IMG/VR virus record: IMGVR_UViG_3300025087_000054
Span: 1 to 64,000 of that record
Length of the DNA stretch: 64,000 nucleotides
DNA from: a virus
Strand: one strand, 5' to 3'
A model generated the notes under the pieces. It was not told the origin of the DNA. It saw only the letters and a list, made by a program, of their open reading frames with translations, and ran no database searches. Below, one piece after another: positions 1 to 64,000 of this stretch; the first letter of the stretch is position 1; each line of letters opens with the position of its first letter. Made by a program: the position numbers and the translations under genes.

Positions 1-2
1 GC

Positions 3-521
3 AGTAATGAGATTGAGGGGGTATACGATGAAAAAGCGTTGAAAGATGCTTTAAATGCCTGGACGTTTGCGTATACAATATTTGAAAGTACAAAAATGGT
101 AACTATAGCTATGTTATTAGATACCCATGGAATATTGATGCGGAATATAGATCGTGCTATTGCGGGTAAAGAACGTACTTGTAAGGTATGGATAGGTGGT
201 AGGGAATGCAAAGCAGAGACTAAAAAAAGTTGGCATAATAAAATGGGTAGATATTTACAGTTATGGAACGCTATTAATATGTGCTATACAAATAGTGAGT
301 TACGTAAAATTATTGAGGACGAGAATAAAAAAAACGGTAAGGGTATCGTTGATATAATACGCGGTCAGCACGTAGCTTTTGAAATGTTGCATCCTTTTGT
401 AGACGGGAATGGGCGTATTGGGCGTATTTTATATAATTTACAGCGAAATGCTTGTGGGCTACCAGTGCATATTTTGACCGCATCAGATCGCCCCTGGTAC
501 TATAGTTGGTTTAAATCATAA
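3..521 (+). CDS. Fic-domain protein (5' end cut by window edge)
   Basis: Fic proteins transfer AMP or a related group from a nucleotide to a target hydroxyl. The reading frame is open from the first bases, so the gene starts upstream of the window; a TTG at 39 is not needed as a start. The active-site loop HPFVDGNGRIGR (about 408-443) fits the family motif HxFx(D/E)GNGRxxR. Close to the left edge the frame encodes SNEIEG, matching the (S/T)xxxE(G/N) inhibitory helix that auto-inhibits many Fic enzymes, so this is probably a regulated, single-chain Fic protein. The chain ends only about 25 residues after the catalytic loop, with a short tail. It may modify a host or competitor protein; the target is unknown. 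Confidence 0.85.
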   Translation, partial: SNEIEGVYDEKALKDALNAWTFAYTIFESTKMVTIAMLLDTHGILMRNIDRAIAGKERTCKVWIGGRECKAETKKSWHNKMGRYLQLWNAINMCYTNSELRKIIEDENKKNGKGIVDIIRGQHVAFEMLHPFVDGNGRIGRILYNLQRNACGLPVHILTASDRPWYYSWFKS

Positions 522-531
522 TAAGTATCCT

Positions 532-900
532 ATGTTTAAATGGATTAGTAAGATATACAATAAAATAGGTAAAGCAGATTGGAGATACGGTATTGGACTC
601 ATTCAGTTTACATTATTAATAATATATAAATTTGGTAGTAATTGGTCGAGTAAACCGAACGTATTTACAGCAGTAATGATTTGTATGGTATTACACGTAT
701 TATTTTTATTGTTAAGTAGGATTATTACATTTACGGATGAGTACAAAGAAAATGTTTTATATAGTAATTGGAGTTTGCTGATATTTATTAGTGGTTTTTG
801 GCAGATTGATTATATGTTTGATTTTTGGTCTCGGGAGTTAATAACGTTTGTATGGATATTAGTGTGGGGTATACGTGGAGCTTATTTATATAAAAATTAA
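532..900 (+). CDS. Small multi-pass membrane protein
   Basis: A 122-residue protein that I do not recognise. Three to four hydrophobic segments are visible (about residues 20-34, 43-62, 78-92 and 100-118), separated by short charged loops, so it should sit in the host inner membrane. It starts 10 bp after the Fic gene stop and is probably co-transcribed with it. Possible roles such as superinfection exclusion are only guesses from size and topology. Confidence 0.6.
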   Translation: MFKWISKIYNKIGKADWRYGIGLIQFTLLIIYKFGSNWSSKPNVFTAVMICMVLHVLFLLLSRIITFTDEYKENVLYSNWSLLIFISGFWQIDYMFDFWSRELITFVWILVWGIRGAYLYKN

Positions 901-911
901 TATATTACGTT

Positions 912-1334
912 ATGGCAAACGAAACATGGGTTGATAGTATGTATAAACCGTCCGATAAAATACCGAAACAGTATCGTTCAGCTAAATTTGAAAAAGATAT
1001 AAAACATGTTCAAAGTAATTATGCGGGGGCGATAATGAATGAATATGATGATGTAGGAATTAAAGCTGATGGGGTACGTAAAGTTTTAGATAGAATATTA
1101 AATGAATTGCCACAGGATAGGCAATTAGAGGAATTTGAGTATGTAAGAAAAAGATTAGCTGAACATAGAGATGAAGAATGGGGCGACCAAGTACCAGAGA
1201 TATGGTATCAAACACCACTCGCTACATTATCAGATGCTAATATGAATTTAGTCGGATTAGGCACAGGGAATTTGAGTCATGTTGAGTTGGTTAATGTGAA
1301 TACAGGTTGGGATATTTTAATACTTAATAATTAA
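912..1334 (+). CDS. Hypothetical protein, 140 residues
   Basis: A soluble, charged protein without a recognisable family. It has a helical, acidic and basic middle (about residues 20-100) and a C-terminal part rich in L, N and V. It starts 11 bp after the preceding stop and is followed after 4 bp by the next gene, so it belongs to the same run of small genes at the left edge. Confidence 0.55.
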   Translation: MANETWVDSMYKPSDKIPKQYRSAKFEKDIKHVQSNYAGAIMNEYDDVGIKADGVRKVLDRILNELPQDRQLEEFEYVRKRLAEHRDEEWGDQVPEIWYQTPLATLSDANMNLVGLGTGNLSHVELVNVNTGWDILILNN

Positions 1335-1338
1335 TAAT

Positions 1339-1530
1339 ATGAAAACAAGTTTTGGTGAAATACTATTTGGTAACGATTATGTGGTACAAATGATTGCTGA
1401 GTGTGGGGAACGTAAACATGTTTTAGGTGTATGTGCGTACAGTGTTGCACATGCTACACATAAAGCAATAAACGAAATGAAAAACATTAAAAGTGAATGT
1501 ATGAGCGTTGATTATATTAAAAAGTTATAA
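1339..1530 (+). CDS. Hypothetical protein, 63 residues
   Basis: A short protein with the pattern YVVQMIAECGERKHVLGVCAYS followed by an HATHKAI helix; I do not recognise it. Two cysteines near the middle and one near the end are present but without a CxxC spacing. Tight spacing (4 bp) to the gene before supports it as a real member of the cluster. Confidence 0.45.
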   Translation: MKTSFGEILFGNDYVVQMIAECGERKHVLGVCAYSVAHATHKAINEMKNIKSECMSVDYIKKL

Positions 1531-1605
1531 GTATTTAATGCTTAAATTATTTTATGGACTTATTAAAAATGCCAACTAGTACGTTCAGAAGGTTTTGAAA
1601 ATTAC

Positions 1606-1917
1606 ATGGAGAATGATTTTGAATATGGCGATGCTTGGGCAATACCTATCATGAAAAGTTATATAGAAGCAGGAATGACCGCCGAAGAGAATAGAGAGAA
1701 AATACAAGAGTTGGAAAGATTTTTACAGGAAAAGACCAAAACACGCCAAGAGGTGACAGAGCTATTCAAGGGATTAATCGACGGTTTAAGGGATAGATTT
1801 GGCCAGATAATACGATGTGAATTGCCTATGCTATGGCAAGCAACAGAGCTGGCGGGACTGATTCAAGACAACAAAATAGTGGTAATGATATTATTTTATA
1901 ATTTTAAATTTATATGA
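1606..1917 (+). CDS. Hypothetical helical protein, 103 residues
   Basis: A predicted all-helical protein with a coiled-coil-like stretch at about residues 25-65 (EKIQELERFLQEKTKTRQEV and following). No family is recognised. The stop codon overlaps the start of the next, very short gene in an ATGA arrangement, which suggests coupled translation. Confidence 0.45.
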   Translation: MENDFEYGDAWAIPIMKSYIEAGMTAEENREKIQELERFLQEKTKTRQEVTELFKGLIDGLRDRFGQIIRCELPMLWQATELAGLIQDNKIVVMILFYNFKFI

Positions 1918-2018
1918 AACTAGAACAATACGTTTGCAATTTAAAATTAGCTAAAAAACTATCAAAGCTGGGAGTAAAACAGGATAGTTTGTTTTGGTGG
2001 GGTAAGAAAAATAAATAG
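1914..2018 (+). CDS. 34-residue protein, N-terminal fragment of a common phage family
   Basis: This tiny frame encodes MKLEQYVCNLKLAKKL, then SKLGVKQDSLFWWGKK and stops. The pattern LEQxVCxLxLAKxLxxLGVKQxSLFxW resembles the N-terminus of longer hypothetical proteins that I recall from phages and prophages. Here only the start remains, so it may be a remnant or a genuine minimal version. It overlaps the preceding stop by 4 bp (ATGA). Confidence 0.45.
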   Translation: MKLEQYVCNLKLAKKLSKLGVKQDSLFWWGKKNK

Positions 2019-2071
2019 TTTTAATTTTATTGTAATTGTATTATAATAAAGTAGGTTAAACTATTTTATAT

Positions 2072-2239
2072 ATGATTACTATAATTGCTTTTATTTTAGC
2101 GATAGTTATGTTTGTATTAGCTTGGAAGAGGCGGGCAGATACTATTTACTTTAGACGATGGTTACGACTCGGTATAGTGTTATTACTAGTAGCGTTACTA
2201 GTATTTTTTGATGAGTATATGGTAATTACAACAACGTAA
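2072..2239 (+). CDS. Small two-segment membrane protein
   Basis: A 55-residue frame starting at an ATG in an A/T leader. Residues 1-18 (MITIIAFILAIVMFVLAW) and about 33-46 are strongly hydrophobic, and a basic loop (KRRADTIYFRRWLR) lies between them. It could be a phage membrane effector. Support is limited to composition, a good start context, and the lack of any competing frame. Confidence 0.4.
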   Translation: MITIIAFILAIVMFVLAWKRRADTIYFRRWLRLGIVLLLVALLVFFDEYMVITTT

Positions 2240-2295
2240 TAGTTTGATTTTTGCGGTATGTATAGTAAGATACTATTAGCTTAATTTTTACAAAA

Positions 2296-2676
2296 ATGTA
2301 TAAAACCAAAAAACGATTGTTCCAACATGATTTAGATCAGGATTTACTGATCGAAGGGCCAGTATGGGTGGAAACACTAAGTATTTTTAATGATCACACA
2401 GCTACGTTATATTTATTTATAGCAGATTCCAATGAAATTGTAGCCGAGGATGAGGATTCAGAGGGGCAGATAACTGCATTATCGCCAGGAGTATCTACTA
2501 TAATAGATTTTTCAGATGAAGGGGAAGGAGCTACTAAAGGGTACGGACGTAGATTTATAGATGGTGCTTATTTTTCAGTTAGCACCAATAAATTAACAAG
2601 GGTATTGCCAGAGACGGGGCAGGAAGAACACGCAAACAATAAAAAATTGCAATTTGAGGCGTTATATAGAGACTAA
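2296..2676 (+). CDS. Hypothetical virion-associated protein, 126 residues
   Basis: An acidic, beta-rich sequence with no recognised domain. It opens the block of appendage-like genes that runs to 5758 and is followed after 23 bp by the first fibre-like gene, so a role in decorating the particle or in anchoring fibres is plausible. That role is inferred from position only. Confidence 0.5.
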   Translation: MYKTKKRLFQHDLDQDLLIEGPVWVETLSIFNDHTATLYLFIADSNEIVAEDEDSEGQITALSPGVSTIIDFSDEGEGATKGYGRRFIDGAYFSVSTNKLTRVLPETGQEEHANNKKLQFEALYRD

Positions 2677-2699
2677 TCAAATATAATAATTAATAGATT

Positions 2700-3236
2700 A
2701 TGAAAATTATTGCACCAGTAACGTTATTCTCATTGGGGTTAGATGACATAGTAACGGTTAAGTCAAACTTATCAGCTACAATACCACCAACTGCTAATGA
2801 TGATGTACTTTTAGGGTATGAGGTGGGGTCAAGATGGGTGGATATTATTAATGATAATGAGTATGTATGTTTAGATGCAAGTGAGGGAGTTGCTTTATGG
2901 GAAGAAACAACAACAGGTGAGGGATCGCCTACGTTAATATCAATATTCGGCTATAAAGAAAAATTGGCAGATTATGCGGTTTTAGTCGGTGATGATATGA
3001 TAGTTATTACGGATACTAGTATACCTAGAACAATAACATTGCCAGATGCCTCAACAGTATCAGCGGGTAAACGATTTTTGATTAAGGATGGCACAGGTGG
3101 GGCGGATAATAATACCATTACAGTTTCAGCCCAAGAGGGGCAAATGATAGATGGTAATATAGATTACGTATTACAGACAAGTTATGCTTGCGTTTCAGTT
3201 GTGAGTAATGGTGTAGACAAATACTATATTTATTAA
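2700..3236 (+). CDS. Fibre/appendage protein with repeated beta module
   Basis: A 178-residue protein. The N-terminal 85 residues include GYEVGSRWVD and EYVCLDASEGVALWEETT, a pattern seen in phage fibre proteins around a trimeric knob. Residues about 95-178 form a module (ITLPDAST...AGKRFLIKDGTG...NTITVS...IDG...YYIY) that recurs at the C-terminus of the protein encoded at 4811-5758 and, more loosely, near the N-terminus of the one at 3248-4297. Such modules build trimeric beta stems. It is likely part of the adsorption apparatus or a head fibre. Confidence 0.6.
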   Translation: MKIIAPVTLFSLGLDDIVTVKSNLSATIPPTANDDVLLGYEVGSRWVDIINDNEYVCLDASEGVALWEETTTGEGSPTLISIFGYKEKLADYAVLVGDDMIVITDTSIPRTITLPDASTVSAGKRFLIKDGTGGADNNTITVSAQEGQMIDGNIDYVLQTSYACVSVVSNGVDKYYIY

Positions 3237-3247
3237 GTTATTGAAAT

Positions 3248-4297
3248 ATGTCCTATAATGTTGGAAATAATGCGTTTAAAACAGTATTTGGTGATGGTGA
3301 GGCTACTTATGTTGAAAAAACGGGTAATTACACTATGGTTGCTAATGATAAAGTATTTGTAACTGCCACGGCTATTATGACCTTGCCAGCCAGTCCAGTT
3401 AAGGGTAATTCGGTGCAGATACGTAGGGCGACAACAGGTAAAGTACAAATAGATGTAAATGGGAGTAAGATAAATAGTAATGGGTTAGTAGGTTATGCGA
3501 TTATACCAACTAATGGTTTAACGGTTACGTTGATGTATATAGACACCACAATAGGGTGGGTAGATGTATTTGGTGTATTGGGATATGTACCGTCAACGAA
3601 TATTTATACTTGTTTAAGCTCATTAAGTGATGTAACAGATGACGGTACAGGATTATGTTCTGCGTGGGGCGATCAGTCTACAAATAATAAAGACGCATCA
3701 CAGTCTACACAAGCGAATAGACCAGCAATAGAGACGGACGCTCAAAGCATTCCATATTTATATTTTGATGGGTATAATAGTAAAATTATGCAAATTGGTG
3801 CGAATGCTGATTTAAATTCGCAGGCTAATTTAAGTATTGCGTTGTGTTTAAATATAGTTAATGAGACAGAAGAGAATTATATTATGTGTAAATCTAATGG
3901 TGCGACAGACGATACTATATGGCTTGAGGCTTATTTGAATTTTATAAGATTAATAGGTACAAATGGGTACACACAACAAGAACAATCTGGGCACGATAAA
4001 TTAGGTACATACGGATTTCAGGAGATAATAGGGCAAAAAACTGATTGGCATATTGCAGTAAATTGGGCTAGTGGCGGTGGCAGATCAGATTTATTAAGAA
4101 AAGGTGTGTATAACGGTAATGTAGCTAACACACTGACGGCACCAGTTTTAAATAATAGTTTACTAATGCTAGGGCAAAGATATACGGGCGAGAATGGTTA
4201 CTTTAAGCTATATAGTTTAATTATGTGGACAAAAAAATTGACTATGGTAGAGCAGATAGCTGTTTCAAAATGGATGCAATCTAATTTTGTATACTAA
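3248..4297 (+). CDS. Fibre protein with LamG-like lectin domain
   Basis: A 349-residue protein in three parts. Residues 1-15 (MSYNVGNNAFKTVFG) match the start of the protein encoded at 4811 and are probably a shared virion anchor. Residues about 20-118 are a beta module containing IMTLPASPVKGNSVQIRR. Residues about 120-349 look like a concanavalin/LamG-type jelly roll (YLYFDGYNSKIMQIGAN, then SIALCLNIVNETEENYIMCK, and the closing MVEQIAVSKWMQ). LamG-type domains bind glycans, so this is a candidate receptor-binding or gut-glycan-binding appendage. Confidence 0.65.
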   Translation: MSYNVGNNAFKTVFGDGEATYVEKTGNYTMVANDKVFVTATAIMTLPASPVKGNSVQIRRATTGKVQIDVNGSKINSNGLVGYAIIPTNGLTVTLMYIDTTIGWVDVFGVLGYVPSTNIYTCLSSLSDVTDDGTGLCSAWGDQSTNNKDASQSTQANRPAIETDAQSIPYLYFDGYNSKIMQIGANADLNSQANLSIALCLNIVNETEENYIMCKSNGATDDTIWLEAYLNFIRLIGTNGYTQQEQSGHDKLGTYGFQEIIGQKTDWHIAVNWASGGGRSDLLRKGVYNGNVANTLTAPVLNNSLLMLGQRYTGENGYFKLYSLIMWTKKLTMVEQIAVSKWMQSNFVY

Positions 4298-4369
4298 GAA
4301 AAGGCTAGCGGTTATGATAGGAATAATTTATAATAAAAGTAGTTTTATATATTTTTTAATGATTAAAAG

Positions 4370-4732
4370 ATGTTTAAGGTAATTAATACATATTTGCACC
4401 CAGTTGTTCTTGAAAAAAGTACATCATTAGTATTATTGCCAGGGATAGTTGCGTTAGATAGTAATGATTTGGTTGTACCAGGAAATGATATAAGTGCTGT
4501 AAATATTGTAGGATTTACAGAAGGAGCTTTAGAGACTGCCAATAAAGTAAAGGTTTTTAAGGGGATTGTAAAAAAAGCAAATGATACTATTGATATTATT
4601 GATTCAAGTTATATCGGGCAGAGTGCCTATTTTGTTAATGACGATACTGTATCTTACAATCAAAATACATCACGTAAGAGAGCAGGAGATATAGTTGCAG
4701 TTGATTCAGACGGGGTTTATGTGTCGGTGTAA
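4370..4732 (+). CDS. Capsid decoration-like protein, 120 residues
   Basis: A small beta-rich protein. Its C-terminal half (SYIGQSAYFVNDDTVSYN, then RKRAGDIVAVDSDGVYVSV) resembles the swap-strand capsid decoration fold (DUF2190-type), in which a short barrel sits on capsid three-fold sites. The similarity is by pattern only. Its place among appendage genes is consistent with a surface protein. Confidence 0.45.
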   Translation: MFKVINTYLHPVVLEKSTSLVLLPGIVALDSNDLVVPGNDISAVNIVGFTEGALETANKVKVFKGIVKKANDTIDIIDSSYIGQSAYFVNDDTVSYNQNTSRKRAGDIVAVDSDGVYVSV

Positions 4733-4810
4733 AATGATATTGTTTCATATAATATATAAGAATATAATATATTTAGATAAATAATTTTTATTTAATAATA
4801 TTTTTTAAGT

Positions 4811-5758
4811 ATGACTTACAATACCGCCAATGATTCGTTTGGTGCAGTGTTTGGTGGAGCTGGCACGCTTGGGGCTTATTTTAAGCAACCCGTAGTTGGT
4901 GCAACAGTTTCGGCATTAGCAGCAAATACACGAACAGACAATGTAATAACAGCAGACGCTAATGGGGCATTAGGCACTGCGATTGACGGATTAACTTTGG
5001 AGGTGGGAGACAGAGTATTGGTAAAAAATGAATCAACAGGGGCAAATAATGGTATTTACGCTATTACAGCATTAGGAGACGGTTCAAATCCTTTTGTTTT
5101 GACAAGAGCTACTGATATGGACGCGGATGCTGATATATCAGGAGGTGTTTATGTAGTAGTCCAGGAAGGGGCAAGTTTTGCAGATTCAGCGTTCATTTTA
5201 ACAAACGATGGTAGTTTGACTTTGAACACAACAGCGTTGACATTTACTAAGTTCAGTGGACTTGGTCAAGTATCAGCAGGGACTAGTATGGAAAAAACAG
5301 GCGATACTATTGGTATTGCGAATGGTGGTGTTGGTGCAACTCAATTAGCATCTAGTGCGGTTGAGGAAGCTAAGATTGCTAATGGAGCAGTTACCCCAAC
5401 AAAGATGGATTTGACACAAGATTATGTGTTTACAGGAGGAGTGGCGTTCACAGGGGCAATTAAATTTGCTAGAACTGAGGTAGATAATACTGCATATACT
5501 GTACAAAGTGGCGACAGTTATGTTGGTGTAATCAATTTAAGTCAAACTAGAGTAATTACTTTGCCAGCGGCGGCTACAGCAGGAGCAGGCACAATAATAA
5601 TGATTAAAGACGAAAGTGGTAATGCGACACAATCTATTAAAATTACTGTTGATGGTAACAGTTCAGAAACAATAGATGGTGCAACTACTTATGATATAGT
5701 TACTGCCTATGGTGCAGTAAGTTTGATTACTGATGGGGCTAATTGGTATATTTACTAA
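4811..5758 (+). CDS. Tail/head fibre-like protein, 315 residues
   Basis: The N-terminus MTYNTANDSFGAVFGG shares the M(S/T)YNxxNxxFxxVFG anchor with the 3248 gene. Residues about 45-150 hold the phage fibre pattern DGLTLEVGDRVLVKNES...NNGIYAI, a connector found in many tail-fibre proteins. A GA-rich linker follows, with GVGATQLASSAVEEAKIANG reading like collagen-free fibre shaft repeats. The C-terminal module (ITLPAAATAGAGTIIMIKD...YYD...NWYIY) matches that of the 2700 gene. A strong terminator follows, suggesting high expression. Confidence 0.65.
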   Translation: MTYNTANDSFGAVFGGAGTLGAYFKQPVVGATVSALAANTRTDNVITADANGALGTAIDGLTLEVGDRVLVKNESTGANNGIYAITALGDGSNPFVLTRATDMDADADISGGVYVVVQEGASFADSAFILTNDGSLTLNTTALTFTKFSGLGQVSAGTSMEKTGDTIGIANGGVGATQLASSAVEEAKIANGAVTPTKMDLTQDYVFTGGVAFTGAIKFARTEVDNTAYTVQSGDSYVGVINLSQTRVITLPAAATAGAGTIIMIKDESGNATQSIKITVDGNSSETIDGATTYDIVTAYGAVSLITDGANWYIY

Positions 5759-5785
5759 AAAGCAAGCCATTAAAGTGAGGTTGTT

Positions 5786-5816
5786 AGGGAGCTATATAAA
5801 TTATAGCTCCCTTTTT
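5786..5816 (+). terminator. Intrinsic terminator after the fibre block
   Basis: A perfect 11-bp stem, AGGGAGCTATA (5786-5796) with TATAGCTCCCT (5802-5812), closes over the loop TAAAT and runs into a T tract. It ends the appendage operon, 28 bp after the stop at 5758. Confidence 0.9.
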
Positions 5817-5855
5817 AGTAAGGCAATAAAATTAATATATCACAATTTAAAAAAC

Positions 5856-5884
5856 TTTACAAATCGTTATAGTAATATTATACT
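5856..5884 (+). promoter_or_regulatory. Promoter, TTTACA-17-TATACT
   Basis: TTTACA (5856-5861) sits inside the conserved AAAAAACTTTACAAAT block and is followed after 17 bp by TATACT (5879-5884). It drives the gene at 5910. It is the leftmost member of a ten-copy family in this window, and the only one in front of the structural half. Confidence 0.8.
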
Positions 5885-5909
5885 GTACTTGTAATTTAAT
5901 TTTTATAAA

Positions 5910-6110
5910 ATGGATATAGCTCAATTAAAAACACTTGCTTTTGAGTGTTTTAAGGGTAAAGTAGTTCCAGTTAGTGTACAGGAATATTTACATTATTTAG
6001 AGAAAAAAGAGCAGGAGCGGAAAGATATTGAGGAGTATGCGGAAGATTTTACTACTATTGCGATCAAACAAGTATTTAAGGATGGGTATATTACTCAGTT
6101 AATTAGCTAA
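5910..6110 (+). CDS. Hypothetical protein, 66 residues
   Basis: A small, charged, helical protein (MDIAQLKTLAFECFKGKVVP, then a KKEQERKDIEEYAEDF helix). No family is recognised. It is the first gene after the promoter at 5856-5884. Confidence 0.55.
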   Translation: MDIAQLKTLAFECFKGKVVPVSVQEYLHYLEKKEQERKDIEEYAEDFTTIAIKQVFKDGYITQLIS

Positions 6111-6119
6111 ATTACACAA

Positions 6120-6374
6120 TTGACAGAAGAGTTACCAAAAAATCAGTTAGGTAAAATAATAAAAGTAACCGATCATTCAGTGATCAGGTATTTTATACAT
6201 ATTTTAGGGTTAAATGAAGCAGAACTACGTAAATTAATATTAACGGAAGAGTTGGCACAGATCATTACGAAATCAGGTGATGGTGATTATCCAATAATAT
6301 ATAAAACTGGTTTACAGAGTAAACAGTGTACAGTTGTAGTAAGAGATGGTAATGTGGTAACGATTAAAGAATAA
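6120..6374 (+). CDS. Conserved short phage protein, DHSVIRYFIHILGL type
   Basis: An 84-residue protein that begins at TTG, the only fitting start. The stretch KVTDHSVIRYFIHILGLN...LRKLI resembles a common short phage family (xxTDHAxxRYLERVxGxDxexIRxxI) of unknown role; the C-terminal half has the usual beta ending with VVVRDGNVVTIKE. It follows the 5910 gene by 9 bp and should share its promoter. Confidence 0.55.
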   Translation: MTEELPKNQLGKIIKVTDHSVIRYFIHILGLNEAELRKLILTEELAQIITKSGDGDYPIIYKTGLQSKQCTVVVRDGNVVTIKE

Positions 6375-6397
6375 TTTATTAAATAATAAATATTAAA

Positions 6398-6487
6398 ATG
6401 AAAAAAATATTTAGTGGTATACAGGCAGGCTATAGAGCTTTTATGGAGTATTGTAAAAAGTTAGTAAAAATGGGTAAGAAAAAGTAA
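6398..6487 (+). CDS. 29-residue basic peptide
   Basis: A short frame encoding MKKIFSGIQAGYRAFMEYCK and a lysine-rich end (KKLVKMGKKK). The start has the A/T context of its neighbours, and its stop is followed directly by the first copy of the 18-bp near-palindrome at 6488. It may be a genuine micropeptide; evidence is weak. Confidence 0.3.
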   Translation: MKKIFSGIQAGYRAFMEYCKKLVKMGKKK

Positions 6488-6505
6488 ACTTAAAACGCAT
6501 TTTAA
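6488..6505 (+). repeat. 18-bp near-palindrome, copy 1
   Basis: ACTTAAAACGCATTTTAA occurs exactly three times in the window (6488, 31171 and 46648), each time at the end of one gene and in front of the next. This copy lies upstream of the portal gene. TTAAAA and TTTTAA form the two arms around CGCA. The function is unknown; it could be an operator, a transcript processing site or a promoter element. Confidence 0.7.
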
Positions 6506-6588
6506 TTAAGGTGGATTGTATTATTTGCCTTTTTATTGTAAATTTAAGGCGTACAGTGCATAATATTACAGACAATAATTATATAATT

Positions 6589-7959
6589 ATGGCAGAATCG
6601 CTTACAGTAATAAAATCAAATTTTTTACCGAGTAGGTTAGTGGTACAAAAGCAAGAACAAAAATTGGCCAGATTTAAGTCAATAGCTTTATCAGAGATGA
6701 GAATGGGGGCATCTATGGAGCATATAAATAAAATAGGGTTAAAAAAACCCTCGGCAGTGTCTTTTGAATTATTACGTAAATTGGCAAGTTATGATCCAAT
6801 AATACGTATTTGCGTTAATGTAATTAAGAAAGAGGTATCACAATGTGATTGGGAAATAATGGTAAAACCAAATGCACCAAAAGCAAAGGAGTATTATATG
6901 CCATTAGTTATGGAGGTGTATGATTTATTTGAGTATATGAATGCAAATGGTGAAAATCTAAGGATTTTATCCGACAGGGTATTAGAGGATTTATTAGTAT
7001 GTGATGCTGGGGTAGTTGAAAAAGTTTACACAATAGATAAAACAAAAATAGGGGCTTTGAACAGTATTGATGGAGCGTCAGTGAGACCAATATATAATGA
7101 ATACGGAGAACTGGGTAATGAGAATGGTGTAGCTTATGTACAGTATATAGATAATGTTAAGGTCGCTGAATTTACAGCAGATGAAGTGGTGTACATGATG
7201 GCACACCCTCAAAATGATGTAAAACATTTTGGGTATGGTAAAAGTAATATTGAGAGTATTTTATTGCATGTTCAGGCGGCTTTGGAGGCGGATATGTTTA
7301 ATATTAAACGATTTACTGAGGATAATGTGCCACCAGGTATATTAGACTTAGGCAATATTAATGAAGAGCAGGCACAAGTATTTAAGGAGATGTGGAATGC
7401 TACTGTAATTACAGAACCACACGCAATGAAATTTGTTTGGGGATCGGATTCAGCTAAAAAGTTTATACCGTTCGGAAACACACAAAAAGATATGCAGTAT
7501 ATTGAATATATACAATGGTTATCGAAACTAAAATTGGCAACGTATGGGCTATCCAGTATTGACGCAAACATGTTTCAAGATGCAAATAGGGCTAATTCAG
7601 AGGTACAGCAAGCTATATCAGCCTCAAGAGGAGTTAGATCATATAAAAAATTATTGGAGGAATATTGGACAAGAGGCGTAATAAGAGCGATGGGGGATGA
7701 TTATAAATGGCTTGAGTTTAAGTATAAAGATGCGGAAACTTTAGACCAGAAAAAACAGCAAGCAGAGATAGATAAGATTTATGTAGAAACAGGTGTATAT
7801 CAACGAAATGAGATACGAGAACGGGAGGGAAAAGCCCCAATTAAGGAATTAGATTATCAGGAGGAATTAGATATGGAAATTGCTAATGAATTAGATGCAG
7901 AAACGTTGGACGGTGATACAGTTAAAAGATCAATGAAAGTATTAAAAAACATGTACTAA
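6589..7959 (+). CDS. Portal protein
   Basis: The portal is the dodecameric ring through which DNA enters the head. This 456-residue protein has the order and patterns of HK97/SPP1-type portals: an N-terminal helical part ending in YDPIIRICVNVIKKEVSQCDW, a central beta part (VRPIYNEYGE...VVYMMAHPQND), the HFGYGKSNIESIL clip/stem region, the long helix after DNVPPGILDLGN, and a coiled C-terminus. I chose ATG 6589 over an upstream GTG at 6511 because the sequence before it is low quality and not portal-like. It is followed by a MuF-like gene, the usual order. No terminase gene precedes it, so terminase must lie outside the window. Confidence 0.88.
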   Translation: MAESLTVIKSNFLPSRLVVQKQEQKLARFKSIALSEMRMGASMEHINKIGLKKPSAVSFELLRKLASYDPIIRICVNVIKKEVSQCDWEIMVKPNAPKAKEYYMPLVMEVYDLFEYMNANGENLRILSDRVLEDLLVCDAGVVEKVYTIDKTKIGALNSIDGASVRPIYNEYGELGNENGVAYVQYIDNVKVAEFTADEVVYMMAHPQNDVKHFGYGKSNIESILLHVQAALEADMFNIKRFTEDNVPPGILDLGNINEEQAQVFKEMWNATVITEPHAMKFVWGSDSAKKFIPFGNTQKDMQYIEYIQWLSKLKLATYGLSSIDANMFQDANRANSEVQQAISASRGVRSYKKLLEEYWTRGVIRAMGDDYKWLEFKYKDAETLDQKKQQAEIDKIYVETGVYQRNEIREREGKAPIKELDYQEELDMEIANELDAETLDGDTVKRSMKVLKNMY

Positions 7960-7970
7960 TTTATATTTTT

Positions 7971-10358
7971 GTGGCTAAAGCGTTACCTGCAATGTCGGAG
8001 AGTGCTGTTTTAAAAAGTTTGTATAAATCAGATATGGTAAAACGGTTTAGAACTGATATTAAAGATGCATTAGATTGGCAATGGAATGGACTAGCCCAAT
8101 CCAATTTGGTAGATAGTCTGTATGATAGATTTTTGCCTGTATTTGATCGTGTAAGACAGTCTAAAATAAATAATACTATAAATAAATCAAGTCCAACGAG
8201 ACGGGCCTTAAATCAAGCAATTTTATCGGGTAAAATAGAAAGTTTGGATAGGTTTCAGCGGTATGTATACGATAAAGTTACTGGTGAAATGCGAAAAGTG
8301 GGTAATTACTCAGGATATGATATGTCGCCAAAAACTTACTTATATACAGTAATGGAAAAAGGCGGGCAGGATGTTTTAAATAAATATTTGGGTATTGATA
8401 AGGTTCAGTTCAGTTTAACAAACTATGAGATGAAGGTATTAATTGATCAAAGGATTAGAACGCTTGTGAAAGGGGTAGATGATTATACGGCACGAAGATT
8501 TAGTGCACAATTAATAAAAGGTATGGAAAATGGCGAGTCTAAAAAGGAATTGGTAACTAGGCTAATGAATGTCGGTTCGGATATATCGGAGATAAGAGCG
8601 GAACGTATTGTACGTACTGAAACGACCGCGGCTGTTGAGTATATGAGGCACGAAACGGCAAGATTAAATGGGGTACAGTTTAAAACTTGGATAACGTCCA
8701 TGTATGATGTATGTATTGTATGCCGTCCTTTACATGGTCAAACAGTAGCAATTAATCAGATGTTTGATGGCGGGTTTGATATGCCACCGATTCATATTAA
8801 TTGTTTTGATAAGGATACGGAAGTATTAACAAACGAGGGTTGGAAATATTTTAATGATATACGTGGAACAGAGAAATGTTTAAGTGTAGATTTAACTACA
8901 TTGAATAGTGAATGGGTAGATATTAAACATAATATTAAGTATAAATTTACTGGCAATTTGTCTTGGTACAAAAATATTAGTACAGATATTATGGTAACAT
9001 CCGATCATAAACATGTAGTTAAGTTTAGAAAAAAGGCAAAAGGTAGACAGGATGCGGGAGTTTTTAAATTAGTATCTGATAATGAGTTACCAAAGCATGA
9101 TTTTAGTTTGTTAGGCACTATACCTAACTATATAGGAAAAAGTGCAGGTACAATTAAAATAGGGGATATTTTGTTTGATACAGCTACATTTTGTGAATTT
9201 TTAGGTTATTATTTATCAGAAGGTAGTATTACTTTACATAAAGGGCATGGTTGGCAAATTAATATTGCTCAGATTAAGCATAAAGAAATTATGGATAATT
9301 GTGCTAAAAAATTGTTCAAAACAGTATGGATTGGAAAAAAGTGTAGCAATATTCCGATTAAGGATGAGAAGATAGTGTTATGGTTTAAACAATTAGGATA
9401 TAGTTATGAAAAATTTATACCCGACTGTATAAAAGAATTAGCTAAAAAGTATCTTAATATACTTTTAGATGCTTATATTTTAGGTGATGGTCATATACAA
9501 AAAGGTACTTATTGGAAAGGGCATCAGTTTGGTAATAGACGAGCATATTTTACATCAAGTAAACGATTGGCGGATGATATAGGTGAATTGTTATTAAAGA
9601 TAGGAAAACGCCCATCATATAGGTTGCCAGAAAGACCGAAAAGTATAAAATTTAAAAATGGTACTTATTTACAAAAACATACTTGTTGGCGTATATACGA
9701 GAATAATAGTACAATGCCTAATAGGGATGGACTACGTAAAGAAATAGTCCCGTATAATGATTATGTTTATGACGTAGAGTTAGTAAAGTACCATACGTTA
9801 TTTGTTAGACGTAATGGTAAGGTATTATTGAGTGGTAATTGTGTATGTCATTTGGAATACGATTTTGCTAATAGTTTATGTGATCAATACTTATCAGGAG
9901 ATTTTGCAAAAAAATATGATTTTTATGATACGATAGATGCCGATTTTTCAGTTTGTGCAAATCCAGAGATGGTATGGAAAGGTGGAAACGGCGTTATTGG
10001 TAATGATAAATTAGGGTTAGCTTTTGCTACGGCATTAATTACAGTTGATGGTAAAGATCAGTATGAAAAAGGATGGCAAGAATTATCTTGGAATAAATTA
10101 GACGAGTTGGCGGAATATGCCGATGATTTGATTGAGGAATATGGGCAGGAGTTATACAAAGATATAAACAATTTTAGGGCGAAAGCGGAGACGACTATAT
10201 TATTAGATTCAGAGTCAAAATTAGCTTTGATGGGGTTATCAGATGCTCAGTTGCGTTTTGTATTGGCTCGTAGTAAGCTTACGGACGCGGGATTTGCTCA
10301 GTTATATAAAAAGCTAAAGTTTCGTGGACTTGTTAAACCGCGGAACTTTACTAAATAA
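7971..10358 (+). CDS. MuF-like minor head protein interrupted by an intein
   Basis: After splicing this would be a 449-residue Mu gpF/SPP1 gp7-type minor head protein, which sits by the portal and takes part in head assembly and DNA ejection. N-extein residues 1-277 include the helical region TARRFSAQLIKGMENG and the core IRAERIVRTETTAAVEYMRH, DVCIVCRPLHGQTV and MPPIHIN. The C-extein resumes at residue 624 with CVCHLEY, so splicing restores the family's HxxCxC motif. The start is GTG at 7971 in the same A/T leader as neighbouring genes; ATG 7992 is an alternative. The 172-residue C-extein is helical. The gene follows the portal by 11 bp. Confidence 0.85.
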   Translation: MAKALPAMSESAVLKSLYKSDMVKRFRTDIKDALDWQWNGLAQSNLVDSLYDRFLPVFDRVRQSKINNTINKSSPTRRALNQAILSGKIESLDRFQRYVYDKVTGEMRKVGNYSGYDMSPKTYLYTVMEKGGQDVLNKYLGIDKVQFSLTNYEMKVLIDQRIRTLVKGVDDYTARRFSAQLIKGMENGESKKELVTRLMNVGSDISEIRAERIVRTETTAAVEYMRHETARLNGVQFKTWITSMYDVCIVCRPLHGQTVAINQMFDGGFDMPPIHINCFDKDTEVLTNEGWKYFNDIRGTEKCLSVDLTTLNSEWVDIKHNIKYKFTGNLSWYKNISTDIMVTSDHKHVVKFRKKAKGRQDAGVFKLVSDNELPKHDFSLLGTIPNYIGKSAGTIKIGDILFDTATFCEFLGYYLSEGSITLHKGHGWQINIAQIKHKEIMDNCAKKLFKTVWIGKKCSNIPIKDEKIVLWFKQLGYSYEKFIPDCIKELAKKYLNILLDAYILGDGHIQKGTYWKGHQFGNRRAYFTSSKRLADDIGELLLKIGKRPSYRLPERPKSIKFKNGTYLQKHTCWRIYENNSTMPNRDGLRKEIVPYNDYVYDVELVKYHTLFVRRNGKVLLSGNCVCHLEYDFANSLCDQYLSGDFAKKYDFYDTIDADFSVCANPEMVWKGGNGVIGNDKLGLAFATALITVDGKDQYEKGWQELSWNKLDELAEYADDLIEEYGQELYKDINNFRAKAETTILLDSESKLALMGLSDAQLRFVLARSKLTDAGFAQLYKKLKFRGLVKPRNFTK
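8802..9839 (+). mobile_element. Intein with LAGLIDADG homing endonuclease in the MuF-like gene
   Basis: A 346-residue in-frame insertion (residues 278-623). The first residue is Cys in CFDKDTEVLTNEGW (splicing block A), block B is VTSDHKHVV, and the C-terminus is VYDVELVKYHTLFVRRNG...LLSGN followed by Cys. Two LAGLIDADG-like helices are visible (EFLGYYLSEGSI and LLDAYILGDGHI), indicating a homing endonuclease that spreads the element. The penultimate residue is Gly rather than the usual His. The insertion splits the conserved HxxCxC motif, a typical choice for inteins. Confidence 0.88.
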
Positions 10359-10385
10359 ATTATTTTATTATTTAATTATTAAATT

Positions 10386-10781
10386 ATGCCAATAGATGTA
10401 TCACAATGGAAATATAAGGAATTTAGATGCCCTATTACGAATAAGTTACTATGTAAATATAAGGGCGTAGACGGGCAGATAGAGAAAAAGCACCCAACAA
10501 AACAGCATACATATTATTTTGGTCCGCTACGTGAGCATAAAGATAATGGACCAAAAGGGGTAAATTTTGCGAGCAGAGCGGTAACGTTGCGATGTCAAAA
10601 TAAAAATTGTGTACAAGTATTGGCAAAAGTTATCGGGTATGATTTAATATTAAAGGTAGATTGTCATAGATGTGGATTTGAGAATAGATTTGATTTAAAG
10701 GATGTACATAAAGAGCGTGTTAGAGTGTTATCGGAAACTAGTAAAAAAATCTATATACAAAGATTAAAGGAATTGTTTTGA
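10386..10781 (+). CDS. Com-like zinc-finger protein
   Basis: A 131-residue protein. Its start region, FRCPITNKLLCKYKG, is like the CPxCxKxL start of Mu Com-family zinc fingers, and further cysteine pairs follow (RCQNKNC, DCHRCGF). Com in Mu activates translation of the mom DNA-modification gene; many tailed phages carry Com-like proteins near MuF genes. No mom gene is visible here. The other possibility is a small zinc-binding head assembly protein. Confidence 0.55.
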   Translation: MPIDVSQWKYKEFRCPITNKLLCKYKGVDGQIEKKHPTKQHTYYFGPLREHKDNGPKGVNFASRAVTLRCQNKNCVQVLAKVIGYDLILKVDCHRCGFENRFDLKDVHKERVRVLSETSKKIYIQRLKELF

Positions 10782-10806
10782 CAATAGATAAAGTATACAG
10801 TAAATT
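10778..10806 (+). promoter_or_regulatory. Possible promoter TTGACA-17-TAAATT
   Basis: TTGACA (10778-10783) overlaps the stop of the gene before, and TAAATT (10801-10806) follows after 17 bp. The -35 box is a perfect consensus and the -10 box a weak one. It would drive the protease-scaffold and capsid genes through the structured leader at 10832-10900. Confidence 0.5.
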
Positions 10807-10831
10807 TATAGGTGTATAAAAAATTTGTTTG

Positions 10832-10900
10832 TTACGGGCAACTAACCCTGTAGCCTCCAAGAGAGGCCGACTAATATAGATATATAGTTGGTCTTTTATT
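10832..10900 (+). ncRNA. Structured leader with competing hairpins and a T tract
   Basis: Three adjacent hairpins lie between the promoter-like site and the capsid genes. The first pairs 10832-10838 with 10846-10853 (GGG/CCC plus AC/GT, one bulge). The second is GCCTC/GAGGC (10853-10857 with 10863-10867). The third is GGCCGACTA/TAGTTGGTC (10865-10873 with 10885-10893), followed by TTTTATTT. The second and third share bases 10865-10867, so they are mutually exclusive, as in attenuators. The third alone would act as an intrinsic terminator. A ligand or protein signal is not identified. Confidence 0.55.
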
Positions 10901-10925
10901 TAATACTAAATAAAAATTTTATCTC

Positions 10926-13208
10926 ATGTTTAAACTTTTAATCCCAATAATTAAATCAGTTAAAAGTGCTGATCGTAATGTACTTATCGTTGAAGGTATT
11001 GCGTCAGATCCAACTATTGATAGGGACGAAGAAAGATTTAGTGAAGAGGCTGTTAAAAAAATGGCGGAGTCTGTTAATACAAAACAGATCCCAATACGTG
11101 TAGAACACGAAAATAAATTTTTTACGAATGTAGGTGTTTGGAAAACTGCGGAGATGGTGGGGGATAAGTTAAGAGTTACTGGTGAGATTGATTTAGACAT
11201 GTCTTTAGGTAAAGACATACAAGTAGTTTTAAATAAAGGATTGGGTATAGCGTTATCAGTTGGTGGGAGGGTTTTAGATGCAAGTATTGAATATGCACAA
11301 GATTTGGGCAAATCAATACGTGTATATAAGGACATGATATTAGATGAAATATCAGTAGTTTTAAATGCATCAAATAAATCGGCAACTTTGGCGATTGCTA
11401 AGTCGTACGATCCAGATAAACGGCAAGAAACCGCTGAGGCACAAGTATTAGCAGAAACAACAAAACAACTAATAGAAAAAACAGAAAATGAGGTGGATAT
11501 ACGTAAAAGTATATTGCCTTTTTTAATTGTACGTAATAAGAATATAAAGGCGGAGAAAGCAACAATGGAGGAGTTAATGTCAGTAATGTCGGGTGTATTT
11601 GAACGTGGGGTAACAAAATTTTGGGATGATGAGGTATGTAGTGAATATTGTTGTGAAGAAAAGCACGAATTAACACAAGAGGATATAGATTTAATTTGTT
11701 TGATAGTTAGAATAATGCAGGATATTGATGTATCTGAGGTGGTTAAACCAATTGCGTTAGAGGATTGGGATTTTGTGGGTAAATTGCCAGAAGAGAGTTT
11801 TGTAACAAGTTTAGACGGAAAATGGTTTCCGCATCATAATGCTGATTTTACTATTAATATGGAATGGCTAACTTATTGGTTAGCACATTTAGTTTCAGGA
11901 GCGGAAACTTGGCTTAGTCCTGAACAGTATGCGTTAGCATTAGATCATTTATATCATCATTTTAAATACATTACTATGGACAAAAAAATTAAAGCAGATG
12001 TCTCAAAGTCTGAGGCTACAAAGGCTGAAATGACTGGTGCAGAGACTGGCGAGTTATTTACTAAAGAGGTGGTTAGCTTAATGCAATCATCTTACGAATT
12101 TTATGTAAATAAAAGTGGGGAAAGGCCACAAGTGGACGGTAATGACTTGTCCAATACAGAGGTTAAAAGATTAGCGGAAGCGTATAGAACATATACAACA
12201 CGTAAAAGAGCACAGGAAACAGAAGGAGCTAAATTATTAAAACAACTTTGTCCAGATAGTCAGCCAGAACAGGTTACTAAGGACGAAATTTTATCTACTA
12301 ACGAAACGATTATGAAAGCAAAAGCAAAACCAGCTATGGATGCTAAAGCTACGGCAAAAAAACCAGTGATGGATGAAAAAATGACAAAAACTGAGGAAGT
12401 AAAAGAAGAGATTGCAGTTACGAAGGAAGGAGAAGAAGCACAAGTTGAAAATAAAGAGCCTGAAAAGGCAAAAGACGGTTCAGAGGAAGACGCTGAAAAA
12501 GCGGAAAAATCTGAGGCAGATGCGTCTATAAAAAAGGAAGCCGATACAGAAGATGCACCAGCAGACGGTACAGAATCTGAAAAACCATCTTTGGAAGAGT
12601 CTACAGAAACAAAAAAATCTGAGGACGAAGATGAAGATGCGGAATCCGAAGACACCGAAGAGGTGGAAGAGGATGGTGTTGAAAAAGCAGTTAAGGAACA
12701 GGTTACTAAAGCAATTGAGGCAATCAAAATTGAATTGGCAAAAACTGTTGCAGAACAAATTGCGGAAGTAGTTAAGCAGGCTACAGAATCAGCTACAAAA
12801 ATCATAGAGGGAAAAATGGCTGATTTAACAAAACAGTTTCAGCCTAAGATTGACAGTTTAAATAAAGATTTTACTGATTTGAGGGCAAGTGTGTCTCAGT
12901 CAGCGGAAACTTTAACTAAGTCAACGAAGGAAGAAACGGACAGATTTGCTAAAGTGGAGGGGAGTTTAGAAAAAATAACAAACACCATTGAAGTATTTGG
13001 TAAATCCGTATTAGGACGTAAAAGTGTAGCATCAGCTGAAATACGCAAAGCATTTGTACAAGATATTGTTGCAAAGGGAGATAGTAAAGATTTAACGGTT
13101 GGGCAACAAATTGATTCTTTAGTAGCAAAATTTGTTGATGAGGACAAAATGTTATGGCGAGATGCGTACTCAAAAGCAAAAAAGCAGGTATATGCTATTG
13201 AAGAATAG
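10926..13208 (+). CDS. Prohead protease-scaffold fusion protein
   Basis: A 760-residue protein combining two head-assembly functions. Residues 1-165 resemble the phage prohead protease/XkdF group (VEGIASDPTIDRDEERFSEEA, IPIRVEHENKFFTNVGVW, ALSVGGRV, LDEISVVLNASNKSA). Residues about 195-350 hold a helical insert with DGKWFPHHNADFTINMEWL, a pattern often found behind such proteases. Residues about 450-690 are highly charged and coiled-coil-like (E-, K-, A-rich), as in scaffolds that fill the procapsid and are then cut. Internal ATGs at 11976 and 12312 could give separate scaffold, as in lambda C/Nu3. It is placed just before the capsid gene, as expected. Confidence 0.7.
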   Translation: MFKLLIPIIKSVKSADRNVLIVEGIASDPTIDRDEERFSEEAVKKMAESVNTKQIPIRVEHENKFFTNVGVWKTAEMVGDKLRVTGEIDLDMSLGKDIQVVLNKGLGIALSVGGRVLDASIEYAQDLGKSIRVYKDMILDEISVVLNASNKSATLAIAKSYDPDKRQETAEAQVLAETTKQLIEKTENEVDIRKSILPFLIVRNKNIKAEKATMEELMSVMSGVFERGVTKFWDDEVCSEYCCEEKHELTQEDIDLICLIVRIMQDIDVSEVVKPIALEDWDFVGKLPEESFVTSLDGKWFPHHNADFTINMEWLTYWLAHLVSGAETWLSPEQYALALDHLYHHFKYITMDKKIKADVSKSEATKAEMTGAETGELFTKEVVSLMQSSYEFYVNKSGERPQVDGNDLSNTEVKRLAEAYRTYTTRKRAQETEGAKLLKQLCPDSQPEQVTKDEILSTNETIMKAKAKPAMDAKATAKKPVMDEKMTKTEEVKEEIAVTKEGEEAQVENKEPEKAKDGSEEDAEKAEKSEADASIKKEADTEDAPADGTESEKPSLEESTETKKSEDEDEDAESEDTEEVEEDGVEKAVKEQVTKAIEAIKIELAKTVAEQIAEVVKQATESATKIIEGKMADLTKQFQPKIDSLNKDFTDLRASVSQSAETLTKSTKEETDRFAKVEGSLEKITNTIEVFGKSVLGRKSVASAEIRKAFVQDIVAKGDSKDLTVGQQIDSLVAKFVDEDKMLWRDAYSKAKKQVYAIEE

Positions 13209-13244
13209 CAAGTTATTTATTAACAATTTAAAAATTTAATTTTT

Positions 13245-14210
13245 ATGGACATACAAAAAACATTAGAAAAAGTTGAAAAAACTTTGTCTACTCCTACATA
13301 TATTGAAGGGGCGATACTAACAAGAGAAAATCTTGCCGCAGGTATTACTCGTTTAACAGATAAGGAAACACCTATCAGGGATATGTTAACTCGTAAAAAA
13401 GGTAGCGGTTTAGCAGCATCTTGGAATGTACTTACAGCAATTGGTACAGGCAACTCACCATTTGCGGAAGGAGGTACACCAACAGAAGATGACGCAACTT
13501 ACGCAAGATCAAGTGCGGTCTACAAAGAACTTGGTAAAACAAAAAGTGTTACCGATAAAATGTTGGCGGCTGGTAAAGACTTTATTGATCAAGAAGCAGA
13601 GCAAACAGAGGTAGCTATGCGTGAAGTAATCCAGGACGAAGAACAGCTTATCATAACAGGAGATACAGGGTCATCAGCTTTGGAATTTGATGGTATGCGT
13701 ACACTTATTACAACTAATGTAATAGATGACGCAAATGATTCTGCTGGGTTCCGATCGGACTTGTTAGATCAAGCAATTGAAACGTTATTAGACACTTATT
13801 CAGTCAGACCTACAGTTATTTGGGTGGGTTATGCAATGAAAAGAGCAATCAATCAATCATTGGCTGGTGATGTAAGAGTGAATCTGGATCAAGGTAATTT
13901 AGTATCTACAGGTGTTGAGGTAGGTAGCTATCAATCAATGGTAGGTAAAATCCCTTTTGTTGCATCTTATGCAATTGCAAAAGACAGTGATACTTATTCA
14001 GCTACACAAAATGCAGTATCAGATATTTATGTTATTACTCAAAAGACAAAAGGACAGGATGTCATTTATATGGAGGATTTATATGGAATGGGAAAAAGCA
14101 AACTAGACCGAACAGGAGCGGCAATCAAGTTTATGATAACTGAATGTACAGTTCTTGTTTGTAGAGCTGAACAGTTCAACGTAAGAATAGCTAATGTACA
14201 AGTTGAATAA
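13245..14210 (+). CDS. Major capsid protein, HK97 fold (SU10/DUF5309-like)
   Basis: This 321-residue protein forms the icosahedral shell. Its N-terminus (TYIEGAILTRENLAAGITRL) and the patterns TPIRDMLTRKKGSG, AEGGTPTEDDATYARS and EQLIITGDTG are those of the SU10-like capsid family. Later segments include DLLDQAIETLLDTY and the P-domain VRPTVIWVGYAMKRAI, and it ends with TGAAIKFMITECTVLVCRAE. It lacks an N-terminal delta domain, fitting a separate scaffold encoded just upstream. Confidence 0.85.
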   Translation: MDIQKTLEKVEKTLSTPTYIEGAILTRENLAAGITRLTDKETPIRDMLTRKKGSGLAASWNVLTAIGTGNSPFAEGGTPTEDDATYARSSAVYKELGKTKSVTDKMLAAGKDFIDQEAEQTEVAMREVIQDEEQLIITGDTGSSALEFDGMRTLITTNVIDDANDSAGFRSDLLDQAIETLLDTYSVRPTVIWVGYAMKRAINQSLAGDVRVNLDQGNLVSTGVEVGSYQSMVGKIPFVASYAIAKDSDTYSATQNAVSDIYVITQKTKGQDVIYMEDLYGMGKSKLDRTGAAIKFMITECTVLVCRAEQFNVRIANVQVE

Positions 14211-14238
14211 TTTGCACATTAAATAATTGTTCAGTTCA

Positions 14239-14354
14239 AGCCAATGCCCTTAATTACGTAATACTCAAAGGCAACCCCGATGAGTGAGCGAATATAGAGC
14301 ATTGGCTAAAAAATTAGGTACTATAGGATTTATTCCTATGTGGGTAATGCCCAC
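14239..14354 (+). ncRNA. Candidate structured RNA leader of the decoration gene
   Basis: The 172-bp gap between capsid gene and decoration gene is rich in inverted repeats. AGCCAATGC (14239-14247) pairs with GCATTGGCT (14299-14307) and encloses ACTCA (14263-14267) paired with TGAGT (14281-14285). Directly after it come ATAGGA/TCCTAT (14323-14328 with 14334-14339) and GTGGG/CCCAC (14340-14344 with 14350-14354). All four stems are perfect. The next gene starts at 14383. I do not match it to a known riboswitch or ribozyme class. Confidence 0.55.
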
Positions 14355-14382
14355 GTATTTAATACTTAAAATCTTAATTAAT

Positions 14383-15294
14383 ATGGGAAAAGAAAAATTA
14401 TTGTCCAAGACACTTGGGCAAATCAAAAAAGGATACGGATATGATACCCCTTTGGGTAAATGTCCAATGTATCAGGAAATGAAGAATGTAGCAACAGCTA
14501 GTTCCACTAGTGTGTTGGCGGCTACTACATTAGCAAATGGTGTGGAATCTGTAGTAACAGAGAATATTACTGATCCGTTACATTATAGGAATTTACGTGT
14601 AGTAGGTGGCAGTGCTAAAGTAGCTCAAGTTAATACATTAACGGTAGGTGGTACTTTTGAAGTAGGGGATATATTTTCAGTTACTATTAATGGGCATCAG
14701 GTAGTACACACGGTAGTAACAGAAGATACAGATAACGCTGGTATTGCTACAGCATTAAAAACATTAATAGATGCGTTGGCTGATTCAGCATATACTTGCT
14801 CAAGATCAAGTAATGTATTGACATTAACTGCGGCAGTGGCAGGGGTAGCGTTTACAGTTACCGCAAATAATGCAACTAATGGTGGATCAACTAATGATCA
14901 AACTTTTGTTAAGGTTGAAACTGTTGCCAATGTAGTGGGTACAAATGGTGTTGTAACAATCAAAGGTAGAGACTGGGCAGGAAGACGTATTGCTGAACAA
15001 TTAACTTTGAATGGGGCAACTGTAGTAGTAGGTAATATACCATTTATGAGTGTTTATGAAATTACTTTACCAGCTAGATCAGTATCGGGCGATACCGTGT
15101 CAGTCGGTTGCGGTGATAAATTAGGTTTATATAGACCAATACGAGTTACAGCAGATGTATTAAGTGTAAGATTAGGTGATTATTCAGAGGAAACAATAGC
15201 GGCAGTGGGAGCGTCTTATGGTACAGTAACACCAACAAATGTGCCAAATAATACTAGGGATTATAATGTAAGTTATTTGACTTATTTAGTTTAA
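14383..15294 (+). CDS. Head decoration/virion protein, 303 residues
   Basis: The start at ATG 14383 is preferred over GTG 14284, because the upstream stretch is RNA-like and gives an unconvincing peptide. The protein begins MGKEKLLSKTLGQIKKGYGY and then turns into a beta-rich, T/V/A/G-rich sequence with Ig-like traits (LTVGGTFEVGDIFSVTINGH, VVTEDTDNAGIATALKTLID). That central part resembles the bacterial-type domains that many phage surface proteins carry. Next to the capsid gene and before a strong terminator, it is best read as an abundant capsid-decorating protein. Confidence 0.6.
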   Translation: MGKEKLLSKTLGQIKKGYGYDTPLGKCPMYQEMKNVATASSTSVLAATTLANGVESVVTENITDPLHYRNLRVVGGSAKVAQVNTLTVGGTFEVGDIFSVTINGHQVVHTVVTEDTDNAGIATALKTLIDALADSAYTCSRSSNVLTLTAAVAGVAFTVTANNATNGGSTNDQTFVKVETVANVVGTNGVVTIKGRDWAGRRIAEQLTLNGATVVVGNIPFMSVYEITLPARSVSGDTVSVGCGDKLGLYRPIRVTADVLSVRLGDYSEETIAAVGASYGTVTPTNVPNNTRDYNVSYLTYLV

Positions 15295-15311
15295 AAACTT
15301 TACTAATGAAG

Positions 15312-15343
15312 AAAGGCTGGTTATAATACAACCAGCCTTTTTT
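15312..15343 (+). terminator. Intrinsic terminator after the decoration gene
   Basis: A perfect 11-bp stem, AAAGGCTGGTT (15312-15322) with AACCAGCCTTT (15330-15340), has a 7-base loop and is followed by TTTATT. It closes the highly expressed capsid/decoration unit, 18 bp after the stop. Confidence 0.9.
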
Positions 15344-15363
15344 ATTATATAAAAATTTTTATT

Positions 15364-15714
15364 ATGAAATTTATTCGTGTGAAAAGTGCATATAAAAACA
15401 TGAGATTAAATACGCCATTTGGGGTAGTGCAGTTTAAAGATGGGTTTGGGATTGTGGCAGAGGAATTTGTAAGTAGATTGAGTTCAGCGTATAAAATCAT
15501 AGGAGATGCCACTGAAAAAGAGGTACAGGAGGTTTATGATATTAAAGAGAAAAAAGAGGACACGGTTGTGGAGAAAGAACCCGTATTAAATAACGATCCG
15601 CAGATAACTTTTGATAACATAAGCGAAGATACAATTACTGTAGTAAATGACAGTAATAATGGATTAGTAGCTGATCCAATTATTAATGAAGAGGTACAAG
15701 TTGAAAATAAATAG
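15364..15714 (+). CDS. Hypothetical head-module protein, 116 residues
   Basis: The N-terminal half (MKFIRVKSAYKNMRLNTPFG, then VQFKDGFGIVAEEFVSRL) looks like a small folded domain, and the C-terminal half is acidic and disordered (KKEDTVVEKEPVLN...). This layout is common in small proteins between the capsid and connector genes. The function is unknown. Confidence 0.5.
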   Translation: MKFIRVKSAYKNMRLNTPFGVVQFKDGFGIVAEEFVSRLSSAYKIIGDATEKEVQEVYDIKEKKEDTVVEKEPVLNNDPQITFDNISEDTITVVNDSNNGLVADPIINEEVQVENK

Positions 15715-15770
15715 TAGATAAGATATTAATAATTAAGTATACTATTTTTGGATATATTAATTTTTAGTCT

Positions 15771-16430
15771 ATGGCTTATGTAACTACAGATGAGATCAGA
15801 GAATCTAAGGTTGGCTTTGATTTTACAAATTATGAGGATAGTTTGTTAGAACTGTTGGAAACAGTAGCGGTCGATTTAATTGAAAAGCATACAAATAGGA
15901 TTTTTGGGGCGGGTGCTTATACAGATAATGGGTCGTCAATTATAGATTATGAGGGTAGATTATTAATCAAATTTAAAAATTACCCTGTAGACGCAATAAC
16001 AGATGTCCAGGTATGGGTAACAGGAATGTCAGATAAAATAGCTTTGAATACGGATAATATAGCTTTATTTACAAATTATGCTTATGTCCCAACAGCTATA
16101 GGTGATGTTGCTGAAGATGCTTATCCCTCAAGGATAGTATCTTTGCGATCAAAATTATTTTATCAGGTTACGTATTCAGTAGTCGAAGATGTTCCAGAGA
16201 CAGTGAAAAGGGCTGTTTGCATGGTGGTAGCAAATTTATTAAAAGCCGATTATTACGCACAAGAGGCGGGCATGTCGGGATCAGAGGATGGCGTGTCCAG
16301 TTTCAAAAGTGGGGAATACGAGGTAAAATTTAATAAACCATCAACGGAAAATGTATCTGATTCGTTATTAACAAATACAGTGAAGGTGTTGCTTAGGGCA
16401 TATACAAATGTTGGGATAAGTATTGCATAA
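15771..16430 (+). CDS. Head-tail connector (gp6/gp15-like adaptor)
   Basis: A 219-residue protein with the layout of head-tail adaptors: helical start YVTTDEIRESKVG...DSLLELLETVAVDLIEKHTNR, a beta hairpin (GRLLIKFKNYPVDAITDVQVW), and a helix bundle (VPETVKRAVCMVVANLLKADYY). These proteins form a ring under the portal. Gene order (capsid, this gene, neck proteins, sheath) agrees. Confidence 0.65.
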   Translation: MAYVTTDEIRESKVGFDFTNYEDSLLELLETVAVDLIEKHTNRIFGAGAYTDNGSSIIDYEGRLLIKFKNYPVDAITDVQVWVTGMSDKIALNTDNIALFTNYAYVPTAIGDVAEDAYPSRIVSLRSKLFYQVTYSVVEDVPETVKRAVCMVVANLLKADYYAQEAGMSGSEDGVSSFKSGEYEVKFNKPSTENVSDSLLTNTVKVLLRAYTNVGISIA

Positions 16431-16436
16431 AAAGAT

Positions 16437-16464
16437 TTAACAAATATTTAATATAGTGTATAAT
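16437..16464 (+). promoter_or_regulatory. Internal promoter TTAACA-16-TATAAT
   Basis: TTAACA (16437-16442) and a perfect TATAAT (16459-16464) are 16 bp apart, in the gap after the connector gene. It would drive the two membrane-protein genes from 16498, giving them expression independent of the head operon. Confidence 0.6.
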
Positions 16465-16483
16465 ATTAAGGCATTACCTTAAT
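16465..16483. promoter_or_regulatory. Operator-like dyad at the putative transcription start
   Basis: ATTAAGG (16465-16471) and CCTTAAT (16477-16483) form a perfect inverted repeat over CATTA, starting right at the end of the TATAAT box. It covers the expected transcription start, so a bound regulator would block the promoter. There is no T tract, so it is not a terminator. Confidence 0.5.
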
Positions 16484-16497
16484 AATGAAACTATTAT

Positions 16498-16785
16498 ATG
16501 ATTATGATTGCAATATATATACTGTATTGTTATGTAATCCTACATATTGTGCAGGAGGTTAGATTAATAATTTACGAAATAAAGGAAGCACAATATAAGG
16601 AAAATAGTTTCCTTACGGTTAGGCATAAAAAAGAGCATTTAATTATGTTAATAATACTATTTTGTTTTTTAACGGTATCCGTTATATTAACACCGCAAGA
16701 TAGCGGTATAGTTGCTATATTAGGATTAGTGCTTGGTTTGATACTAATAGGTCATTTTGAGGATGAGAGATATGGTCGTTTATAA
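16498..16785 (+). CDS. Small membrane protein (moron candidate)
   Basis: A 95-residue protein with an N-terminal hydrophobic segment (IMIAIYILYCYVILHIV), a central pair (LIMLIILFCFLTVSVIL and GIVAILGLVLGLILIG) and charged loops. It lies in the middle of the head operon yet has its own promoter-like site and operator-like dyad. This is the usual pattern of a moron, an extra gene carried by a prophage. The function is unknown. Confidence 0.55.
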   Translation: MIMIAIYILYCYVILHIVQEVRLIIYEIKEAQYKENSFLTVRHKKEHLIMLIILFCFLTVSVILTPQDSGIVAILGLVLGLILIGHFEDERYGRL

Positions 16786-17434
16786 TTTAATTATATTTTA
16801 TATAATGTTATCAATCCCAGGTATAGGTGAGGTAAATTACGGATTAGTTGCGGAAAATGTATTAGCCGCGGTAATATTATTGCCTTTAATATGGTATCTA
16901 ATGAGAACACAACGAATGGATTTTAGGGAAGCAATGAAGGGTTTTTTGGAAGGACAACAAGCAATAATTAAGGCTATAAAAATTGAGGGCTTACGTACAC
17001 GAAGAGCAATAGGGCATACAGTATTAAATGAAGAGCAAACCGCCAAATTATTACAGGAAAAAATGTGGTATGTATCACAACAAAAATTAGATTATATTAA
17101 GGAGGTATTAGTAAATAATCATCTGGAGGATAGAGAGGAGCAAGTAAAACGCAAAGTAGAGACAGAGTTAATAAGATTATCTGGATTATATGTATCAGAT
17201 ATGAATGCGTTTGTAACACCCATAGGGGAACTGGGTACTTGGGTTAGGGAAAATTTAGATATGAAATCGTTTTTAGTCGAGGTATTTGCAATAATATTTA
17301 GGAAACAGACGGGTAATTTTAGTCGGGAGGAGAACATAAATGTTAAATTATCTGATTTATCGGTTTTAATGAAAAGTGTTCAAAATAGATTAGTTGACGA
17401 ATTAAAACAATTTATGGACAATGGGAGTAATTAA
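16757..17434 (+). CDS. Membrane-anchored coiled-coil protein
   Basis: A 225-residue protein with an N-terminal hydrophobic segment (VYNLIIFYIMLSIPGIG) and another (VLAAVILLPLIWYLM), then a long helical soluble part that includes FREAMKGFLEGQQAIIKAIK and RLVDELKQFM. The start overlaps the preceding gene by 29 bp. With the previous gene it forms a two-gene unit that is unrelated to head assembly by sequence; it could act at the cell envelope. Confidence 0.5.
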   Translation: MRMRDMVVYNLIIFYIMLSIPGIGEVNYGLVAENVLAAVILLPLIWYLMRTQRMDFREAMKGFLEGQQAIIKAIKIEGLRTRRAIGHTVLNEEQTAKLLQEKMWYVSQQKLDYIKEVLVNNHLEDREEQVKRKVETELIRLSGLYVSDMNAFVTPIGELGTWVRENLDMKSFLVEVFAIIFRKQTGNFSREENINVKLSDLSVLMKSVQNRLVDELKQFMDNGSN

Positions 17435-17449
17435 TAATTATATTAATAT

Positions 17450-18088
17450 ATGTTAGGAGCTACTGTAAATGGGAGTACACAACGCATAGTATCGGATGTA
17501 TACACAGATAATATAGTGTCTTTTAAGTTTGGTATTGACCCATTAAAAAATAAGACATTACGTGCAGTTACCGAATATAGAACTAGGAGTATGCACTTAG
17601 GTAATATAGTGTACTGTAATATATTAGATATAAAAGTGGCCGATAGATTAACAAACGAGGATGATAGTAAAACTTATGTAGTTTTAGCTGTACCAGAACA
17701 TAAACGAGGATTGGGTAATCATATGGAGTTAGTTGTAAGACAGATAGCGTCAGATTTACACGAAACAGTTAATCGCAAAATATTATCAGTAACACAGACA
17801 TATTATGATCCTATATTATTAGAATATAGCGGTGCAAAAAGTTGGGAAGAGTCCGACTTATCTGTATTATTAGACCCGATTGAGCAGGCAAAAGAGCATT
17901 TTATTCAGATTGTTGAAGGGGGTAAATTAGATAAAGTCGATTATATTATGACAGTAGATTTACCAACAAGTATAGATGTGGGTGAAAAATTTGATTATAA
18001 AGATATTGAGTATGATGTCATGTGGGTTATACCACAACCTTTTCAGACATTGGTAGGCATAAAAAAATCAGTTACTAATTATTTTTAG
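17450..18088 (+). CDS. Head-tail joining protein, 212 residues
   Basis: I do not recognise a family with certainty. It has a beta-rich N-terminal half (RTRSMHLGNIVYCNILDIKV...YVVLAVPEHKRG) and a second beta part near the end (VDLPTSIDVGEKFDYKDIEYDVMWV). The position between connector and the gp10-like neck protein matches a stopper or minor capsid protein. Confidence 0.45.
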   Translation: MLGATVNGSTQRIVSDVYTDNIVSFKFGIDPLKNKTLRAVTEYRTRSMHLGNIVYCNILDIKVADRLTNEDDSKTYVVLAVPEHKRGLGNHMELVVRQIASDLHETVNRKILSVTQTYYDPILLEYSGAKSWEESDLSVLLDPIEQAKEHFIQIVEGGKLDKVDYIMTVDLPTSIDVGEKFDYKDIEYDVMWVIPQPFQTLVGIKKSVTNYF

Positions 18089-18090
18089 TA

Positions 18091-18585
18091 ATGGCTAATT
18101 TTACGACATTTGGGCAGTTTGCCACATATTTAAGGGGTGTACAAAAATCTTTGCCTAAATTACAGGAGAGTGCTTTAGTGGCGATTGGTAAATATATTCG
18201 AGACACAATAAAAGCTAAGCACGGTGTGAAACAGTCTGGTTGGCCAAAAGGGATGTCAAAAACGCCACTGAAAAAAACAGGTGAATTGGCTGGGGCGGTT
18301 CAATATATTGCAACAAAAGAACAAGCCCGTATTTTTTCGACAAAATCTTGGTTGGCAATAATACATGAATACGGTATAACTATGCGTATGACAGATAAGC
18401 AACGAAAATACTTATTTGGTGTAGTATTAGCAGAGACTCCTTTGCCATCAGGTAAGCCTAAGTCAGGGTGGGGTACTGGCATGATTACAATACCAGCCAG
18501 ACCAATTTGGAGAACAATTTTACAGAAAGAACAAGGTAAGGTACAATCCATAGCAGATAGGTTTTTAACTCAATTATTTGTTTAA
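18091..18585 (+). CDS. Neck/tail completion protein (Mu gpG / HK97 gp10-like)
   Basis: A 164-residue member of the phage virion morphogenesis group. Typical features are the N-terminal helix (ALVAIGKYIRDTIKAKHG), the pattern WPKGMSKTPLKKTGELAGAV, a beta core with IFSTKSWLAIIHEYG, and the family signature ITIPARPIWRTILQ near the C-terminus. It is involved in joining the tail to the head. It starts 2 bp after the preceding stop. Confidence 0.7.
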   Translation: MANFTTFGQFATYLRGVQKSLPKLQESALVAIGKYIRDTIKAKHGVKQSGWPKGMSKTPLKKTGELAGAVQYIATKEQARIFSTKSWLAIIHEYGITMRMTDKQRKYLFGVVLAETPLPSGKPKSGWGTGMITIPARPIWRTILQKEQGKVQSIADRFLTQLFV

Positions 18586-18586
18586 T

Positions 18587-19219
18587 ATGGCATTTGAATC
18601 TTGCCCAGAGGATCGGTTTATGTCTAATGTGCTAAAAACTTGGCTCATGTTATTACGTGAAGATACTGGTTTTAGTGGCGTGCATATTACGCCAAAATCG
18701 CCCGACGAAGATAAAGCATTTACTTTACCGTGTGTTGTACTAAAAAGAGTAGGTGAGGACTCATGGAATTTAGCCAGATTAAGTGGCTATTTTAGGGAAC
18801 AAGATAATGAGGAAGATACCACACAATTGGATGTATTACGAGGATATACGTATAGGGCTATGTATCAGTTTGATATTTTGGCAACAACTAACAATAAAAT
18901 TAATGAATTAAGCACGAAATTAAATAACATATTAAAATCTGGCGATGATTCAGATATATTTGTGGATGGGGAAGGACCAAAAATGACTGTAATAACATTA
19001 AAAGACTTTGCAGATTCAGGAAGTATAGATTATACTGAAACTGATCTTTTAATAAAATTTAAGTATTGGCGGGACGTATCGGGTAATGATGTTAAAACAT
19101 TTGATCCTGAATTACTGCAATACTCAATAAGTGTAGGTTTTTGGGTAGATTATTTGCAGGCAAATACTTACCCAAAACTTGCAAGTGTAGGATATACTGC
19201 TACACTAAGTGAGGAATAA
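18587..19219 (+). CDS. Tail terminator-like protein, 210 residues
   Basis: ATG at 18587, just behind the stop at 18585, is the natural start. The protein has an acidic N-terminus, then LPCVVLKRVGEDSWNLARL, a beta strand pair (YRAMYQFDILATTNNKINEL) and a helix NKLNNILK-like. The pattern of a chain that first binds an edge and then forms a ring resembles tail terminators, and it lies directly before the sheath gene. Sequence evidence alone is weak. Confidence 0.5.
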   Translation: MAFESCPEDRFMSNVLKTWLMLLREDTGFSGVHITPKSPDEDKAFTLPCVVLKRVGEDSWNLARLSGYFREQDNEEDTTQLDVLRGYTYRAMYQFDILATTNNKINELSTKLNNILKSGDDSDIFVDGEGPKMTVITLKDFADSGSIDYTETDLLIKFKYWRDVSGNDVKTFDPELLQYSISVGFWVDYLQANTYPKLASVGYTATLSEE

Positions 19220-19265
19220 AATAATAAGATTATATATTTTTATTAAAATTTAATTTTTAACTAAT

Positions 19266-20618
19266 ATGACAAACGTAAAAGTGCCTCATATCTCGGTAAC
19301 TGAGACTGCTCAGTCATTACCAGTACCACAACGTAATCAGGTGGTAATAGGTATAATTGGTATATCTGAGACTGCGGGGGCGGATATTTTAAATATCGTT
19401 CAGGAGATTACATCAGTATCGCAGGCCGAAGGCATTTTTGGAGATAATACTGCTTATGATGCAGATTTAATTAAAATGATTAAAGTGGCTTTTGCGGAAG
19501 GGGCTAGTAAGATAAAAGCTGTTACTATAGGTATACCAACACGTGATGCATCTACGAGTAGTACTCAAGGTACTTTGACTGGTAATGTGGATGTTGGGGA
19601 TAATACTTTTGAGGTAGCGTTAGCTACTATATATGCAGATAATGATGTTATTTATGTAGGTACGGGATCAAGTTATAAGTATGAAGAAAGACATATTGTT
19701 AATGGAACACCAGCGTCGGGTACTACAGTTACGATAGACGGTACATTTGAGTTTGCTCATTATATAGGTGAGATGGCAAATGTAATTACTGAAAAAGCAT
19801 CGACAGATTATGCTACAGCAATTACAGCTATGGAAGAGGATGAAGAAAAAGCAATAGTTATTTGTCAGTTAAATGACGATACTACAGCAGGGTTAATCAA
19901 GACAATGTGTGATAATTCATTGTTAAACTTTAACACTCCTTGTGTATATATAAGGGCACCTGAATTTGCGGAAGCAGAATCGGACGTAAGAACAAATGCT
20001 ACAGCACATAACTCAAGTAGGATTTTATGTATGTGGCCAAGATTGATTGATTTTAACGGAAGAACATACCGACCAGGCGAAAATTCAGCGGCATTGGCGG
20101 GCGTAATTGCAAATAATAATTTGCCAAAATTAAATCATAATTTTAGCGAGTTTAGTACAGTTGGGGCAGTTACTGCAAAAATATCTAATATGGATACTGA
20201 TATATCTGCGGGGGTTACTCCAATACAGTTAAAATACGGTACTATACACATAGTAAGACTAGTTACAACTTATGTAACAAAAGATGGCGTGCCAGATACA
20301 ACATGGCAGGAAGGATCAGTTAGGTTGAATGTTGATTATATAATTAAAGATATAACATCAATGGTTCAGACTAAATTTATGCAAAAAGGTAATACTATTA
20401 CTACACGAAGAGCGATTAAAGAGGAAATAAAGGCAAGATTAGCTAAATTTGAATCGTCTGAAATATTAGTTGCAGATGAAAGAACAGGCACACCAGCATA
20501 TAAAGACCCTGTAGTGGTGCAGAATGCCGATGATGCTACACAAGCAGATGTATCAATCGAGTTAAGTCCAGGAAAACCATTAAACTTTATTACAGTAGCG
20601 TTTAATGTGTATTTATAA
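19266..20618 (+). CDS. Tail sheath protein
   Basis: A 450-residue contractile sheath protein. The start VPHISVTETAQSLPVP, then VVIGIIGISETAGAD and QAEGIFGDNTAYDADLIKMI, match the beginning of myovirus/Mu-type sheaths. The C-terminal third contains the core fold (TKISN..., GTIHIVRLVTTYVTKDG, TWQEGSVRLNVDYIIKDITS, and a C-terminal FNVYL arm). It shows that the phage has a contractile tail. It precedes the tube gene by 44 bp. Confidence 0.88.
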   Translation: MTNVKVPHISVTETAQSLPVPQRNQVVIGIIGISETAGADILNIVQEITSVSQAEGIFGDNTAYDADLIKMIKVAFAEGASKIKAVTIGIPTRDASTSSTQGTLTGNVDVGDNTFEVALATIYADNDVIYVGTGSSYKYEERHIVNGTPASGTTVTIDGTFEFAHYIGEMANVITEKASTDYATAITAMEEDEEKAIVICQLNDDTTAGLIKTMCDNSLLNFNTPCVYIRAPEFAEAESDVRTNATAHNSSRILCMWPRLIDFNGRTYRPGENSAALAGVIANNNLPKLNHNFSEFSTVGAVTAKISNMDTDISAGVTPIQLKYGTIHIVRLVTTYVTKDGVPDTTWQEGSVRLNVDYIIKDITSMVQTKFMQKGNTITTRRAIKEEIKARLAKFESSEILVADERTGTPAYKDPVVVQNADDATQADVSIELSPGKPLNFITVAFNVYL

Positions 20619-20662
20619 GATTTATAAATACTTTAACTTTTATTATTTAAAATTATAAAATT

Positions 20663-21091
20663 ATGGCAGACGAAGTCTCAAAAGCAAATAACCAAGATGC
20701 TGTTAGCATTGCGGAATGTTCCATCGTTTTGGATGGAGTAACACTTGGGTACATGACAAGTCTTACAGTTGATGGTAGGGCTCCTGAGGATATAATTAAT
20801 TGTTTTGGCGGTACTTTAAGACGAAGGAAACCAGAGACAGTTGAATGGTCATCAGACGGAGTTGTGTTATACGACAACTTAAAAATGCTGAATGCATTAC
20901 GTAATGGCGATTTGTTTCAGATTGTTGTTACAACAGCAAACCCAGACATTACTCAGACAGCTAATTTAGGGCAGATAATGACTGTATATAACTGTAGAGT
21001 GAATGACCATAATGTTACGTTGAATGATAGTTCAACATTTAAGATGAATGGTAGAGCAGATAATTGGGATGTTGAAACAATAGAGTCATAA
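20663..21091 (+). CDS. Tail tube protein
   Basis: A 142-residue protein with the shape of myovirus tube proteins: CSIVLDGVTLGYMTSLTVDG, then an inserted loop with RRRKPETVEW, and SDGVVLYDNLKMLNALRNG, ending in FKMNGRADNWDVETIES. It stacks as hexamers inside the sheath. It is followed immediately by a strong terminator, as expected for an abundant structural product. Confidence 0.82.
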   Translation: MADEVSKANNQDAVSIAECSIVLDGVTLGYMTSLTVDGRAPEDIINCFGGTLRRRKPETVEWSSDGVVLYDNLKMLNALRNGDLFQIVVTTANPDITQTANLGQIMTVYNCRVNDHNVTLNDSSTFKMNGRADNWDVETIES

Positions 21092-21098
21092 AATAGAT

Positions 21099-21150
21099 AA
21101 AGGGGGTGTAACTTAAAATGCTATTTTAAGTGTTAGCCCCCTTTATTTTT
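21099..21150 (+). terminator. Long intrinsic terminator after the tube gene
   Basis: AAAGGGGG (21099-21106) pairs with CCCCCTTT (21137-21144). Inside it ACTTAAAAT (21111-21119) pairs with ATTTTAAGT (21123-21131). A T-rich tract (TATTTTT) follows. It separates sheath and tube from the genes downstream. Confidence 0.88.
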
Positions 21151-21172
21151 GCAATTATAAAATTATACAAAT

Positions 21173-21793
21173 ATGGAAATACGAAAGCAATTTAAGTATG
21201 AGATGGCTCATATAGTACGGGGAGCTTGGACACGTAGATGTTCAGTAAATTTACACGGACATAGTTATATATCGGAAATACTGATAAAAGGTAGTACATT
21301 AGACGCAGGGCAAATGCTTATTGATTTTGGGTTAGTAAAATTATGGATGAATGATTTTATGGATAGTTTTGATCATACTATTATGCTATATAATATAGAA
21401 CAAGATGCCGATTTAATTGAACTAGCAATTAAAAAATTTGAGAGGGTGATTGTATCTCCGTTTAATACGACAGCGGAAATGCAGGCGGCTTTTCAGGCAT
21501 TTGTTATAAAAAGGTTAATAGATAGTCATATAAAACAAAATGATGAGGCTAATGGTGCTATTTATCCAGACGCAGTTAAGGTACGATTACATGAGACAAC
21601 GACTGGTTATGCACAGGCTGGTTCAGATGAGTTTTTTATTAATTATCCACATCAAGTACCATTTAAGGTTTGTACGCCTGTCTTATTAAACGAAATACTA
21701 GAGCATAAAGATATTTTTTGGATGAGTGAGGGTATTGCATCAGAATGGAAAAATAAAGATTGTTGGTTGGAAAGTTACAATAAAATTATTTAA
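21173..21793 (+). CDS. QueD / 6-pyruvoyl-tetrahydropterin synthase-like enzyme
   Basis: QueD makes 6-carboxy-tetrahydropterin on the pathway to preQ0 and 7-deazaguanines; PTPS acts on pterins. The 206-residue protein shows FKYEMAHIVRGAW with the zinc-binding His, RRCSVNLHGHSY with a possible catalytic Cys and the two other zinc ligands in HGH, DFGLVKLWMN, FDHTIMLYN with the Asp/His pair, and VKVRLHETTTGY with the Glu. All catalytic residues appear present, and an extra 60 residues follow. It is unusual within a tail operon, between tube and chaperone. It could support DNA 7-deazaguanine modification; no other gene of that pathway is visible in this window. It could also be structural. Confidence 0.75.
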   Translation: MEIRKQFKYEMAHIVRGAWTRRCSVNLHGHSYISEILIKGSTLDAGQMLIDFGLVKLWMNDFMDSFDHTIMLYNIEQDADLIELAIKKFERVIVSPFNTTAEMQAAFQAFVIKRLIDSHIKQNDEANGAIYPDAVKVRLHETTTGYAQAGSDEFFINYPHQVPFKVCTPVLLNEILEHKDIFWMSEGIASEWKNKDCWLESYNKII

Positions 21794-21805
21794 TTATTTA
21801 ATTAT

Positions 21806-22507
21806 ATGTCAAAATCATTTAAAGATTTACGGCCAGTTAAGGACGAATCGGGTAATTTAAAACTTGATTTGTTACGCAAGGCTGGAGTCGCCGCTAAGGT
21901 AATAACGTTTCCGAATACAGATGTTGAATGTGTTATGCGAGTTTTAACTAAATCCGAGGTATTAACAGCTCAAGATGAAGCGGCTCGAAAAGTTGAACAA
22001 CAATGTAAAAGTACGACACAGCAATCAGAACTGATAGATAATTTTTTTCAGTATGAGGTATTTTATCGGGCATTAAGAACCATGCCTGATGGTAAAGGAT
22101 TAAGGGAGGTTGACCCGAAAGAATTGCCACATTTTTTCAGTTCAGCAGAGGAGGTCGGGGAATGTACCGCGGATGAGTGCGTTGAATTATTTAATGAGTA
22201 TACTAATATTCAGAAACATTATGCAGGTATACCAGATTTGGATACGCCAGAACAATTTGAAACATTTATTGAGGAACTAAAAAAAAACTCAGCAACTGGG
22301 AATTATTTAAGTTCACACATATTGAAAAAGCTCGTTCGATTTTTAATCGCGAATATGACAATATCACAGACGGAGAATGGCTCTACATCTATGTTTGCGA
22401 CAGTAAAGCAAAAGAACTTGAAAAACAAGCCTATGAGAAAGCAGGGGCTGGAGCTCAAGGAGGAGCTGGAGGAGGAGTTAGTCTTAAATCAAGAAAAAAG
22501 TTTGTAG
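21806..22507 (+). CDS. Tail assembly chaperone, frame-0 product
   Basis: Tail assembly chaperones act with the tape measure during tail formation and often come in a short and a frameshifted long form. The 233-residue frame-0 product has an N-terminal folded part (SKSFKDLRPVKDESGNLKLD, then TFPNTDVECVMRVLTKSEVL) and a central helical part. It ends with a low-quality lysine- and glutamate-rich tail that looks like a shadow of the other frame. The slip site is at 22282-22288. Confidence 0.7.
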   Translation: MSKSFKDLRPVKDESGNLKLDLLRKAGVAAKVITFPNTDVECVMRVLTKSEVLTAQDEAARKVEQQCKSTTQQSELIDNFFQYEVFYRALRTMPDGKGLREVDPKELPHFFSSAEEVGECTADECVELFNEYTNIQKHYAGIPDLDTPEQFETFIEELKKNSATGNYLSSHILKKLVRFLIANMTISQTENGSTSMFATVKQKNLKNKPMRKQGLELKEELEEELVLNQEKSL

Positions 22508-22608
22508 ATCCGAATTGGAGTGATAAAATAAAGATGGTAAAATCAGGTATACAGCCTGAAAATACTTTATTGAATAAATTAAAAAATAAAAAGTATGGCC
22601 ACCAGTAA
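21806..22608 (+). CDS. Tail assembly chaperone, -1 frameshift fusion product
   Basis: After A AAA AAC at 22282-22288, the -1 frame is open to TAA at 22606-22608 and encodes a far better protein than frame 0: LSNWELFKFTHIEKARSIF, NREYDNITDGEWLYIYVCDS, KELEKQAYEKAGAGA, a GG-rich linker, then FVDPNWSDKIKMVKSGIQPE and NKLKNKKYGHQ. It overlaps the tape measure start (22595) by 14 bp. The position and layout match programmed -1 frameshifting in phage tail chaperones (lambda G/GT type). The fraction of shifting cannot be read from sequence. Confidence 0.75.
22282..22288 (+). promoter_or_regulatory. Programmed -1 slippery heptamer A AAA AAC
   Basis: In the chaperone reading frame CTA AAA AAA AAC the last seven bases form A AAA AAC, a classical -1 slip site, within a run of nine A. 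The -1 frame behind it codes for a plausible domain. No strong downstream stem was obvious. Confidence 0.75.
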
Positions 22609-25600
22609 ACAACTTGAATTGTCAGTTACCTTAAAGGGTACACAGGCACGAATGGCCTTGGACGGTATTATTGCTTCGACTGAAAAAGCCCATGGCAAAA
22701 TGGGACAGTTACAAGGGCAAGCTACTGTTACGGGTACTTTGATGGGTAAAGCTTTTAGTAGTGTTAACGGTATTTTATCAGATTCGGTTAAGCAGGCGGC
22801 AAATATGGCAAAGTATATGATGACTATTGCTACTATAACTGGCGGTATTTGGCTAAGGCAATCAATAAGGGATTTGGTTGAATTTGAAACACGATTTAGT
22901 TTAATGAATGCCACATTACGAGCGAAATTGCCGTCAACATTAAATTATTTACGAGATGAGATAATGCAATTATCCAGTAGTACTGGTAAGAGTATAATAG
23001 ATATTACAGATACAATGACACAATTTTTTGGAGCGGGTTTAAAACCGACCGCAAAAGAAGGTACTTTTGCATATCAAAAACAGTTAAATGATGCAATGAA
23101 AATACAGGAGTTATTATCAAATAGTGCATTGGCAACGGGCGAAAGTACTGAAAATATGATGGAGGCGTACATATATGCCGCTAATGCTTTAGGTCGCGAT
23201 TCAAAACAGTTTGAGACAGCTAGGTATATAATGTCATTATTTGGATCAACATTGGATCAAGGTATTGGTTGGATGAAAGAATATGGTACTCAGTTCGTTA
23301 AATTTACAATGGAAGCAAAACAGGCGGGATTGAGTGATGCGGAGATGTTTGCTACATTTGCTAAGATGACAAGAGTAATGACTCCAGAGGTGGCTGGATT
23401 TACTATGTCAGCTTTTATGCGGGGCATGAATGATTTGCCAAGGCAAGCTCAAAGAGCGGCCTTAAAAGTACAAGATATAATGAAAAGTACTAATCTTACT
23501 GGTGATCAGCGTAAATTAGTTCGGCAGTTTGATACAAGAGAGGAATGGGAAAATATATTTTTTGCAACAAACGAAAAAGGTGAAAAAGTTAAAAAAAGTT
23601 ACCGAGCATTAATGGCAGATTTACAAAAAATAGTTACGGTAGTTCCAAACAATACCGCATTATTTGATGTATTGTTTCAGGGATTATCTAACAATAGGGT
23701 AGCTAAACGAGGAATGCAGTTATTATTGGAGGACTCGGGATTTACAGACTTATTTGGTGAAAATGGATTGGTTGATTTAGTAGATAAAGATTTATTGGAC
23801 GGTACTATAATGATGGAAAAAATAGCAGGTATGCAAGAATCTTTCGGAACTAAATGGACAAAAATGTGGGCGGCAGTTAAAACTGAAACTTTAAAAGTTA
23901 CCCATGCGTTAAGTCCAGCATTATCCGCTTTTGCTTCGGTTGTGCATAGTAAATTAACTGGGGAGGGAATAGATAATAAAAGTTTAGCGGCTTATTTTGG
24001 TAATGCCAGGGCGGAGATTGAAAAAATAGCACCATCATTAGAACCCGTAATAGATGGTATTGAAAAAATGACTTATTATATTGCATCGGGACAGTTTAAG
24101 CGAGAACTTAATTATGTTAAAGGATTTGTTGGTGAGCTATACTCATTATCAATAGCCATGAAAGAGATATTTATGGGATTTTGGAACTCGCCACCAATGG
24201 TTTGGTTAAGAGAAAAATTGCAGGGACAGGAGGTACTAAGTTTAGCATTAACATTGGTCGGGTATAATGCGGCTAAACATATGTTAATGGGTCTAGGTAC
24301 ATTATTCGGCACATCATTATTATCAGGAATAATAGGCAGTGAGATGGCGGGGGCATTATTAGGTAAAACATGGGCGACAAATGCGTTAGGATTAATGACA
24401 ACAGGTGGATTGGCCGCTACAAAATGGGGTGCTGTGGGTAAAATACTAACATCGGCATCTATTTGGGCGGTAGTGGCCGCTATTATTGCTGGTGGTATTA
24501 AAATGTATATGGAGGGCAGAGAGAATAAACGTGATAAAGCCGTTGAGGATCAAATAGCAAGTGGCGAATTACACACACGAGTAAAAATGGTATCAAAAGG
24601 CACAATAGCTGGGTTACAAGATGATAAATTAATAGGGCAATTGAATGAATCATTAGATAAAAAAATGGATTTTAATAGAGTAGATTATGCAGGTCAACAA
24701 AAATTAGCTCAAATATTAGCACCAGGTAAATTAAAATATAATATACCAAGAGAGTGGAATAAGTTGGGGATACATAAGGATATGAGTGAGATAACGGGCG
24801 GGGATATGTCGCCTAATCAGTTAATAGATAGATACGGAGAGGATATGGCATTAAGTATAATTGGCACATTAAAAGAATATGCTAGTTCGCAGTATGATAC
24901 TGGGTTATTTAGTGCTTTGACTGGGCAAATGGTAGATGAGGGCACAAATTTAGCTGTCGGCACGGGCGTATCGGAATTAATCAACTCGTTAAAATTATTA
25001 AATGATATATCGTTAGGTAATACGAGTAGTGTTTTAAAATTACAACAAGCCTATGATTTATTTACGGGAGCAATTTCAGCTGGCGATATGCCAAAAGCCA
25101 CCGAAGCCTTGAAGGAGTTTAATAAATTAAAGTTTTATGTAGACCCATATAAAAATACGGATCTAATAACTAGTCTACAAGAAAGTATTGCTGTGCAGTT
25201 AAATACAACGACTACGGAATTGAATGACGTGAATAATCAATTAGCGGGCATTAATTTTGATAGTGCTTTATCAGGAAAAGAACCAGATAAAGAGGCGGAA
25301 GCTTTATACGAAAAACAAGGTAAATTACAAACTATGCTAGATGAACTTAATAAAACACAAAGCTTTTTTGATACAGAGGATATGGGCAAATTGAGAGAGG
25401 CAACACAATTATCTAATGAGGAGTTAAGTAATATTAATTTAGGTATTGCAGGTATGAAACGGGCAATAGAGACAAATAAGTTAAGTTTTACGCCTACGAT
25501 ACAAGTAACACTTAATGTAGATGGTAAGAGTATGTGGAGTAATGCTGATTCGCCCGCTTCGGCTAATTATACAGGACCAGGAGGATTATATACTCCGTTT

Positions 25601-25648
25601 GCAGATAATAATCAGATTTTAAATGCTAATTTTACTCCAGCATATTAA
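22595..25648 (+). CDS. Tail tape measure protein
   Basis: At 1017 residues it is the longest plain structural gene. It is mainly helical, with hydrophobic segments at about residues 570-590, 600-625 and 630-645 (for example LLSGIIGSEMAGALLG and ASIWAVVAAIIAGGIKMY), as in tape measures that insert into the membrane. N-terminal helices carry MALDGIIASTEKAHGKMGQL and a long coiled-coil-like middle. It sits directly after the chaperone and before the baseplate genes, the expected place. Its length sets tail length. Confidence 0.82.
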   Translation: MATSKQLELSVTLKGTQARMALDGIIASTEKAHGKMGQLQGQATVTGTLMGKAFSSVNGILSDSVKQAANMAKYMMTIATITGGIWLRQSIRDLVEFETRFSLMNATLRAKLPSTLNYLRDEIMQLSSSTGKSIIDITDTMTQFFGAGLKPTAKEGTFAYQKQLNDAMKIQELLSNSALATGESTENMMEAYIYAANALGRDSKQFETARYIMSLFGSTLDQGIGWMKEYGTQFVKFTMEAKQAGLSDAEMFATFAKMTRVMTPEVAGFTMSAFMRGMNDLPRQAQRAALKVQDIMKSTNLTGDQRKLVRQFDTREEWENIFFATNEKGEKVKKSYRALMADLQKIVTVVPNNTALFDVLFQGLSNNRVAKRGMQLLLEDSGFTDLFGENGLVDLVDKDLLDGTIMMEKIAGMQESFGTKWTKMWAAVKTETLKVTHALSPALSAFASVVHSKLTGEGIDNKSLAAYFGNARAEIEKIAPSLEPVIDGIEKMTYYIASGQFKRELNYVKGFVGELYSLSIAMKEIFMGFWNSPPMVWLREKLQGQEVLSLALTLVGYNAAKHMLMGLGTLFGTSLLSGIIGSEMAGALLGKTWATNALGLMTTGGLAATKWGAVGKILTSASIWAVVAAIIAGGIKMYMEGRENKRDKAVEDQIASGELHTRVKMVSKGTIAGLQDDKLIGQLNESLDKKMDFNRVDYAGQQKLAQILAPGKLKYNIPREWNKLGIHKDMSEITGGDMSPNQLIDRYGEDMALSIIGTLKEYASSQYDTGLFSALTGQMVDEGTNLAVGTGVSELINSLKLLNDISLGNTSSVLKLQQAYDLFTGAISAGDMPKATEALKEFNKLKFYVDPYKNTDLITSLQESIAVQLNTTTTELNDVNNQLAGINFDSALSGKEPDKEAEALYEKQGKLQTMLDELNKTQSFFDTEDMGKLREATQLSNEELSNINLGIAGMKRAIETNKLSFTPTIQVTLNVDGKSMWSNADSPASANYTGPGGLYTPFADNNQILNANFTPAY

Positions 25649-25656
25649 TTTAAACT

Positions 25657-26691
25657 ATGATAAAAAAACATAAAAAAATGTATATACGGTATAAGGGATT
25701 TGAGTTCCCAATATCAGTCAAAACTTTTTCGATGGATGAACAAGCTAAAGTAGCAACGTATGAGTATGCGGGGCGAAATGGGGCAGAACACGAAAGAGTA
25801 TTAAACTATCGTATATTTAGGATAACGGGTATATTTACGAGATCATCGGGTACTGAATCACCAAGGGCGTATATTAATAGACTTAGATTACTTAATGATA
25901 ATGAGCCAGGAGAATTGTTTCATCCAGATTTCGGGGCGTTTCAATGTATAATACAAAAGTTATCTATATCACAAAATGCCGATGAGTTTGAGACGGATGG
26001 TAATAGCTCAGTAAAAGATGATGAGGGTATAGTAAATTATCTGTTTGAGATGGAGTTATGGGAGCATACTGATCCAAGTTCAGCAACAATAACAGATTTT
26101 TTAAAAAAATTATTCCCAGCGTCAGTGGCTAAACCCCCATCAGATGATTATGCTACAAGATTAAAATACCCAACAGTTGCTTTATTATTCCGAGCAATAA
26201 AATTAGGTAAAATAGTTCCAGGTACTGATCCAATACGTAATGCCGAATGGTTAAGATATGATTATGATTTTAGGGCGGAAGCATACGCTTTATGGTTAGA
26301 TTATTTGGAAAATGGTGATACTACAGCAACAACTATTGAGACGAGTAACCAAAGAACCTATACAGTTCAGCCAGGTGATATGGGATTGACTATTGCATAC
26401 AAATTTTCAGTTGCTTTTACAGACTTATTTGAGTTAAATAGGGGACAAAAAGTACGCACGATCGCTAAAGGTAGTGAGGGTTTGTATTGGAAAAGTGCCA
26501 ATTTATTGTATGTGGGAGATATATTATTATTGCCAGATAAAGCGATAGCCCCAAAAATAACTCGCAGTATACCAGCAAGTGCTTCGACTACTAACGAAGA
26601 AAAAACTAAACAAGATAAGTATAAAGATGAGTTAAATTACACGCCAGCTGAGTGGGATGATTGGTATGGTGGCGTTTGTTGGGAATATTAA
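25657..26691 (+). CDS. LysM-containing baseplate protein (Mu N/XkdP-like)
   Basis: A 344-residue protein. Residues 1-120 (MYIRYKGFEFPISVKTFSMD, NGAEHERVLNYRIFRITGIF, ARINRLRLLN) resemble the DNA-circulation/Mu gpN N-terminal domain. Residues about 230-290 are a LysM peptidoglycan-binding motif (TYTVQPGDMGLTIAYKFSV...LFELNRGQ). It should attach the tail tube to the baseplate hub and may touch the cell wall. Start by ATG 25657; ATG 25678 is an alternative. Confidence 0.72.
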   Translation: MIKKHKKMYIRYKGFEFPISVKTFSMDEQAKVATYEYAGRNGAEHERVLNYRIFRITGIFTRSSGTESPRAYINRLRLLNDNEPGELFHPDFGAFQCIIQKLSISQNADEFETDGNSSVKDDEGIVNYLFEMELWEHTDPSSATITDFLKKLFPASVAKPPSDDYATRLKYPTVALLFRAIKLGKIVPGTDPIRNAEWLRYDYDFRAEAYALWLDYLENGDTTATTIETSNQRTYTVQPGDMGLTIAYKFSVAFTDLFELNRGQKVRTIAKGSEGLYWKSANLLYVGDILLLPDKAIAPKITRSIPASASTTNEEKTKQDKYKDELNYTPAEWDDWYGGVCWEY

Positions 26692-26703
26692 TAATAAACT
26701 AGT

Positions 26704-27771
26704 ATGAATATAGATAAACAATTAGGATTAGATATAGTTATTAATGGCAAGCAGGAATTACAGTTTAGTTCCTTAACAATTAATAGGACAGTATCACAGT
26801 TTGTAGACACATTTGACGTGAATATGGCCAATTCGGGTGGGAGTAAGTCAACTACGATACCGATAGGGTGTATACTAAATGCTTATAAAGATGGTATTGA
26901 GATATTTAGGGGATTGGTTGAGGATAAAAAAACTACTTGGAATAATATAGGTAGCACAATGACATTAAGTGGACGAGAGGAATTGGTATATTTAACTGAG
27001 GATGATATAACCCCGACTTTAGGACCGTTTAAAGGAGTAACTGATAACTCAATACTTGAATTAGTATTTGCGGATTTTAATTGGGATTTGGAGCTAGGTG
27101 AGGGGGTAATTATTAAAGAATATGCCATTCAGTCGGGTAGCGTACGAAAAGGACAAGTAGTGGACGATATATTAAAATACAATGATTTTATTTTAATTAA
27201 AAAGGGATTGACCATACGTAAAACAAAGTTACCAATAAGTTTTGATTCGGCAAAAGTTAAAGATAAAATAACTATTACACAAGTAGATGGTCAATTTAGT
27301 ATACATAATCAAAGGATTGAAAAAATACAAGTCAATGAGAGTATATCAGGTGTGCGTAATAAAATTACGGGATATACTTATGCAAGCTCAAAGGCTAAAC
27401 TACAGGTTAAGATGGAAAAGGAAAATGCTAGTTTAACGGGTGGTGATTATGCACAAAGGTTACGAAATAAATCTGATTTGCAAGGGCAACCTATTAGCAG
27501 ACATAGATATGTAACGACTCCAGCTAAAGATGCGGGCGAGCTTACGGGGCAAGTAACACGTTTATTGAAAGAATCTGATATAGTGGCTAGTATTGAGTTA
27601 GCAGTATATGGAGTGGCCGATTATGATTTATTGGATATATTAGATATAAGATTTGAGCAAGAAAAAATATTGCAATATATGTATATAGATACTTTGACAT
27701 ATAATTTTGATAGTAAAAATAAAACTACGACTACTATATTAGTAAAACCGTTTCCAGTAATTAATAATTAA
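26704..27771 (+). CDS. Baseplate hub protein (Mu gp44/P2 gpD-like)
   Basis: A 355-residue protein of the gp27-like hub family. It begins with a beta barrel (LGLDIVINGKQELQFSSLTI, SQFVDTFDVNMANSG), has the hallmark IFRGLVEDKKTTWNNIGST, and ends with the LLDILDIRFEQEK and YNFDSKNKTTTTILVKP pattern. It forms the trimeric ring under the tube. The gene starts 12 bp after the LysM gene. Confidence 0.75.
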   Translation: MNIDKQLGLDIVINGKQELQFSSLTINRTVSQFVDTFDVNMANSGGSKSTTIPIGCILNAYKDGIEIFRGLVEDKKTTWNNIGSTMTLSGREELVYLTEDDITPTLGPFKGVTDNSILELVFADFNWDLELGEGVIIKEYAIQSGSVRKGQVVDDILKYNDFILIKKGLTIRKTKLPISFDSAKVKDKITITQVDGQFSIHNQRIEKIQVNESISGVRNKITGYTYASSKAKLQVKMEKENASLTGGDYAQRLRNKSDLQGQPISRHRYVTTPAKDAGELTGQVTRLLKESDIVASIELAVYGVADYDLLDILDIRFEQEKILQYMYIDTLTYNFDSKNKTTTTILVKPFPVINN

Positions 27772-27776
27772 TTTAT

Positions 27777-28274
27777 ATGAAAACACTTGAATATGGGATA
27801 GTAACGTCAGTACTAAAAGATGATGATAAAGGAGCACAGTTATGTCATGTCAAAGGACAGCTTACAGATAGAGAATATAAATTTTGTGAGGTGATGACAC
27901 CAAGGGGTATAAGTAGTTTACCAAAGGCTGGCGATACTGTAATAGTATGCGAACTACATAATGCTGAAATTGTAATTTTAAATGTATTAGAACAGTATGA
28001 TTTAAGTTTGGAGGCTGGGGAAGTGTTATTACACTATGGGACAATAGTTCAGGAAGGGCAAATCAAAAAATACAGGCCGTCAGCAAAAATTAAACTGAAT
28101 AAGGATAATGCGATTGAGATGGTTACAGGTACTTATACTGGCAATGTATTTACGCAACAAAATCGAATTTTATTGGAAACAACTGGTAAGATAACTATTG
28201 AAGGCACTAATGATATTTTAATTTGTTCGGATACTAAAATATCATTAGACGCACCAATAGTTGAGGTAATATAA
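27777..28274 (+). CDS. Baseplate spike protein (gpV / Mu gp45-like)
   Basis: A 165-residue protein. The N-terminal 75 residues look like the OB-fold of spike proteins (TLEYGIVTSVLKDD, PKAGDTVIVCEL), and the C-terminal half is a repeated beta helix (HYGTIVQEGQIKKYRPS, IKLNKDNAIEMVTGTY, ILLETTGKITIEGTNDILIC). It forms the trimeric membrane-piercing needle. Confidence 0.72.
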   Translation: MKTLEYGIVTSVLKDDDKGAQLCHVKGQLTDREYKFCEVMTPRGISSLPKAGDTVIVCELHNAEIVILNVLEQYDLSLEAGEVLLHYGTIVQEGQIKKYRPSAKIKLNKDNAIEMVTGTYTGNVFTQQNRILLETTGKITIEGTNDILICSDTKISLDAPIVEVI

Positions 28275-28293
28275 AAAATAATGTAAATTAATT

Positions 28294-28629
28294 ATGGCAA
28301 GTGTTATAAAAAATGGTGATACAGCGATAGGGCATACAGATATATTAGGCAATCCTATTACAGGGGTAGTGCAATGCACAGGAAAATTGGTAAATGGCAG
28401 TGCCATAGCTAAAGCGGGGGACACAATTCAGTTTAGTAGTCATGCTCACGCTTTAGATGATGATAATCCAATTGAATACAGTACGCATGATATTGTTATT
28501 ACAGGGTCTGGTAAACTAATTGTAAACGGCAATAAAGTGGCATTACATGGTGAAACAGTACTTGTTGCAGATAAGGCAGGCCCAAATGCTACATTAGTAG
28601 CGAGTGTAAATAATTTAAAAAGTATTTAA
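28294..28629 (+). CDS. PAAR-like spike tip protein
   Basis: A 111-residue protein with repeated G-rich turns and His residues (IKNGDTAIGHTDILGNPITG, VQFSSHAHALDDD, VNGNKVALHG). That fits a PAAR-type cone that caps the spike and binds a metal. It directly follows the spike gene, which supports the reading. Confidence 0.65.
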   Translation: MASVIKNGDTAIGHTDILGNPITGVVQCTGKLVNGSAIAKAGDTIQFSSHAHALDDDNPIEYSTHDIVITGSGKLIVNGNKVALHGETVLVADKAGPNATLVASVNNLKSI

Positions 28630-28634
28630 AAAAT

Positions 28635-29033
28635 ATGGCAAATGCAACTCAAAAAATGGTAGATTTAGCTTTGATTCAAGGATCTGATTTTGAACTAACT
28701 AATAGTGGCGATTTAGCCCTTGTGGAGAACGAGTTTGTATTGTTACAAATGGCTCAAAATAGGTGCTTGGCTGAGGTCGGTAGTTGGTTATTAGATGCTC
28801 AGTATGGATCAAATTTATTGTCTGAACTAAAGCACGGATCACCATATAGTATACCAGATAGTGCGTACGTTTCGCATGTATTACGAGCATTACAGCCAAT
28901 GTTAGATGACAAACGATTAGATCAAGTCAAATCAGTAAAAGTATTGGATAAAACATCGGATACTGTTACGCTTGAAATACAGGTGAAAATAGGCACGCAG
29001 GTCGGTACAGTTACTTATGATTTAAACTTTTAA
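28635..29033 (+). CDS. Baseplate wedge protein, gp25/Mu gp46-like
   Basis: A 132-residue protein with the gp25-like pattern: DLALVENEFVLLQMAQNRCL, then EVGSWLLDAQYGSNLL and the C-terminal beta pair (TSDTVTLEIQVKIGT). It links the sheath to the baseplate wedges and carries the common EVGSW helix of Mu gp46. It sits just before the J-like gene. Confidence 0.75.
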   Translation: MANATQKMVDLALIQGSDFELTNSGDLALVENEFVLLQMAQNRCLAEVGSWLLDAQYGSNLLSELKHGSPYSIPDSAYVSHVLRALQPMLDDKRLDQVKSVKVLDKTSDTVTLEIQVKIGTQVGTVTYDLNF

Positions 29034-29036
29034 AAA

Positions 29037-30491
29037 ATGGCAATAGTACAAACAAAATCATTGGAGGAATGGATTAGTGTGATATTACAAAAATGGCAGT
29101 CGCAAATAAGTAATATTAACATTAATCCCGATTCAGTAGTATATCAGGATTCAGCAGTGTTAGCGTTTATTGTATATACATTACAACAGGATTTATTGAC
29201 GGCAACAAATAACGCTTTTTTAGCTTATGCGATTGGTGATGAATTAGACAATTTAGGTGCTGATAGGGGTACTGAACGTAAAACAGCTAATTTTGCTACG
29301 GGTATTATTAAATTTGGGCGAGCTGAATTAGCAGAATCTGATTATACAATAGTTGAGGGTACTATTATAGGAACACAGCCAGCAGGAGATGGTACTACAA
29401 TTAATTTTGAAACTACAGAGGAGGTGGTTTTATATGGGACAGTTTCCGCACCAGAACAGCCTACATCGGCAGTTTTAATAGATGGCGGGTCATTAGTAGA
29501 CGAAGAGTACCATTTTAAAATTACGTCTGTGTCTGCGGATGGAAAAGAGTCAGAATCAAGTCCTGTTGAAACAGTAACTATTGCCGAAGGAGACGCAAAT
29601 AACTCGATAAGTTTAACATGGTCGGCAGTTCCAAGAGCAGTTAGTTATAATGTGTATTCAGCAATAGGTACAGGCGAGGAGGATAATGTAATATTGTTAG
29701 ATAATACATTGACACCATCGTATACAGTTACAGATGCAGATACTGGGGCCGAAACACAAGAACCACCAGCAACAAACGAAACAGGTAATTTGACTATTGA
29801 GGCGGATATACAAGCAACAGTTGCGGGATCGGCATCAAATGTGGCTGTAAATACACTTACAAATTTGATTAATAAGCCAACTGGTATTGAATATTGTGTA
29901 AATGAGGCATCTATAACTGGCGGAACAGATGAAGAGGATGATGCCACTTATAGGGCAAGGATTAAAGATTTATTATCTGTAAATACGGGTAAAGTAACGG
30001 TGTCTGGTTATCAGCAAACATGCGAAAGTGTTGATGGTGTGGCTACAGCTACAGTTACTATTCCAGTAGGTGGGGCATTTAGTAATTTGATTGAGATATA
30101 TATTACAGCCTCAAGTGGCAATGGTGTGCCTTCGGCAGAGCTATTGGCCGAGGTATCTGCACTGGTCAATTCAGATGATAACAGAGCTGTTTGTGATAGC
30201 ATTACAGTATTACCACCAGATACGAACAATATAGATATAACAGTAGATATTGTGGAATATGATACGGATTATGGGCAAGCAGATTTGGAGACTACTATTC
30301 AAACCGCAATTGAAGCATATTTACCTACTTTAGGTATAGGGGGTAAATTATACATAGTTGATCTTGAAAATATATTACATGATACTGCGGGTATTTTAGA
30401 TTTTGATATTACATTGCCAGTGGCTAATATTCAGTTAGCGGCCTCCGAGATGGCAATTTTGGGAACTTTAACTTTTAATTGGCCTGTATAA
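29037..30491 (+). CDS. Baseplate J-like protein (Mu gp47) with Fn3-like insert
   Basis: A 484-residue baseplate wedge protein. The J-like N-terminal part (SLEEWISVILQKWQSQISNI, LAYAIGDELDNLGADRGTER) and the C-terminal part (TGKVTVSGYQQTCESVDGVATA, YDTDYGQADLETTIQTAIE) are typical. Residues about 135-240 hold an extra beta domain with VDEEYHFKITSVSADGKES and ISLTWSAVPRAVSYNVY, a classical fibronectin type III pattern that ends in YTVTDADTG. Fn3 inserts are common in phage tail proteins and may bind sugars on the host surface. Confidence 0.8.
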   Translation: MAIVQTKSLEEWISVILQKWQSQISNININPDSVVYQDSAVLAFIVYTLQQDLLTATNNAFLAYAIGDELDNLGADRGTERKTANFATGIIKFGRAELAESDYTIVEGTIIGTQPAGDGTTINFETTEEVVLYGTVSAPEQPTSAVLIDGGSLVDEEYHFKITSVSADGKESESSPVETVTIAEGDANNSISLTWSAVPRAVSYNVYSAIGTGEEDNVILLDNTLTPSYTVTDADTGAETQEPPATNETGNLTIEADIQATVAGSASNVAVNTLTNLINKPTGIEYCVNEASITGGTDEEDDATYRARIKDLLSVNTGKVTVSGYQQTCESVDGVATATVTIPVGGAFSNLIEIYITASSGNGVPSAELLAEVSALVNSDDNRAVCDSITVLPPDTNNIDITVDIVEYDTDYGQADLETTIQTAIEAYLPTLGIGGKLYIVDLENILHDTAGILDFDITLPVANIQLAASEMAILGTLTFNWPV

Positions 30492-30492
30492 T

Positions 30493-31176
30493 ATGACTGC
30501 ACTCGAAGAACAATTTAAGGAACAGATTGAAGCATTTTATCCTAAAGGGTTGTATAATGATTCCGAGGATAGTACTAGTATTATTTATGCCCGTAATATA
30601 GTAAAAGCCAATGCTTTAGCAACTTTTAAAAATTTGCTTGATGAGGCGGCTCAACAGTTAATAGTTACAACTGCTACCGAAGATGGTCTAACTGAATGGG
30701 AAACTTTTTTAGATATACCAGTCAATTCGGAACTAAGTAATGTAGTAAGACGGGCAAATATAATATCTAAATTATCAGGTACAAGAGCGACAGTAGCGAC
30801 AATCAAAGCAGTAGCGACAGCTATTGTAGGCAATGACGCACAGAGTGTTGATATAATTGAGCTTTATACAATAAGTAGTGATCCAGATGATGTATTTACA
30901 TATAAAGTTCAGATATATAAACCAACTTACGGTGATTATGAAGCACAAGATTTGGTTGATATACTTGAGGTAATCCACCCTGCTCATTGCAATGTAATTG
31001 TGGAGATAATACCAGGACAGGCAGATGCCTTTGGTGTAACTGCGGAGGTGGATTATGGATTGCATGATCCATTTATGTGGGGGGACGCTGACGCACCAGA
31101 CCCATCGGATACCGATTGGTTTGATAAAGACGTATCAACACCACTGGAAGGATATTTTTGGCAATCAGAGACTTAA
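30493..31176 (+). CDS. Baseplate protein, Mu gp48/P2 gpI-like
   Basis: A 227-residue protein that follows the J-like gene by 1 bp, as its counterparts do in other Mu-like phages. It has an N-terminal helix region (LEEQFKEQIEAFYPKGLYND), then a wedge-like middle (DEAAQQLIVTTATEDGLTEW) and a beta part with LVDILEVIHPAHCNVIVEII. It helps to attach the fibres to the baseplate. Confidence 0.62.
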   Translation: MTALEEQFKEQIEAFYPKGLYNDSEDSTSIIYARNIVKANALATFKNLLDEAAQQLIVTTATEDGLTEWETFLDIPVNSELSNVVRRANIISKLSGTRATVATIKAVATAIVGNDAQSVDIIELYTISSDPDDVFTYKVQIYKPTYGDYEAQDLVDILEVIHPAHCNVIVEIIPGQADAFGVTAEVDYGLHDPFMWGDADAPDPSDTDWFDKDVSTPLEGYFWQSET

Positions 31177-31188
31177 AACGCATTTTAA
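31171..31188 (+). repeat. 18-bp near-palindrome, copy 2
   Basis: An exact copy of ACTTAAAACGCATTTTAA, overlapping the stop of the gpI-like gene (TAA at 31174-31176) and ending 16 bp before the next start. It is identical to copies at 6488 and 46648. Confidence 0.7.
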
Positions 31189-31204
31189 CATTTATTTAAA
31201 TAAT

Positions 31205-31696
31205 ATGCAAACAGCTTTTCGTATAATGAACCAAGTGAGAATATCACTTGAGGATAAAAAAACGGGTAAAATTGATTCACAACAGATAATCACTAATACC
31301 CCATGTAGGGGCGGATTGAATGCTTTTGCTAATAGGATGATGGATTATGATGATACTGCTCAATTAGGCTTAGCTAAACATATTGAGATAGGTACGGGTA
31401 TAACGGCGGAAAATGTTGAGCAGACTAGTTTAGCGACACCGTATAAACGATCGGCAATTATTCAAGCGGATAGTGTTATTAATGAAACAACGAGTGTTAT
31501 TAAAGTGTATGCTAGGTTCGATGATGATTCAGTGGTTACAATAACTGAGGTAGCTTTATTCGGTAATGCGGAATCTATTGCCACATTAGGATCAGGAGCT
31601 ATGTATGCACGAGCATTATTAGATGCAAGTATATCAAAAACAGCTACTAAAGCGGTAACTATTGAGTGGACAATTAGCTTGGTAGTTGGCGTATAA
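31205..31696 (+). CDS. Baseplate/fibre-associated protein, 163 residues
   Basis: ATG 31205 lies in a good A/T context; a longer frame extending upstream (from 31055) overlaps the previous gene and is not needed. The protein (FRIMNQVRISLEDKKTGKID, GGLNAFANRMMDYD, HIEIGTGITAENVEQT, VITEVALFGN) resembles the T/S-rich, beta-sandwich proteins that link the baseplate to fibres in many phages. Its position fits that role. Confidence 0.6.
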   Translation: MQTAFRIMNQVRISLEDKKTGKIDSQQIITNTPCRGGLNAFANRMMDYDDTAQLGLAKHIEIGTGITAENVEQTSLATPYKRSAIIQADSVINETTSVIKVYARFDDDSVVTITEVALFGNAESIATLGSGAMYARALLDASISKTATKAVTIEWTISLVVGV

Positions 31697-31730
31697 TACG
31701 CTAAAATAAAATTACTAAAATTATAAAATT

Positions 31731-33572
31731 ATGAAATCAACAGCAATAGCAGTCAAAGGCCCAGCTTATTTGCAACAGTATAATGATTTGCGGGAGGATG
31801 CCAAAGGAGGTTCATATTTAAGAGCCTTTGCTCAAAATACTCCAAATATGACTGTAAAAATTATGGACGGGCATTGGGTAACGGGTGATGGGGTACTTGT
31901 TGAATGGGCCGAAGGTAATTCGGGTACTATTACAGCACCAATTACGAATGACAGAATAGATTTAATAAGTATGGACGATACAGGAGCTTTAACGATAACA
32001 GCAGGGTCTGAATCGGCTACGCCAGTAGTTCCAGTAGTTCCAGCAGGCGAAATACCATTATGCCAAATATATTTACGTCCTGGATGTACTGAAATATTAG
32101 ATACGGATGATAGTGCAGAGGCATATATAATAGACGCAAGACCTATATTAAGTTTGGGTAGTAGTTTGGAGTTAGGTGAAACTAGTTCAACTGCATATAG
32201 AGGAGACAGGGGTAAGACTGCATATGACCATAGTCAAGTAGTTACAGGGAATCCACATGGTACAAGCAAGACTGATTTGAGTTTAGGTAACGTTACGAAT
32301 GATGCACAGCTTAAAATAGCAAGTAATTTATCAGACTTAGCAAATGTAACTACAGCAAAAACAAATTTAGGGTTAAATAATCTTACAAATGATGCACAAT
32401 TAAAAATTGCATCAAATTTATCTGATTTAGCCAGTGCAACAACTGCTAGAACTAATTTAGGGTTGGGCAATTCAGCAACAAAAGACGTAGGTACAGCTAC
32501 AGGAACAGTGATGGCAGGAGACGATTCAAGAGTAGTAAATGCAGTACCAAATACTAGAACAATAAATAGTAAAGCATTATCTTCAAATATTTCAATTGAT
32601 AAAACTGACGTAGGATTAAGCAATGTAACAAATGATGCACAGCTTAAAATAGCTAGTAATTTATCGGACTTAAATAATGCGGGTACTGCTAGAACTAATT
32701 TAGGTTTGGGGAATGTAAGTAATGATGCCCAATTAAAACGAGCCGCAGGGGATTTTGTGTCATTTACAGAAAAAACTAGTTTAGATGGGGATGATTTATT
32801 TTTAGTTGAAGATAGTGTGGATAGTAACAATAAGAAAAAAATTAAAAAAAGTGTTATTGCTAAAATGACTCAAGCACCCTTGTCAATAGTATTGCCATAT
32901 TATTGTAATGGAACAGGATACATGTGCCCAAGAGCATTAGATTCCATTAGTAAGCTTCCAGGTAGACAGGATAGTAGCGGGGGATTTAGTTTGCACATAA
33001 AAATATATGCAAAAGGTAGTAATTATCAAGATAGAACAGTAACTAGTGATTGGGCATCGGCTACTGACATATATGGCTGGTGTATAATAGGGGATTATGT
33101 ATATGTCTTATTAGTAAATAGTCCTTTTACTGCGTATAGGCTATATAGGTATGCTAAGAATAATTTAGCAGCTGGCGGTACATTAATGCCATATACATTT
33201 GGCACTACCAATGGGAATTCGCATATGTTTACAGATGGTACATATTTATATTTTACGAATAGAGCGGGCTTTACAACAACAAGTTATAACATAAGACAAT
33301 TAACTATTAACGGAACGGCATTAGATTCCGCTGTTGATTTTAGTTTAAGTGATTCACTTGATGTTAGTGGTGGTGTTATTGGAGCAGATTCTTTAAATAT
33401 ATATGCAGTAGGAAGTGGAACATTGTATAAGTATAATTTAAGTGGCGTCGCACAGTGTAATCAATCACTATATGGGTCAAATCCCGCTGGGATGGTTATG
33501 TATACAGATATAGATGCATGCTATATGATGTGTGACGTAAGCCCAGATTTTTTGGCTAGATGTTTAATTTAA
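31731..33572 (+). CDS. Tail fibre with repeated shaft motif
   Basis: A 613-residue protein. The N-terminal 150 residues (AYLQQYNDLREDAKGGSYLR, ENSG..., AGEIPLCQIYLRPG) form the baseplate attachment. Residues about 175-345 hold the repeat LGNVTNDAQLKIASNLSDLA-xx-TARTNLGLGN, about four times, typical of tail-fibre shafts. The C-terminal 230 residues (YCNGTGYMCPRALDSI, SKLPGRQDSSGGFSLHIKIY, YLYFTNRAGFTTTSYN) are a likely receptor-binding domain with beta-propeller-like short repeats; I do not recognise the fold. It defines the host range. Confidence 0.72.
   Translation: MKSTAIAVKGPAYLQQYNDLREDAKGGSYLRAFAQNTPNMTVKIMDGHWVTGDGVLVEWAEGNSGTITAPITNDRIDLISMDDTGALTITAGSESATPVVPVVPAGEIPLCQIYLRPGCTEILDTDDSAEAYIIDARPILSLGSSLELGETSSTAYRGDRGKTAYDHSQVVTGNPHGTSKTDLSLGNVTNDAQLKIASNLSDLANVTTAKTNLGLNNLTNDAQLKIASNLSDLASATTARTNLGLGNSATKDVGTATGTVMAGDDSRVVNAVPNTRTINSKALSSNISIDKTDVGLSNVTNDAQLKIASNLSDLNNAGTARTNLGLGNVSNDAQLKRAAGDFVSFTEKTSLDGDDLFLVEDSVDSNNKKKIKKSVIAKMTQAPLSIVLPYYCNGTGYMCPRALDSISKLPGRQDSSGGFSLHIKIYAKGSNYQDRTVTSDWASATDIYGWCIIGDYVYVLLVNSPFTAYRLYRYAKNNLAAGGTLMPYTFGTTNGNSHMFTDGTYLYFTNRAGFTTTSYNIRQLTINGTALDSAVDFSLSDSLDVSGGVIGADSLNIYAVGSGTLYKYNLSGVAQCNQSLYGSNPAGMVMYTDIDACYMMCDVSPDFLARCLI
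32281..32740 (+). repeat. In-frame repeats in the tail fibre gene
   Basis: The segment AATGATGCACAGCTTAAAAT recurs in variants at about 32299, 32388 and 32634, with a fourth degenerate copy near 32723. Spacing is irregular (about 90 and 245 bp). The repeats encode the shaft motif NDAQLKIASNLSDL. They may recombine and so vary fibre length. Confidence 0.7.
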
Positions 33573-33585
33573 TAATTTATAAATT

Positions 33586-34275
33586 ATGCGACCAATAAGA
33601 AAACCTTTTAATGAAAATTATAGTATCAGCCAATTATTCGGTAAAAATCCACAAATTTATAAACAATTTGGATTAAAAGGACATAACGGATTAGATTATG
33701 CTACTCCAATAGCAACGCACCTGTACGCATTGGGCAAAGGTACTGTTATGGAGACGGGTAATGACCCAAAAGGGTATGGTCATTATATTAGGATAAATTA
33801 TGATGACGGCTTTCAAAGTCTTTATGCTCATTCAGATACAGAGCCAATGGTTAAAAAATATGATAGAGTAATTGAGGATCAGTTTGTTATGTCGTCAGGT
33901 AATAGTGGATTTAGTACAGGGGCACATTTACATTTTGGTATACGTGAATTGGATAGCAATGGCGGGGTGATAAATTACAATAATGGATTTGCGGGCTATA
34001 TTGATCCAAAACCATGGTTAGATAAATATGCTGAATGGGAGCAAAGTCAAATCATACCTGACTGGGCTGAAAACCCAAAAGCAAAAGCTATTGAATCGGG
34101 TATAATTACGAAATGGGATAATCCAAATGCAGATTTAACGGTGGAGGATTGGTGCTGGATATTTTTTAAATTAGGTTGGACAAACGATTTACATAAAATA
34201 ATGAATAGATGCGAAGCGGCAACTATGCTGGATAAGCAAAAAGCGTTTGATAAATTTTTATTATTAAATAAATAA
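33586..34275 (+). CDS. Endolysin, M23 peptidase with SLH-like C-terminus
   Basis: This 229-residue enzyme should cut peptide bridges in peptidoglycan. It has the M23 zinc ligands in HNGLDY and HLHFG, plus YAHSD, together with GKGTVMETGNDPKGYGHYIR. Residues about 165-229 (WAENPKAKAIESGIITKWDN...LTVEDWCWIFFKLG) are like an S-layer homology repeat, probably cell-wall binding. It has no N-terminal signal peptide, so it depends on the holin next door for release. Confidence 0.82.
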   Translation: MRPIRKPFNENYSISQLFGKNPQIYKQFGLKGHNGLDYATPIATHLYALGKGTVMETGNDPKGYGHYIRINYDDGFQSLYAHSDTEPMVKKYDRVIEDQFVMSSGNSGFSTGAHLHFGIRELDSNGGVINYNNGFAGYIDPKPWLDKYAEWEQSQIIPDWAENPKAKAIESGIITKWDNPNADLTVEDWCWIFFKLGWTNDLHKIMNRCEAATMLDKQKAFDKFLLLNK

Positions 34276-34279
34276 TTAT

Positions 34280-34552
34280 ATGGATTTTACAAGTTTATCG
34301 ACTGTACAAGGATTAATAGCGGGGGCTACTTTGGCTATAGTACAAATTTTAAAATGCCTGCTAAAATTTACTGATAAAAAGCAAAAAAAATATTTGCAAT
34401 TATTATCCGTACTAATAGGAGCGTTAATAGGGGTAATTATGGCATACACGGAGGGATGTAACACATGGGAGGGTATGATTATAGGTGTTATGTCAGGGGC
34501 AATGGCAACTGGTGTATATGGGGCAGTAAAAAACCCACTTAAAAAAGATTAG
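34280..34552 (+). CDS. Holin
   Basis: A 90-residue protein with three hydrophobic helices (about residues 8-30, 40-58 and 64-83) and a basic end (KNPLKKD). It is the usual partner of the endolysin gene, which it follows by 4 bp. It would form the membrane hole and time lysis. No second start motif is seen. Confidence 0.65.
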   Translation: MDFTSLSTVQGLIAGATLAIVQILKCLLKFTDKKQKKYLQLLSVLIGALIGVIMAYTEGCNTWEGMIIGVMSGAMATGVYGAVKNPLKKD

Positions 34553-34554
34553 AT

Positions 34555-34583
34555 TTGACGTATGTATAAAGTTAATTTATAAT
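34555..34583 (+). promoter_or_regulatory. Promoter TTGACG-17-TATAAT in front of a short unit
   Basis: TTGACG (34555-34560), a 17-bp spacer and a perfect TATAAT (34578-34583) start just behind the holin gene stop. The only thing downstream before the terminator at 34621-34650 is about 60 bp without a gene. It may make a small RNA, or serve leaky read-through. Confidence 0.65.
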
Positions 34584-34589
34584 AAATAT

Positions 34590-34652
34590 GCTCATCGGTT
34601 CACAAACGTAAAGGTTAGTAAAAAGGCTCGGCAGTAATGCTAAGCCTTTTTA
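34590..34652 (+). ncRNA. Candidate small RNA between promoter and terminator
   Basis: From the predicted start near 34590 to the terminator end is about 60 nt, without an open reading frame of useful length. It has a G/C-containing 5' part (CTCATCGGTTCACAAACG) and a 3' terminator hairpin, the layout of a small regulatory RNA. No target was found by eye. Confidence 0.35.
34621..34652 (+). terminator. Intrinsic terminator after the lysis genes
   Basis: AAAAGGCT (34621-34628) pairs with AGCCTTTT (34643-34650), with an inner GGCA/TGCT stem and a T-rich end. It ends the tail/lysis operon and the short transcript started at 34590. Confidence 0.85.
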
Positions 34653-34653
34653 T

Positions 34654-34682
34654 TTTACTTTTGTAAAAGTCGCCATTATAAT
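34654..34682 (+). promoter_or_regulatory. recA promoter TTTACT-17-TATAAT
   Basis: TTTACT (34654-34659) and TATAAT (34677-34682) are 17 bp apart and lie between the terminator and recA (34712). It starts the replication/recombination module. It is related to, but not a full match of, the AAAAACTTTACAAA promoter family. Confidence 0.6.
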
Positions 34683-34711
34683 AATCGCTACTTAACCTTA
34701 ACTTTTTACGT

Positions 34712-36712
34712 ATGAGCAAAAAATTTGCCCAGCTATTGTCTGGGCTACAAAAAAAGTATGGGCAAGGATCAGTCGAGCTTTATTCCGAAATGGATAGGGC
34801 GGATGTTACTCGTATCTCGACAGGCTTGCCATCAGTAGATTTTATTTTAGGAGGGGGCTTGCCAGAGGGGAGGATAATTGAGATCTATGGCCCCGAAAGT
34901 TCAGGCAAAACGAGTTTGTCGATTATGTTTTTAGCACAGGTACAAAAAAAATATCCTAAAAGCGGAGTAGCATTTATTGATGTAGAACATGCACTCGATC
35001 CAGATTACGCACAGCAATTAGGATTAAATATGGATGAACTAATACTAAGCCAACCAGATAGTGCGGAACAGGCTTTAAATATTATGAATGAGTTAGCGGC
35101 ATCGGGCGAAATCAAAGCCATAATATTGGATTCAGTTGCCAAATTAGTCCCACGAAAGGAGGTGGAGGGCGAGGTAGGAGACGCCGAAATGGCAATGAGA
35201 GCTAGATTAATGGGGCAAGCATTACGTAAAATAGTCCCGAATGCAGATAAAAATAAATGTACGTGTTTTTTTATTAATCAAGTACGTAATAGTGTAGGGA
35301 TAACCTATGGGTGTCATCACGCAGATAATATTATTTATTTTGATGATGGACGAAAAATTAAAATCAGGGATGTGGTCAATAAAAAAATAGTTGGTAATAT
35401 TATAGCTTGGGATGAAAAAACTAATAAATATGTAACAGCACCCATAATAAATTGGTTTAATAATGGTAAAATAACCGATAAGTCTGAATGGATAACTATA
35501 CGTATGGAGGGTATTGATAGTACAAATGGTGTAAATGCCATAACGGTTACAAAAAATCATAAATTATTGACACAACGTGGTTGGGTTGAGGCTCAAAATA
35601 TTATAATTACAGATAAAATACATGCATGTATTAATGATAGATTACAAGGCACTTTAGCTAAACAATTTATGTATGGGGTATCTGTTGGGGATAGCTCAAT
35701 TAGAACAACAGGAAAAAATAAGTTTTTATTAAAACTACAGGATATTAAAAACAAGGATTATGTGTATTGGAAAGCAGATAAGCTACACATATTAGGATTT
35801 GATACTACTATAAAAAATAAAAAAAGACTTATAAGTCGTAGTGGGCATGATCTAGCTAATTTTAATTATCAACGTAATCCTATGGACATTATCGATAAGT
35901 TAGATTGGTTAGGTTTTGCAATATGGTTAATGGACGATGGGCATTTAGATTTAGATAATTATCATTGTAGATATGCGTTATCTATAGGTCGGCTAAAGGA
36001 TGATAAGGACGCACTAAGAAAAATAGTACAATCATTTACAGAGAGTTTTAAAATAACACCAGAATTACGGAAAGATGGTTTATTAATTTTTTCAGCAAAA
36101 GATTCTCGTAAAATTGCCCAGCATATATGTACATATATACCAGATAGTATGCAGTATAAGTTACCAGTTCAGTTTAGGGGTAGATATATTGATTTTAATT
36201 TGGAGACTGCAAGTATAAAAAAAGAGTATTTTACTAGTATTATATCTATAGATACGAATAGTGCACGTAAGTATAGGAATAAAGATAAATATGATATTGA
36301 GGTAAAAGATTATCATAATTATATATGTGATGGTATTGTAGTGCATAACTCACCAGAATTGAGACCTGGCGGGCGGGCATTGCCTTTTGATGCAAGTGTG
36401 ATATTACGTACAAGTTTTAAGCAAACAACAGATGAAAAAATTGGTGAAACAAAAATAATGGTTAAAAAAAATAAGGTAGGTAAACCGTTTCGATCAACAA
36501 CAGTACAGATTGAATACGGTAAAGGATTTAATGTACTACAGGATACGATTACAATGGCATTGACTGCTAAGGTAATTACGCAAAAAGGAGCTTTTTATTA
36601 CTTTGGCGATAAGCAATGGCAAGGCCAAGACGCAGTAAGACAAGCGATTGCAGATGATCCAAAGCTTGCAAAAGATATTATTGAGATTATACATAACTCA
36701 ATAGTTACATAA
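34712..36712 (+). CDS. recA: RecA recombinase interrupted by an intein
   Basis: After splicing this is a 320-residue RecA, slightly shorter than bacterial RecA (about 350), which forms filaments on single-stranded DNA and drives strand exchange. N-extein residues 1-200 include TGLPSVDFILGGGLPEGRI, the Walker A GPESSGKTS, and VALDPDYAQQLG-like sequence with the catalytic Glu in FIDVEHALDP. The C-extein starts with SPELRPGGRALPFDASVIL, which is the L2 loop of RecA, and ends with a short C-terminus. It sits behind its own promoter and before the recombination genes. It could support recombination-dependent replication or lysogeny repair. Confidence 0.92.
   Translation: MSKKFAQLLSGLQKKYGQGSVELYSEMDRADVTRISTGLPSVDFILGGGLPEGRIIEIYGPESSGKTSLSIMFLAQVQKKYPKSGVAFIDVEHALDPDYAQQLGLNMDELILSQPDSAEQALNIMNELAASGEIKAIILDSVAKLVPRKEVEGEVGDAEMAMRARLMGQALRKIVPNADKNKCTCFFINQVRNSVGITYGCHHADNIIYFDDGRKIKIRDVVNKKIVGNIIAWDEKTNKYVTAPIINWFNNGKITDKSEWITIRMEGIDSTNGVNAITVTKNHKLLTQRGWVEAQNIIITDKIHACINDRLQGTLAKQFMYGVSVGDSSIRTTGKNKFLLKLQDIKNKDYVYWKADKLHILGFDTTIKNKKRLISRSGHDLANFNYQRNPMDIIDKLDWLGFAIWLMDDGHLDLDNYHCRYALSIGRLKDDKDALRKIVQSFTESFKITPELRKDGLLIFSAKDSRKIAQHICTYIPDSMQYKLPVQFRGRYIDFNLETASIKKEYFTSIISIDTNSARKYRNKDKYDIEVKDYHNYICDGIVVHNSPELRPGGRALPFDASVILRTSFKQTTDEKIGETKIMVKKNKVGKPFRSTTVQIEYGKGFNVLQDTITMALTAKVITQKGAFYYFGDKQWQGQDAVRQAIADDPKLAKDIIEIIHNSIVT
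35312..36349 (+). mobile_element. Intein with LAGLIDADG homing endonuclease in recA
   Basis: A 346-residue insertion (residues 201-546) after ITYG and before SPEL in the RecA L2 loop. It starts with Cys (CHHADNIIYFDDG), has block B VTKNHKLLTQRGW, LAGLIDADG-like helices (FMYGVSVGDSSI and LGFAIWLMDDGHL), and ends KYDIEVKDYHNYICDGIVVHN with the usual His-Asn before Ser+1. The first block is somewhat unlike the other two inteins. Bacterial recA is a frequent intein host; a phage-borne recA intein is less common. Confidence 0.9.
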
Positions 36713-36731
36713 AAAGGACAAGCATAAAAAC

Positions 36732-36759
36732 TTTACAAAACCTACAAAACATATATACT
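36732..36759 (+). promoter_or_regulatory. Promoter, TTTACA-16-TATACT
   Basis: TTTACA (36732-36737) and TATACT (36754-36759) lie 16 bp apart behind recA, within the family block AAAAACTTTACAAAA. It drives the gene at 36789. Confidence 0.78.
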
Positions 36760-36788
36760 GACATTGTATCAATAATTTTTATATTGGC

Positions 36789-37076
36789 ATGACACAAGCA
36801 GTTAATCTTGAGATATACCTGGAAAAAGGCGGTAATTGCTATAATGCAGTTAATAATTTTTCAGTTATCAATACTTTTATTTATAGGGGACGTTTTGAAA
36901 AAGAGGCGATAGCAAATCAATTAAATATAAATAAAGGTGATAAATTAAGCTTAAAAAGTGAGGAGGAGGATAACGTAGGATGCTTTTCAGTTAGTGTTTG
37001 GTATAAAGATAAAAAACTAGGATTTTTGCATAAAGACTTAGCACCAGTTATATCTCGATTAGTTAAGATAGTATAG
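36789..37076 (+). CDS. HIRAN-like domain protein
   Basis: A 95-residue protein that reads as a HIRAN domain: IYRGRFEKEAIANQLNINKG then DKLSLKSEEEDNVGCFSVSV and WYKDKKLGFLHKDLAPVISR. HIRAN domains bind DNA ends or single-stranded DNA and are found with helicases and nucleases. Behind the stop the -1 frame continues to about 37156 with plausible sequence (IDKVDIEGKHILPGLPITLV), as if the end of the domain had been frameshifted. Confidence 0.6.
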   Translation: MTQAVNLEIYLEKGGNCYNAVNNFSVINTFIYRGRFEKEAIANQLNINKGDKLSLKSEEEDNVGCFSVSVWYKDKKLGFLHKDLAPVISRLVKIV

Positions 37077-37166
37077 ATAAGGTTGATATTGAGGGTAAAC
37101 ATATATTACCAGGACTACCGATTACGTTAGTGAACAAAAAAGCATTATATATTTAATTTTTAAAAT

Positions 37167-37424
37167 ATGAGTACAATTATCCCAGATAGGGAGTACACAT
37201 TACAGGAAATAATCAACGAGGGAATAATCCCTTGTGTTGAAACGCATCCTGTAATTTATAATTTAATTACAAAAAAAGATAAAGTAGGTAAACGCCTGCC
37301 TGTAATTAAAACTAATAAGACGCAAATAAAGCCTATTGTCTATAGTAGACCAGGAGCAAAAATAGTGGGACAGTATAAAGTATTAGGTAACGAAATACTT
37401 AAATTTTTACAATTTAATCAATAA
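37167..37424 (+). CDS. Hypothetical basic protein, 85 residues
   Basis: A small basic protein (REYTLQEIINEGIIPCVETH, then KKDKVGKRLPVIKTNKTQIK). The start resembles the small winged/MerR-like helices of DNA-binding proteins or excisionases, but too little is left to be sure. It is in the operon behind the HIRAN-like gene. Confidence 0.4.
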   Translation: MSTIIPDREYTLQEIINEGIIPCVETHPVIYNLITKKDKVGKRLPVIKTNKTQIKPIVYSRPGAKIVGQYKVLGNEILKFLQFNQ

Positions 37425-37434
37425 TATTTTTAAT

Positions 37435-37983
37435 ATGCCGATAGACAAAAAAAGTGCTGATGAGGCACATGTTATTAAAGGTCGCTATTTTGATTCAAAA
37501 GGTATGGAGCAGGCCTTTATATTATCAAATATAATTAATATGCAATATGATACCTGGAAAGCAGGTAATGCAAATATAATAAGCTTTAAAGGATGCCAAA
37601 AAATTGCCGATAAACTACAGATTATAATTATAGATAAACCAGAATGGATACAAGTTCCAGATGAGACTAATCTAATGAATCATATTGTTCAGATAAATAT
37701 GGGGTATATAGATAGTCCAACACATCAGGTTTTTGTTATGGGTGAGGCAAGTAGATTAAATACAGGTAAGTTTGAGGAGGATCGCAAGACAGGTAAAATA
37801 TCATATAAAGAACGAGGCATAATTGACGCTCAATATAGAGCGAGTATGGCATGGAAACGAGCTTTTTGTAAGGGTGTCCTTGAACTTACTGGACTACGGG
37901 ATAAATTTTATGCCGAGGACGAGTCAACAAGTTTTGCACCACCTGTACAACAGGACGGTACATTAGATTATAATAATCTTTAA
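37435..37983 (+). CDS. Possible single-strand annealing protein
   Basis: A 182-residue protein with an alpha/beta layout. The ISFKGCQKIADKLQI and GIIDAQYRASMAWKRAFCKG segments, ending VLELTGLRDKFYAEDE, recall Rad52/Erf-type annealing proteins, where ExxTxAxxRAxxxxLG-like helices are typical. It has a disordered acidic C-terminus. Together with the RecA-like and Cas4-like genes nearby it would form a recombination set. The family call is tentative. Confidence 0.4.
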   Translation: MPIDKKSADEAHVIKGRYFDSKGMEQAFILSNIINMQYDTWKAGNANIISFKGCQKIADKLQIIIIDKPEWIQVPDETNLMNHIVQINMGYIDSPTHQVFVMGEASRLNTGKFEEDRKTGKISYKERGIIDAQYRASMAWKRAFCKGVLELTGLRDKFYAEDESTSFAPPVQQDGTLDYNNL

Positions 37984-37994
37984 TCTTTATTTTT

Positions 37995-38624
37995 ATGGCT
38001 GAACAAATTGCTACTAGCACAAAACCAATACCAACATTTAAGGATATTATTAACGAAACAGAAAAGTTTGTAGATACTTTATATGATAAAACCTATAAGG
38101 TTAATGAGCTATTATCTGAAATTGAGTTAATATATGACGACATGCGAGGATTGGGTGCTTCGGGATTATCATTTTCAGATTTTACGCCAGATGATTTATC
38201 ACGAATGGCAGGTAAATTAAGTGTATTACGATCAAGTTTAATACCATTACGAGCAAGAGCTTGGCGTAATTTAAGTAAAGCAAATAAATTTATTGATTTA
38301 AGGAGAGCGGGGTTACAGCATAAACTGAAAGAGACTCTGGAAACATTGCATGGCAAGACAACAAGAGACGAGGTTAATGCCGAATTAGATAGACAATTAG
38401 TACGAGCTACTTTTACGGCAGACTTGCATAAGGAGATGTATGAAAAATTACAAAGTTATTGGTATGGTATACCAGATCAGTTAAAAATGATTCAATTAAG
38501 GATTAATGTAATTAGGGGTGATTCAGATACAATACACTTTCAGCAACATTTAAGTGATAACGATGATGTGCCATATCAAAGTTCAAATGAGTTTGATTTT
38601 GAGATAGATGACAGTATAAAATAA
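37995..38624 (+). CDS. Hypothetical helical protein, 209 residues
   Basis: A mostly helical protein (FVDTLYDKTYKVNELLSEIE, LSVLRSSLIPLRARAWRNLS) with an acidic C-terminal tail (NEFDFEIDDSIK), a form often used to bind DNA-handling partners. I do not recognise the family. It is the last gene of the unit started at 36732. Confidence 0.5.
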   Translation: MAEQIATSTKPIPTFKDIINETEKFVDTLYDKTYKVNELLSEIELIYDDMRGLGASGLSFSDFTPDDLSRMAGKLSVLRSSLIPLRARAWRNLSKANKFIDLRRAGLQHKLKETLETLHGKTTRDEVNAELDRQLVRATFTADLHKEMYEKLQSYWYGIPDQLKMIQLRINVIRGDSDTIHFQQHLSDNDDVPYQSSNEFDFEIDDSIK

Positions 38625-38659
38625 GTCAATAAAAATGGCTTAATAACAAGCTAAAAAAC

Positions 38660-38687
38660 TTTACAAATTGATTATAGGATATATAAT
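38660..38687 (+). promoter_or_regulatory. Promoter, TTTACA-16-TATAAT
   Basis: TTTACA (38660-38665) and TATAAT (38682-38687) lie 16 bp apart, with the long upstream match ACAAGCTAAAAAAC. It drives the MoxR-type ATPase gene at 38727. Confidence 0.85.
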
Positions 38688-38726
38688 CAAGACATAAAAA
38701 TTATTTAATAATTAAATTATTCGTTT

Positions 38727-39797
38727 ATGAGCAACGAGCTATTTACTTTGGGCAAAGTATCTTGCCCTATTAATCCAGGTACCGACCCTACTTGGATAAA
38801 AGAGCTAGTCCCATCAGGTATCAATTATGTGATGGAGGGCGAGCAGGATCAGGATTTTACAACGCATGTATTATTGGGTGCAAAAACAAATCGCAATGTT
38901 TTATTAGTAGGCCCAAAAGGTACTGGTAAAACTACTTGTATAGCATATCTTGCACAGCAAACGAACAATCCATTACAGATTATTCAGTTAAATGGGGCAA
39001 CAGGTATTGATTCATTTGTAGGTAAATGGCTTTTACGAGATGGGCAAACTTATTGGGTGGATGGCCCACTAGCATTAGCAATACGTAATGGCTATTGGTT
39101 ATTGTTAGACGAACTAAATATGGCTTTACCTGAAATACTTGCCGTATTACAACCAGTATTAGACGATAGACGAATATTATATATGGAGGAAAAAGGTGGT
39201 GATAAGGCTGAATTTATTAAAGCACATCCTAATTTTAGGTGTTTTGCGGCCATTAATCCAACTGAGGATTATGCTGGCACAAAGGAGATGAATAGGGCTT
39301 TGGAGGATAGATTTAGTATTAATCTTGAGTTAGCATATCCAAGTGCACGCAAAGAACGTGAGATATTATTAACTAATCCCGCAATTAAGATTGATGATAA
39401 ACCAATACAGAGTAAAACAGGTATAATAAGTCGTATAGTACAAGTAGCAAATGAGCTACGTAAATTATATAAAGACCAGCAATTTGCTTATGAGATAAGT
39501 ACTCGTAATCTTATTGACTGGGCGATAATGTGTGAGTTTGTTACAATTAAAGATGCCTATAAAATGACTTGGCAAAATAAAATAGATAAAGATGAGCGAG
39601 TAATAGCTAATGATAATATTAATAAATTATTTGCAGATAACGAAAGTTGGGGTACGGGTATGGCACTTAAAAAAGCGTTTACACGCCCAACAAAAGAGAC
39701 TGAAAATATAGATTTGGAATCTATAGATATGGGAGCTGGTATAGCACAAGATACTCTTATAGATACTGTTACAATACCAACAGAAACGATTGAATAA
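38727..39797 (+). CDS. MoxR/CbbQ-type AAA+ ATPase
   Basis: A 356-residue AAA+ ATPase. Walker A is GPKGTGKTT (about residues 58-70), Walker B LLLDELNM (about 127), followed by the NPTEDYAGTKEMNRALEDRF helix (sensor and arginine finger region), and IVQVANELRK helices in the small domain. MoxR-type ATPases remodel or load metal into partner proteins through a VWA adaptor. The VWA gene follows at once, making a paired unit as in CobS/CobT or MoxR/VWA systems. The substrate is unknown. Confidence 0.8.
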   Translation: MSNELFTLGKVSCPINPGTDPTWIKELVPSGINYVMEGEQDQDFTTHVLLGAKTNRNVLLVGPKGTGKTTCIAYLAQQTNNPLQIIQLNGATGIDSFVGKWLLRDGQTYWVDGPLALAIRNGYWLLLDELNMALPEILAVLQPVLDDRRILYMEEKGGDKAEFIKAHPNFRCFAAINPTEDYAGTKEMNRALEDRFSINLELAYPSARKEREILLTNPAIKIDDKPIQSKTGIISRIVQVANELRKLYKDQQFAYEISTRNLIDWAIMCEFVTIKDAYKMTWQNKIDKDERVIANDNINKLFADNESWGTGMALKKAFTRPTKETENIDLESIDMGAGIAQDTLIDTVTIPTETIE

Positions 39798-39824
39798 AAA
39801 ATTATTTAATTATACAATTATATT

Positions 39825-41654
39825 ATGGATTTTGACTCATTTTTATCGGATTTATATTACAAATCGTCTGAGGATACGCCCGAAGATATTGTTCAATATA
39901 AACAAACTATTACTAGTATTGGTAATAGGATTGAAAAATTGGCAGAAACAACATTAGACACTAAGATAATATTAGAGCCAGTGCCTTTATCATCAGAGGA
40001 TAAAGATATTTGGAAATGTATTAAGGACGGAGATGCTTTTAAATTATCTGTAGTAGTTAAAGATATAATAAACAAACCAGAGAGATGGTCTATAGCTGAT
40101 GCACTTAACGCAATAGCGTACGGTAAATACGTAGATGAGGCTGAATTTGTTAGTGTACCGTTTCCGATTGATGCTACGCCAGAGTATCATCAATTAATTA
40201 ATATGATTAATACAATAAGAATAGAGTCGCAATTAATGCAATATTATCCAGGTACAAAAGATAATTTTAGCTATAAATGGCTGAAACAAAATGCTCAAAT
40301 ATCAGCTAAAGAGGAGGCTAAATTAACAAAACCAGTTCAGTTTATATATGCACTATACACAGGATTTTGGGGTGGTGAGATGCCTACGATAGACGAAAAA
40401 GTATTAGATGCCCTTGAAAATTTGGAGGAATCATTATTTGAGGCATATAATACCGAAAGTATTAGGGACATGTTATCGGTATTAAATAAAAATATCTGGC
40501 CTGTATTTAAAAAATTAGTAGATGAGCATGAGCAGGAACAGGGCAAAAAGGGCACTAAAGATGAGTATCAGCAGTTATTTAATAATAACACATCACTATC
40601 GGAATTGATGTCCAAAATGGCGGAAAATAGTGGTGAAAAAGATAGCGAAAATGAGACTAAAGTCTTTGAAAAACCAAAAGACGAAAAATCTAATTTTGGG
40701 ATGGATGTTGAAACACATTTTGATAAAATTGAGGCTAGTAATATAGATAAAAATAATAGCCAAAGTAATGGCACATCAGTTCAATATGGTCAAGACGATC
40801 CTGTACTAGGTACAAATTGTTGCTTTCACGATGAGCCAAAATTGGCTAAAGAGGATTATTTAACCTATGAGACGATGTATAACGAAATACGCCCATTGAT
40901 ACCTTTTTTCAAAAAAAAGCTGTCCAGCATAATGAAAGATAACAATTATAATAGATTAGGTGGTTCACACAGGTCAGGTAAACTAGATAACAAAAAATTA
41001 TATAAAGTCGGAGTTAATAATCCAAGGATTTTTAACAAAAAAATAATGAGACAGCATAAAGATTATGTAGTTAGTTTAGTGGTAGATGAATCAGGGAGTA
41101 TGAGTAGTTCACAAAAAAATAGACATGCCGCTAAAGCAACAATACTTTTTGCCGAGGTGCTTAATGCGGTAGGTATACCCTTTGAGATACGAGGATTTAA
41201 CGCAACGTTAAGACAATATAAAAAAATCGCTGAAAAATTTACGCATAAACATCGAAGGCAACTTGAGCGTATTATACTTGAATCGCATGGATACGATGCT
41301 GGTTGCAATAATGATGGATTTGCGTTATGGTCGTCATCGCACACATTAAGACATTATGGTACTCGCAATACAGAACGAATTATAATAATGGTATCCGATG
41401 GATTGCCAGCACCAAATTGTAATAATATACCAATTAATTATAAAAGTTTAGTGCCAAAAGGTAAGATAACATATAGGGATTTTGATTTAAAACACGAGAT
41501 AGTTGAGGCGAGTAAAGATGCTGTAGTAATAGGAGTCGGTGTAAATGCACACCATGTTTCAGATTTTTATCCTCAAAATGTAGTTGTTGAGGATGTAAAA
41601 TGGCTACCAGTACAATTATTGAATAAATTACGAAAAAATATTAAACGTGGTTAA
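39825..41654 (+). CDS. VWA (CobT-like) partner of the MoxR ATPase
   Basis: A 609-residue protein. The helical N-terminal half (about residues 1-260) and an acidic linker (about 260-340) lead to a von Willebrand A domain from about residue 413. It has the metal-ion-dependent adhesion site in VVDESGSMSSS, then ATILFAEVLNAVGIP, NDGFALWS and IIIMVSDGLPAP. This layout matches CobT and other VWA proteins that are partners of MoxR-type ATPases. In phages such pairs have no proven role. The ATPase gene ends 28 bp upstream. Confidence 0.75.
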   Translation: MDFDSFLSDLYYKSSEDTPEDIVQYKQTITSIGNRIEKLAETTLDTKIILEPVPLSSEDKDIWKCIKDGDAFKLSVVVKDIINKPERWSIADALNAIAYGKYVDEAEFVSVPFPIDATPEYHQLINMINTIRIESQLMQYYPGTKDNFSYKWLKQNAQISAKEEAKLTKPVQFIYALYTGFWGGEMPTIDEKVLDALENLEESLFEAYNTESIRDMLSVLNKNIWPVFKKLVDEHEQEQGKKGTKDEYQQLFNNNTSLSELMSKMAENSGEKDSENETKVFEKPKDEKSNFGMDVETHFDKIEASNIDKNNSQSNGTSVQYGQDDPVLGTNCCFHDEPKLAKEDYLTYETMYNEIRPLIPFFKKKLSSIMKDNNYNRLGGSHRSGKLDNKKLYKVGVNNPRIFNKKIMRQHKDYVVSLVVDESGSMSSSQKNRHAAKATILFAEVLNAVGIPFEIRGFNATLRQYKKIAEKFTHKHRRQLERIILESHGYDAGCNNDGFALWSSSHTLRHYGTRNTERIIIMVSDGLPAPNCNNIPINYKSLVPKGKITYRDFDLKHEIVEASKDAVVIGVGVNAHHVSDFYPQNVVVEDVKWLPVQLLNKLRKNIKRG

Positions 41655-41656
41655 TT

Positions 41657-41917
41657 ATGGAATATAAAACTAAAAATCTACATTTTGCTACTTACTTATG
41701 TGCTTCGGGAGTAGTGCTTAAAAATATTGAGCTTGCCGAACATCCAGATACTGAGGTGGTTACATTTGTTTTAGATATACCTATAAGTATAGATATTAAA
41801 TATTTGGAGGCGGAATGGGATAAACCAAGTACGGATAGTGTACGTAAATTATTAAGACAGTATAAAACTTTAAAATGGGAGTTGTTTAAATTTAATAAAA
41901 ATTATGTCAAAAACTAA
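41657..41917 (+). CDS. DUF5659-like small protein
   Basis: An 86-residue protein with YKTKNLHFATYLCASGVVLK, the pattern of the DUF5659-like group (short phage proteins, role unknown), then beta strands and LRQYKTLKWELFKFN. It starts 3 bp after the VWA gene and overlaps the next gene by 14 bp. Confidence 0.5.
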   Translation: MEYKTKNLHFATYLCASGVVLKNIELAEHPDTEVVTFVLDIPISIDIKYLEAEWDKPSTDSVRKLLRQYKTLKWELFKFNKNYVKN

Positions 41918-42683
41918 GACAAAATATATATCCGCCAGTCAAATAGGTACATTTTTAACCTGCCCATTGGCATATAAATATATTTACGTTGACGGAGCAA
42001 AACGTATGCCACCAAATCCATATACGGTTTTTGGGTCCGCTATACATTCGGCTCTGGAGTACAATTTTGAACAAAAGATTAAATCAAAAACCGATTTAGA
42101 TACTATGTCTATTATTAATAAGTTTCAAACTGAATTTGAAAATGGCTTAAAAACAGTATCAAGGCAATGGATGCGATACTCAAGCACGCTTAATCTACAA
42201 GGCGAGGATATGATAAGTAAGTATATGGCTGATATAGCACCTGATATTATACCTATAGCAACAGAACAAAAATTTGAGATCGAATTAAAATCAATAGGTG
42301 TAACTATATTAGGATATATAGATTTAATAACTGAGGACGGCACAATATATGATTATAAAACTTTAGGCGAAAGTAGTTATCGTAAATGGACACAGGAATA
42401 TTTAGATAATAACATTCAGTTTACATTGTATGCTTTGGCATATCGTAAACTTATGGACAAACCAGAACAAAGATTGGGCGTACAGTTATTAAAAAGACTC
42501 AAAGGTGGGCCAAGTTTTGATATAATGTATACACAACGAGATGAGCAAAATATTATTGCAATAGTACAATTATTAGCACGAATGGATCAGATCATAAAAA
42601 ATGATTTATGGTACCCGAATTTACTCAGTTGTACTGCATGTGATTTTAAAACTAGTTGCAATAGACAATGTTTTTTCAAATAA
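41904..42683 (+). CDS. Cas4/RecB-like PD-(D/E)XK nuclease
   Basis: A 259-residue nuclease for processing of DNA ends. Its features are SASQIGTFLTCPLAYKY (first cysteine), VFGSAIHSALEY (His motif), GYIDLI with the catalytic Asp, IYDYKTLGES with Asp/Lys, IQFTLYALAYRKL, and the C-terminal cluster CTACDFKTSCN(R)QC, which should hold an iron-sulphur cluster together with the first Cys. It lies between the VWA gene and nuclease genes. Confidence 0.78.
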   Translation: MSKTKTKYISASQIGTFLTCPLAYKYIYVDGAKRMPPNPYTVFGSAIHSALEYNFEQKIKSKTDLDTMSIINKFQTEFENGLKTVSRQWMRYSSTLNLQGEDMISKYMADIAPDIIPIATEQKFEIELKSIGVTILGYIDLITEDGTIYDYKTLGESSYRKWTQEYLDNNIQFTLYALAYRKLMDKPEQRLGVQLLKRLKGGPSFDIMYTQRDEQNIIAIVQLLARMDQIIKNDLWYPNLLSCTACDFKTSCNRQCFFK

Positions 42684-42710
42684 ATTTTTTATTTACTAAC
42701 TTTTACTTTT

Positions 42711-43493
42711 ATGGATATGGCCATAATGCAGGTGGACGACACACAAGTCCAAATCACTCCCGAATTTGCTAATGCAGTGCAGGAGTATAAACTTAAAAAA
42801 GACGAGGTTATGCAGGACTTTATTGTCGGCGTAGCTGAGTTAGGTTCAATTTTAGCAAAACACCGACAAGTTATGAAACAAGAACGTAATTGGTTGGATT
42901 ATTGTTCAGCTATTGGGTTAAGTGTAGCGTCAGCAAATCAACAAATAAGATTATTTGAATATAAAAAGGAACTATCAGATCAAAAAGCAAAAGCTTTAAC
43001 GACAGTTATTACTAATTGGTCAAAATTAAATGCTTTTTTAACGTTACCAAATCCAAGTAAGGACGAATTATTGGAGGATGAGGCACTTACCGAGGATACA
43101 AGTAATCAGGATTTTAGGGATAAGGTAGTATCAGTCAAGCCAGTGGATGCTGTTGAGGAACTAGTAGACGAACAAAATATAGACGAGGTAGCCGAAGCCG
43201 ATCCTGAGGATGAACAGATAATGTTTGACGCTTTAAAACACATGATGGATTCAGATTTACAGGACGAAAATATTTTATTAGATAACCCAAAAGAGACTGC
43301 GAAAAAAATACAGACTGAATATAAAATGGGGGTACACTTACGCGGGTATTTTGAAGGGATAATACATGTACAAAAAGGCTTAACGTTACTCAATGACACT
43401 ACAAAATTAAATAGACTAGATAGATCAAGATTAATGCCTTTATTACAAGAACAACTTGATTTATTGAACAAACTTATTGCACAATATAAGTAG
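42711..43493 (+). CDS. DUF3102-like helical protein, 260 residues
   Basis: The N-terminal half has VAELGSILAKHRQVMKQERN and WLDYCSAIGLSVASANQQIR, a pattern like DUF3102-type proteins often found near replication genes. The middle is acidic and disordered (EDEALTEDTSNQ, EELVDEQNIDEVAEADPED), and the C-terminal 80 residues are helical. A DNA-binding or replication-accessory role is likely but unproven. Confidence 0.5.
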   Translation: MDMAIMQVDDTQVQITPEFANAVQEYKLKKDEVMQDFIVGVAELGSILAKHRQVMKQERNWLDYCSAIGLSVASANQQIRLFEYKKELSDQKAKALTTVITNWSKLNAFLTLPNPSKDELLEDEALTEDTSNQDFRDKVVSVKPVDAVEELVDEQNIDEVAEADPEDEQIMFDALKHMMDSDLQDENILLDNPKETAKKIQTEYKMGVHLRGYFEGIIHVQKGLTLLNDTTKLNRLDRSRLMPLLQEQLDLLNKLIAQYK

Positions 43494-43524
43494 TCAATAT
43501 TAAAATATTTTATAAAATATACAG

Positions 43525-44055
43525 ATGGAGGATCAGTTTACATATGATTTTAACGATCAATTACCATTAGGACAAAAGGGTGAGGAGCGAGTATTTGCTT
43601 ACTTAAATAACCTGCCTGAAACTATATCGCTACGTAATGTAGCTATGGATAAAAAGTTTCAGGCATTGGGTATAGACGGCTTTTGGGATTGGATCAGTCC
43701 AGTAAATGAGCTTGTGTACAGTACTAGCTTTGACGTAAAAACAGATTTTTATGTTCATAAACGCGATACACTTTATCTTGAAACGCATAAAGCGGATGGA
43801 GTATTAGGCGGATTTTTAAGTACCAAGGCGGAACTTTTTTTGTATTACGATCCATATAAAGGACGGCTGATACATATACCAATAGCACGATTGCGTAATT
43901 GGTACTATAAAAAAGGTTTGGCTATGAAACATATACAACAGGCTCAAGGAGTTGGTAGGTATCATGAGGGATTAGTACTTACATTAGCACAACTTGAGGA
44001 TATTTGCTTTGAACTAAAAATACAAACCGATATAGAACCATTAAAATTTGTTTAA
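43525..44055 (+). CDS. PD-(D/E)XK-like endonuclease
   Basis: A 176-residue protein with the layout of small phage PD-(D/E)XK nucleases: GQKGEERVFAYLNN helix, FQALGIDGFWDW (Asp), STSFDVKTDFY (D-V-K core) and TLYLETHKADG (Glu). The C-terminal half is a beta sheet with LRNWYYKKG. It may be a Holliday junction or structure-specific nuclease. Its stop lies 4 bp before the next start. Confidence 0.6.
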   Translation: MEDQFTYDFNDQLPLGQKGEERVFAYLNNLPETISLRNVAMDKKFQALGIDGFWDWISPVNELVYSTSFDVKTDFYVHKRDTLYLETHKADGVLGGFLSTKAELFLYYDPYKGRLIHIPIARLRNWYYKKGLAMKHIQQAQGVGRYHEGLVLTLAQLEDICFELKIQTDIEPLKFV

Positions 44056-44059
44056 TACT

Positions 44060-44431
44060 ATGCAAAGTTTTATACAAAAATTGCCTTATTTACCTAAGGA
44101 CTTTTTTGATAGGTATCAAATTAGTAAAACACAATTAAAATTGTATGTATTAATAATCAAAACATGCAGGAATAATAAAGATTATGTTTGCCAACTAACA
44201 AATAAACAATTAACGGATTTGTTAAATGTATCTATTAGTTCACACAAATATATAGGTAAATTAATTGCTAATTTAGTCAGCAAACAATTAATAACTGTTA
44301 CATATAAAATTATTGAGAGTGAAGGCACAGTGAGATATATAATGGAATCAGAACAAGTGTTTCAATTATGTGTATTAGCTTGGGCGAATAAGTTATTATG
44401 TAAACATAAAAATATAGATATCCAAGATTAA
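44060..44431 (+). CDS. Winged-helix protein 1, replication-associated
   Basis: ATG 44060 is used. The 123-residue protein (DRYQISKTQLKLYVLIIKTC, LTNKQLTDLLNVSISSHKYI, IGKLIANLVSKQLITVTYKI) has the typical helix-turn-helix and wing of the N-terminal domain of replisome organisers. The order of helices agrees with the protein encoded at 44775, so it may be a paralogue. Confidence 0.55.
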   Translation: MQSFIQKLPYLPKDFFDRYQISKTQLKLYVLIIKTCRNNKDYVCQLTNKQLTDLLNVSISSHKYIGKLIANLVSKQLITVTYKIIESEGTVRYIMESEQVFQLCVLAWANKLLCKHKNIDIQD

Positions 44432-44490
44432 AAAGGTTTACTTTTATATGTTACTACTATTTAATGATTAAAAATAATTAAATATCATAT

Positions 44491-44766
44491 ATGCTTATAG
44501 ATAAAACACCGTTATCTTTAACTGAAACAGCTTTTTTACACTTAATTTTGGATATAGCTAAAAACCCAAAAAAATATAAACATATTTTAATATATCAAAA
44601 GGACGGGTGGTTTGGTTGGAAACATTCAGTTTTTGAGGCGTATTGTGGGTTATCCACATTTAAACAAAAAACGTTAATAAACCAATTAGTTATTAATAAC
44701 TATATTAAAAATAAACTAACAAATTGTTACTTAGGTCGTATAAATATATATCAAATTATAAAATAA
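44491..44766 (+). CDS. Winged-helix protein 2, replication-associated
   Basis: A 91-residue protein (LTETAFLHLILDIAKNPKKY, FEAYCGLSTFKQKTLINQLV) that again has the winged-helix layout with the wing sequence NCYLGRINIYQII. It lies between the other two winged-helix genes and ends 8 bp before the start of the third. It may act with it at the origin. Confidence 0.5.
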   Translation: MLIDKTPLSLTETAFLHLILDIAKNPKKYKHILIYQKDGWFGWKHSVFEAYCGLSTFKQKTLINQLVINNYIKNKLTNCYLGRINIYQIIK

Positions 44767-44774
44767 CAAAAAAT

Positions 44775-45965
44775 ATGACAGATTATAAAATGTTACAAGG
44801 AGTCCCATATAATATATTACCAGCTAATGTATTATTAGCTGAGGATATAACATCGTTTGAAAAATTACTGTATACTGAAATATTAGCATTATCTAATAGG
44901 GCTGGATATTGTTGGGCTGAAAATAAACATTTTGCAACGGTATTTAAGATACATATTACGAATATATCAAAGTCAATAAATAATTTAAAAGCACATAATT
45001 ATATTGCGGTTACTTTTTTACATAAAGGTATAAATAACGTACAAAGACGTATTTTTATTAATCATCAAAAATTTACTGATTGGTTAATAAATGAGAAAAA
45101 ACAGCAGCATTTACAATATAGTGAGTTAGACGATTATAAATCAGCGGAAGAGTTAGGGCTAGACTCATTAGTTGAAGGGGATACGGAAAAAATTACTCCC
45201 CCCCTTAGCGAAAACACCAAACTAGATTTTACTAGTTTGGCGAAAACACCAAACTATTACTTTAGCGAAAACACCAAACTAATAATAAATCATACTAACA
45301 AAGCATTAAAGTATATAAATATATTAATAAAAGGAAACGGCGACCAAAAAACTGAAAAGGAAACCGAACTGAATAATAAAATATTTTCAGTTAATAATAA
45401 TTCAGAAGAAAAGTGGGAGGATTCAGTTAAGAAAATTTTGGACAAAAAAGTTGAACTAAAAAATTGCTCAAATAGGCAGGTAGCACAAATTATTTTATGG
45501 TACGCTAAGGAGTTGAGGGGTAAACGAATTACGAAACCGTTACCATGGATTAAGAAAATAGAAAATATATTGCAGGTGGAAAAGATAGATTTTACTGATT
45601 TGATTGAGGCTATGTGGAGATTAGAGCATAATGCTTGGATGTCTGGTAGAGCGGATAAAAGTAGGTATAAAAAAGGTTTGCCATGGCATTGGGATTTAGG
45701 ATATATTTTTGGAAATTTTAAGACTAAATCGGCTATTGAGATAGGTCTAAATAGACCTATTGAGTATAAAGCGTCAGGTAAGGCTTTAGATGCCTATAAT
45801 AAAATCAAACATTTATGTTCAGAATCATTTAACCAAATAGTTTATGACCAGCCAAATTACTCTAGCGGAGATGGACAAGTTGATAGCGACGATGACAGAC
45901 GAGAGCTTTCGGATGACGAAATTGCCTTACGACAGGCTCAGCTTAAAGAGGCGATGTTTGGATAG
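44775..45965 (+). CDS. Replication initiator / replisome organiser
   Basis: A 396-residue protein starting at ATG 44775. The N-terminal winged-helix domain (YNILPANVLLAEDITSFEKL, LYTEILALSNRAGYCWAENK, then ISKSINNLKAHNYIAV) is typical of phage replisome organisers. Residues about 138-200 are disordered and encoded by the iteron stretch at 45208-45281. The C-terminal half (SNRQVAQIILWYAKELRGKR) is the usual helical DnaB-interaction region. The helicase loader gene overlaps its end by 122 bp. The gene order is like lambda O and P. Confidence 0.8.
   Translation: MTDYKMLQGVPYNILPANVLLAEDITSFEKLLYTEILALSNRAGYCWAENKHFATVFKIHITNISKSINNLKAHNYIAVTFLHKGINNVQRRIFINHQKFTDWLINEKKQQHLQYSELDDYKSAEELGLDSLVEGDTEKITPPLSENTKLDFTSLAKTPNYYFSENTKLIINHTNKALKYINILIKGNGDQKTEKETELNNKIFSVNNNSEEKWEDSVKKILDKKVELKNCSNRQVAQIILWYAKELRGKRITKPLPWIKKIENILQVEKIDFTDLIEAMWRLEHNAWMSGRADKSRYKKGLPWHWDLGYIFGNFKTKSAIEIGLNRPIEYKASGKALDAYNKIKHLCSESFNQIVYDQPNYSSGDGQVDSDDDRRELSDDEIALRQAQLKEAMFG
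45198..45340. other. Probable replication origin (iterons, dyad, AT-rich region)
   Basis: Three exact copies of GCGAAAACACCAAACTA start at 45208, 45240 and 45265. A perfect dyad CCAAACTAG/CTAGTTTGG (45217-45225 with 45232-45240) joins copies 1 and 2. A run of seven C (45198-45204) precedes them and an AT-rich stretch (about 45281-45335) follows, as a DNA-unwinding element. Copy 2 is read in another codon phase than copies 1 and 3, so DNA rather than protein is conserved. This matches origins inside initiator genes such as lambda O. Confidence 0.75.
45208..45281 (+). repeat. Iterons GCGAAAACACCAAACTA x3
   Basis: Exact 17-bp direct repeats at 45208-45224, 45240-45256 and 45265-45281, with start-to-start spacings of 32 and 25 bp. 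Copies 1 and 3 encode SENTKL and copy 2 encodes AKTPNY. Confidence 0.9.
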
Positions 45966-46653
45966 GCTTAATTTAATATTGAATCAGTCTGTCGAGTGGT
46001 TGCCAGGATGTGAAAAGTGTGCATTGGGGCGAATTAAAAAGCCATCGGAGTTTGGCTATACCACGGAGATGTGTACGTGTTACACAGAATACGAGGCGGT
46101 TAAGGAATGGCTAAATATATTCAGTCGCAGTAATATACAAAAAGAATCCCTAAGTAGATATAGCTTAGGTAATTATAAAGGTAATGTAATTAGTGAGGCT
46201 ATGTTATGGGACTTTGTGCAGGGGGTAGGTAAAAAGAAATGGTTTTATTTTTCAGGTCCAACAGGGACAGGTAAAACCTATTCAGCAATATTGTGTGCAT
46301 TGATGGCAATATACCTAGGTAAGCAAGTGTATTATGCTAATGTGCCTAACTTAATGGATATGTTAAGGCCATCAGAAAAGGATGTTAGTAGGGTAATTAT
46401 GCAAAAATGTATTGAGGCGGAATTTTTAGTCCTGGACGATTTAGGCCAAGAAAAAGGAAGTGAGTGGGTGTTGGAGAGACTGTATATAATCGTTAATGAG
46501 CGTTATTTAGCTCAAAGGGCTACTATCTACACCTCGAACCATAAAATCTCGTCCTTGCCCTTAAAAATAAGCCACAAGGCCATCGTATCTCGACTGGTGG
46601 GTGATGCCCATGAGGTACAGTTTGTTGGGGAGGATAAAAGACTATTAACTTAA
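45844..46653 (+). CDS. DnaC-like helicase loader (AAA+)
   Basis: A 269-residue ATPase with a zinc-like N-terminal region (ECL..GCEKCALGRIKKPSEFGY, then MCTCYTEYE), Walker A FSGPTGTGKTYSA, Walker B FLVLDDLGQEKG, and the sensor-1 IYTSNHKIS. It resembles DnaC/IstB-type loaders that place the replicative helicase at the origin. Its start at 45844 overlaps the initiator gene by 122 bp; ATG 45873 is another option. It ends in front of the third near-palindrome. Confidence 0.82.
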   Translation: MTSQITLAEMDKLIATMTDESFRMTKLPYDRLSLKRRCLDRLNLILNQSVEWLPGCEKCALGRIKKPSEFGYTTEMCTCYTEYEAVKEWLNIFSRSNIQKESLSRYSLGNYKGNVISEAMLWDFVQGVGKKKWFYFSGPTGTGKTYSAILCALMAIYLGKQVYYANVPNLMDMLRPSEKDVSRVIMQKCIEAEFLVLDDLGQEKGSEWVLERLYIIVNERYLAQRATIYTSNHKISSLPLKISHKAIVSRLVGDAHEVQFVGEDKRLLT

Positions 46654-46665
46654 AACGCATTTTAA
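46648..46665 (+). repeat. 18-bp near-palindrome, copy 3
   Basis: An exact copy of ACTTAAAACGCATTTTAA that overlaps the stop of the helicase loader (TAA at 46651-46653) and lies 13 bp before the primase-helicase start. Confidence 0.7.
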
Positions 46666-46678
46666 CTTTTTTAAAAAT

Positions 46679-48514
46679 ATGAACCAGATTGAGCAATATC
46701 TTGTGGATAAGGGGTTGGAATACCGTGCAATTAATAATCAGTTTAATGTTAAATGTCCATTTTGTTTGGACGGAAAATGGAATCATTGCTATTTGAGTGA
46801 TGTTACTGGTGTGTGGTATTGTCAAAAATGTTCGGGCAAAGGATCGTTTAATGAGTTTCGTAAGTTGTTTAATGACGAACCGATTAACGTACCAGAACAG
46901 GCAACTGTAGTCCAGGAAAAGGAGTTTAAATTGATAGAGTATAAAACAGTACAAAATTATGCACAAAGTCTTTGGAGTTTTGGCGATAAAATTTTAGAAT
47001 ATTTGCGTGTAAAACGAGGGTTACAGGATAAAACTATTAAGCATTTTATGTTGGGTTGTGATGGGCATGATATAACGATACCGCTTATAGATTCAGAGCA
47101 GGTTGTGGTTAATGTTAGGCGTAGAAAAGACCCGTTTATGGAAACGGAAGGCCCAAGGTATTATTCAGAAAAGGGTTGTAAAGCTATTTTGTTTAATGAG
47201 CAAGTGTTAAAATACAATCCAAAAAGTATTTTTATAACGGAAGGGGAGATGGATGCCATGGTATTATGGCAGATGGGGGTTACAAATGTAGTATCAGTAA
47301 CACAAGGTGCTAATTATTTTTCAGAGCATTGGGTGGATTTGTTTAATAATGTGAGTAAAATTTATATAGTATTTGATTCTGATGTGCCAGGGCAGAAAGG
47401 GGCATTAAAAGTTGCCGCTAAGTTGGGTAAAGATAAGTGTAGATTAGTTGAGTTACCAAATAGTGAAAATGGAGAAAAATGTGATGTAACAAATTATGTT
47501 GTAGATCAAAAACATACGAAGGAAGATTTTTTAGCTTTAGTTGATAAAGCCAGATTACCTGTTGCAGATGTAGATGCGGTTAAACACATATCAGAATATA
47601 ACGAGCAATTGCTACAAAGATTGCTTACTGGCGGCTATAAGGGATTGTCTACAGGATTGGCAGAGTTGGATGCAATAATAGGCGGATATAGATCGGGTAG
47701 ATTGATTATATTATCGGGACTTACGAGCGTGGGAAAAACTACTTTTTCGGTAAATTTATCGTTACAATTATTAAGTAAGCAGTTCCCGATGCTGTTTATA
47801 TCAATGGAAATGCCCCCGATAGACATATATAAAAAGTTTTTAATGTTGCGAAAAAAATTAATGGGATATGCATTAGATGGTTTGACAGAAACATCGCCCG
47901 AGATGAAAATATTGCAGGAAGGTATTGCGGAATTTACAGGAGAGAATGCGTTGCCATTATATGTTTGCAGTAAGACAGGAGAGATAAAATTAGAATCAAT
48001 ACTTGATATAGCACGAGTAGCGAAAGAGAATTACGGCGTTCAGGTGGTTGTAATAGATCATCTACATTATTTTGGGCATGTTACAAATAATAGGGCATCG
48101 GAATTATCAGATGTGGTGCGAAAAATTAAAGCTATTGCTATGGAGTTGGATATTACAGTATTATTACTAGCACACTTGAATAGAGGAGGTAGAACACAAC
48201 AACGAAGAGGTATGTACGTGCCAAGTTTATCTGATTTAAAGGATACATCAGCAATAGAACAGGATGCCGATCAGGTTATATTTGTTTGTCGGGATTCAGA
48301 GGCAACGGACGAAGACACAAAACGAAAAACAGTAGTAAAGGTTGCTAAGAATAGAGACGGTAAAACAGGGCATTTCAGTATGGATTTTGATTTAAATACT
48401 GGGGTATTATCAACAATAGCGGGAGTAGATTATTTAGAAGAAAAAAAGAGTAAATTTAATAAAGTATCTGATAGGGAAGAGGGTACTATGGATATGCCAA
48501 TTATTAATTTTTAA
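46679..48514 (+). CDS. Primase-helicase (T7 gp4/DnaB-type)
   Basis: A 611-residue bifunctional replication enzyme. It has the zinc-binding domain CPFCLDGKWNHC...CQKC (about residues 25-58), a TOPRIM domain with ITEGEMDAMVLWQMG and VFDSDVPGQKGA (about 185-260), and a RecA-fold helicase with Walker A LSGLTSVGKTTFSVN (about 340-360), Walker B VVVIDHLHYFG, ILLLAHLNRGGR and EQDADQVIFV (motif 4). It should unwind the fork and make primers. The loader encoded upstream would place it at the origin. Confidence 0.9.
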   Translation: MNQIEQYLVDKGLEYRAINNQFNVKCPFCLDGKWNHCYLSDVTGVWYCQKCSGKGSFNEFRKLFNDEPINVPEQATVVQEKEFKLIEYKTVQNYAQSLWSFGDKILEYLRVKRGLQDKTIKHFMLGCDGHDITIPLIDSEQVVVNVRRRKDPFMETEGPRYYSEKGCKAILFNEQVLKYNPKSIFITEGEMDAMVLWQMGVTNVVSVTQGANYFSEHWVDLFNNVSKIYIVFDSDVPGQKGALKVAAKLGKDKCRLVELPNSENGEKCDVTNYVVDQKHTKEDFLALVDKARLPVADVDAVKHISEYNEQLLQRLLTGGYKGLSTGLAELDAIIGGYRSGRLIILSGLTSVGKTTFSVNLSLQLLSKQFPMLFISMEMPPIDIYKKFLMLRKKLMGYALDGLTETSPEMKILQEGIAEFTGENALPLYVCSKTGEIKLESILDIARVAKENYGVQVVVIDHLHYFGHVTNNRASELSDVVRKIKAIAMELDITVLLLAHLNRGGRTQQRRGMYVPSLSDLKDTSAIEQDADQVIFVCRDSEATDEDTKRKTVVKVAKNRDGKTGHFSMDFDLNTGVLSTIAGVDYLEEKKSKFNKVSDREEGTMDMPIINF

Positions 48515-48517
48515 GCC

Positions 48518-49189
48518 ATGAGTTTATTAGTAACAAATGCTCAAGCATCTCGTTATCTTGATGACGTTATGTATAGTTATTTAGATAAGATTAGGGTTAA
48601 TGAGATTAAGGTTGTTGCGTTAAATGCAAGACAAGTACGATTAATACGTAATAAAATATTGGATGATGCTAATGTACAGTATTGGTTTGAGGATAGTAGG
48701 GGTAAAAAGTACACTATGGCGGCGTATGCAGTAGAGCGAGATTCTGTTCAGGCGGAATGTTTATATACAGGTGATTTGTTGGTGGATATAACAGAAAGTT
48801 TAAAAACAAATACATTGCTACCAATGTGGCAGTTGGCACGAGGTAACGTATCAGATTACAAGTTATTATTCAGTATACAATTGGCAATATCGAATGAGGT
48901 ACTGGTTACTATGCCAAATAATTTTTTTTCGTGTAGTAAGAAAGAAGAAAAAATAAATAAATTGTTTAAAATATTGGGTAATTATATGGGGGGACTTGTA
49001 ACAGGTTATATGGAATATGTAGTACAATATCCGCACAAATTTGTAGTACAAAGTTTGAGAGTGGGTAGCATATCGTTTGATGTTCAATTAGATGTGCATG
49101 AGCTTATAAATAACGCTAAACGAATAATACGACACAATAGTATGAGGGTAGTAACAAGTAAAAAAACTTTACAAATACAAAAACAATAA
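48518..49189 (+). CDS. Hypothetical protein, 223 residues
   Basis: An alpha/beta protein that follows the primase-helicase by 3 bp. It begins MSLLVTNAQASRYLDDVMYS and has no recognised motif; the C-terminal part is basic (HELINNAKRIIRHNSMRVVT). The end of the gene carries a promoter (49168-49195). Confidence 0.5.
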   Translation: MSLLVTNAQASRYLDDVMYSYLDKIRVNEIKVVALNARQVRLIRNKILDDANVQYWFEDSRGKKYTMAAYAVERDSVQAECLYTGDLLVDITESLKTNTLLPMWQLARGNVSDYKLLFSIQLAISNEVLVTMPNNFFSCSKKEEKINKLFKILGNYMGGLVTGYMEYVVQYPHKFVVQSLRVGSISFDVQLDVHELINNAKRIIRHNSMRVVTSKKTLQIQKQ

Positions 49190-49195
49190 TATAAT
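49168..49195 (+). promoter_or_regulatory. Promoter, TTTACA-16-TATAAT, inside a gene end
   Basis: TTTACA (49168-49173) and TATAAT (49190-49195) are 16 bp apart; the -35 box lies in the last codons of the preceding gene (ending KKTLQIQKQ). The full family block AAAAAACTTTACAAAT is present. It drives the gene at 49223. Confidence 0.78.
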
Positions 49196-49222
49196 TAAGT
49201 TACGATTAATTAATGTTTTAAA

Positions 49223-49420
49223 ATGGAAAAAGTAAAAGTTACAGTTACATTTGAATTAGGGGATCAAATATTACACACGGCTACGAAAGAGATAAATGCC
49301 GATATACTTGCTTTGAAAAGGCAAAGAGTCTTTCAGTTTGAACATGATTGCGGGAAGTTTATTGGGTTGCAGATGCCTATTGTGTTTGAAGCGTTTGATA
49401 ATTTATCAAAAAATGAGTAA
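49223..49420 (+). CDS. Hypothetical protein, 65 residues
   Basis: A small beta-alpha protein (VKVTVTFELGDQILHTATKE, then KRQRVFQFEHDCGKF). No family is known to me. It is the first gene after the promoter at 49168 and overlaps the next gene by 8 bp. Confidence 0.5.
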   Translation: MEKVKVTVTFELGDQILHTATKEINADILALKRQRVFQFEHDCGKFIGLQMPIVFEAFDNLSKNE

Positions 49421-49670
49421 TACTTGTATTAAATGTGGTCAAAATATATTGGATAAAGCTACAGTGTTTGATTTTATGTTGATTGACGATATCGGATTAA
49501 AGTTATTTGAGGTAAGTAAAGTAACTGTGCGTACGAGTCATTTGGTTACAGGTAAAGATACTGTAATATGTTGCTCATTACAATGTGCAAGGGCATATTG
49601 TTATAGTATAATAGATGATTTTTTGGGGGAGTTACGGCCACCGATAGGGCGAAAAAATATTGTAAATTAA
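49413..49670 (+). CDS. Zinc-ribbon protein, 85 residues
   Basis: ATG 49413 gives MSNTCIKCGQNILDKATVFD with a first CxxC, and VICCSLQCARAYCY with another Cys cluster: a zinc ribbon or treble-clef. It may act in DNA or RNA binding. It sits in front of the SSB-like gene. Confidence 0.55.
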   Translation: MSNTCIKCGQNILDKATVFDFMLIDDIGLKLFEVSKVTVRTSHLVTGKDTVICCSLQCARAYCYSIIDDFLGELRPPIGRKNIVN

Positions 49671-49695
49671 ATTTTTATTTTTTAATTTTTATTTT

Positions 49696-50613
49696 ATGTC
49701 TGATGAACTCAGCTATGTTGCACCCTCGCAAAAAAGAGGTGAAACGCTCCGTCCAGCGTTGGAGTTTGCTCCATTACAAGACGAATCTTATATTGCTAAA
49801 ATTGTGGGTATGTCTTTGAGACATAAGCCAGGGTTTAAGCAAACAAAAGCGGGCAAGTGGTTTATGGATTTTAGCCAGCCAAAACCTATTTTTGACGTGG
49901 TTTTAGCTATTTATAAACGTAAAGCCGAAGATGGTATTTTAGATGTAAATGGACAGGTAGTAAAACCGTTATTAAGGCGAGTAAATATTGAGATAAGTGC
50001 ATTATCACCAGATTTTAAGAAAGATAAAGCACCTACATTATCAAGATCCTTATTATGTTATGCTACCAATCAGGAAGTGTCTGGAGCTATTAAGACACCA
50101 GTTCCAGTTTTTTATAATACTATAAAGAGATGTTTTGCTAGTGCAGACAGTGCAAAAAAATACGATACTGATTTACGTAAATTATTTAAGGGAGAAAGTC
50201 CTAAGCTTAAAACGTATGCCGATATTGCTGGGTATAAGGAAGGTATACGGCATATTTGGGATTTGAGAAAATTAGTTGGTCGTTATGTTGGTGTACATTT
50301 AATTGTGAATGGTGATTTTAATAAGGCATACGATTTTTCAAGAGTACCAGAAACATTTAAGGCAGATTTGGAAATAGAACAAAAAGGTCTCGAAAAACTA
50401 GAGGAATCAGAGAAAAAACGGATAGAACGTGTAAGAGCAAGAGAGGAACGGGAGGGATTTACTATTGATATACAGAATGAAGAGTTAATAGGGCAACAAG
50501 AACTTAGTCAGGAATCTAGTAAGGTTGTTGATGCGGGTAACGATGGTGTGGTGGATAATTTGACTGATACAGTTGAAAATGAGACTATTGAGGTAGAAAA
50601 TATTGATTTTTAA
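49696..50613 (+). CDS. SSB-like protein with acidic tail
   Basis: A 305-residue protein that may be the single-stranded-DNA-binding protein. Residues about 30-240 contain beta strands (RRVNIEISALSP, VGRYVGVHLIVNGDFNKAYD) and helices, a possible OB fold with insertions. The C-terminal 60 residues are acidic and end in TIEVENIDF, like the acidic, hydrophobic tip of SSB or gp2.5-type proteins that recruits partners. It lies between primase-helicase and nucleases. No catalytic motif is visible. The call is inference. Confidence 0.45.
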   Translation: MSDELSYVAPSQKRGETLRPALEFAPLQDESYIAKIVGMSLRHKPGFKQTKAGKWFMDFSQPKPIFDVVLAIYKRKAEDGILDVNGQVVKPLLRRVNIEISALSPDFKKDKAPTLSRSLLCYATNQEVSGAIKTPVPVFYNTIKRCFASADSAKKYDTDLRKLFKGESPKLKTYADIAGYKEGIRHIWDLRKLVGRYVGVHLIVNGDFNKAYDFSRVPETFKADLEIEQKGLEKLEESEKKRIERVRAREEREGFTIDIQNEELIGQQELSQESSKVVDAGNDGVVDNLTDTVENETIEVENIDF

Positions 50614-50626
50614 TCTATATAAAACT

Positions 50627-50893
50627 ATGTCAAAGAAAAAAAATAAATTTGGTGAGTATGTGTCAGATACAGATAGTGAAATAGTAGAGGAACAGGTATT
50701 AGTTAATAATATATCGAGTATGGAAAATATATTAGATAATGGCCAATCAGTTAAGGAAACTATAGAGGAACAAAAATTAGTACCAAAAACAATAAAAATT
50801 GATCCAATGGAATTAAAATTTACGCCTGTGGTAGTAAAACCCAAAAAATTACGCCCAGGCGTAAAGTCGGGAGTACAAATTAAAGCAGTTTAA
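50627..50893 (+). CDS. Hypothetical acidic protein, 88 residues
   Basis: A probably disordered protein with a basic start (MSKKKNKFGEY), an acidic middle (SDTDSEIVEEQVLVNNISSM) and a basic end (PKKLRPGVKSGVQIKAV). It starts 13 bp after the SSB-like gene. It may be an adaptor of the replication machinery. Confidence 0.5.
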   Translation: MSKKKNKFGEYVSDTDSEIVEEQVLVNNISSMENILDNGQSVKETIEEQKLVPKTIKIDPMELKFTPVVVKPKKLRPGVKSGVQIKAV

Positions 50894-50895
50894 AA

Positions 50896-51276
50896 ATGGC
50901 TTACGCAAGAATTACATATCGAGCAGTTATTAATATATTAGTCCAGACAGGTAAATTGTCCGCGGATAAAGCAATGGAAGTGGCGGATGCGGTGTTTGAT
51001 TTATTGGAAAAGGAAAAACCAGTGCTACAAACACCGCAGGTATTAAATAATATAGGATCAGATCGGGTGGATGAAAATCATGTGGTAAAAGTAAAAGAGA
51101 CGGACAATAAAAATAAGACTGTTTTAACTGTACATAGTAGTTTGACTGGTGGTAAACCAACACCACAAAAAGTAGTTAAGCCACAAGGGTGTGGTTATGT
51201 GAATAAAAAAGGTGAGTTTGTGCCGACATGGAAAAAACTAACAACGCTTGACCCGTTTAAAGATAATGGAAAATAA
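50896..51276 (+). CDS. Hypothetical protein, 126 residues
   Basis: A protein with a helical N-terminal part (VINILVQTGKLSADKAMEVA, then VFDLLEKEK) and a disordered basic rest (KPTPQKVVKPQGCGYVNKKG). No family is recognised. It overlaps the HNH gene by 11 bp. Confidence 0.45.
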   Translation: MAYARITYRAVINILVQTGKLSADKAMEVADAVFDLLEKEKPVLQTPQVLNNIGSDRVDENHVVKVKETDNKNKTVLTVHSSLTGGKPTPQKVVKPQGCGYVNKKGEFVPTWKKLTTLDPFKDNGK

Positions 51277-51637
51277 TTTAGATATCGGCATATCAGAGGG
51301 TACAGCGGAGTGGTTATTAGGTAAACAAAGGCGGTGTGTAGAATGTGGTTCAGTTAATAGGGAGATACATCATCGAATATATAGGAGTCAGTGGAGTCAG
51401 GAATATATAAATAATTTTTTTGGAATGGCATTTGTCGTATATGAACAGTGTTATAAAAAAGTGTTAATTATTTGGGGATTACATTCAGTTCAAAATTTAG
51501 TGTGCTTATGTAATAAATGCCATACAAGATTACATAGTGGTAATGCTCCAATGTTGGCTAAAAAATATAGATTAAGTTTTACGTGTCCTAGAACAGGGTA
51601 TAATGTATTTTATAAAAAACGAGTATGTCATTATTAA
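51266..51637 (+). CDS. HNH endonuclease-like protein
   Basis: A 123-residue protein with a zinc-stabilised HNH fold: RRCVECGSVNREIHHRI (first C pair and HH), then the core NLVCLCNKCHTRLHSG (second C pair and catalytic His). The segment between is a little longer than usual. It may act as nuclease in DNA processing or as a free-standing homing enzyme. It overlaps the RuvC-like gene by 13 bp. Confidence 0.68.
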   Translation: MENNLDIGISEGTAEWLLGKQRRCVECGSVNREIHHRIYRSQWSQEYINNFFGMAFVVYEQCYKKVLIIWGLHSVQNLVCLCNKCHTRLHSGNAPMLAKKYRLSFTCPRTGYNVFYKKRVCHY

Positions 51638-52104
51638 ATAAAACATTGTTGGCGATTGATCCAAGTATAAATAAACTTGGGGTGGCTGTATTTAAAGGGC
51701 GGAAAATGGTTTTTTGTAGCACATTAACTACTAAATTAGAGGGGGATAATAGATATGTGGAAATCACGTTAAAAATTAAGGAGTTGATTAATAAAGTCAA
51801 GCCAGATGTTTTTGCTATTGAGACGCAATATATGAGCTTTCAGAGTAATGCGGCGTTTAAAATTGCCGAAGTGAAGGGTATATGTAGGGCATTATTTTTA
51901 TCTTTTAATAGTTCAGGGCAAATGATAGATGTTGGCCCAAGCGAGGTAAAAAAAGTAATGGGTATGCCAGGCAGAACAAAAAGAAAAGAAGCTAAAATAT
52001 TATCAGTTCAATTTGCGAAAGATAATTTTGGTATAACGGTGGACGATAATCAGTCCGATGCTATAGGTATAGGTATGGTGGCGTTAGCTAAAATAAGACT
52101 ATAA
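51625..52104 (+). CDS. RuvC-like Holliday junction resolvase
   Basis: A 159-residue resolvase that cuts four-way junctions before packaging. It has LLAIDPSINKLGVAVF with the first catalytic Asp, VFAIETQYM with the Glu, FKIAEVKGICRALF, VGPSEVKKVMG, and DDNQSDAIGIGMVAL with the final acid pair, all in RuvC order and size. The genes upstream are replication genes. Confidence 0.82.
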   Translation: MSLLNKTLLAIDPSINKLGVAVFKGRKMVFCSTLTTKLEGDNRYVEITLKIKELINKVKPDVFAIETQYMSFQSNAAFKIAEVKGICRALFLSFNSSGQMIDVGPSEVKKVMGMPGRTKRKEAKILSVQFAKDNFGITVDDNQSDAIGIGMVALAKIRL

Positions 52105-52130
52105 TTTTAAATAAGATCAAGCCCAAAAAC

Positions 52131-52158
52131 TTTACAAATTATAATTAAAATATATAAT
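52131..52158 (+). promoter_or_regulatory. Promoter, TTTACA-16-TATAAT
   Basis: TTTACA (52131-52136) and TATAAT (52153-52158) lie 16 bp apart after the RuvC-like gene, with the preceding CCCAAAAAC a variant of the family block. It drives the gene at 52185. Confidence 0.8.
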
Positions 52159-52184
52159 GTATATGTAATTAATTTTTATTGTTT

Positions 52185-52505
52185 ATGAGAAAAAGGCAAA
52201 TTAATAAGCATAGTTATTTTTATTTAATTGCTATTTTATTTGTTATAGGTTTGGTTAGCAGTATAAGTTATAAATCTAGCTCGGCAGTTAGTTATACATG
52301 TACGGATTTTTATGTACATATTTTTCAGGGTAAGTATTTAGGGGAATGGCCGATAGATAATATTAGAGCAGGGGATAGTTTTAAAATATCAAATACAGAG
52401 GAGTATATTATTAGTTATGGGGATACTTGGAGTAAATTAGTTAGTAAATTTGGTTTAGATAATATTAAAAAATATAATTGTTATGAGTTTATTAGTAAAA
52501 AATAG
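52185..52505 (+). CDS. Membrane-anchored small protein, 106 residues
   Basis: It begins MRKRQINKHS followed by a hydrophobic segment (YFYLIAILFVIGLVSSISY), like a signal anchor, then an external part of about 75 residues with two Cys. This places the bulk of the protein outside the cytoplasm. No family is known to me. It overlaps the next gene by 23 bp. Confidence 0.5.
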   Translation: MRKRQINKHSYFYLIAILFVIGLVSSISYKSSSAVSYTCTDFYVHIFQGKYLGEWPIDNIRAGDSFKISNTEEYIISYGDTWSKLVSKFGLDNIKKYNCYEFISKK

Positions 52506-52980
52506 CGATGTTCGTGTAATTTTACGTAACTGTTTAGATAGTATTCAGTTTGATTTAGAAGGCGGTGTAGCTAGGATGACAGAACACAATGGGCTAGTGG
52601 TGGGCAATTTATTATATAAGTTACGGGAATCTGTGCGTATAGAGGTAACAGAAGGTAAATCACCGTATGCAACTAAATATGTTATGTATATAGTACTATC
52701 TAATGATACTGTTCAGATAAGAGATAATAGTATACCAAGTAGTAAACATGGTAGTTGTTTAAGAGGTATTTTTACAGAGTCTTGCAGTAATAAGTTTTTT
52801 GTGGCAATAGATAGAGTAGGTAGTTTTGAGTTTGCAATAAATGACATGGAGTTGTATGCAGAATATGTAGCTGAAAAATTATATTTAAATGATAATATGG
52901 GAAAGTCAAGGACGGTACGAGATACGGCAAATTTTTTAAATGGTATTCGTAAATTTTTATTACAAAATGCAATTACGTGA
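52483..52980 (+). CDS. Hypothetical protein, 165 residues
   Basis: An alpha/beta protein with no recognised motif (MSLLVKNSDVRVILRNCLDS, later RVGSFEFAINDMELYAEYVA). Its end overlaps the helicase start by 14 bp. It lies directly before the helicase, so it may be a partner. Confidence 0.45.
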   Translation: MSLLVKNSDVRVILRNCLDSIQFDLEGGVARMTEHNGLVVGNLLYKLRESVRIEVTEGKSPYATKYVMYIVLSNDTVQIRDNSIPSSKHGSCLRGIFTESCSNKFFVAIDRVGSFEFAINDMELYAEYVAEKLYLNDNMGKSRTVRDTANFLNGIRKFLLQNAIT

Positions 52981-55756
52981 TTATCAAATTAAGTGTATTA
53001 ATAGTATTGCTAGTGCTATTAAACGAGGAGTACGGCGAATGGTGATTGAGTTAGCAACAGGTTTAGGGAAAACTATAATTTTCGCACAATTACCACAACA
53101 AGTCAAGCGATCAGGTAAAAAGACATTGGTTTTAGCACATCGGGACGAGTTGTTACAGCAGGCTAAAGATAAAATTTTAGCTATATCGCCAGAATTATCT
53201 GTTGAGATAGAACAAGGAGGTAATAAAGCAGAACCAGATGCTGATGTAATAATAGCGTCCGTTCAGACATTAGGGCGTAAAGAATCAAAACGAATACAAA
53301 AATTTAATCCAGGTCATTTTGGGTTAGTAATAGTTGACGAATGCCATCACTCCTGCTCTAGTAGCTATTTACATATACTTGAATATATGGGCTGTTATAG
53401 TAAGGAGGGAGACGAGCTGAATAAGTGTCCTGTGTTATTAGGCGTAACAGCAACACCAGAACGGCATGATGGGCAGGGATTAGATAAAGTGTATCAGGAA
53501 ATAGTATTTAGGTATGGGCTACAGGAAGGTGTGCAGAACGGGTATTTAGCTCCAATTAAAGCGTATACAGTGCGAACCAATGAGGATTTAAGTGGTATTA
53601 AATTACGTAACGGTGATTTTGCGGTAGAGGAGTTAGCAGAAACTGTAAATTGTCCTGTACGAAATAAAATAGTTGTGGATGCTTATACTAGATTAGTAAA
53701 AGGAGAGCCAGCAATAGCTTTTGCGGTTGATGTACAGCACTCAGAAGATTTGGCTGAGTTATTTAGGCAAAATAAGTATACGGCTCAGTCAGTTACGGGC
53801 AATACTGATACAGAAACACGGCAACAAATAATGTCGGATTTTAGGGCAGGTAAATTACAAGTACTTGTTAATTGTATGGTTGCCACAGAGGGGTTTGATT
53901 GTTTAGACGACAAGACGGAGATACTAACTGATGTAGGGTGGGTGGGTATATCTAATATGGAGAAGGCTAGTAACTGTTTTAGTCTTAATCTTGAAGAAGG
54001 TGTTATAGAAATTGTTCCTATATTAGCGAGGGGTAAACGACCATTAAAAGTAAGTGAGCGTATGGTAGAGTTTAAAAATCAACATTATAATTTGAGAGTT
54101 ACAGAGGGGCATAGTATTTATATTAAAGGTAGAACTAAAGGGCATGTGGGTAAAAATTGGATGTGTAAGTCAGCAAAGGAATTGGTAGAGAGGTTGGGTG
54201 TATTTGCTTTACCTATGAGTGGCGATTATTGCAGTGAGAATAGTTTAGGTGTTTTACTTAGTGATGAGGAGTTGCGTATTATAGCTTGGTACATAACGGA
54301 CGGGTATTTGTCAAAAAACAATAGAGCATTATGTGTTTATCAAAGTTGTTCATCAAAATATAATAAAAGGTATGTGGTAGAAATAGAGGAATTATTAGTG
54401 TCTTTAGGGTGGGATTATGGTAAAAGAGTTAGATATAGTGGTAGAACGGCGTATAAGAAAGAAACTATTATGATGGAATTTAGAATACCGAAAGGAACAT
54501 CACGGATTAGCACTAGAATGCGTACTGGGTATAATAGTTTAGAAAAGTATCTTAAAAAGGAATTATCAGAAGAATTAATGTTAATGTCCCCACGGCAATT
54601 TTTATTGTTTTGGAAGGAGTTATTAAAAGGTGATGGGTGTGGGTATAAGGCTAACGGTGAAAAACGATCTTGGTTATGCACTAGTAATAAGTTATTAGTG
54701 GATAGAATACAAGAGTTAGCGATTAGGTGTGGGTTTGCTACATCTGTTAATTTATCAAAAGCTACAATAACGGGTAAGGATATATGGTATTTAACGGTAC
54801 GAGAAAAAAAGTTTTTATGCACACAAGCTAGAAAAGTTAAAGATGAAGGTAGGCATATTGCGTATAGTAGTGTAGTTAAGAACGAAAACGTGTGGTGTAT
54901 GGAGAATAAGAATAAAACGTTAGTTGTTCGCCGAGAAGGAAAAGTGTCTATTATAGGGAATTGTCCAAGGATTAGGGCGGTGTTATTTGCTAGACCCACA
55001 AAATCAAGTGTTGTGTATAAACAACAGGCGGGTAGAGGCACAAGATTATTTGCAGGTAAAGATCATGTAAAATTTATCGATTTTGTGGATAATATGGAAA
55101 GGTATGATTTATGTTCAGCGTCTACGTTAATAGGGCTTAATCAGCCTATTCAGGCTAATGGGGAGGATTTATTTTCAGTAAAAGACAAGTTTGAAGAGTT
55201 GCTTGCTAGTAATCCTATGGTAAATGTGTTTGATGTTAATATAAATAATATTGATAAATTAATTAAGGAGGTAAATATATTTGCTTTAGCACAATTAACT
55301 ACGGAGGTACAAAAATTTAGTAAATATAGTTGGAATAAGTTTATGGAAGGGTATCGTATAAGTTTAGGAGCAAAAGACGATGAACGGGACTTTGCCGAAA
55401 TACGTGAAAATATGCTAGGGCAGTATGAGGCTGTATTTTACAGTTTAAAAGCGATTAAACCATCTTTCATCAATGGGTATAGTAAAACACAGCGTATGGA
55501 TAAGTTTAGGGCAACTGGGGCGGACAAGGTAAGTGCTTTGCAAAAAGCGGATAGTATAATTTATAGTAATTTTGATGATCGTATTAATTTGGTTAAACAA
55601 AATGCGGGTTGGCGGAGTGATGGTGTTACTGATAAACAAAAAGTATTATTAATAAAATTTGGTCATCGGGAGTCTGATGTGGTTAAATTAACGAAAGGGC
55701 AGGCGAGTATTTTATTAGATAAATGTTTTTCAGAACGCTCACGTCGTAAAAAATAA
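52967..55756 (+). CDS. Superfamily 2 DEAD/DEAH helicase interrupted by an intein
   Basis: After splicing this is a 575-residue superfamily 2 helicase. ATG 52967 is the natural start (MQLRDYQIKCINSIASAIKR). Motif I is ELATGLGKTIIFAQ, Ia LVLAHRDELLQQAK, II VIVDECHHSCSSS, III GVTATPER, IV AIAFAVDVQHSEDLAE, V TEGFD then CPRIRAVLFARPT, and VI YKQQAGRGTRL. The C-extein (residues 666-929) has an additional helical domain. It should unwind DNA or RNA in replication or recombination. The intein splits motif V. Confidence 0.88.
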   Translation: MQLRDYQIKCINSIASAIKRGVRRMVIELATGLGKTIIFAQLPQQVKRSGKKTLVLAHRDELLQQAKDKILAISPELSVEIEQGGNKAEPDADVIIASVQTLGRKESKRIQKFNPGHFGLVIVDECHHSCSSSYLHILEYMGCYSKEGDELNKCPVLLGVTATPERHDGQGLDKVYQEIVFRYGLQEGVQNGYLAPIKAYTVRTNEDLSGIKLRNGDFAVEELAETVNCPVRNKIVVDAYTRLVKGEPAIAFAVDVQHSEDLAELFRQNKYTAQSVTGNTDTETRQQIMSDFRAGKLQVLVNCMVATEGFDCLDDKTEILTDVGWVGISNMEKASNCFSLNLEEGVIEIVPILARGKRPLKVSERMVEFKNQHYNLRVTEGHSIYIKGRTKGHVGKNWMCKSAKELVERLGVFALPMSGDYCSENSLGVLLSDEELRIIAWYITDGYLSKNNRALCVYQSCSSKYNKRYVVEIEELLVSLGWDYGKRVRYSGRTAYKKETIMMEFRIPKGTSRISTRMRTGYNSLEKYLKKELSEELMLMSPRQFLLFWKELLKGDGCGYKANGEKRSWLCTSNKLLVDRIQELAIRCGFATSVNLSKATITGKDIWYLTVREKKFLCTQARKVKDEGRHIAYSSVVKNENVWCMENKNKTLVVRREGKVSIIGNCPRIRAVLFARPTKSSVVYKQQAGRGTRLFAGKDHVKFIDFVDNMERYDLCSASTLIGLNQPIQANGEDLFSVKDKFEELLASNPMVNVFDVNINNIDKLIKEVNIFALAQLTTEVQKFSKYSWNKFMEGYRISLGAKDDERDFAEIRENMLGQYEAVFYSLKAIKPSFINGYSKTQRMDKFRATGADKVSALQKADSIIYSNFDDRINLVKQNAGWRSDGVTDKQKVLLIKFGHRESDVVKLTKGQASILLDKCFSERSRRKK
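53900..54961 (+). mobile_element. Intein with LAGLIDADG homing endonuclease in the helicase
   Basis: A 354-residue insertion (residues 312-665). It starts at the Cys of CLDDKTEILTDVGW, has block B LRVTEGHSIYI, two LAGLIDADG-like helices (RIIAWYITDGYL and FWKELLKGDGCGY), and ends VWCMENKNKTLVVRREG...SIIGN before Cys+1. The penultimate residue is Gly rather than His. The insertion is behind GFD in motif V, where other helicase inteins are also found. Block A is similar to that of the MuF intein. Confidence 0.88.
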
Positions 55757-55777
55757 TTTATTTTTTAATTTTATGCT

Positions 55778-56413
55778 ATGGCACAGTCGATTGAACCTTG
55801 TTATGCAGAGCAGATAATGACAATAGATACTAATGGAGATATAAGAGATAAAGGAGAATCCGCACCACGATCAACTATAGATTGTTTATTGGCTCAGTTT
55901 ACGCATGTAATTGCTGGGTTAGATATTGTAGATACACATAATCAACATTTAGTACAAAGAAAGAGAATAAAGCCGTTAGAACAATCTATGTTAAGTGTAG
56001 CGGTAGCGGGTCATGTGCCATATAGTGATAGTTTATCTAAAGAGTATGTGGGTAATTTTTTATCTATTGATTATTTAAAAGAGTCGGTCATAGATGCTGT
56101 ACGAAAAGAGTTAGGTCAAAAATTGGCATTATATTTTAACATTCAGGAACAAGATTTAGGAGTACCAGATTTTAGATTGGATAGTTCAAGTACGGGTAAT
56201 GCTATGAATCATTTACTGGCGTTATTTACGTGGAAAATACCTTGGCTAGATAGTAATACAGTTCAAACTTTATTTGAGCCGAGTTCGGAGTCGGATGGTG
56301 TACTGATTGCAAGTCAGGATATGTTACCAGATATTGTGCATAGGGTTAAAACAGATATTTTTATGTACCCACCAATGCGACAACTTTTTGAAAAATGGCT
56401 AATAAGGGCATAA
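55778..56413 (+). CDS. Hypothetical protein, 211 residues
   Basis: A soluble protein that I do not recognise. Predicted helices are at FVHVIAGLDIVDTH-like residues 40-55, at YLKESVIDAVRKELGQKLAL, and near the end (DILPDIVHRVKTDIFMYPPM). It follows the helicase gene by 21 bp, probably in the same unit. A conserved PRSTIDCLLAQF segment near the start may be of interest. Confidence 0.5.
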   Translation: MAQSIEPCYAEQIMTIDTNGDIRDKGESAPRSTIDCLLAQFTHVIAGLDIVDTHNQHLVQRKRIKPLEQSMLSVAVAGHVPYSDSLSKEYVGNFLSIDYLKESVIDAVRKELGQKLALYFNIQEQDLGVPDFRLDSSSTGNAMNHLLALFTWKIPWLDSNTVQTLFEPSSESDGVLIASQDMLPDIVHRVKTDIFMYPPMRQLFEKWLIRA

Positions 56414-56439
56414 TATTTATTTAGAACAAGCTAAAAAAC

Positions 56440-56467
56440 TTTACAAATAGTAAGCATACTATATAAT
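56440..56467 (+). promoter_or_regulatory. Promoter, TTTACA-16-TATAAT
   Basis: TTTACA (56440-56445) and TATAAT (56462-56467), 16 bp apart, with the long match ACAAGCTAAAAAAC upstream. It drives the small zinc-ribbon gene at 56500 and the right arm. Confidence 0.85.
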
Positions 56468-56499
56468 AAAAACGTGATATTAATTACTAACTTATTAAT

Positions 56500-56664
56500 A
56501 TGACTCAAGTATTAGATATAGATGAATCAGAGGGGCTAGATATAATTGAGGAGATGGGTAGATGTAGCTCATGTGGTGAGGATTTGATGATGGAAAATGT
56601 AGGATACGATGAGCCAAATGGGCCAAGTAAATTAGAATGGCATTGTCAAAATGGTTGCTTTTAA
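56500..56664 (+). CDS. Small zinc-ribbon protein, 54 residues
   Basis: A short acidic protein (MTQVLDIDESEGLDIIEEM) with CSSCGEDL and a later CQNGC, four Cys as in a zinc ribbon. It is directly behind the promoter at 56440 and has a good A/T start context. The function is unknown. Confidence 0.5.
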   Translation: MTQVLDIDESEGLDIIEEMGRCSSCGEDLMMENVGYDEPNGPSKLEWHCQNGCF

Positions 56665-56682
56665 TTTTTAATTTTTTTAAAT

Positions 56683-56895
56683 ATGGATGATGTATTTAGT
56701 AACCACAATAAAGATTTAAGTGACGACCAAGAGGAATCAATGATGAGGATAAAAGAAAAAGCAGCAGAATTATTGCTAATAATTGAGGAGGATGCGGGTA
56801 CGGAGAGATCCGAAAGTAATAGATATAGAGCGATTGCTAAAACACATTTGGAAATAGCCATTATGATGGCGTGTAAAGCGGTTTGTATTGATTAA
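56683..56895 (+). CDS. Hypothetical helical protein, 70 residues
   Basis: A small acidic helical protein (DDQEESMMRIKEKAAELLLI, then EEDAGTERSESNRYRAIAKT). No family is recognised. It is placed between the zinc-ribbon and transglycosylase genes, 18 bp behind the former. Confidence 0.5.
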   Translation: MDDVFSNHNKDLSDDQEESMMRIKEKAAELLLIIEEDAGTERSESNRYRAIAKTHLEIAIMMACKAVCID

Positions 56896-56906
56896 ATAAA
56901 TACTAT

Positions 56907-57362
56907 ATGCTTGCAGAACTAATTTTCAGCTATATTGTAACGATAATAGCTAAAACGGAGTTATATAATGAAAAACAGATTTTACCAGATCAATTAGAAC
57001 CAACAGCACAAATTTATCAGTTAGCGGGGGAGGAGTATAATTATCCATGGCAGATATTATCAGCAATACATGAAAAAGAGCGTAATAGATATATTGGTCA
57101 TAAATTATCGAGTGCGGGGGCGAAAGGGTGTATGCAATTTATGCCAAATACGTTTAAATTTTATGGCGTAGATGGGAATAGGGATGGGCAAATAGATATA
57201 TATAATTGTACGGACGCTATTTATTCAGCGGCGAATTATTTGTCTAAAAATAAAAAAGTGAGTAGTACATGGAATAGTATTTGGAGATATAATCACGATA
57301 ATAAGTACGTATCGGATGTGTGGCGAATAGCCAAAGATTTGGGATGGAAAGGTGGTAATTAA
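56907..57362 (+). CDS. SLT-type lytic transglycosylase with membrane anchor
   Basis: A 151-residue enzyme that cleaves peptidoglycan glycan strands. An N-terminal hydrophobic stretch (LAELIFSYIVTIIAK) suggests a signal anchor. The SLT domain has LSAIHEKERN with the probable catalytic Glu, SSAGAKGCMQFMPNTF and GVDGNRDGQIDIYNCTDAIY, all typical of family 1 transglycosylases. It is far from the lysis genes, in the early-looking right arm, so it may serve DNA entry or exit through the wall. Confidence 0.75.
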   Translation: MLAELIFSYIVTIIAKTELYNEKQILPDQLEPTAQIYQLAGEEYNYPWQILSAIHEKERNRYIGHKLSSAGAKGCMQFMPNTFKFYGVDGNRDGQIDIYNCTDAIYSAANYLSKNKKVSSTWNSIWRYNHDNKYVSDVWRIAKDLGWKGGN

Positions 57363-57408
57363 ATTAATGGTAAGATGTGCTCGTTTTATAGATTAATTAA
57401 AAATTAGT

Positions 57409-57939
57409 ATGAAAAAAATATTGGTATGCCCATTATGTAGGTATCAGTCCGATTCGGAATCTGCGGATAGACTACGATATGTAGATTATTTGCAAGATAA
57501 AAGTAAGTATGATGATAGGTATTTATGCCCTTGTTGTGTACAAGCTATTGAGCATTGCCCTATATGTAGGGAAAAGCCAAATGGAGTATTAGTGCAAAGG
57601 GAAGGTGAAAGAGGATTGTATGACTCAAATAAAGTTATAGAGTGGTCAAAAAACCCGCCTTGTACGGAATGTAAAGAGCTGATAAATGACCCAGAGAATA
57701 TTTGTATACTTTGTGATAGGTGTGATAGTTTGACAGTCTCCGATTATACTTATATGTTACAAATTTTTCCGAATTTGGCTAGACTAACGCCAGTGCATGT
57801 TAAGCAGTGTCCCGCATGTAAAGACGTAAGAGAGCAATTTTTTAAGTATTATACGGAAGCAGATGCTAAGATATTAGAGGAGATTAAGTCCGACTTGTGG
57901 CATACTGCAAAAATATTACGTAAATATTATCCAAGATGA
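57409..57939 (+). CDS. Cysteine-rich zinc-finger protein, 176 residues
   Basis: It starts with CPLCRYQSDS and has further pairs CPCCVQAIEHCPICRE, CTECKELINDPENICILCDR and CPACKDV, i.e. several treble-clef or RING-like zinc sites. No other domain is visible. Such proteins often bind nucleic acid or host proteins. It overlaps the next gene by 4 bp. Confidence 0.55.
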   Translation: MKKILVCPLCRYQSDSESADRLRYVDYLQDKSKYDDRYLCPCCVQAIEHCPICREKPNGVLVQREGERGLYDSNKVIEWSKNPPCTECKELINDPENICILCDRCDSLTVSDYTYMLQIFPNLARLTPVHVKQCPACKDVREQFFKYYTEADAKILEEIKSDLWHTAKILRKYYPR

Positions 57940-58244
57940 GTCAATTAATTACCGATGATAAGTTAAAAACTTGGCTATTTGAGTATTTGGATAGCAAAGG
58001 TATAGATACTTTTTTGCATAATTATTTTGGTACAGAATCGGGGAAGGCTATTTTAAAGCAACTGTTATCTGAAATGTTAAAAAACGATAACGGTGTATTA
58101 CCAACTATAGATAGTTTATGTAGTAATAAGTATTATTGTGCAGGTTTGGAGGATTTTATTAATTTAAAACTAGTAGCTTATCAGAATCAGTTGTTACGTC
58201 CAGATGATGCTCCATATCCAAATAATGGCTTTAGCAAAAGTTAA
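57936..58244 (+). CDS. Hypothetical protein, 102 residues
   Basis: A helical protein (DDKLKTWLFEYLDSKGIDTF, GKAILKQLLSEMLKNDNGVL) without a recognised family. It overlaps the zinc-finger gene by 4 bp (ATGA), so translation is probably coupled. Confidence 0.5.
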   Translation: MSQLITDDKLKTWLFEYLDSKGIDTFLHNYFGTESGKAILKQLLSEMLKNDNGVLPTIDSLCSNKYYCAGLEDFINLKLVAYQNQLLRPDDAPYPNNGFSKS

Positions 58245-58275
58245 TATAAATGTATAGTAAAAAGAGTCAAAAAAC

Positions 58276-58304
58276 TTTACAAAGTTACGCTTAAACTATA
58301 AAAT
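58276..58304 (+). promoter_or_regulatory. Promoter, TTTACA-17-TAAAAT
   Basis: TTTACA (58276-58281) with the family block AAAAAACTTTACAAAG, then TAAAAT (58299-58304) at 17 bp; TATAAA (58297-58302) at 15 bp is another option. It drives the small gene at 58328. Confidence 0.7.
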
Positions 58305-58327
58305 AGTATGTATAAATTAATAAAAAT

Positions 58328-58447
58328 ATGTATATGAATGTGGTAGTGGGTATAGTTTTGTTATTATTAGTATTATTGATTATAATAGGTAATAGTATTT
58401 ATATGTATATTGCATTAAGGGCATTAATTAAATATTTAAAATCATGA
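58328..58447 (+). CDS. 39-residue single-pass membrane peptide
   Basis: A short frame encoding MYMNVVVGIVLLLLVLLII followed by a short segment and a basic end (ALRALIKYLKS). It lies 24 bp behind the promoter and overlaps the next gene by 4 bp (ATGA), so it is likely to be made. Confidence 0.5.
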   Translation: MYMNVVVGIVLLLLVLLIIIGNSIYMYIALRALIKYLKS

Positions 58448-58650
58448 CTAAGTTTTATGTTACATTTGGACAGGTTCACCGTCATATAATAAATGATAAA
58501 ATTTTTGATAAAGATTGTGTATGTGAGTTGGAAGCAATAGATAGTAAGGATGCCCATAATAAAGCAATGATGCTATTTTCAGCACGTTTTTGTACTATTA
58601 ATATAGAACCCAGTTTGAAATTTTATCCAAGGGGAATAATTAAATTTTAA
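58444..58650 (+). CDS. Hypothetical protein, 68 residues
   Basis: A small protein (FYVTFGQVHRHIINDKIFDK, VCELEAIDSKDAHNKAMMLF) of unknown role. It has one clear beta-alpha arrangement and is coupled to the membrane peptide before it and the membrane protein after it (3 bp gap). Confidence 0.5.
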   Translation: MTKFYVTFGQVHRHIINDKIFDKDCVCELEAIDSKDAHNKAMMLFSARFCTINIEPSLKFYPRGIIKF

Positions 58651-58653
58651 AAT

Positions 58654-58986
58654 ATGCAAATAAAAAATAACTATTTAGAATCTTTTAAGGGGTATATGAG
58701 TTTATTTATGGGCTGGGTGCAGGTCAGTGATAGTGCTACTTTGGTTGTTTACCAGAAACAAGAGCCTGCTAAGATGGCGAGTATAATAATAACTATTTTA
58801 TTGTTATTGGTGGGTATTTTCCCAGGTATTGTATATTTTATTATATTTAGTCGTCCAGCACGGGTGCATAGCATATCAGTATCGTTGGATAGTGAGGGTA
58901 AATTAATGCCAAGCGGTACTTTTTGGGGTATGTGGCATTTTACAATTTGGATAAAGACGTATTATAAAGCACCTAGTAAGATTTAA
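58654..58986 (+). CDS. Membrane protein, 110 residues
   Basis: It has a hydrophobic segment at about residues 42-66 (ASIIITILLLLVGIFPGIVY) between an N-terminal soluble part and a C-terminal SLDSEGKLMPSGTFWGMWHF part. It probably spans the inner membrane once or twice. Its stop overlaps a palindrome (58984-58997). Confidence 0.5.
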   Translation: MQIKNNYLESFKGYMSLFMGWVQVSDSATLVVYQKQEPAKMASIIITILLLLVGIFPGIVYFIIFSRPARVHSISVSLDSEGKLMPSGTFWGMWHFTIWIKTYYKAPSKI

Positions 58987-58997
58987 AATGCATTTTA
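58984..58997. repeat. Palindrome related to the 18-bp element
   Basis: TAAAATGCATTTTA is a perfect 14-bp palindrome lying at the end of the gene before (stop 58984-58986). It differs by a single base from the core of the 18-bp element (TTAAAACGCATTTTAA). Confidence 0.5.
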
Positions 58998-59042
58998 CGA
59001 TTTATATATAAAATACTTTAGCAAAAGGACAAGCTAAAAAAC

Positions 59043-59071
59043 TTTACAAATCTAAATCCTTTATATATAAT
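59043..59071 (+). promoter_or_regulatory. Promoter, TTTACA-17-TATAAT
   Basis: TTTACA (59043-59048) and TATAAT (59066-59071), 17 bp apart, with ACAAGCTAAAAAAC upstream. It drives the gene at 59101. Confidence 0.85.
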
Positions 59072-59100
59072 AAAAATGTAATATTAATTAATTATATTTT

Positions 59101-59742
59101 ATGAACTTAATGAGTAAACATAAGATTACTTTAGTCTTATTTAAGAAGAAATTTGATTATAATGATTATGAATTATGTGCATTAATGAAGCACAGGTCAG
59201 AATTATCTGAGGACGAATTTAGTCAAGGGGTATTAGGATTGGTAAAAAGAGCGTGTGAGTTTTATGAGGGGAGCGACTCATTTTATGATAATGTAGAAGA
59301 AGGGGCGTTGGATGATTTATGTATTGAAATTTATGATATACAAGGTAAGGATACCCACTCAAAAGGTAATTATTCGCCAGAGGTGTTTTTAGAAGATGTA
59401 GGGTTAGATGAAGAGTCGTATTCGTTTTTCGGTGATGGCATACCAGCGGAAATTTTATATGATAGTATTAGTGTATATAGGGGGAAAAATTTACCGAAAA
59501 TAGAAGATGGAGGTGTTATGGTAGATTCAGTAGTTCATTATAAAATTTTGGATATGCAGTTAGTTCAGACATTTGATTTAGACGAGATTTTTAGTGTAAA
59601 TAATATAATGGAACGTATAGAAAAGAAGGTAGCTAAGGTTCAGGGTAGTCTATTGGAAAAGCATTTAGTAGGTGTAGTTAAAAGGAGTTATAAGGTAAAA
59701 CATAAAATTGTTAAGAATCAAGTCAAAAAACTTTACAAATAG
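59101..59742 (+). CDS. Hypothetical acidic protein, 213 residues
   Basis: A soluble protein with an acidic middle (DSFYDNVEEGALDDLCIEIY) and a basic C-terminus (KHLVGVVKRSYKVKHKIVKN). I do not recognise it. Its last codons contain the next promoter (59732-59759). Confidence 0.5.
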   Translation: MNLMSKHKITLVLFKKKFDYNDYELCALMKHRSELSEDEFSQGVLGLVKRACEFYEGSDSFYDNVEEGALDDLCIEIYDIQGKDTHSKGNYSPEVFLEDVGLDEESYSFFGDGIPAEILYDSISVYRGKNLPKIEDGGVMVDSVVHYKILDMQLVQTFDLDEIFSVNNIMERIEKKVAKVQGSLLEKHLVGVVKRSYKVKHKIVKNQVKKLYK

Positions 59743-59759
59743 CAAAAAGGTTATAGTAT
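59732..59759 (+). promoter_or_regulatory. Promoter, TTTACA-16-TAGTAT, in a gene end
   Basis: TTTACA (59732-59737) and TAGTAT (59754-59759) lie 16 bp apart; the family block AAAAAACTTTACAAAT overlaps the stop of the previous gene. It drives the gene at 59784. Confidence 0.72.
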
Positions 59760-59783
59760 AAAAGTACAAATTAAAAATAGTAT

Positions 59784-60062
59784 ATGTTTTTGTTATCCAA
59801 ATTATTAGGTAGTTTAGATAAGATAGGGTACGAATTACAAGATGTTATATATGAAAAGGATAGGGGGATGACAGTTCAGTTATGTACAAAGGGGAGTATA
59901 GCAAAGAATAAATTAGTTTTTTCAGTTAGGATGTTAAAAGCGGAAAGATTAACGATTGCATTAGAGACGTTTTTAAATACTTGTGCGAGTGAGCGTAACC
60001 AATCAATACATGATAAGTTAAAAACCTGTATGAAACAGAAGGAAACGGTTACTACTAACTAA
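59784..60062 (+). CDS. Hypothetical protein, 92 residues
   Basis: A small protein with FLLSKLLGSLDKIGYELQDV and ERLTIALETFLNTCASERNQ helices and one beta pair between. No recognised family. It lies behind the promoter at 59732 and ends 9 bp before the next ATG. Confidence 0.45.
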   Translation: MFLLSKLLGSLDKIGYELQDVIYEKDRGMTVQLCTKGSIAKNKLVFSVRMLKAERLTIALETFLNTCASERNQSIHDKLKTCMKQKETVTTN

Positions 60063-60071
60063 TTGTACTAT

Positions 60072-60287
60072 ATGTTTGGTTTATTTAGTAAAAAAGCATC
60101 AAAAAAGCAAGTGTTAGGTGATAAATTATGTGCTTTAAATAAAAAAGGGTTATATTGTGAATTTGAGCATATTGGTAAAGGCGGTGCAAAGGCTATTATA
60201 ATTGACAAAGACAATAAAGTAGTAGGTGAAATAGTTGGAAAAAATTTTGAGGATACTGCGGTAAAAGTAATTAGTAAATATACATAA
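60072..60287 (+). CDS. Hypothetical small basic protein, 71 residues
   Basis: ATG 60072 is preferred to a TTG at 60063. The protein begins MFGLFSKKASKKQVLGDKLC and has a beta-strand pair (AKAIIIDKDNKVVGEIVG). Function unknown. Confidence 0.45.
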   Translation: MFGLFSKKASKKQVLGDKLCALNKKGLYCEFEHIGKGGAKAIIIDKDNKVVGEIVGKNFEDTAVKVISKYT

Positions 60288-60298
60288 TTTTCAAATAT

Positions 60299-60925
60299 AT
60301 GAGTCATTTTGCAGTTTTAGTTATAGGTAATAATCCAGACGAGTTGTTAGCTCCGTATGATGAAAATATTGAGGAGGAGTTATATGTACGGGGATTCGTT
60401 ACAGAAAAAGAGAAACAAGATTTTATAGAGTATTATACAGAAAAAAATGCTAGTGGTGATATAGTAGAACGGACAGAAAATACCCTATTAACTTTTGAGG
60501 ATTTGTATGAAAAATACAAAGAGGCGTGGAATGAAGGTAGGTGGAAAAAGAATGATGAAGATATGTGGGTGGAGTATAGTACATATAATCCATTGTCAAA
60601 GTGGGATTGTTATATATTAGGTGGTAGATGGCCAAATTTATTAAAATTAAAGAATCAGTCGGGATCGTGCGTTATAGGAGAGGATACCAAGTTTATTGAA
60701 GGATACACAGATAGTGCATTGGCTGAATATGTTGATCTACAGGGAATAGGGGAAAAGGTTCACGCTGTGTTGTATAATGGGGAATGGTTTGAGCGAGGTG
60801 AGATGGGATGGTGGGGGAGTGTTCATGATGAAAAAGATAGTAAAGAATGGATAAAAGAGGTAGATAATGTAATTGCAAAGATACCAAAAGATGTATTAGT
60901 GTCTGTATATGATTGTCATATTTAA
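60299..60925 (+). CDS. Conserved phage protein, MSHFAVLVIG family
   Basis: This 208-residue protein begins MSHFAVLVIGNNPDELLAPY, matching a group of phage and prophage proteins of unknown role that start MSHFTVLVIG and continue PxEQLAPYDE. It also has the usual FVTEKEKQDFIEYYTE and WDCYILGGRWPNLL patterns. It probably binds a small partner; no catalytic motif is evident. Confidence 0.65.
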   Translation: MSHFAVLVIGNNPDELLAPYDENIEEELYVRGFVTEKEKQDFIEYYTEKNASGDIVERTENTLLTFEDLYEKYKEAWNEGRWKKNDEDMWVEYSTYNPLSKWDCYILGGRWPNLLKLKNQSGSCVIGEDTKFIEGYTDSALAEYVDLQGIGEKVHAVLYNGEWFERGEMGWWGSVHDEKDSKEWIKEVDNVIAKIPKDVLVSVYDCHI

Positions 60926-60943
60926 AATTTTAAATTAATATAA

Positions 60944-61174
60944 ATGATTCCAATTCAGTCAGGCAATATTGACGAAGCGGCTCAAAAATTTAGACAAGTA
61001 GTTGAAAAGATGACGGGTAAATCAGTTGTTGTAGGATGGGCAGTAGTAGACGAAAATGATGAGGAAGGGGATGGTAATTTATTATTACCAGATGAGATTG
61101 ATTTGGACGTAATATTGCAGATATTATTTAGTTGGACATGTGTGGTAAAAGAGTCAATGGATGATGGTTATTAG
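60944..61174 (+). CDS. Hypothetical protein, 76 residues
   Basis: An acidic protein (FRQVVEKMTGKSVVVGWAVV, then DENDEEGDGNLLLPDEIDLD). No family recognised. It lies 18 bp behind the MSHFAVLVIG gene and is probably co-transcribed. Confidence 0.45.
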   Translation: MIPIQSGNIDEAAQKFRQVVEKMTGKSVVVGWAVVDENDEEGDGNLLLPDEIDLDVILQILFSWTCVVKESMDDGY

Positions 61175-61191
61175 TTATTAAACTTTACAGT

Positions 61192-61467
61192 ATGGATGAA
61201 TTAATTTTAAGTATAATGGAGTCGGCAAAAAAGTGGGATGCAGTAGTTCAGATACATGCAGACGGTTCAAAGACAGTTAAGCCTAATCCGCAAAAGAATT
61301 TTTGGTTAGATAGTATGATAACTATTTTAAGTAATTTAAAGAAAACGTTACCGCCAATTTGTATTGATAATTGTAATGGGGAGTTGGCAGGGAGTTTTCG
61401 GGAATGGCAAAAGCAGAATAGGGAGATAGATTCAGTAATTAGTATGCTACGAGGGCATAATAATTAG
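61192..61467 (+). CDS. Hypothetical protein, 91 residues
   Basis: A small protein with a beta hairpin at the start (WDAVVQIHADGSKTVKPNPQ) and a helical C-terminal part with SFREWQKQNREIDSVISML. Function unknown. Confidence 0.45.
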   Translation: MDELILSIMESAKKWDAVVQIHADGSKTVKPNPQKNFWLDSMITILSNLKKTLPPICIDNCNGELAGSFREWQKQNREIDSVISMLRGHNN

Positions 61468-61493
61468 TTTTTATAATATAATAAAAATCCAGT

Positions 61494-61793
61494 ATGCAAG
61501 AATTATGTGGTAAACCATTAACATTTGGAAATGAGGATCAGATTAAGCACTTACGTAAAGAGGCTGAAAAACAAGAGCAGTATAATGATGCTAAGAATCA
61601 AGAGCCAAAGAATGTTACGTATATAGATACGGTTATTGCTCAATGCCCAGATTGTCGTAATGAGAGTGATGAGCCAACACATAACCAAAGGTATGCGTTT
61701 GAGTGTATTGCAGAAAAGTTAAGCTCGCCAGGACAGGAAGATATTTGGGTATGTCGTGGGTGTGGTACGCATTTATTACAAGCTAAATTTTAA
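61494..61793 (+). CDS. Zinc-ribbon protein, 99 residues
   Basis: A helical, charged N-terminus (DQIKHLRKEAEKQEQYNDAK) is followed by CPDCRNE and CRGCGTHLL, a two-pair zinc ribbon as found in small DNA- or RNA-binding phage proteins. Function unknown. Confidence 0.55.
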   Translation: MQELCGKPLTFGNEDQIKHLRKEAEKQEQYNDAKNQEPKNVTYIDTVIAQCPDCRNESDEPTHNQRYAFECIAEKLSSPGQEDIWVCRGCGTHLLQAKF

Positions 61794-61798
61794 AATTT

Positions 61799-62143
61799 AT
61801 GTTATCCAAAGATAAAATCAGGGAGTTGATAGGTAAGGGGTTTAAGGATTTATACCAGAATCTGTATACGAGTAGTTTTACTATAACTCATGTACAAGAT
61901 TGGGCGATTTATACTTTAAAATTGCCTTACGATATAGTGTCAATTGATAGGTTATGTAAAGAAAAAGGATACACTAATTGGGTACGAATAGTGTCGAGAC
62001 TATATTGGGAAATTACATCATCAATAGATACAGGATTAATAGATACTGGTAATGAGAATATAGATAGTGATAATAGTGTTTTATTTTATAACCACGGTGA
62101 GATTAATTTATTGGAACAGGATTTAGTAGGTAAACAAGTTTAA
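61799..62143 (+). CDS. Hypothetical protein, 114 residues
   Basis: A helical protein (KDKIRELIGKGFKDLYQNLY, then DIVSIDRLCKEKGYTNWVRI) ending in an acidic stretch. It resembles no family I know. The promoter at 62148 follows it. Confidence 0.45.
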   Translation: MLSKDKIRELIGKGFKDLYQNLYTSSFTITHVQDWAIYTLKLPYDIVSIDRLCKEKGYTNWVRIVSRLYWEITSSIDTGLIDTGNENIDSDNSVLFYNHGEINLLEQDLVGKQV

Positions 62144-62147
62144 AAAC

Positions 62148-62175
62148 TTTACAAATAGTATAAAGATACTATACT
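62148..62175 (+). promoter_or_regulatory. Promoter, TTTACA-16-TATACT
   Basis: TTTACA (62148-62153) and TATACT (62170-62175), 16 bp apart, right behind the preceding stop. TAATTTTG just downstream also fits the Bacteroidota -7 box TAnnTTTG. It drives the gene at 62199. Confidence 0.78.
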
Positions 62176-62198
62176 AATTTTGTATTTAAGATAAATTT

Positions 62199-62366
62199 AT
62201 GGAAACTTTAGTACTAAAAAACGGTAAAAAAGTAGTGTATGAGGCTGAGATAGTTAGTGTGGATGGTTGTGAGATATATGTGCATACAAAATTGACTGCG
62301 GAAGAGAAAAAGGAGGTTAGATATGAGTTACAGAGTGAAGGGGACGTGCTTTATATACATTTTTAA
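62199..62366 (+). CDS. Hypothetical protein, 55 residues
   Basis: A short frame (METLVLKNGKKVVYEAEIVS, then VDGCEIYVHTKLTAEEKKEV) with a good start context, 24 bp behind the promoter. A beta-rich small protein of unknown role. Confidence 0.5.
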   Translation: METLVLKNGKKVVYEAEIVSVDGCEIYVHTKLTAEEKKEVRYELQSEGDVLYIHF

Positions 62367-62377
62367 AAATAATTATT

Positions 62378-62560
62378 ATGAAATTTTACAATATTTACCC
62401 AAATTTTCAGTTCAGAGTAGAGGCGGAGTCGCTATCGGTAGCCGAAGATATTGCACACGATTTATTAAAGCGAGGTGCGGGTACTATTTGTGGAGCGTTA
62501 AGTTTTGATTTTGATATAGAGGAGGATATAACCGAGGAGAGCTGTGAGCAAATTAATTAA
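62378..62560 (+). CDS. Hypothetical protein, 60 residues
   Basis: A small protein (MKFYNIYPNFQFRVEAESLS, AEDIAHDLLKRGAGTICGAL) with a beta-alpha start and an acidic C-terminus. It lies 11 bp after the preceding gene. Function unknown. Confidence 0.5.
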   Translation: MKFYNIYPNFQFRVEAESLSVAEDIAHDLLKRGAGTICGALSFDFDIEEDITEESCEQIN

Positions 62561-62572
62561 TAATATTATTAT

Positions 62573-62863
62573 ATGGCAAAATGTATAGACTGTGGATGTG
62601 GTTTAAATCAAGGTATTTGTTCTAATTGTCATGAGGAACTGCATATAGATGTTTTTCAGAAAGACGGTAGTGAAGAGCCTAGTTCACCAGAATGGCAAGA
62701 TAAGGTAATTGAGCAAGTAAGTGCCGTACAAAAACAACGATTAGAACGAAAGGCGGGTATACAAAATGAAATTGATACTTGTACATGTAGATTAAAAAAT
62801 ATGTCGGTAGAGGATAGGGATTATGCAGAGCTATGGGATAAACGGGTCGATTTAAAACATTAA
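62573..62863 (+). CDS. Zinc-ribbon protein, 96 residues
   Basis: It begins AKCIDCGCGLNQGICSNCHE, a classical four-Cys zinc ribbon, followed by a helical, charged part with a coiled-coil-like VIEQVSAVQKQRLERKAGIQ. It may bind nucleic acid. Function unknown. Confidence 0.55.
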   Translation: MAKCIDCGCGLNQGICSNCHEELHIDVFQKDGSEEPSSPEWQDKVIEQVSAVQKQRLERKAGIQNEIDTCTCRLKNMSVEDRDYAELWDKRVDLKH

Positions 62864-62887
62864 TTAAATAGTATATAATTTTAAAAT

Positions 62888-63226
62888 ATGAGTATAGATA
62901 CAAGTTTAGTGGTATTTGTAGGTATAAGGGCTAGTCAGCTATCTGATAAACAGAGAGAAAAAATTGAGACTAAGTATGAAGGGGTAATAGGTGATTTTAT
63001 TGAGTCAGGCGAATTAGGAGTAGAGATGGATTATATGGAAATGTCCCATGATATTGAAGATATTTATGAGGAAACACTAATCGGGCGAATTGTAGTAGAT
63101 ATATATGAGGGGACTGTTGAGGAATTTGGTAGCACTGAGTATATGAGCAATATGAAAAGTACTATAGAAGATGTTGAAAATGGAATAAAACTAACTCCTA
63201 GTATCTATACTTTTATAAGAAAATAA
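62888..63226 (+). CDS. Hypothetical acidic protein, 112 residues
   Basis: An acidic protein with LVVFVGIRASQLSDKQREKI and a helix/strand mix (EMDYMEMSHDIEDIYEETLI). Strong acidity (many E and D) is a feature of DNA-mimic inhibitors, but this is only suggestive. Function unknown. Confidence 0.45.
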   Translation: MSIDTSLVVFVGIRASQLSDKQREKIETKYEGVIGDFIESGELGVEMDYMEMSHDIEDIYEETLIGRIVVDIYEGTVEEFGSTEYMSNMKSTIEDVENGIKLTPSIYTFIRK

Positions 63227-63236
63227 TTATATTAAT

Positions 63237-63551
63237 ATGGTTAAAATAAAAAATATATCAGAATCAGCACGAAGTAGTAGCTTATTAGGTGATTATGGAA
63301 GGATGTTTAAAACACCTATGGTGTGTAGCAATAATTTAAGTATTTTTACATTAGGGTATAATAATAAAGGTGCTTTATTTATTTTTATTGTTGAGGATGA
63401 TGGGCTATTAAGTAGGATTATCGTAAAAAGGGTTTTTAAGTGTGGTGATACTATGTGGGCAGTTCAATACGGTATACACACAATAGATTTTAAGGACTAT
63501 GGAGATGATACACTACCAAGAATATTTACGCAGTATGGGTATATTATATAA
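63237..63551 (+). CDS. Hypothetical protein, 104 residues
   Basis: A beta-rich protein (NNLSIFTLGYNNKGALFIFI, then VEDDGLLSRIIVKRVFK). No family is recognised. It starts 10 bp after the gene before. Confidence 0.45.
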   Translation: MVKIKNISESARSSSLLGDYGRMFKTPMVCSNNLSIFTLGYNNKGALFIFIVEDDGLLSRIIVKRVFKCGDTMWAVQYGIHTIDFKDYGDDTLPRIFTQYGYII

Positions 63552-63562
63552 TAAATTAATTT

Positions 63563-63778
63563 ATGTATAAGTTTTACGTATTAATAGTGGTATTAAGTTT
63601 ATTAGCCAGTTGGATGTATACTAATCAAAAGATACAATTAATTACTCAGCAAAAGCGGGCTTTGTTTATGGAATGTGTGCAACTTAAAATAAAATTAGAT
63701 GGGTTGGAGCGAGATGGCTATGGTGTTACTTTACCGTATGCGGAATTAAACGAGGTATGCGATCCTATAACGTTTTAA
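63563..63778 (+). CDS. Small signal-anchored protein, 71 residues
   Basis: An N-terminal hydrophobic helix (FYVLIVVLSLLASWMYT) is followed by a helical QKIQLITQQKRALFMECVQL stretch. It resembles small spanin- or antiholin-like membrane proteins in layout, but no lipobox is present. Function unknown. Confidence 0.45.
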   Translation: MYKFYVLIVVLSLLASWMYTNQKIQLITQQKRALFMECVQLKIKLDGLERDGYGVTLPYAELNEVCDPITF

Positions 63779-63795
63779 TTATTAATTTATAAATA

Positions 63796-64000
63796 ATGGA
63801 TAATGTTTTTCAGTCAGTATTTTTGCCTATTTATTTTGAGAACTTAAAAACTAAGTTCCCAGAGAGTACTAGGGCAAAACAGTTGGCTATGGGCGGTCTA
63901 GATGCAAAGGCTGTTATTGAGGTAGAGACATTATTATTAGAGTCCGCTTTTGAATCTGCATTGAAAGCTTGGCAAGATAAAGCATTAGCTTGTGTAGCAG
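63796..64000 (+). CDS. Hypothetical protein (3' end cut by window edge)
   Basis: Open frame from ATG 63796 to the window end. It encodes MDNVFQSVFLPIYFENLKTK, then FPESTRAKQLAMGGLDAKAV and a helical part. Too short to identify. Confidence 0.55.
   Translation, partial: MDNVFQSVFLPIYFENLKTKFPESTRAKQLAMGGLDAKAVIEVETLLLESAFESALKAWQDKALACVA

What the first reader, a model, noticed from the sequence alone, without database searches (positions are those of the whole stretch)
8802..54961. Three LAGLIDADG inteins in three unrelated essential genes of one phage segment
Seen: in-frame insertions of 346, 346 and 354 residues in the MuF-like head gene, recA and a superfamily 2 helicase gene, each with splicing blocks A, B, F and G and two LAGLIDADG-like helices. 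Known: inteins sit at conserved active-site motifs because loss there is costly. Inference: the phage belongs to a lineage repeatedly invaded, and virion assembly, recombination and helicase activity all depend on protein splicing.
Basis: partly seen in the sequence, partly recalled or inferred. Interest (0 to 1): 0.75.

Follow-up and report, generated by a model that had tools for sequence, protein, structure and literature searches.

The report
Three homing inteins in one phage
This phage carries three self-removing protein insertions, in a head protein, RecA and a helicase, each at a place where some other phages carry an insertion too; they are of a known kind, but the head-protein site proves to be a recurrent target for several insertion types.

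Summary
Three in-frame inteins of 346, 346 and 354 residues lie at 8802-9839 (MuF head protein), 35312-36349 (RecA) and 53900-54961 (SF2 helicase). Joining the flanks restores one unbroken family match in each gene. Catalytic residues and both LAGLIDADG acids are present; models of the MuF and helicase inteins match solved intein endonucleases best. The nearest relative found for each sits at the same codon of the same gene in another phage, not elsewhere in this one: three separately acquired, site-faithful homing-type inteins. The MuF and helicase inteins belong to one distant family with an unusual Gly-Asn end; the RecA intein is apart. Three inteins per phage has precedent in print, and two records met here look to hold five and three. 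Splicing, DNA cutting and essentiality are inferred, not shown. The most interesting result lies outside the window. The MuF site (PPxHxN|C) is occupied in dozens of viral contigs by at least three dissimilar intein groups, and by natural split inteins whose two genes overlap as ATGA. I found one brief printed mention of an intein in a minor head protein and none of a hotspot, opening few of the papers listed. The window's inteins are new members of a known kind.

The parts
7971..8801 (+). MuF N-extein (head morphogenesis / minor head protein)
   Evidence: Pfam Phage_Mu_F; PHROG head morphogenesis
8802..9839 (+). MuF intein, 346 aa, Cys1 to Asn346, +1 Cys; Hint plus LAGLIDADG endonuclease
9192..9224 (+). 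MuF intein LAGLIDADG helix 1 (ends ...LSEG)
   Evidence: alignment A1, acid in 9 of 9 rows, Gly invariant
9459..9491 (+). MuF intein LAGLIDADG helix 2 (ends ...LGDG)
   Evidence: alignment A1, acid in 8 of 9 rows, Gly invariant; LAGLIDADG_3 match
9840..10358 (+). MuF C-extein, begins CVC
   Evidence: joined Mu_F match reaches profile position 111 of 112; no PHROG match on its own
34712..35311 (+). RecA N-extein, ends ...ITYG
35312..36349 (+). RecA intein, 346 aa, Cys1, ends His-Asn, +1 Ser
   Evidence: Intein_splicing and LAGLIDADG_2
35663..35695 (+). RecA intein LAGLIDADG helix 1 (Asp127)
   Evidence: invariant in 5 of 5 rows
35906..35941 (+). RecA intein LAGLIDADG helix 2 (Asp208, Asp209)
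   Evidence: invariant in 5 of 5 rows
36350..36712 (+). RecA C-extein, begins SPELRPGG
52940..53899 (+). SF2 helicase N-extein, ends ...ATEGFD (motif V)
   Evidence: motif name recalled
53900..54961 (+). helicase intein, 354 aa, Cys1 to Asn354, +1 Cys; Hint plus LAGLIDADG endonuclease
54272..54304 (+). helicase intein LAGLIDADG helix 1 (ends ...ITDG)
   Evidence: alignment A1
54605..54637 (+). helicase intein LAGLIDADG helix 2 (ends ...KGDG)
   Evidence: LAGLIDADG_3 match 54605-54835
54962..55756 (+). SF2 helicase C-extein, begins CPRIRAV
   Evidence: continues PHROG phrog_16 at position 558, N-extein ends at 557

Best explanation
These are three bifunctional, homing-type inteins. Each is translated inside its host protein. 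The Hint fold then cuts itself out (Cys1 attacks at the upstream junction, the chain moves to Cys or Ser +1, the last Asn cyclises), leaving an intact MuF, RecA or helicase. The internal LAGLIDADG endonuclease cuts, or in the past cut, the same codon of intein-free alleles in co-infecting phages, and repair copied the intein in. Each intein lineage stays faithful to one site, so the three arrived separately, not by copying inside this phage. Shown: in-frame insertion, restored host domains, catalytic residues, fold models (MuF, helicase), same-site relatives, intein-free alleles in distant relatives. Inferred: splicing, DNA cutting, direction of transfer.
For: Exact boundaries and restored host domains. 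Cys1, TxxH in block B and final Asn invariant in both alignments. PDB profile hits: A1 to PI-PkoII 1e-9, TliVMA intein 2e-9 and splicing-only inteins from 1e-4; A2 to PI-MtuI 1e-6. MuF model pLDDT 82, pTM 0.83, top 15 PDB matches all intein endonucleases, Z up to 24.5; helicase model pLDDT 72, pTM 0.74, PI-SceI first. Same-site best relatives; a nine-row tree sets MuF-site and helicase-site rows on two sides of a 98/98 branch. Intein more alike than joined exteins: MuF 46 vs 29% and 37 vs 24%; helicase 38 vs 31% and 35 vs 27%; RecA against Erwinia and Yersinia phage UvsX 35 vs 23% and 34 vs 24%. RecA site uninterrupted in 72 of 80 fetched RecA loci.
Against: No splicing or cutting was measured. 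Pfam's splicing model misses the MuF and helicase inteins. Penultimate Gly instead of His, and block F Cys in the helicase intein, are atypical, though shared by relatives. RecA intein block A departs from its relatives (CHHADN against CLHADT, CLHGKT, CLHGST). Against L067 and L080 the RecA intein (34%, 31%) is less alike than the joined exteins (39%, 35%), so transfer is not shown there; one RecA C-extein stretch (36 residues, Erwinia phage) is 42%. The extein alignments for MuF cover only 131-167 columns. In the tree one of six inner branches is starred, three are open, rows of no group fall on both sides, and 47 of 500 label shuffles cluster as well.
Confidence: 0.93

Rival explanations
1. 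A variant of the best explanation rather than its opposite: splicing is intact but one or more endonucleases no longer home, so the inteins are now inherited vertically and kept only because exact loss is rare.
For: Same-site inteins are 31-46% identical, i.e. long separated; the relative L167 has lost one acid (LGNG) in helix 2; RecA intein and extein are similarly diverged against L067 and L080.
Against: Both LAGLIDADG acids are kept in all three window inteins; MuF and helicase inteins are more alike than their host proteins; low G+C of the MuF and RecA inteins (5th and 3rd percentile of equal-length windows) fits foreign origin, the helicase one (61st) does not.
Confidence: 0.3
2. The inserts are bacterial-intein-like or other Hint processing domains that cleave rather than splice.
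For: Pfam's splicing model is silent for MuF and helicase inteins; penultimate Gly is unusual; the MuF model also matches BIL domains (Z about 15).
Against: All three end in Asn followed by Cys or Ser, which BIL domains typically lack (recalled); the model matches intein endonucleases better (Z 18.0-24.5); the host domain resumes at once downstream.
Confidence: 0.05
3. Assembly artefact joining phage genes to intein fragments.
For: Metagenomic record.
Against: Separately listed contigs from sample 3300002727 hold the MuF intein (L003, 5,678 bases, 100% identical) and the RecA intein (L004, 99.7%) with flanks, though the window may come from that same sample; frames and junctions are exact; same-site inteins occur in contigs of other samples. 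No such second contig was met for the helicase intein.
Confidence: 0.01

Closest known systems
Phage RecA/UvsX inteins at FG|SPE (Erwinia phage pEa_SNUABM_17, Yersinia phage fHe-Yen9-02)
   Same: same codon, full-length homologous intein, 35% and 34% identity
   Different: joined host recombinases only 23% and 24% identical; both of those proteins carry what looks like a second intein further on (read by eye)
Mycobacteriophage inteins in terminase, portal, helicase and others (PMC5050341, passages)
   Same: phage genes for packaging and DNA metabolism
   Different: the passages I read name no MuF or RecA intein in phages
Gordonia phage Belphegor portal intein and Bacteroides phage BF766P4 intein
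   Same: same BLAST group as the MuF and helicase inteins, 25% identity to the helicase one
   Different: other genes and sites
Pectobacterium phage CB7 with three inteins (PMC7344957, passages)
   Same: three inteins in one phage, one in a helicase, LAGLIDADG type in two
   Different: genes are helicase, NrdA and NrdB; splicing untested there too
Intein in the minor head protein of phage variant AB09 (PMC7468147, passages)
   Same: an intein in a minor head protein, seen as variable between samples
   Different: 0.8 kb; site and family not stated in the passages read
PI-PkoII, TliVMA, PI-PfuI, PI-SceI (solved intein endonucleases)
   Same: Hint plus LAGLIDADG architecture
   Different: archaeal or yeast hosts, 9-19% identity
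M. tuberculosis RecA intein (PI-MtuI)
   Same: RecA host; splicing domain related to the RecA-site profile
   Different: insertion site differs (the Mtu site lies about nine residues downstream; recalled)

Membership tests
Intein | in-frame insertion whose removal restores the host domain | tested here: met
   all three
Intein | Cys or Ser at position 1, TxxH in block B, terminal Asn, Cys/Ser/Thr at +1 | tested here: met
   all three; penultimate residue is Gly in MuF and helicase, His in RecA
Intein | Hint fold | tested here: met
   models for MuF and helicase; RecA by sequence profile only
Intein | splices and ligates exteins | not testable with these tools
   needs expression
Homing intein (LAGLIDADG) | two LAGLIDADG helices with catalytic acids | tested here: met
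   all three
Homing intein (LAGLIDADG) | intein-free alleles at the same site | tested here: met
None is a close relative of this phage
Homing intein (LAGLIDADG) | cuts the intein-free target | not testable with these tools
   needs enzyme assay
Class 3 intein | lacks Cys/Ser at position 1 (definition recalled) | tested here: not met
   Cys1 present in all three, despite block F Cys in the helicase intein
Split intein | two separate genes | tested here: not met
   window inteins lie in single frames; met by other contigs at the MuF site
BIL domain | no terminal Asn plus Cys/Ser +1 (recalled) | tested here: not met

The most novel reading that the evidence does not exclude
The C-terminal PPxHxN|C motif of the MuF head protein is a convergent insertion trap: at least three dissimilar intein groups, and natural split inteins whose two genes overlap as ATGA, have settled on the same codon in many phages, so that maturation of a virion assembly protein depends on protein splicing in cis or in trans. 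Splicing may gate head assembly.
Probability: 0.55. Interest if true: 0.62.

Novelty: new member of a known kind. Interest (0 to 1): 0.45.

Why it matters
The window gives three inteins with intact catalytic residues for splicing and homing tests. It also points to a wider pattern: the MuF site is one codon held by several intein groups, by mini-inteins too short for an endonuclease, and by split inteins. That allows a direct comparison of why inteins choose a site and how split inteins arise. The split forms, with overlapping and probably coupled genes, are candidates for new trans-splicing tools.

Tried and rejected
Close relatives by pattern search: the MuF N-extein and the MuF intein found only contig L003, identical to this phage (1 locus each); helicase N-extein and helicase intein found none. 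Intragenomic copying was considered and rejected, because each intein's nearest relative found is at the same site elsewhere. A zinc-site gate at the MuF motif (CxxC...HxxCxC) was considered: CxxC occurs within 75 residues upstream in 49 of 71 MuF-site rows, and of seven intein-free MuF relatives two show CxxC with the His-Cys motif and one more shows PPxH alone, so I do not claim it. Literature searches for MuF inteins: 'intein' with 'MuF' 0 papers, with 'head morphogenesis protein' 0, with 'minor capsid protein' and 'phage' 11, with 'minor head protein' 2. Of these 13 listings I opened passages of three (PMC3556154, PMC12403621, PMC7468147); only PMC7468147 was seen to report one, the rest I know by title and abstract start. 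The A1-to-A2 profile comparison (probability 93, 192 columns) aligned shifted blocks, so I draw only weak kinship from it. The first attempt to read relatives' loci found no files, repeated.

Full report
WHAT IS THERE. The window is 64,000 bases of a 74,893-base viral record. The long genes run on the plus strand and include a portal, a MuF protein next to it, a major head protein, a tail sheath, RecA, a DnaB-like primase-helicase and a RuvC-like resolvase.

THE INSERTS INTERRUPT THE HOST DOMAINS CLEANLY. Removing them turns broken family matches into single or longer ones: Phage_Mu_F 34.2 to 40.1 bits, RecA two stretches to one, Helicase_C 45.4 to 61.6 bits. In PHROG phrog_16 the helicase halves end at position 557 and resume at 558. 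The sites are PPIHIN|C in MuF, ITYG|S in RecA and ATEGFD|C in the helicase.

THEY ARE INTEINS WITH ENDONUCLEASES. Position 1 is Cys, block B has TxxH, the last residue is Asn and +1 is Cys or Ser. Both LAGLIDADG helices keep their acid in all three. Profiles of relatives hit solved inteins: PI-PkoII, TliVMA and splicing-only inteins for the MuF/helicase family, PI-MtuI and two mini-inteins (DnaX, DnaB) for the RecA family. A model of the MuF intein (pLDDT 82, pTM 0.83) finds intein endonucleases as its best PDB matches (TliVMA E 1e-15; PI-PkoII Z 24.5 over 301 residues, rmsd 5.2). A weaker model of the helicase intein (pLDDT 72, pTM 0.74) finds PI-SceI first (E 6e-10). The RecA intein was not modelled. 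Atypical points: MuF and helicase inteins end Gly-Asn; block F reads VYD in MuF and VWC in the helicase. Pfam's Intein_splicing model sees only the RecA intein.

WHERE THEY CAME FROM. In an all-against-all comparison of 61 inteins, the MuF intein is closest to MuF-site inteins L128 (46%) and L100 (37%), the RecA intein to RecA-site inteins of Erwinia and Yersinia phages (35%, 34%) and contigs L067 and L080 (34%, 31%), the helicase intein to helicase-site inteins L167 (38%) and L166 (35%). Between window inteins, only MuF and helicase match (24%, E 7e-6). A tree of nine rows separates MuF-site from helicase-site inteins (98/98), but three rows from other genes fall among them, three of six inner forks are open and 47 of 500 label shuffles cluster as well, so the sites are not closed clades. 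Inteins exceed joined exteins in identity for MuF (46 vs 29%; 37 vs 24%), helicase (38 vs 31%; 35 vs 27%) and RecA against the Erwinia and Yersinia phages (35 vs 23%; 34 vs 24%), which favours horizontal spread; for RecA against L067 and L080 they do not (34 vs 39%; 31 vs 35%). G+C of the MuF and RecA inteins is low for the phage (5th and 3rd percentile), that of the helicase intein is not (61st).

INTEIN-FREE ALLELES. Of 80 RecA loci fetched, 72 read through the site (one of them only eight codons before its contig ends... as far as SPET), 6 hold an intein there (one is the same phage; four, L080-L083, give near-identical alignments), and 2 lose frame before it. The best helicase relatives in the phage collection, Tunturi_3 and Tunturi_4 (33%), match in one piece, and the TEGYD motif of Tunturi_4 is uninterrupted. 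A Salinibacter phage helicase has an intein five residues upstream of this site (NYGVL|...|TEGYNDP). Against a strict motif: of seven intein-free MuF relatives found by similarity, only three matched my PPxH patterns.

THE MUF SITE IS A HOTSPOT. A degenerate DNA pattern for PPxHxN|C followed by an intein start found 71 stretches in viral contigs. In all but L142 (unrelated) and L133 (contig ends after nine codons) an intein-like sequence follows in frame, by eye. The upstream stretch, up to 140 residues, matches Phage_Mu_F in 66 of 71 (E up to 0.01). 49 of 71 are complete single-frame inteins by script, 35 of them distinct at 90% identity, the window's own (L003) included. Of the other 22, 11 run off the contig (L133 among them), 8 are split, one has a single in-frame TAA (L122), one has a broken frame (L105), one is unrelated (L142). 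The same pattern in genome contigs gave 13 stretches; 2 (L179, L180) are MuF inteins that repeat viral loci (L136 and L112), the other 11 are unrelated, which shows the chance level. By BLAST grouping (E under 1e-10, 60% cover) the 49 fall into three groups: 43 of 272-366 residues, 3 of the window's LAGLIDADG family, and 3 that include 128- and 130-residue mini-inteins. Of the 49, 33 end Ser-Asn, 13 His-Asn and 3 Gly-Asn. The pattern fixes the site, so it cannot measure how often MuF is invaded.

SPLIT INTEINS AT THE SAME SITE. In seven loci, five of them distinct (L104/L161, L107, L113/L140, L139, L164), the frame stops inside the intein at TGA and the second half can start at an ATG overlapping that stop (ATGA); in L118 the halves are about 695 bases apart. 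The second half carries an HNH domain in the four distinct cases scanned (L113, L107, L139, L104; E 8e-11 to 3e-8) and ends HN|C; in L164 a nuclease match below its cut-off lies in the first half. The identical overlap in unlike sequences argues against sequencing error. Split inteins with endonucleases are known as fractured genes (Dassa 2009, seen only in reference lists, and recalled); I could not read that paper, so I cannot say whether it lists MuF.

HOW UNUSUAL IS THREE. Not very. CB7 has three (PMC7344957, passages), Zeta crAss-like phages up to three (PMC7886860, passages). Here, record G003 (RecA-site intein, 83,956 bases) shows four by profile, in RecA, a DNA polymerase III-like protein, a helicase and an epimerase-like protein, and a fifth by eye in the polymerase; G010 (helicase-site intein) shows three by profile. 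Host genes of these were named by eye from the translations.

VERDICT. Observation confirmed; interpretation partly supported; new members of a known kind, with a side finding of greater interest than the finding itself.

Noticed in passing
L104, L161, L107, L113, L140, L139, L164, L118: Natural split inteins at the MuF PPxHxN|C site; in seven loci the two genes overlap as ATGA, with HNH in the second half (nuclease-like sequence in the first half of L164); in L118 the halves lie apart.
   Followed up: partly
71 viral-contig loci L003, L096-L165: The MuF site is occupied by at least three dissimilar intein groups, including mini-inteins of 128-130 residues (L125, L151).
   Followed up: partly
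window 5850, 15293, 36726, 38654, 49162, 52125, 56434, 58270, 59037, 59726, 62142: AAAAACTTTACAAA occurs 11 times (one with a mismatch), all on the plus strand, 0.28 expected; copies seen (49162, 52125, 56434) are followed by a TATAAT-like stretch, so it looks like a repeated phage promoter element.
   Followed up: no
L122: LAGLIDADG-type MuF intein with a single in-frame TAA: decayed allele, error or recoding.
   Followed up: no
G003 (L308, L317), G005 (L316), G010 (L315, L318): Other phages with several inteins, including in epimerase-like, ribonucleotide-reductase-like and UDP-glucose-dehydrogenase-like genes (host genes by eye).
   Followed up: partly
L084 (BF766P4), L093 (cr53_1): Intein starts after SDH or SGH in a short peptidase-like phage protein (by eye); in BF766P4 it groups with the MuF and helicase inteins.
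   Followed up: no
window 32283-32738: Internal direct repeats, up to 123 bases at 77% identity, in a tail-fibre-like gene with repeated NLSDLxxATTARTNLGL-like units.
   Followed up: no
window 48518, 51625, 52483; L094 1089: Several small genes begin with MSLL(V), suggesting a shared start region.
   Followed up: no

Follow-up and report, generated by a model that had tools for sequence, protein, structure and literature searches.

Genes putatively encoding a replication initiator, a DnaC-like helicase loader and a primase-helicase lie in a row within the 64,000-nt stretch analysed here (the window), which covers positions 1 to 64,000 of the 74,893-base virus record IMGVR_UViG_3300025087_000054. 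The features discussed below are, by window position:

44775-45965, + strand: replication initiator gene, 396 aa, with an N-terminal winged-helix (WH) domain (~aa 12-95), a linker, the putative ori and a C-terminal part
44955-44993, + strand: codons of the predicted recognition helix (aa 61-73), from the AF2 model and family covariation, with putative specificity residues T62, S65 and K66
45198-45204, + strand: C7 run, a C-box 5' of an iteron A-tract, at a place conserved in the family
45205-45224, + strand: iteron 1, TTAGCGAAAACACCAAACTA, with a degenerate left arm; exact 20-bp match to iteron 3
45217-45240, unstranded: inter-iteron dyad CCAAACTAG-ATTTTA-CTAGTTTGG, made of the iteron 1 right arm and the iteron 2 left arm
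45233-45256, + strand: iteron 2, full dyad TAGTTTGG-CGAAAACA-CCAAACTA with perfect 8-bp arms
45258-45281, + strand: iteron 3, TACTTTAG-CGAAAACA-CCAAACTA, whose left arm pairs at 6/8 bases
45282-45335, unstranded: AT-rich stretch, 85% AT, abutting iteron 3 at the same position as the AT-rich motif of relatives
45844-46653, + strand: DnaC-like helicase loader (IstB_IS21, E 2.2e-14; phrog_50, E 3.9e-43)
46679-48514, + strand: primase-helicase (Toprim plus DnaB_C)

The putative initiator matches HTH_36 (E 1.4e-7; 31.7 bits, above the curated cut-off of 25) and the replication initiation profiles phrog_19658, phrog_270, phrog_2880 and phrog_428 (best E 2.9e-16), with weak profile similarity to phrog_678, "replication initiation O-like" (E 4.1e-4). 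Its AF2 model has a winged-helix topology (H27-38, H50-57, H61-73, E77-84, E87-95) in which aa 61-73 form the predicted recognition helix; confidence is low outside the WH domain, and the linker encoded by the iterons lies in this low-confidence part. Compared with a PDB library, the model gave no hit at E <=0.001 and resembled generic winged-helix proteins only, with 4pql and 4pt7, initiator or DNA-binding-protein entries, among the sub-threshold matches. The C-terminal 216 aa matched none of the 50,697 phage records searched. Two small ORFs precede the gene, one at 44048-44431 with a weak winged-helix initiator match (phrog_19658, E 1.4e-3) and one just 5' of the initiator at 44491-44766 without a profile match; both are possibly tandem WH paralogues or regulators.

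The original prediction rested on three exact 17-bp copies at 45208, 45240 and 45265 in coding sequence, and a sequence scan confirmed GCGAAAACACCAAACTA at 45208-45224, 45240-45256 and 45265-45281, all within the initiator gene, spaced by 32 and 25 bp. The chance expectation for a 17-mer with <=3 mismatches is 0.13 in the window, and no further copy occurs elsewhere in the 74,893-base record. The cluster is the record's sole site with any 12-mer present three times, without overlap, inside 200 bp, and it also holds the record's only 15-mer pair at 15-60 bp spacing. Copy 2 had further been said to lie in another codon phase, implying selection on DNA, and both tests agree with this: the phases of copies 1, 2 and 3 are 1, 0 and 1, leaving only copy 2 out of phase, and repeat length was 17 off-frame and 20 in any frame, versus longest values of 14 and 18 among 500 synonymous shuffles that preserve the encoded protein. 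As no shuffle attained these lengths, the constraint acts on the DNA. Alternatively, the repeats could reflect a recent tandem duplication of the linker in a disordered protein region, with no function at the DNA level, consistent with their position in the low-confidence linker of the model and with the 25-bp spacing of copies 2 and 3. However, this reading is highly improbable given the different codon phase of copy 2, the identity of the 17-20 bp cores next to spacers that differ, and the retention at this place in relatives of repeats that are unrelated in sequence and vary in phase.

The putative binding unit is a ~24-bp dyad around the A-tract, the 17-mer being most of this larger dyad; in iteron 1, the left arm CCCCTTAG pairs at 4/8 bases. 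The perfect 9-bp dyad of the original prediction is present at 45217-45240, but it appears to be an alternative pairing across neighbouring iterons rather than the binding unit, and a second, 8-bp dyad with centre CGAAAACA occupies 45233-45256. The 9-bp dyad could in principle be a single-stranded hairpin origin or a rolling-circle nick site, as it provides the main predicted stem when the inter-iteron region is folded as single-stranded DNA. This folding is not unusual (z -1.23), however, and the hairpin origin was rejected on that value; moreover, the initiator showed no Rep domain of the rolling-circle type, and a DnaC-like loader together with a primase-helicase fits theta initiation, which leaves a hairpin or nick site barely credible. 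Rfam gave no match. Another perfect 8-bp dyad, ATAGGTCT-AAAT-AGACCTAT, occurs as a single copy at 45741-45760, in the C-terminal part of the initiator gene.

The C7 run described as adjoining the iterons is indeed there, and is the window's only C7/G7 run, but it is better read as belonging to iteron 1, at a conserved place 6 nt 5' of the iteron 1 A-tract. Relatives carry 151 C4+ runs in their iteron regions versus 12 in the following sequence, mostly 4-9 nt 5' of AAA (modes 5, 7 and 8). The adjoining AT-rich stretch was also borne out: 45282-45335 ranks in the top 1.4% of the window's 54-bp stretches by AT content and is a probable unwinding element.

Because all 96 ORFs of the record are on the + strand, the direction of transcription is constant across it. 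A GC-skew check over the complete record, suggested with the original prediction, found the largest rise in third-position skew at ~45.5 kb, with block-permutation p values of 0 to 0.025 (1-3 kb blocks) and 0.005-0.07 (5-kb blocks), 0.07 being the value for 5-kb blocks with 8-kb flanks. This step is in line with an origin at 45.3 kb, though gene modules could also be its cause. Initiators of iteron plasmids often autoregulate, and the repeats might likewise be an autoregulatory or incompatibility site that blocks transcription or counts copies while replication starts elsewhere; the inter-iteron dyad at 45217-45240, which overlaps the iterons, could serve as an operator. Against this, the sites lie ~430 bp into the gene, abut the 85% AT stretch and coincide with the strongest skew rise, and a search of the 74,893-base record revealed no further iteron cluster, making a purely regulatory role improbable. 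Our data instead make it very probable that 45198-45335 is a theta-type intragenic origin of the lambda-O/SPP1 type, and the originally proposed location of the phage origin within the initiator gene is supported by the in-gene iterons, the AT-rich element and the family architecture. We infer that initiator dimers would bind the three A-tract-centred dyad iterons via the WH domain (recognition helix aa 61-73) and bend the DNA, that the adjoining 85% AT stretch would melt, and that the DnaC-like loader would then load the phage-encoded primase-helicase onto the separated strands. This would narrow the putative replication origin to ~140 bp in a phage for which neither viral_contigs protein scans nor the exact two-iteron DNA pattern recovered a close relative.

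More distant relatives are numerous. Scans by tblastn and with conserved blocks, for which two sub-alignments were used because the broad WH alignment was too diverse for scanning, yielded 264 loci that share this WH domain and, after dereplication, 130 genes. When direct repeats scoring at least 13 were counted in these genes plus the window gene (n=131), they were found just 3' of the WH domain in 86%, versus 0% in the 200 bp that follow and 0.8% of codon shuffles; the window gene is not among the positives in this 200-bp test, its own iterons lying further downstream than the scanned stretch. Looking for repeats in relatives had been proposed as a check, and the relatives do keep in-gene repeats in the same region with sequences that are unrelated. 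Spacings of 22, 23 and 24 bp occur in 38, 41 and 57 genes, respectively, and the repeats are therefore independent of the reading frame. Dyads centred on AAA number 1.02 per 170 bp in iteron regions versus 0.20 in the following DNA, while TTT-centred dyads number 0.04 per 170 bp in iteron regions, so the dyad orientation is fixed.

An AT-rich repeat of the AATAATACA type lies 3' of the iterons in 115/130 genes. With the AT-rich region defined by the protein alone, Asn is encoded by AAT in 97-99% of cases versus 59-74% elsewhere, and Thr by ACA in 71-80% versus 30-41% elsewhere; a codon-bias test on the motif-defined region was discarded as circular, since the motif itself fixed the codons. The longest NAN runs in the family motif measure 7.8, versus 5.0 in base shuffles and 6.2 in codon shuffles (5 in the window). 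Reading the motif as DnaA-trio-like would be speculation, as codon structure confounds the NAN-run excess. Taken together, the comparison shows at the sequence level that members of this large phage initiator family as a rule have putative in-gene origins of the lambda type.

The window departs from the family pattern as defined here, namely iterons right after the WH domain at 22-24 bp spacing followed by a AATAATACA-type repeat. Its iterons begin ~50 aa beyond the WH domain, unlike the directly-after position of the family, and the exact AATAATACA motif is absent. It is thus unusual in its spacing, its ~50 extra residues, its CC half-site, the lack of this motif and its unrelated C-terminal half. 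Despite this different iteron arrangement, profile matches still place its initiator in the HTH_36 / phrog_19658 winged-helix initiator family.

Covariation between WH residues and half-site bases suggests which part of the initiator contacts the iterons. For 89 distinct members of the family, each with a clear dyad centred on A, all WH columns were compared with seven half-site offsets, and the top three associations were residue 66 with base 3 (z 14.5), residue 65 with base 7 (z 13.0) and residue 62 with base 5 (z 11.4). Their i, i+3, i+4 spacing would allow all three to lie on the same side of the predicted recognition helix. Base 3 is G or A in 39/40 members with R66 and T or C in 42/49 members without it; base 5 is T in all members with V/I62 (23/23) and C in most with E/R/K62 (30/35). 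Left half-sites gave the same result. Among matched pairs that differ in the residue, which are not fully phylogenetically independent, the base shifted as expected at ratios of 34:1, 17:0 and 29:0, the first (34/35 changing pairs) being R66 versus a purine at base 3. In 23 representatives with <60% identity outside the helix, the rules for residues 66 and 62 hold (p 7e-5, 6e-4, 3e-4), and the association of residue 65 is not significant in the same set. The covariation is good evidence that the family uses its WH domain to bind the in-gene dyads, and through this lends support to the original suggestion that the encoded winged-helix protein would bind the window's iterons.

The window itself, with T62, S65 and K66 and half-sites AACACCAA and TTCGCCAA, neither confirms nor breaks the rule: residue 65 fits, residues 62 and 66 are in weakly informative classes of mixed base, and A/G at base 3 and C at base 5 are minority choices for the T62 and K66 classes. 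Overall, we think it likely that the family uses a code in which R66 specifies G/A at base 3 and N/K/S/T66 mostly T, V/I62 specifies T and E/R/K62 specifies C at base 5, and residue 65 relates to base 7, with a conserved trinucleotide-like AT-rich unwinding motif following the iterons; origin specificity would then be predictable from the protein across phyla, and the window would represent a divergent subtype marked by its CC half-site, its wider spacing and an unmatched C-terminal domain. Our search of the open literature did not turn up such a rule; other papers could hold it. The rule makes a testable statement about which initiator opens which origin, and may be useful for locating origins in uncultured phages and for explaining incompatibility between co-infecting phages.

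The in-gene origin design is already known from lambda, and the window adds a very probable new case. The lambda origin in gene O is our comparison system (PMC7466680); each of its iterons is a hyphenated inverted repeat, joined by adenines, to which two O proteins bind (PMC6022878), and in our control the iterons lie at codon phases 0, 2, 2 and 1. At both loci, in-gene iterons in several codon phases are hyphenated inverted repeats centred on adenines, an AT-rich element lies on the 3' side and a helicase-loader gene comes next. However, the window has three iterons at 32 and 25 bp, while lambda has four at 20-24; the arms are TAGTTTGG rather than TCCCTC, the putative loader is a DnaC/DnaI-like AAA+ protein rather than P, the primase-helicase is phage-coded, and the initiator is only weakly similar to the O-like profile. 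In SPP1, oriL consists of direct repeats and an AT-rich unwinding element in gene 38, with a phage-coded loader and helicase (PMC6316719). The window resembles SPP1 (gp38 initiator, gp39 loader, gp40 helicase) in having direct repeats and an AT-rich element within the initiator gene and in coding for its own loader and helicase, but SPP1 has a second origin, oriR, whereas only one iteron cluster was found in the window's record.

Staphylococcal phages offer another comparison for the initiator. The phage 77 protein is a member of the same WH family, with 38% identity over aa 1-94; its gene has iterons immediately 3' of the WH domain, where those of the window are ~50 aa further. For autonomous replication, ORF20 and ORF21 of phage 80alpha are sufficient, and supplying ORF20 in trans does not complement its loss (PMC5499656), which implies an embedded origin. 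The C-terminal parts of 80alpha ORF20 and phage 77 ORF016 are 98% identical, while their WH domains and in-gene repeats differ, as if WH domain and iterons had been exchanged together; the C-terminal part of the window's initiator matches none of the phage records searched. Such cassette swapping is clear only for 80alpha versus 77, the wider comparison being uninformative.

Elsewhere in the record, a RecA gene (34712-36712) is split by an intein with a LAGLIDADG endonuclease domain (Intein_splicing, E 4.8e-12), and intein-looking LAGLIDADG_3-like inserts occur in a Phage_Mu_F head-morphogenesis gene (7971-10358) and a DEAD/ResIII-type helicase gene (52940-55756). The record ends (record positions 74834-74893) in a perfect ~25-bp inverted repeat, AATACTACAATTTTTATTAAAAAGAT...ATCTTTTTAATAAAAATTGTAGTAT, possibly a terminator or an artefact of the assembly end.
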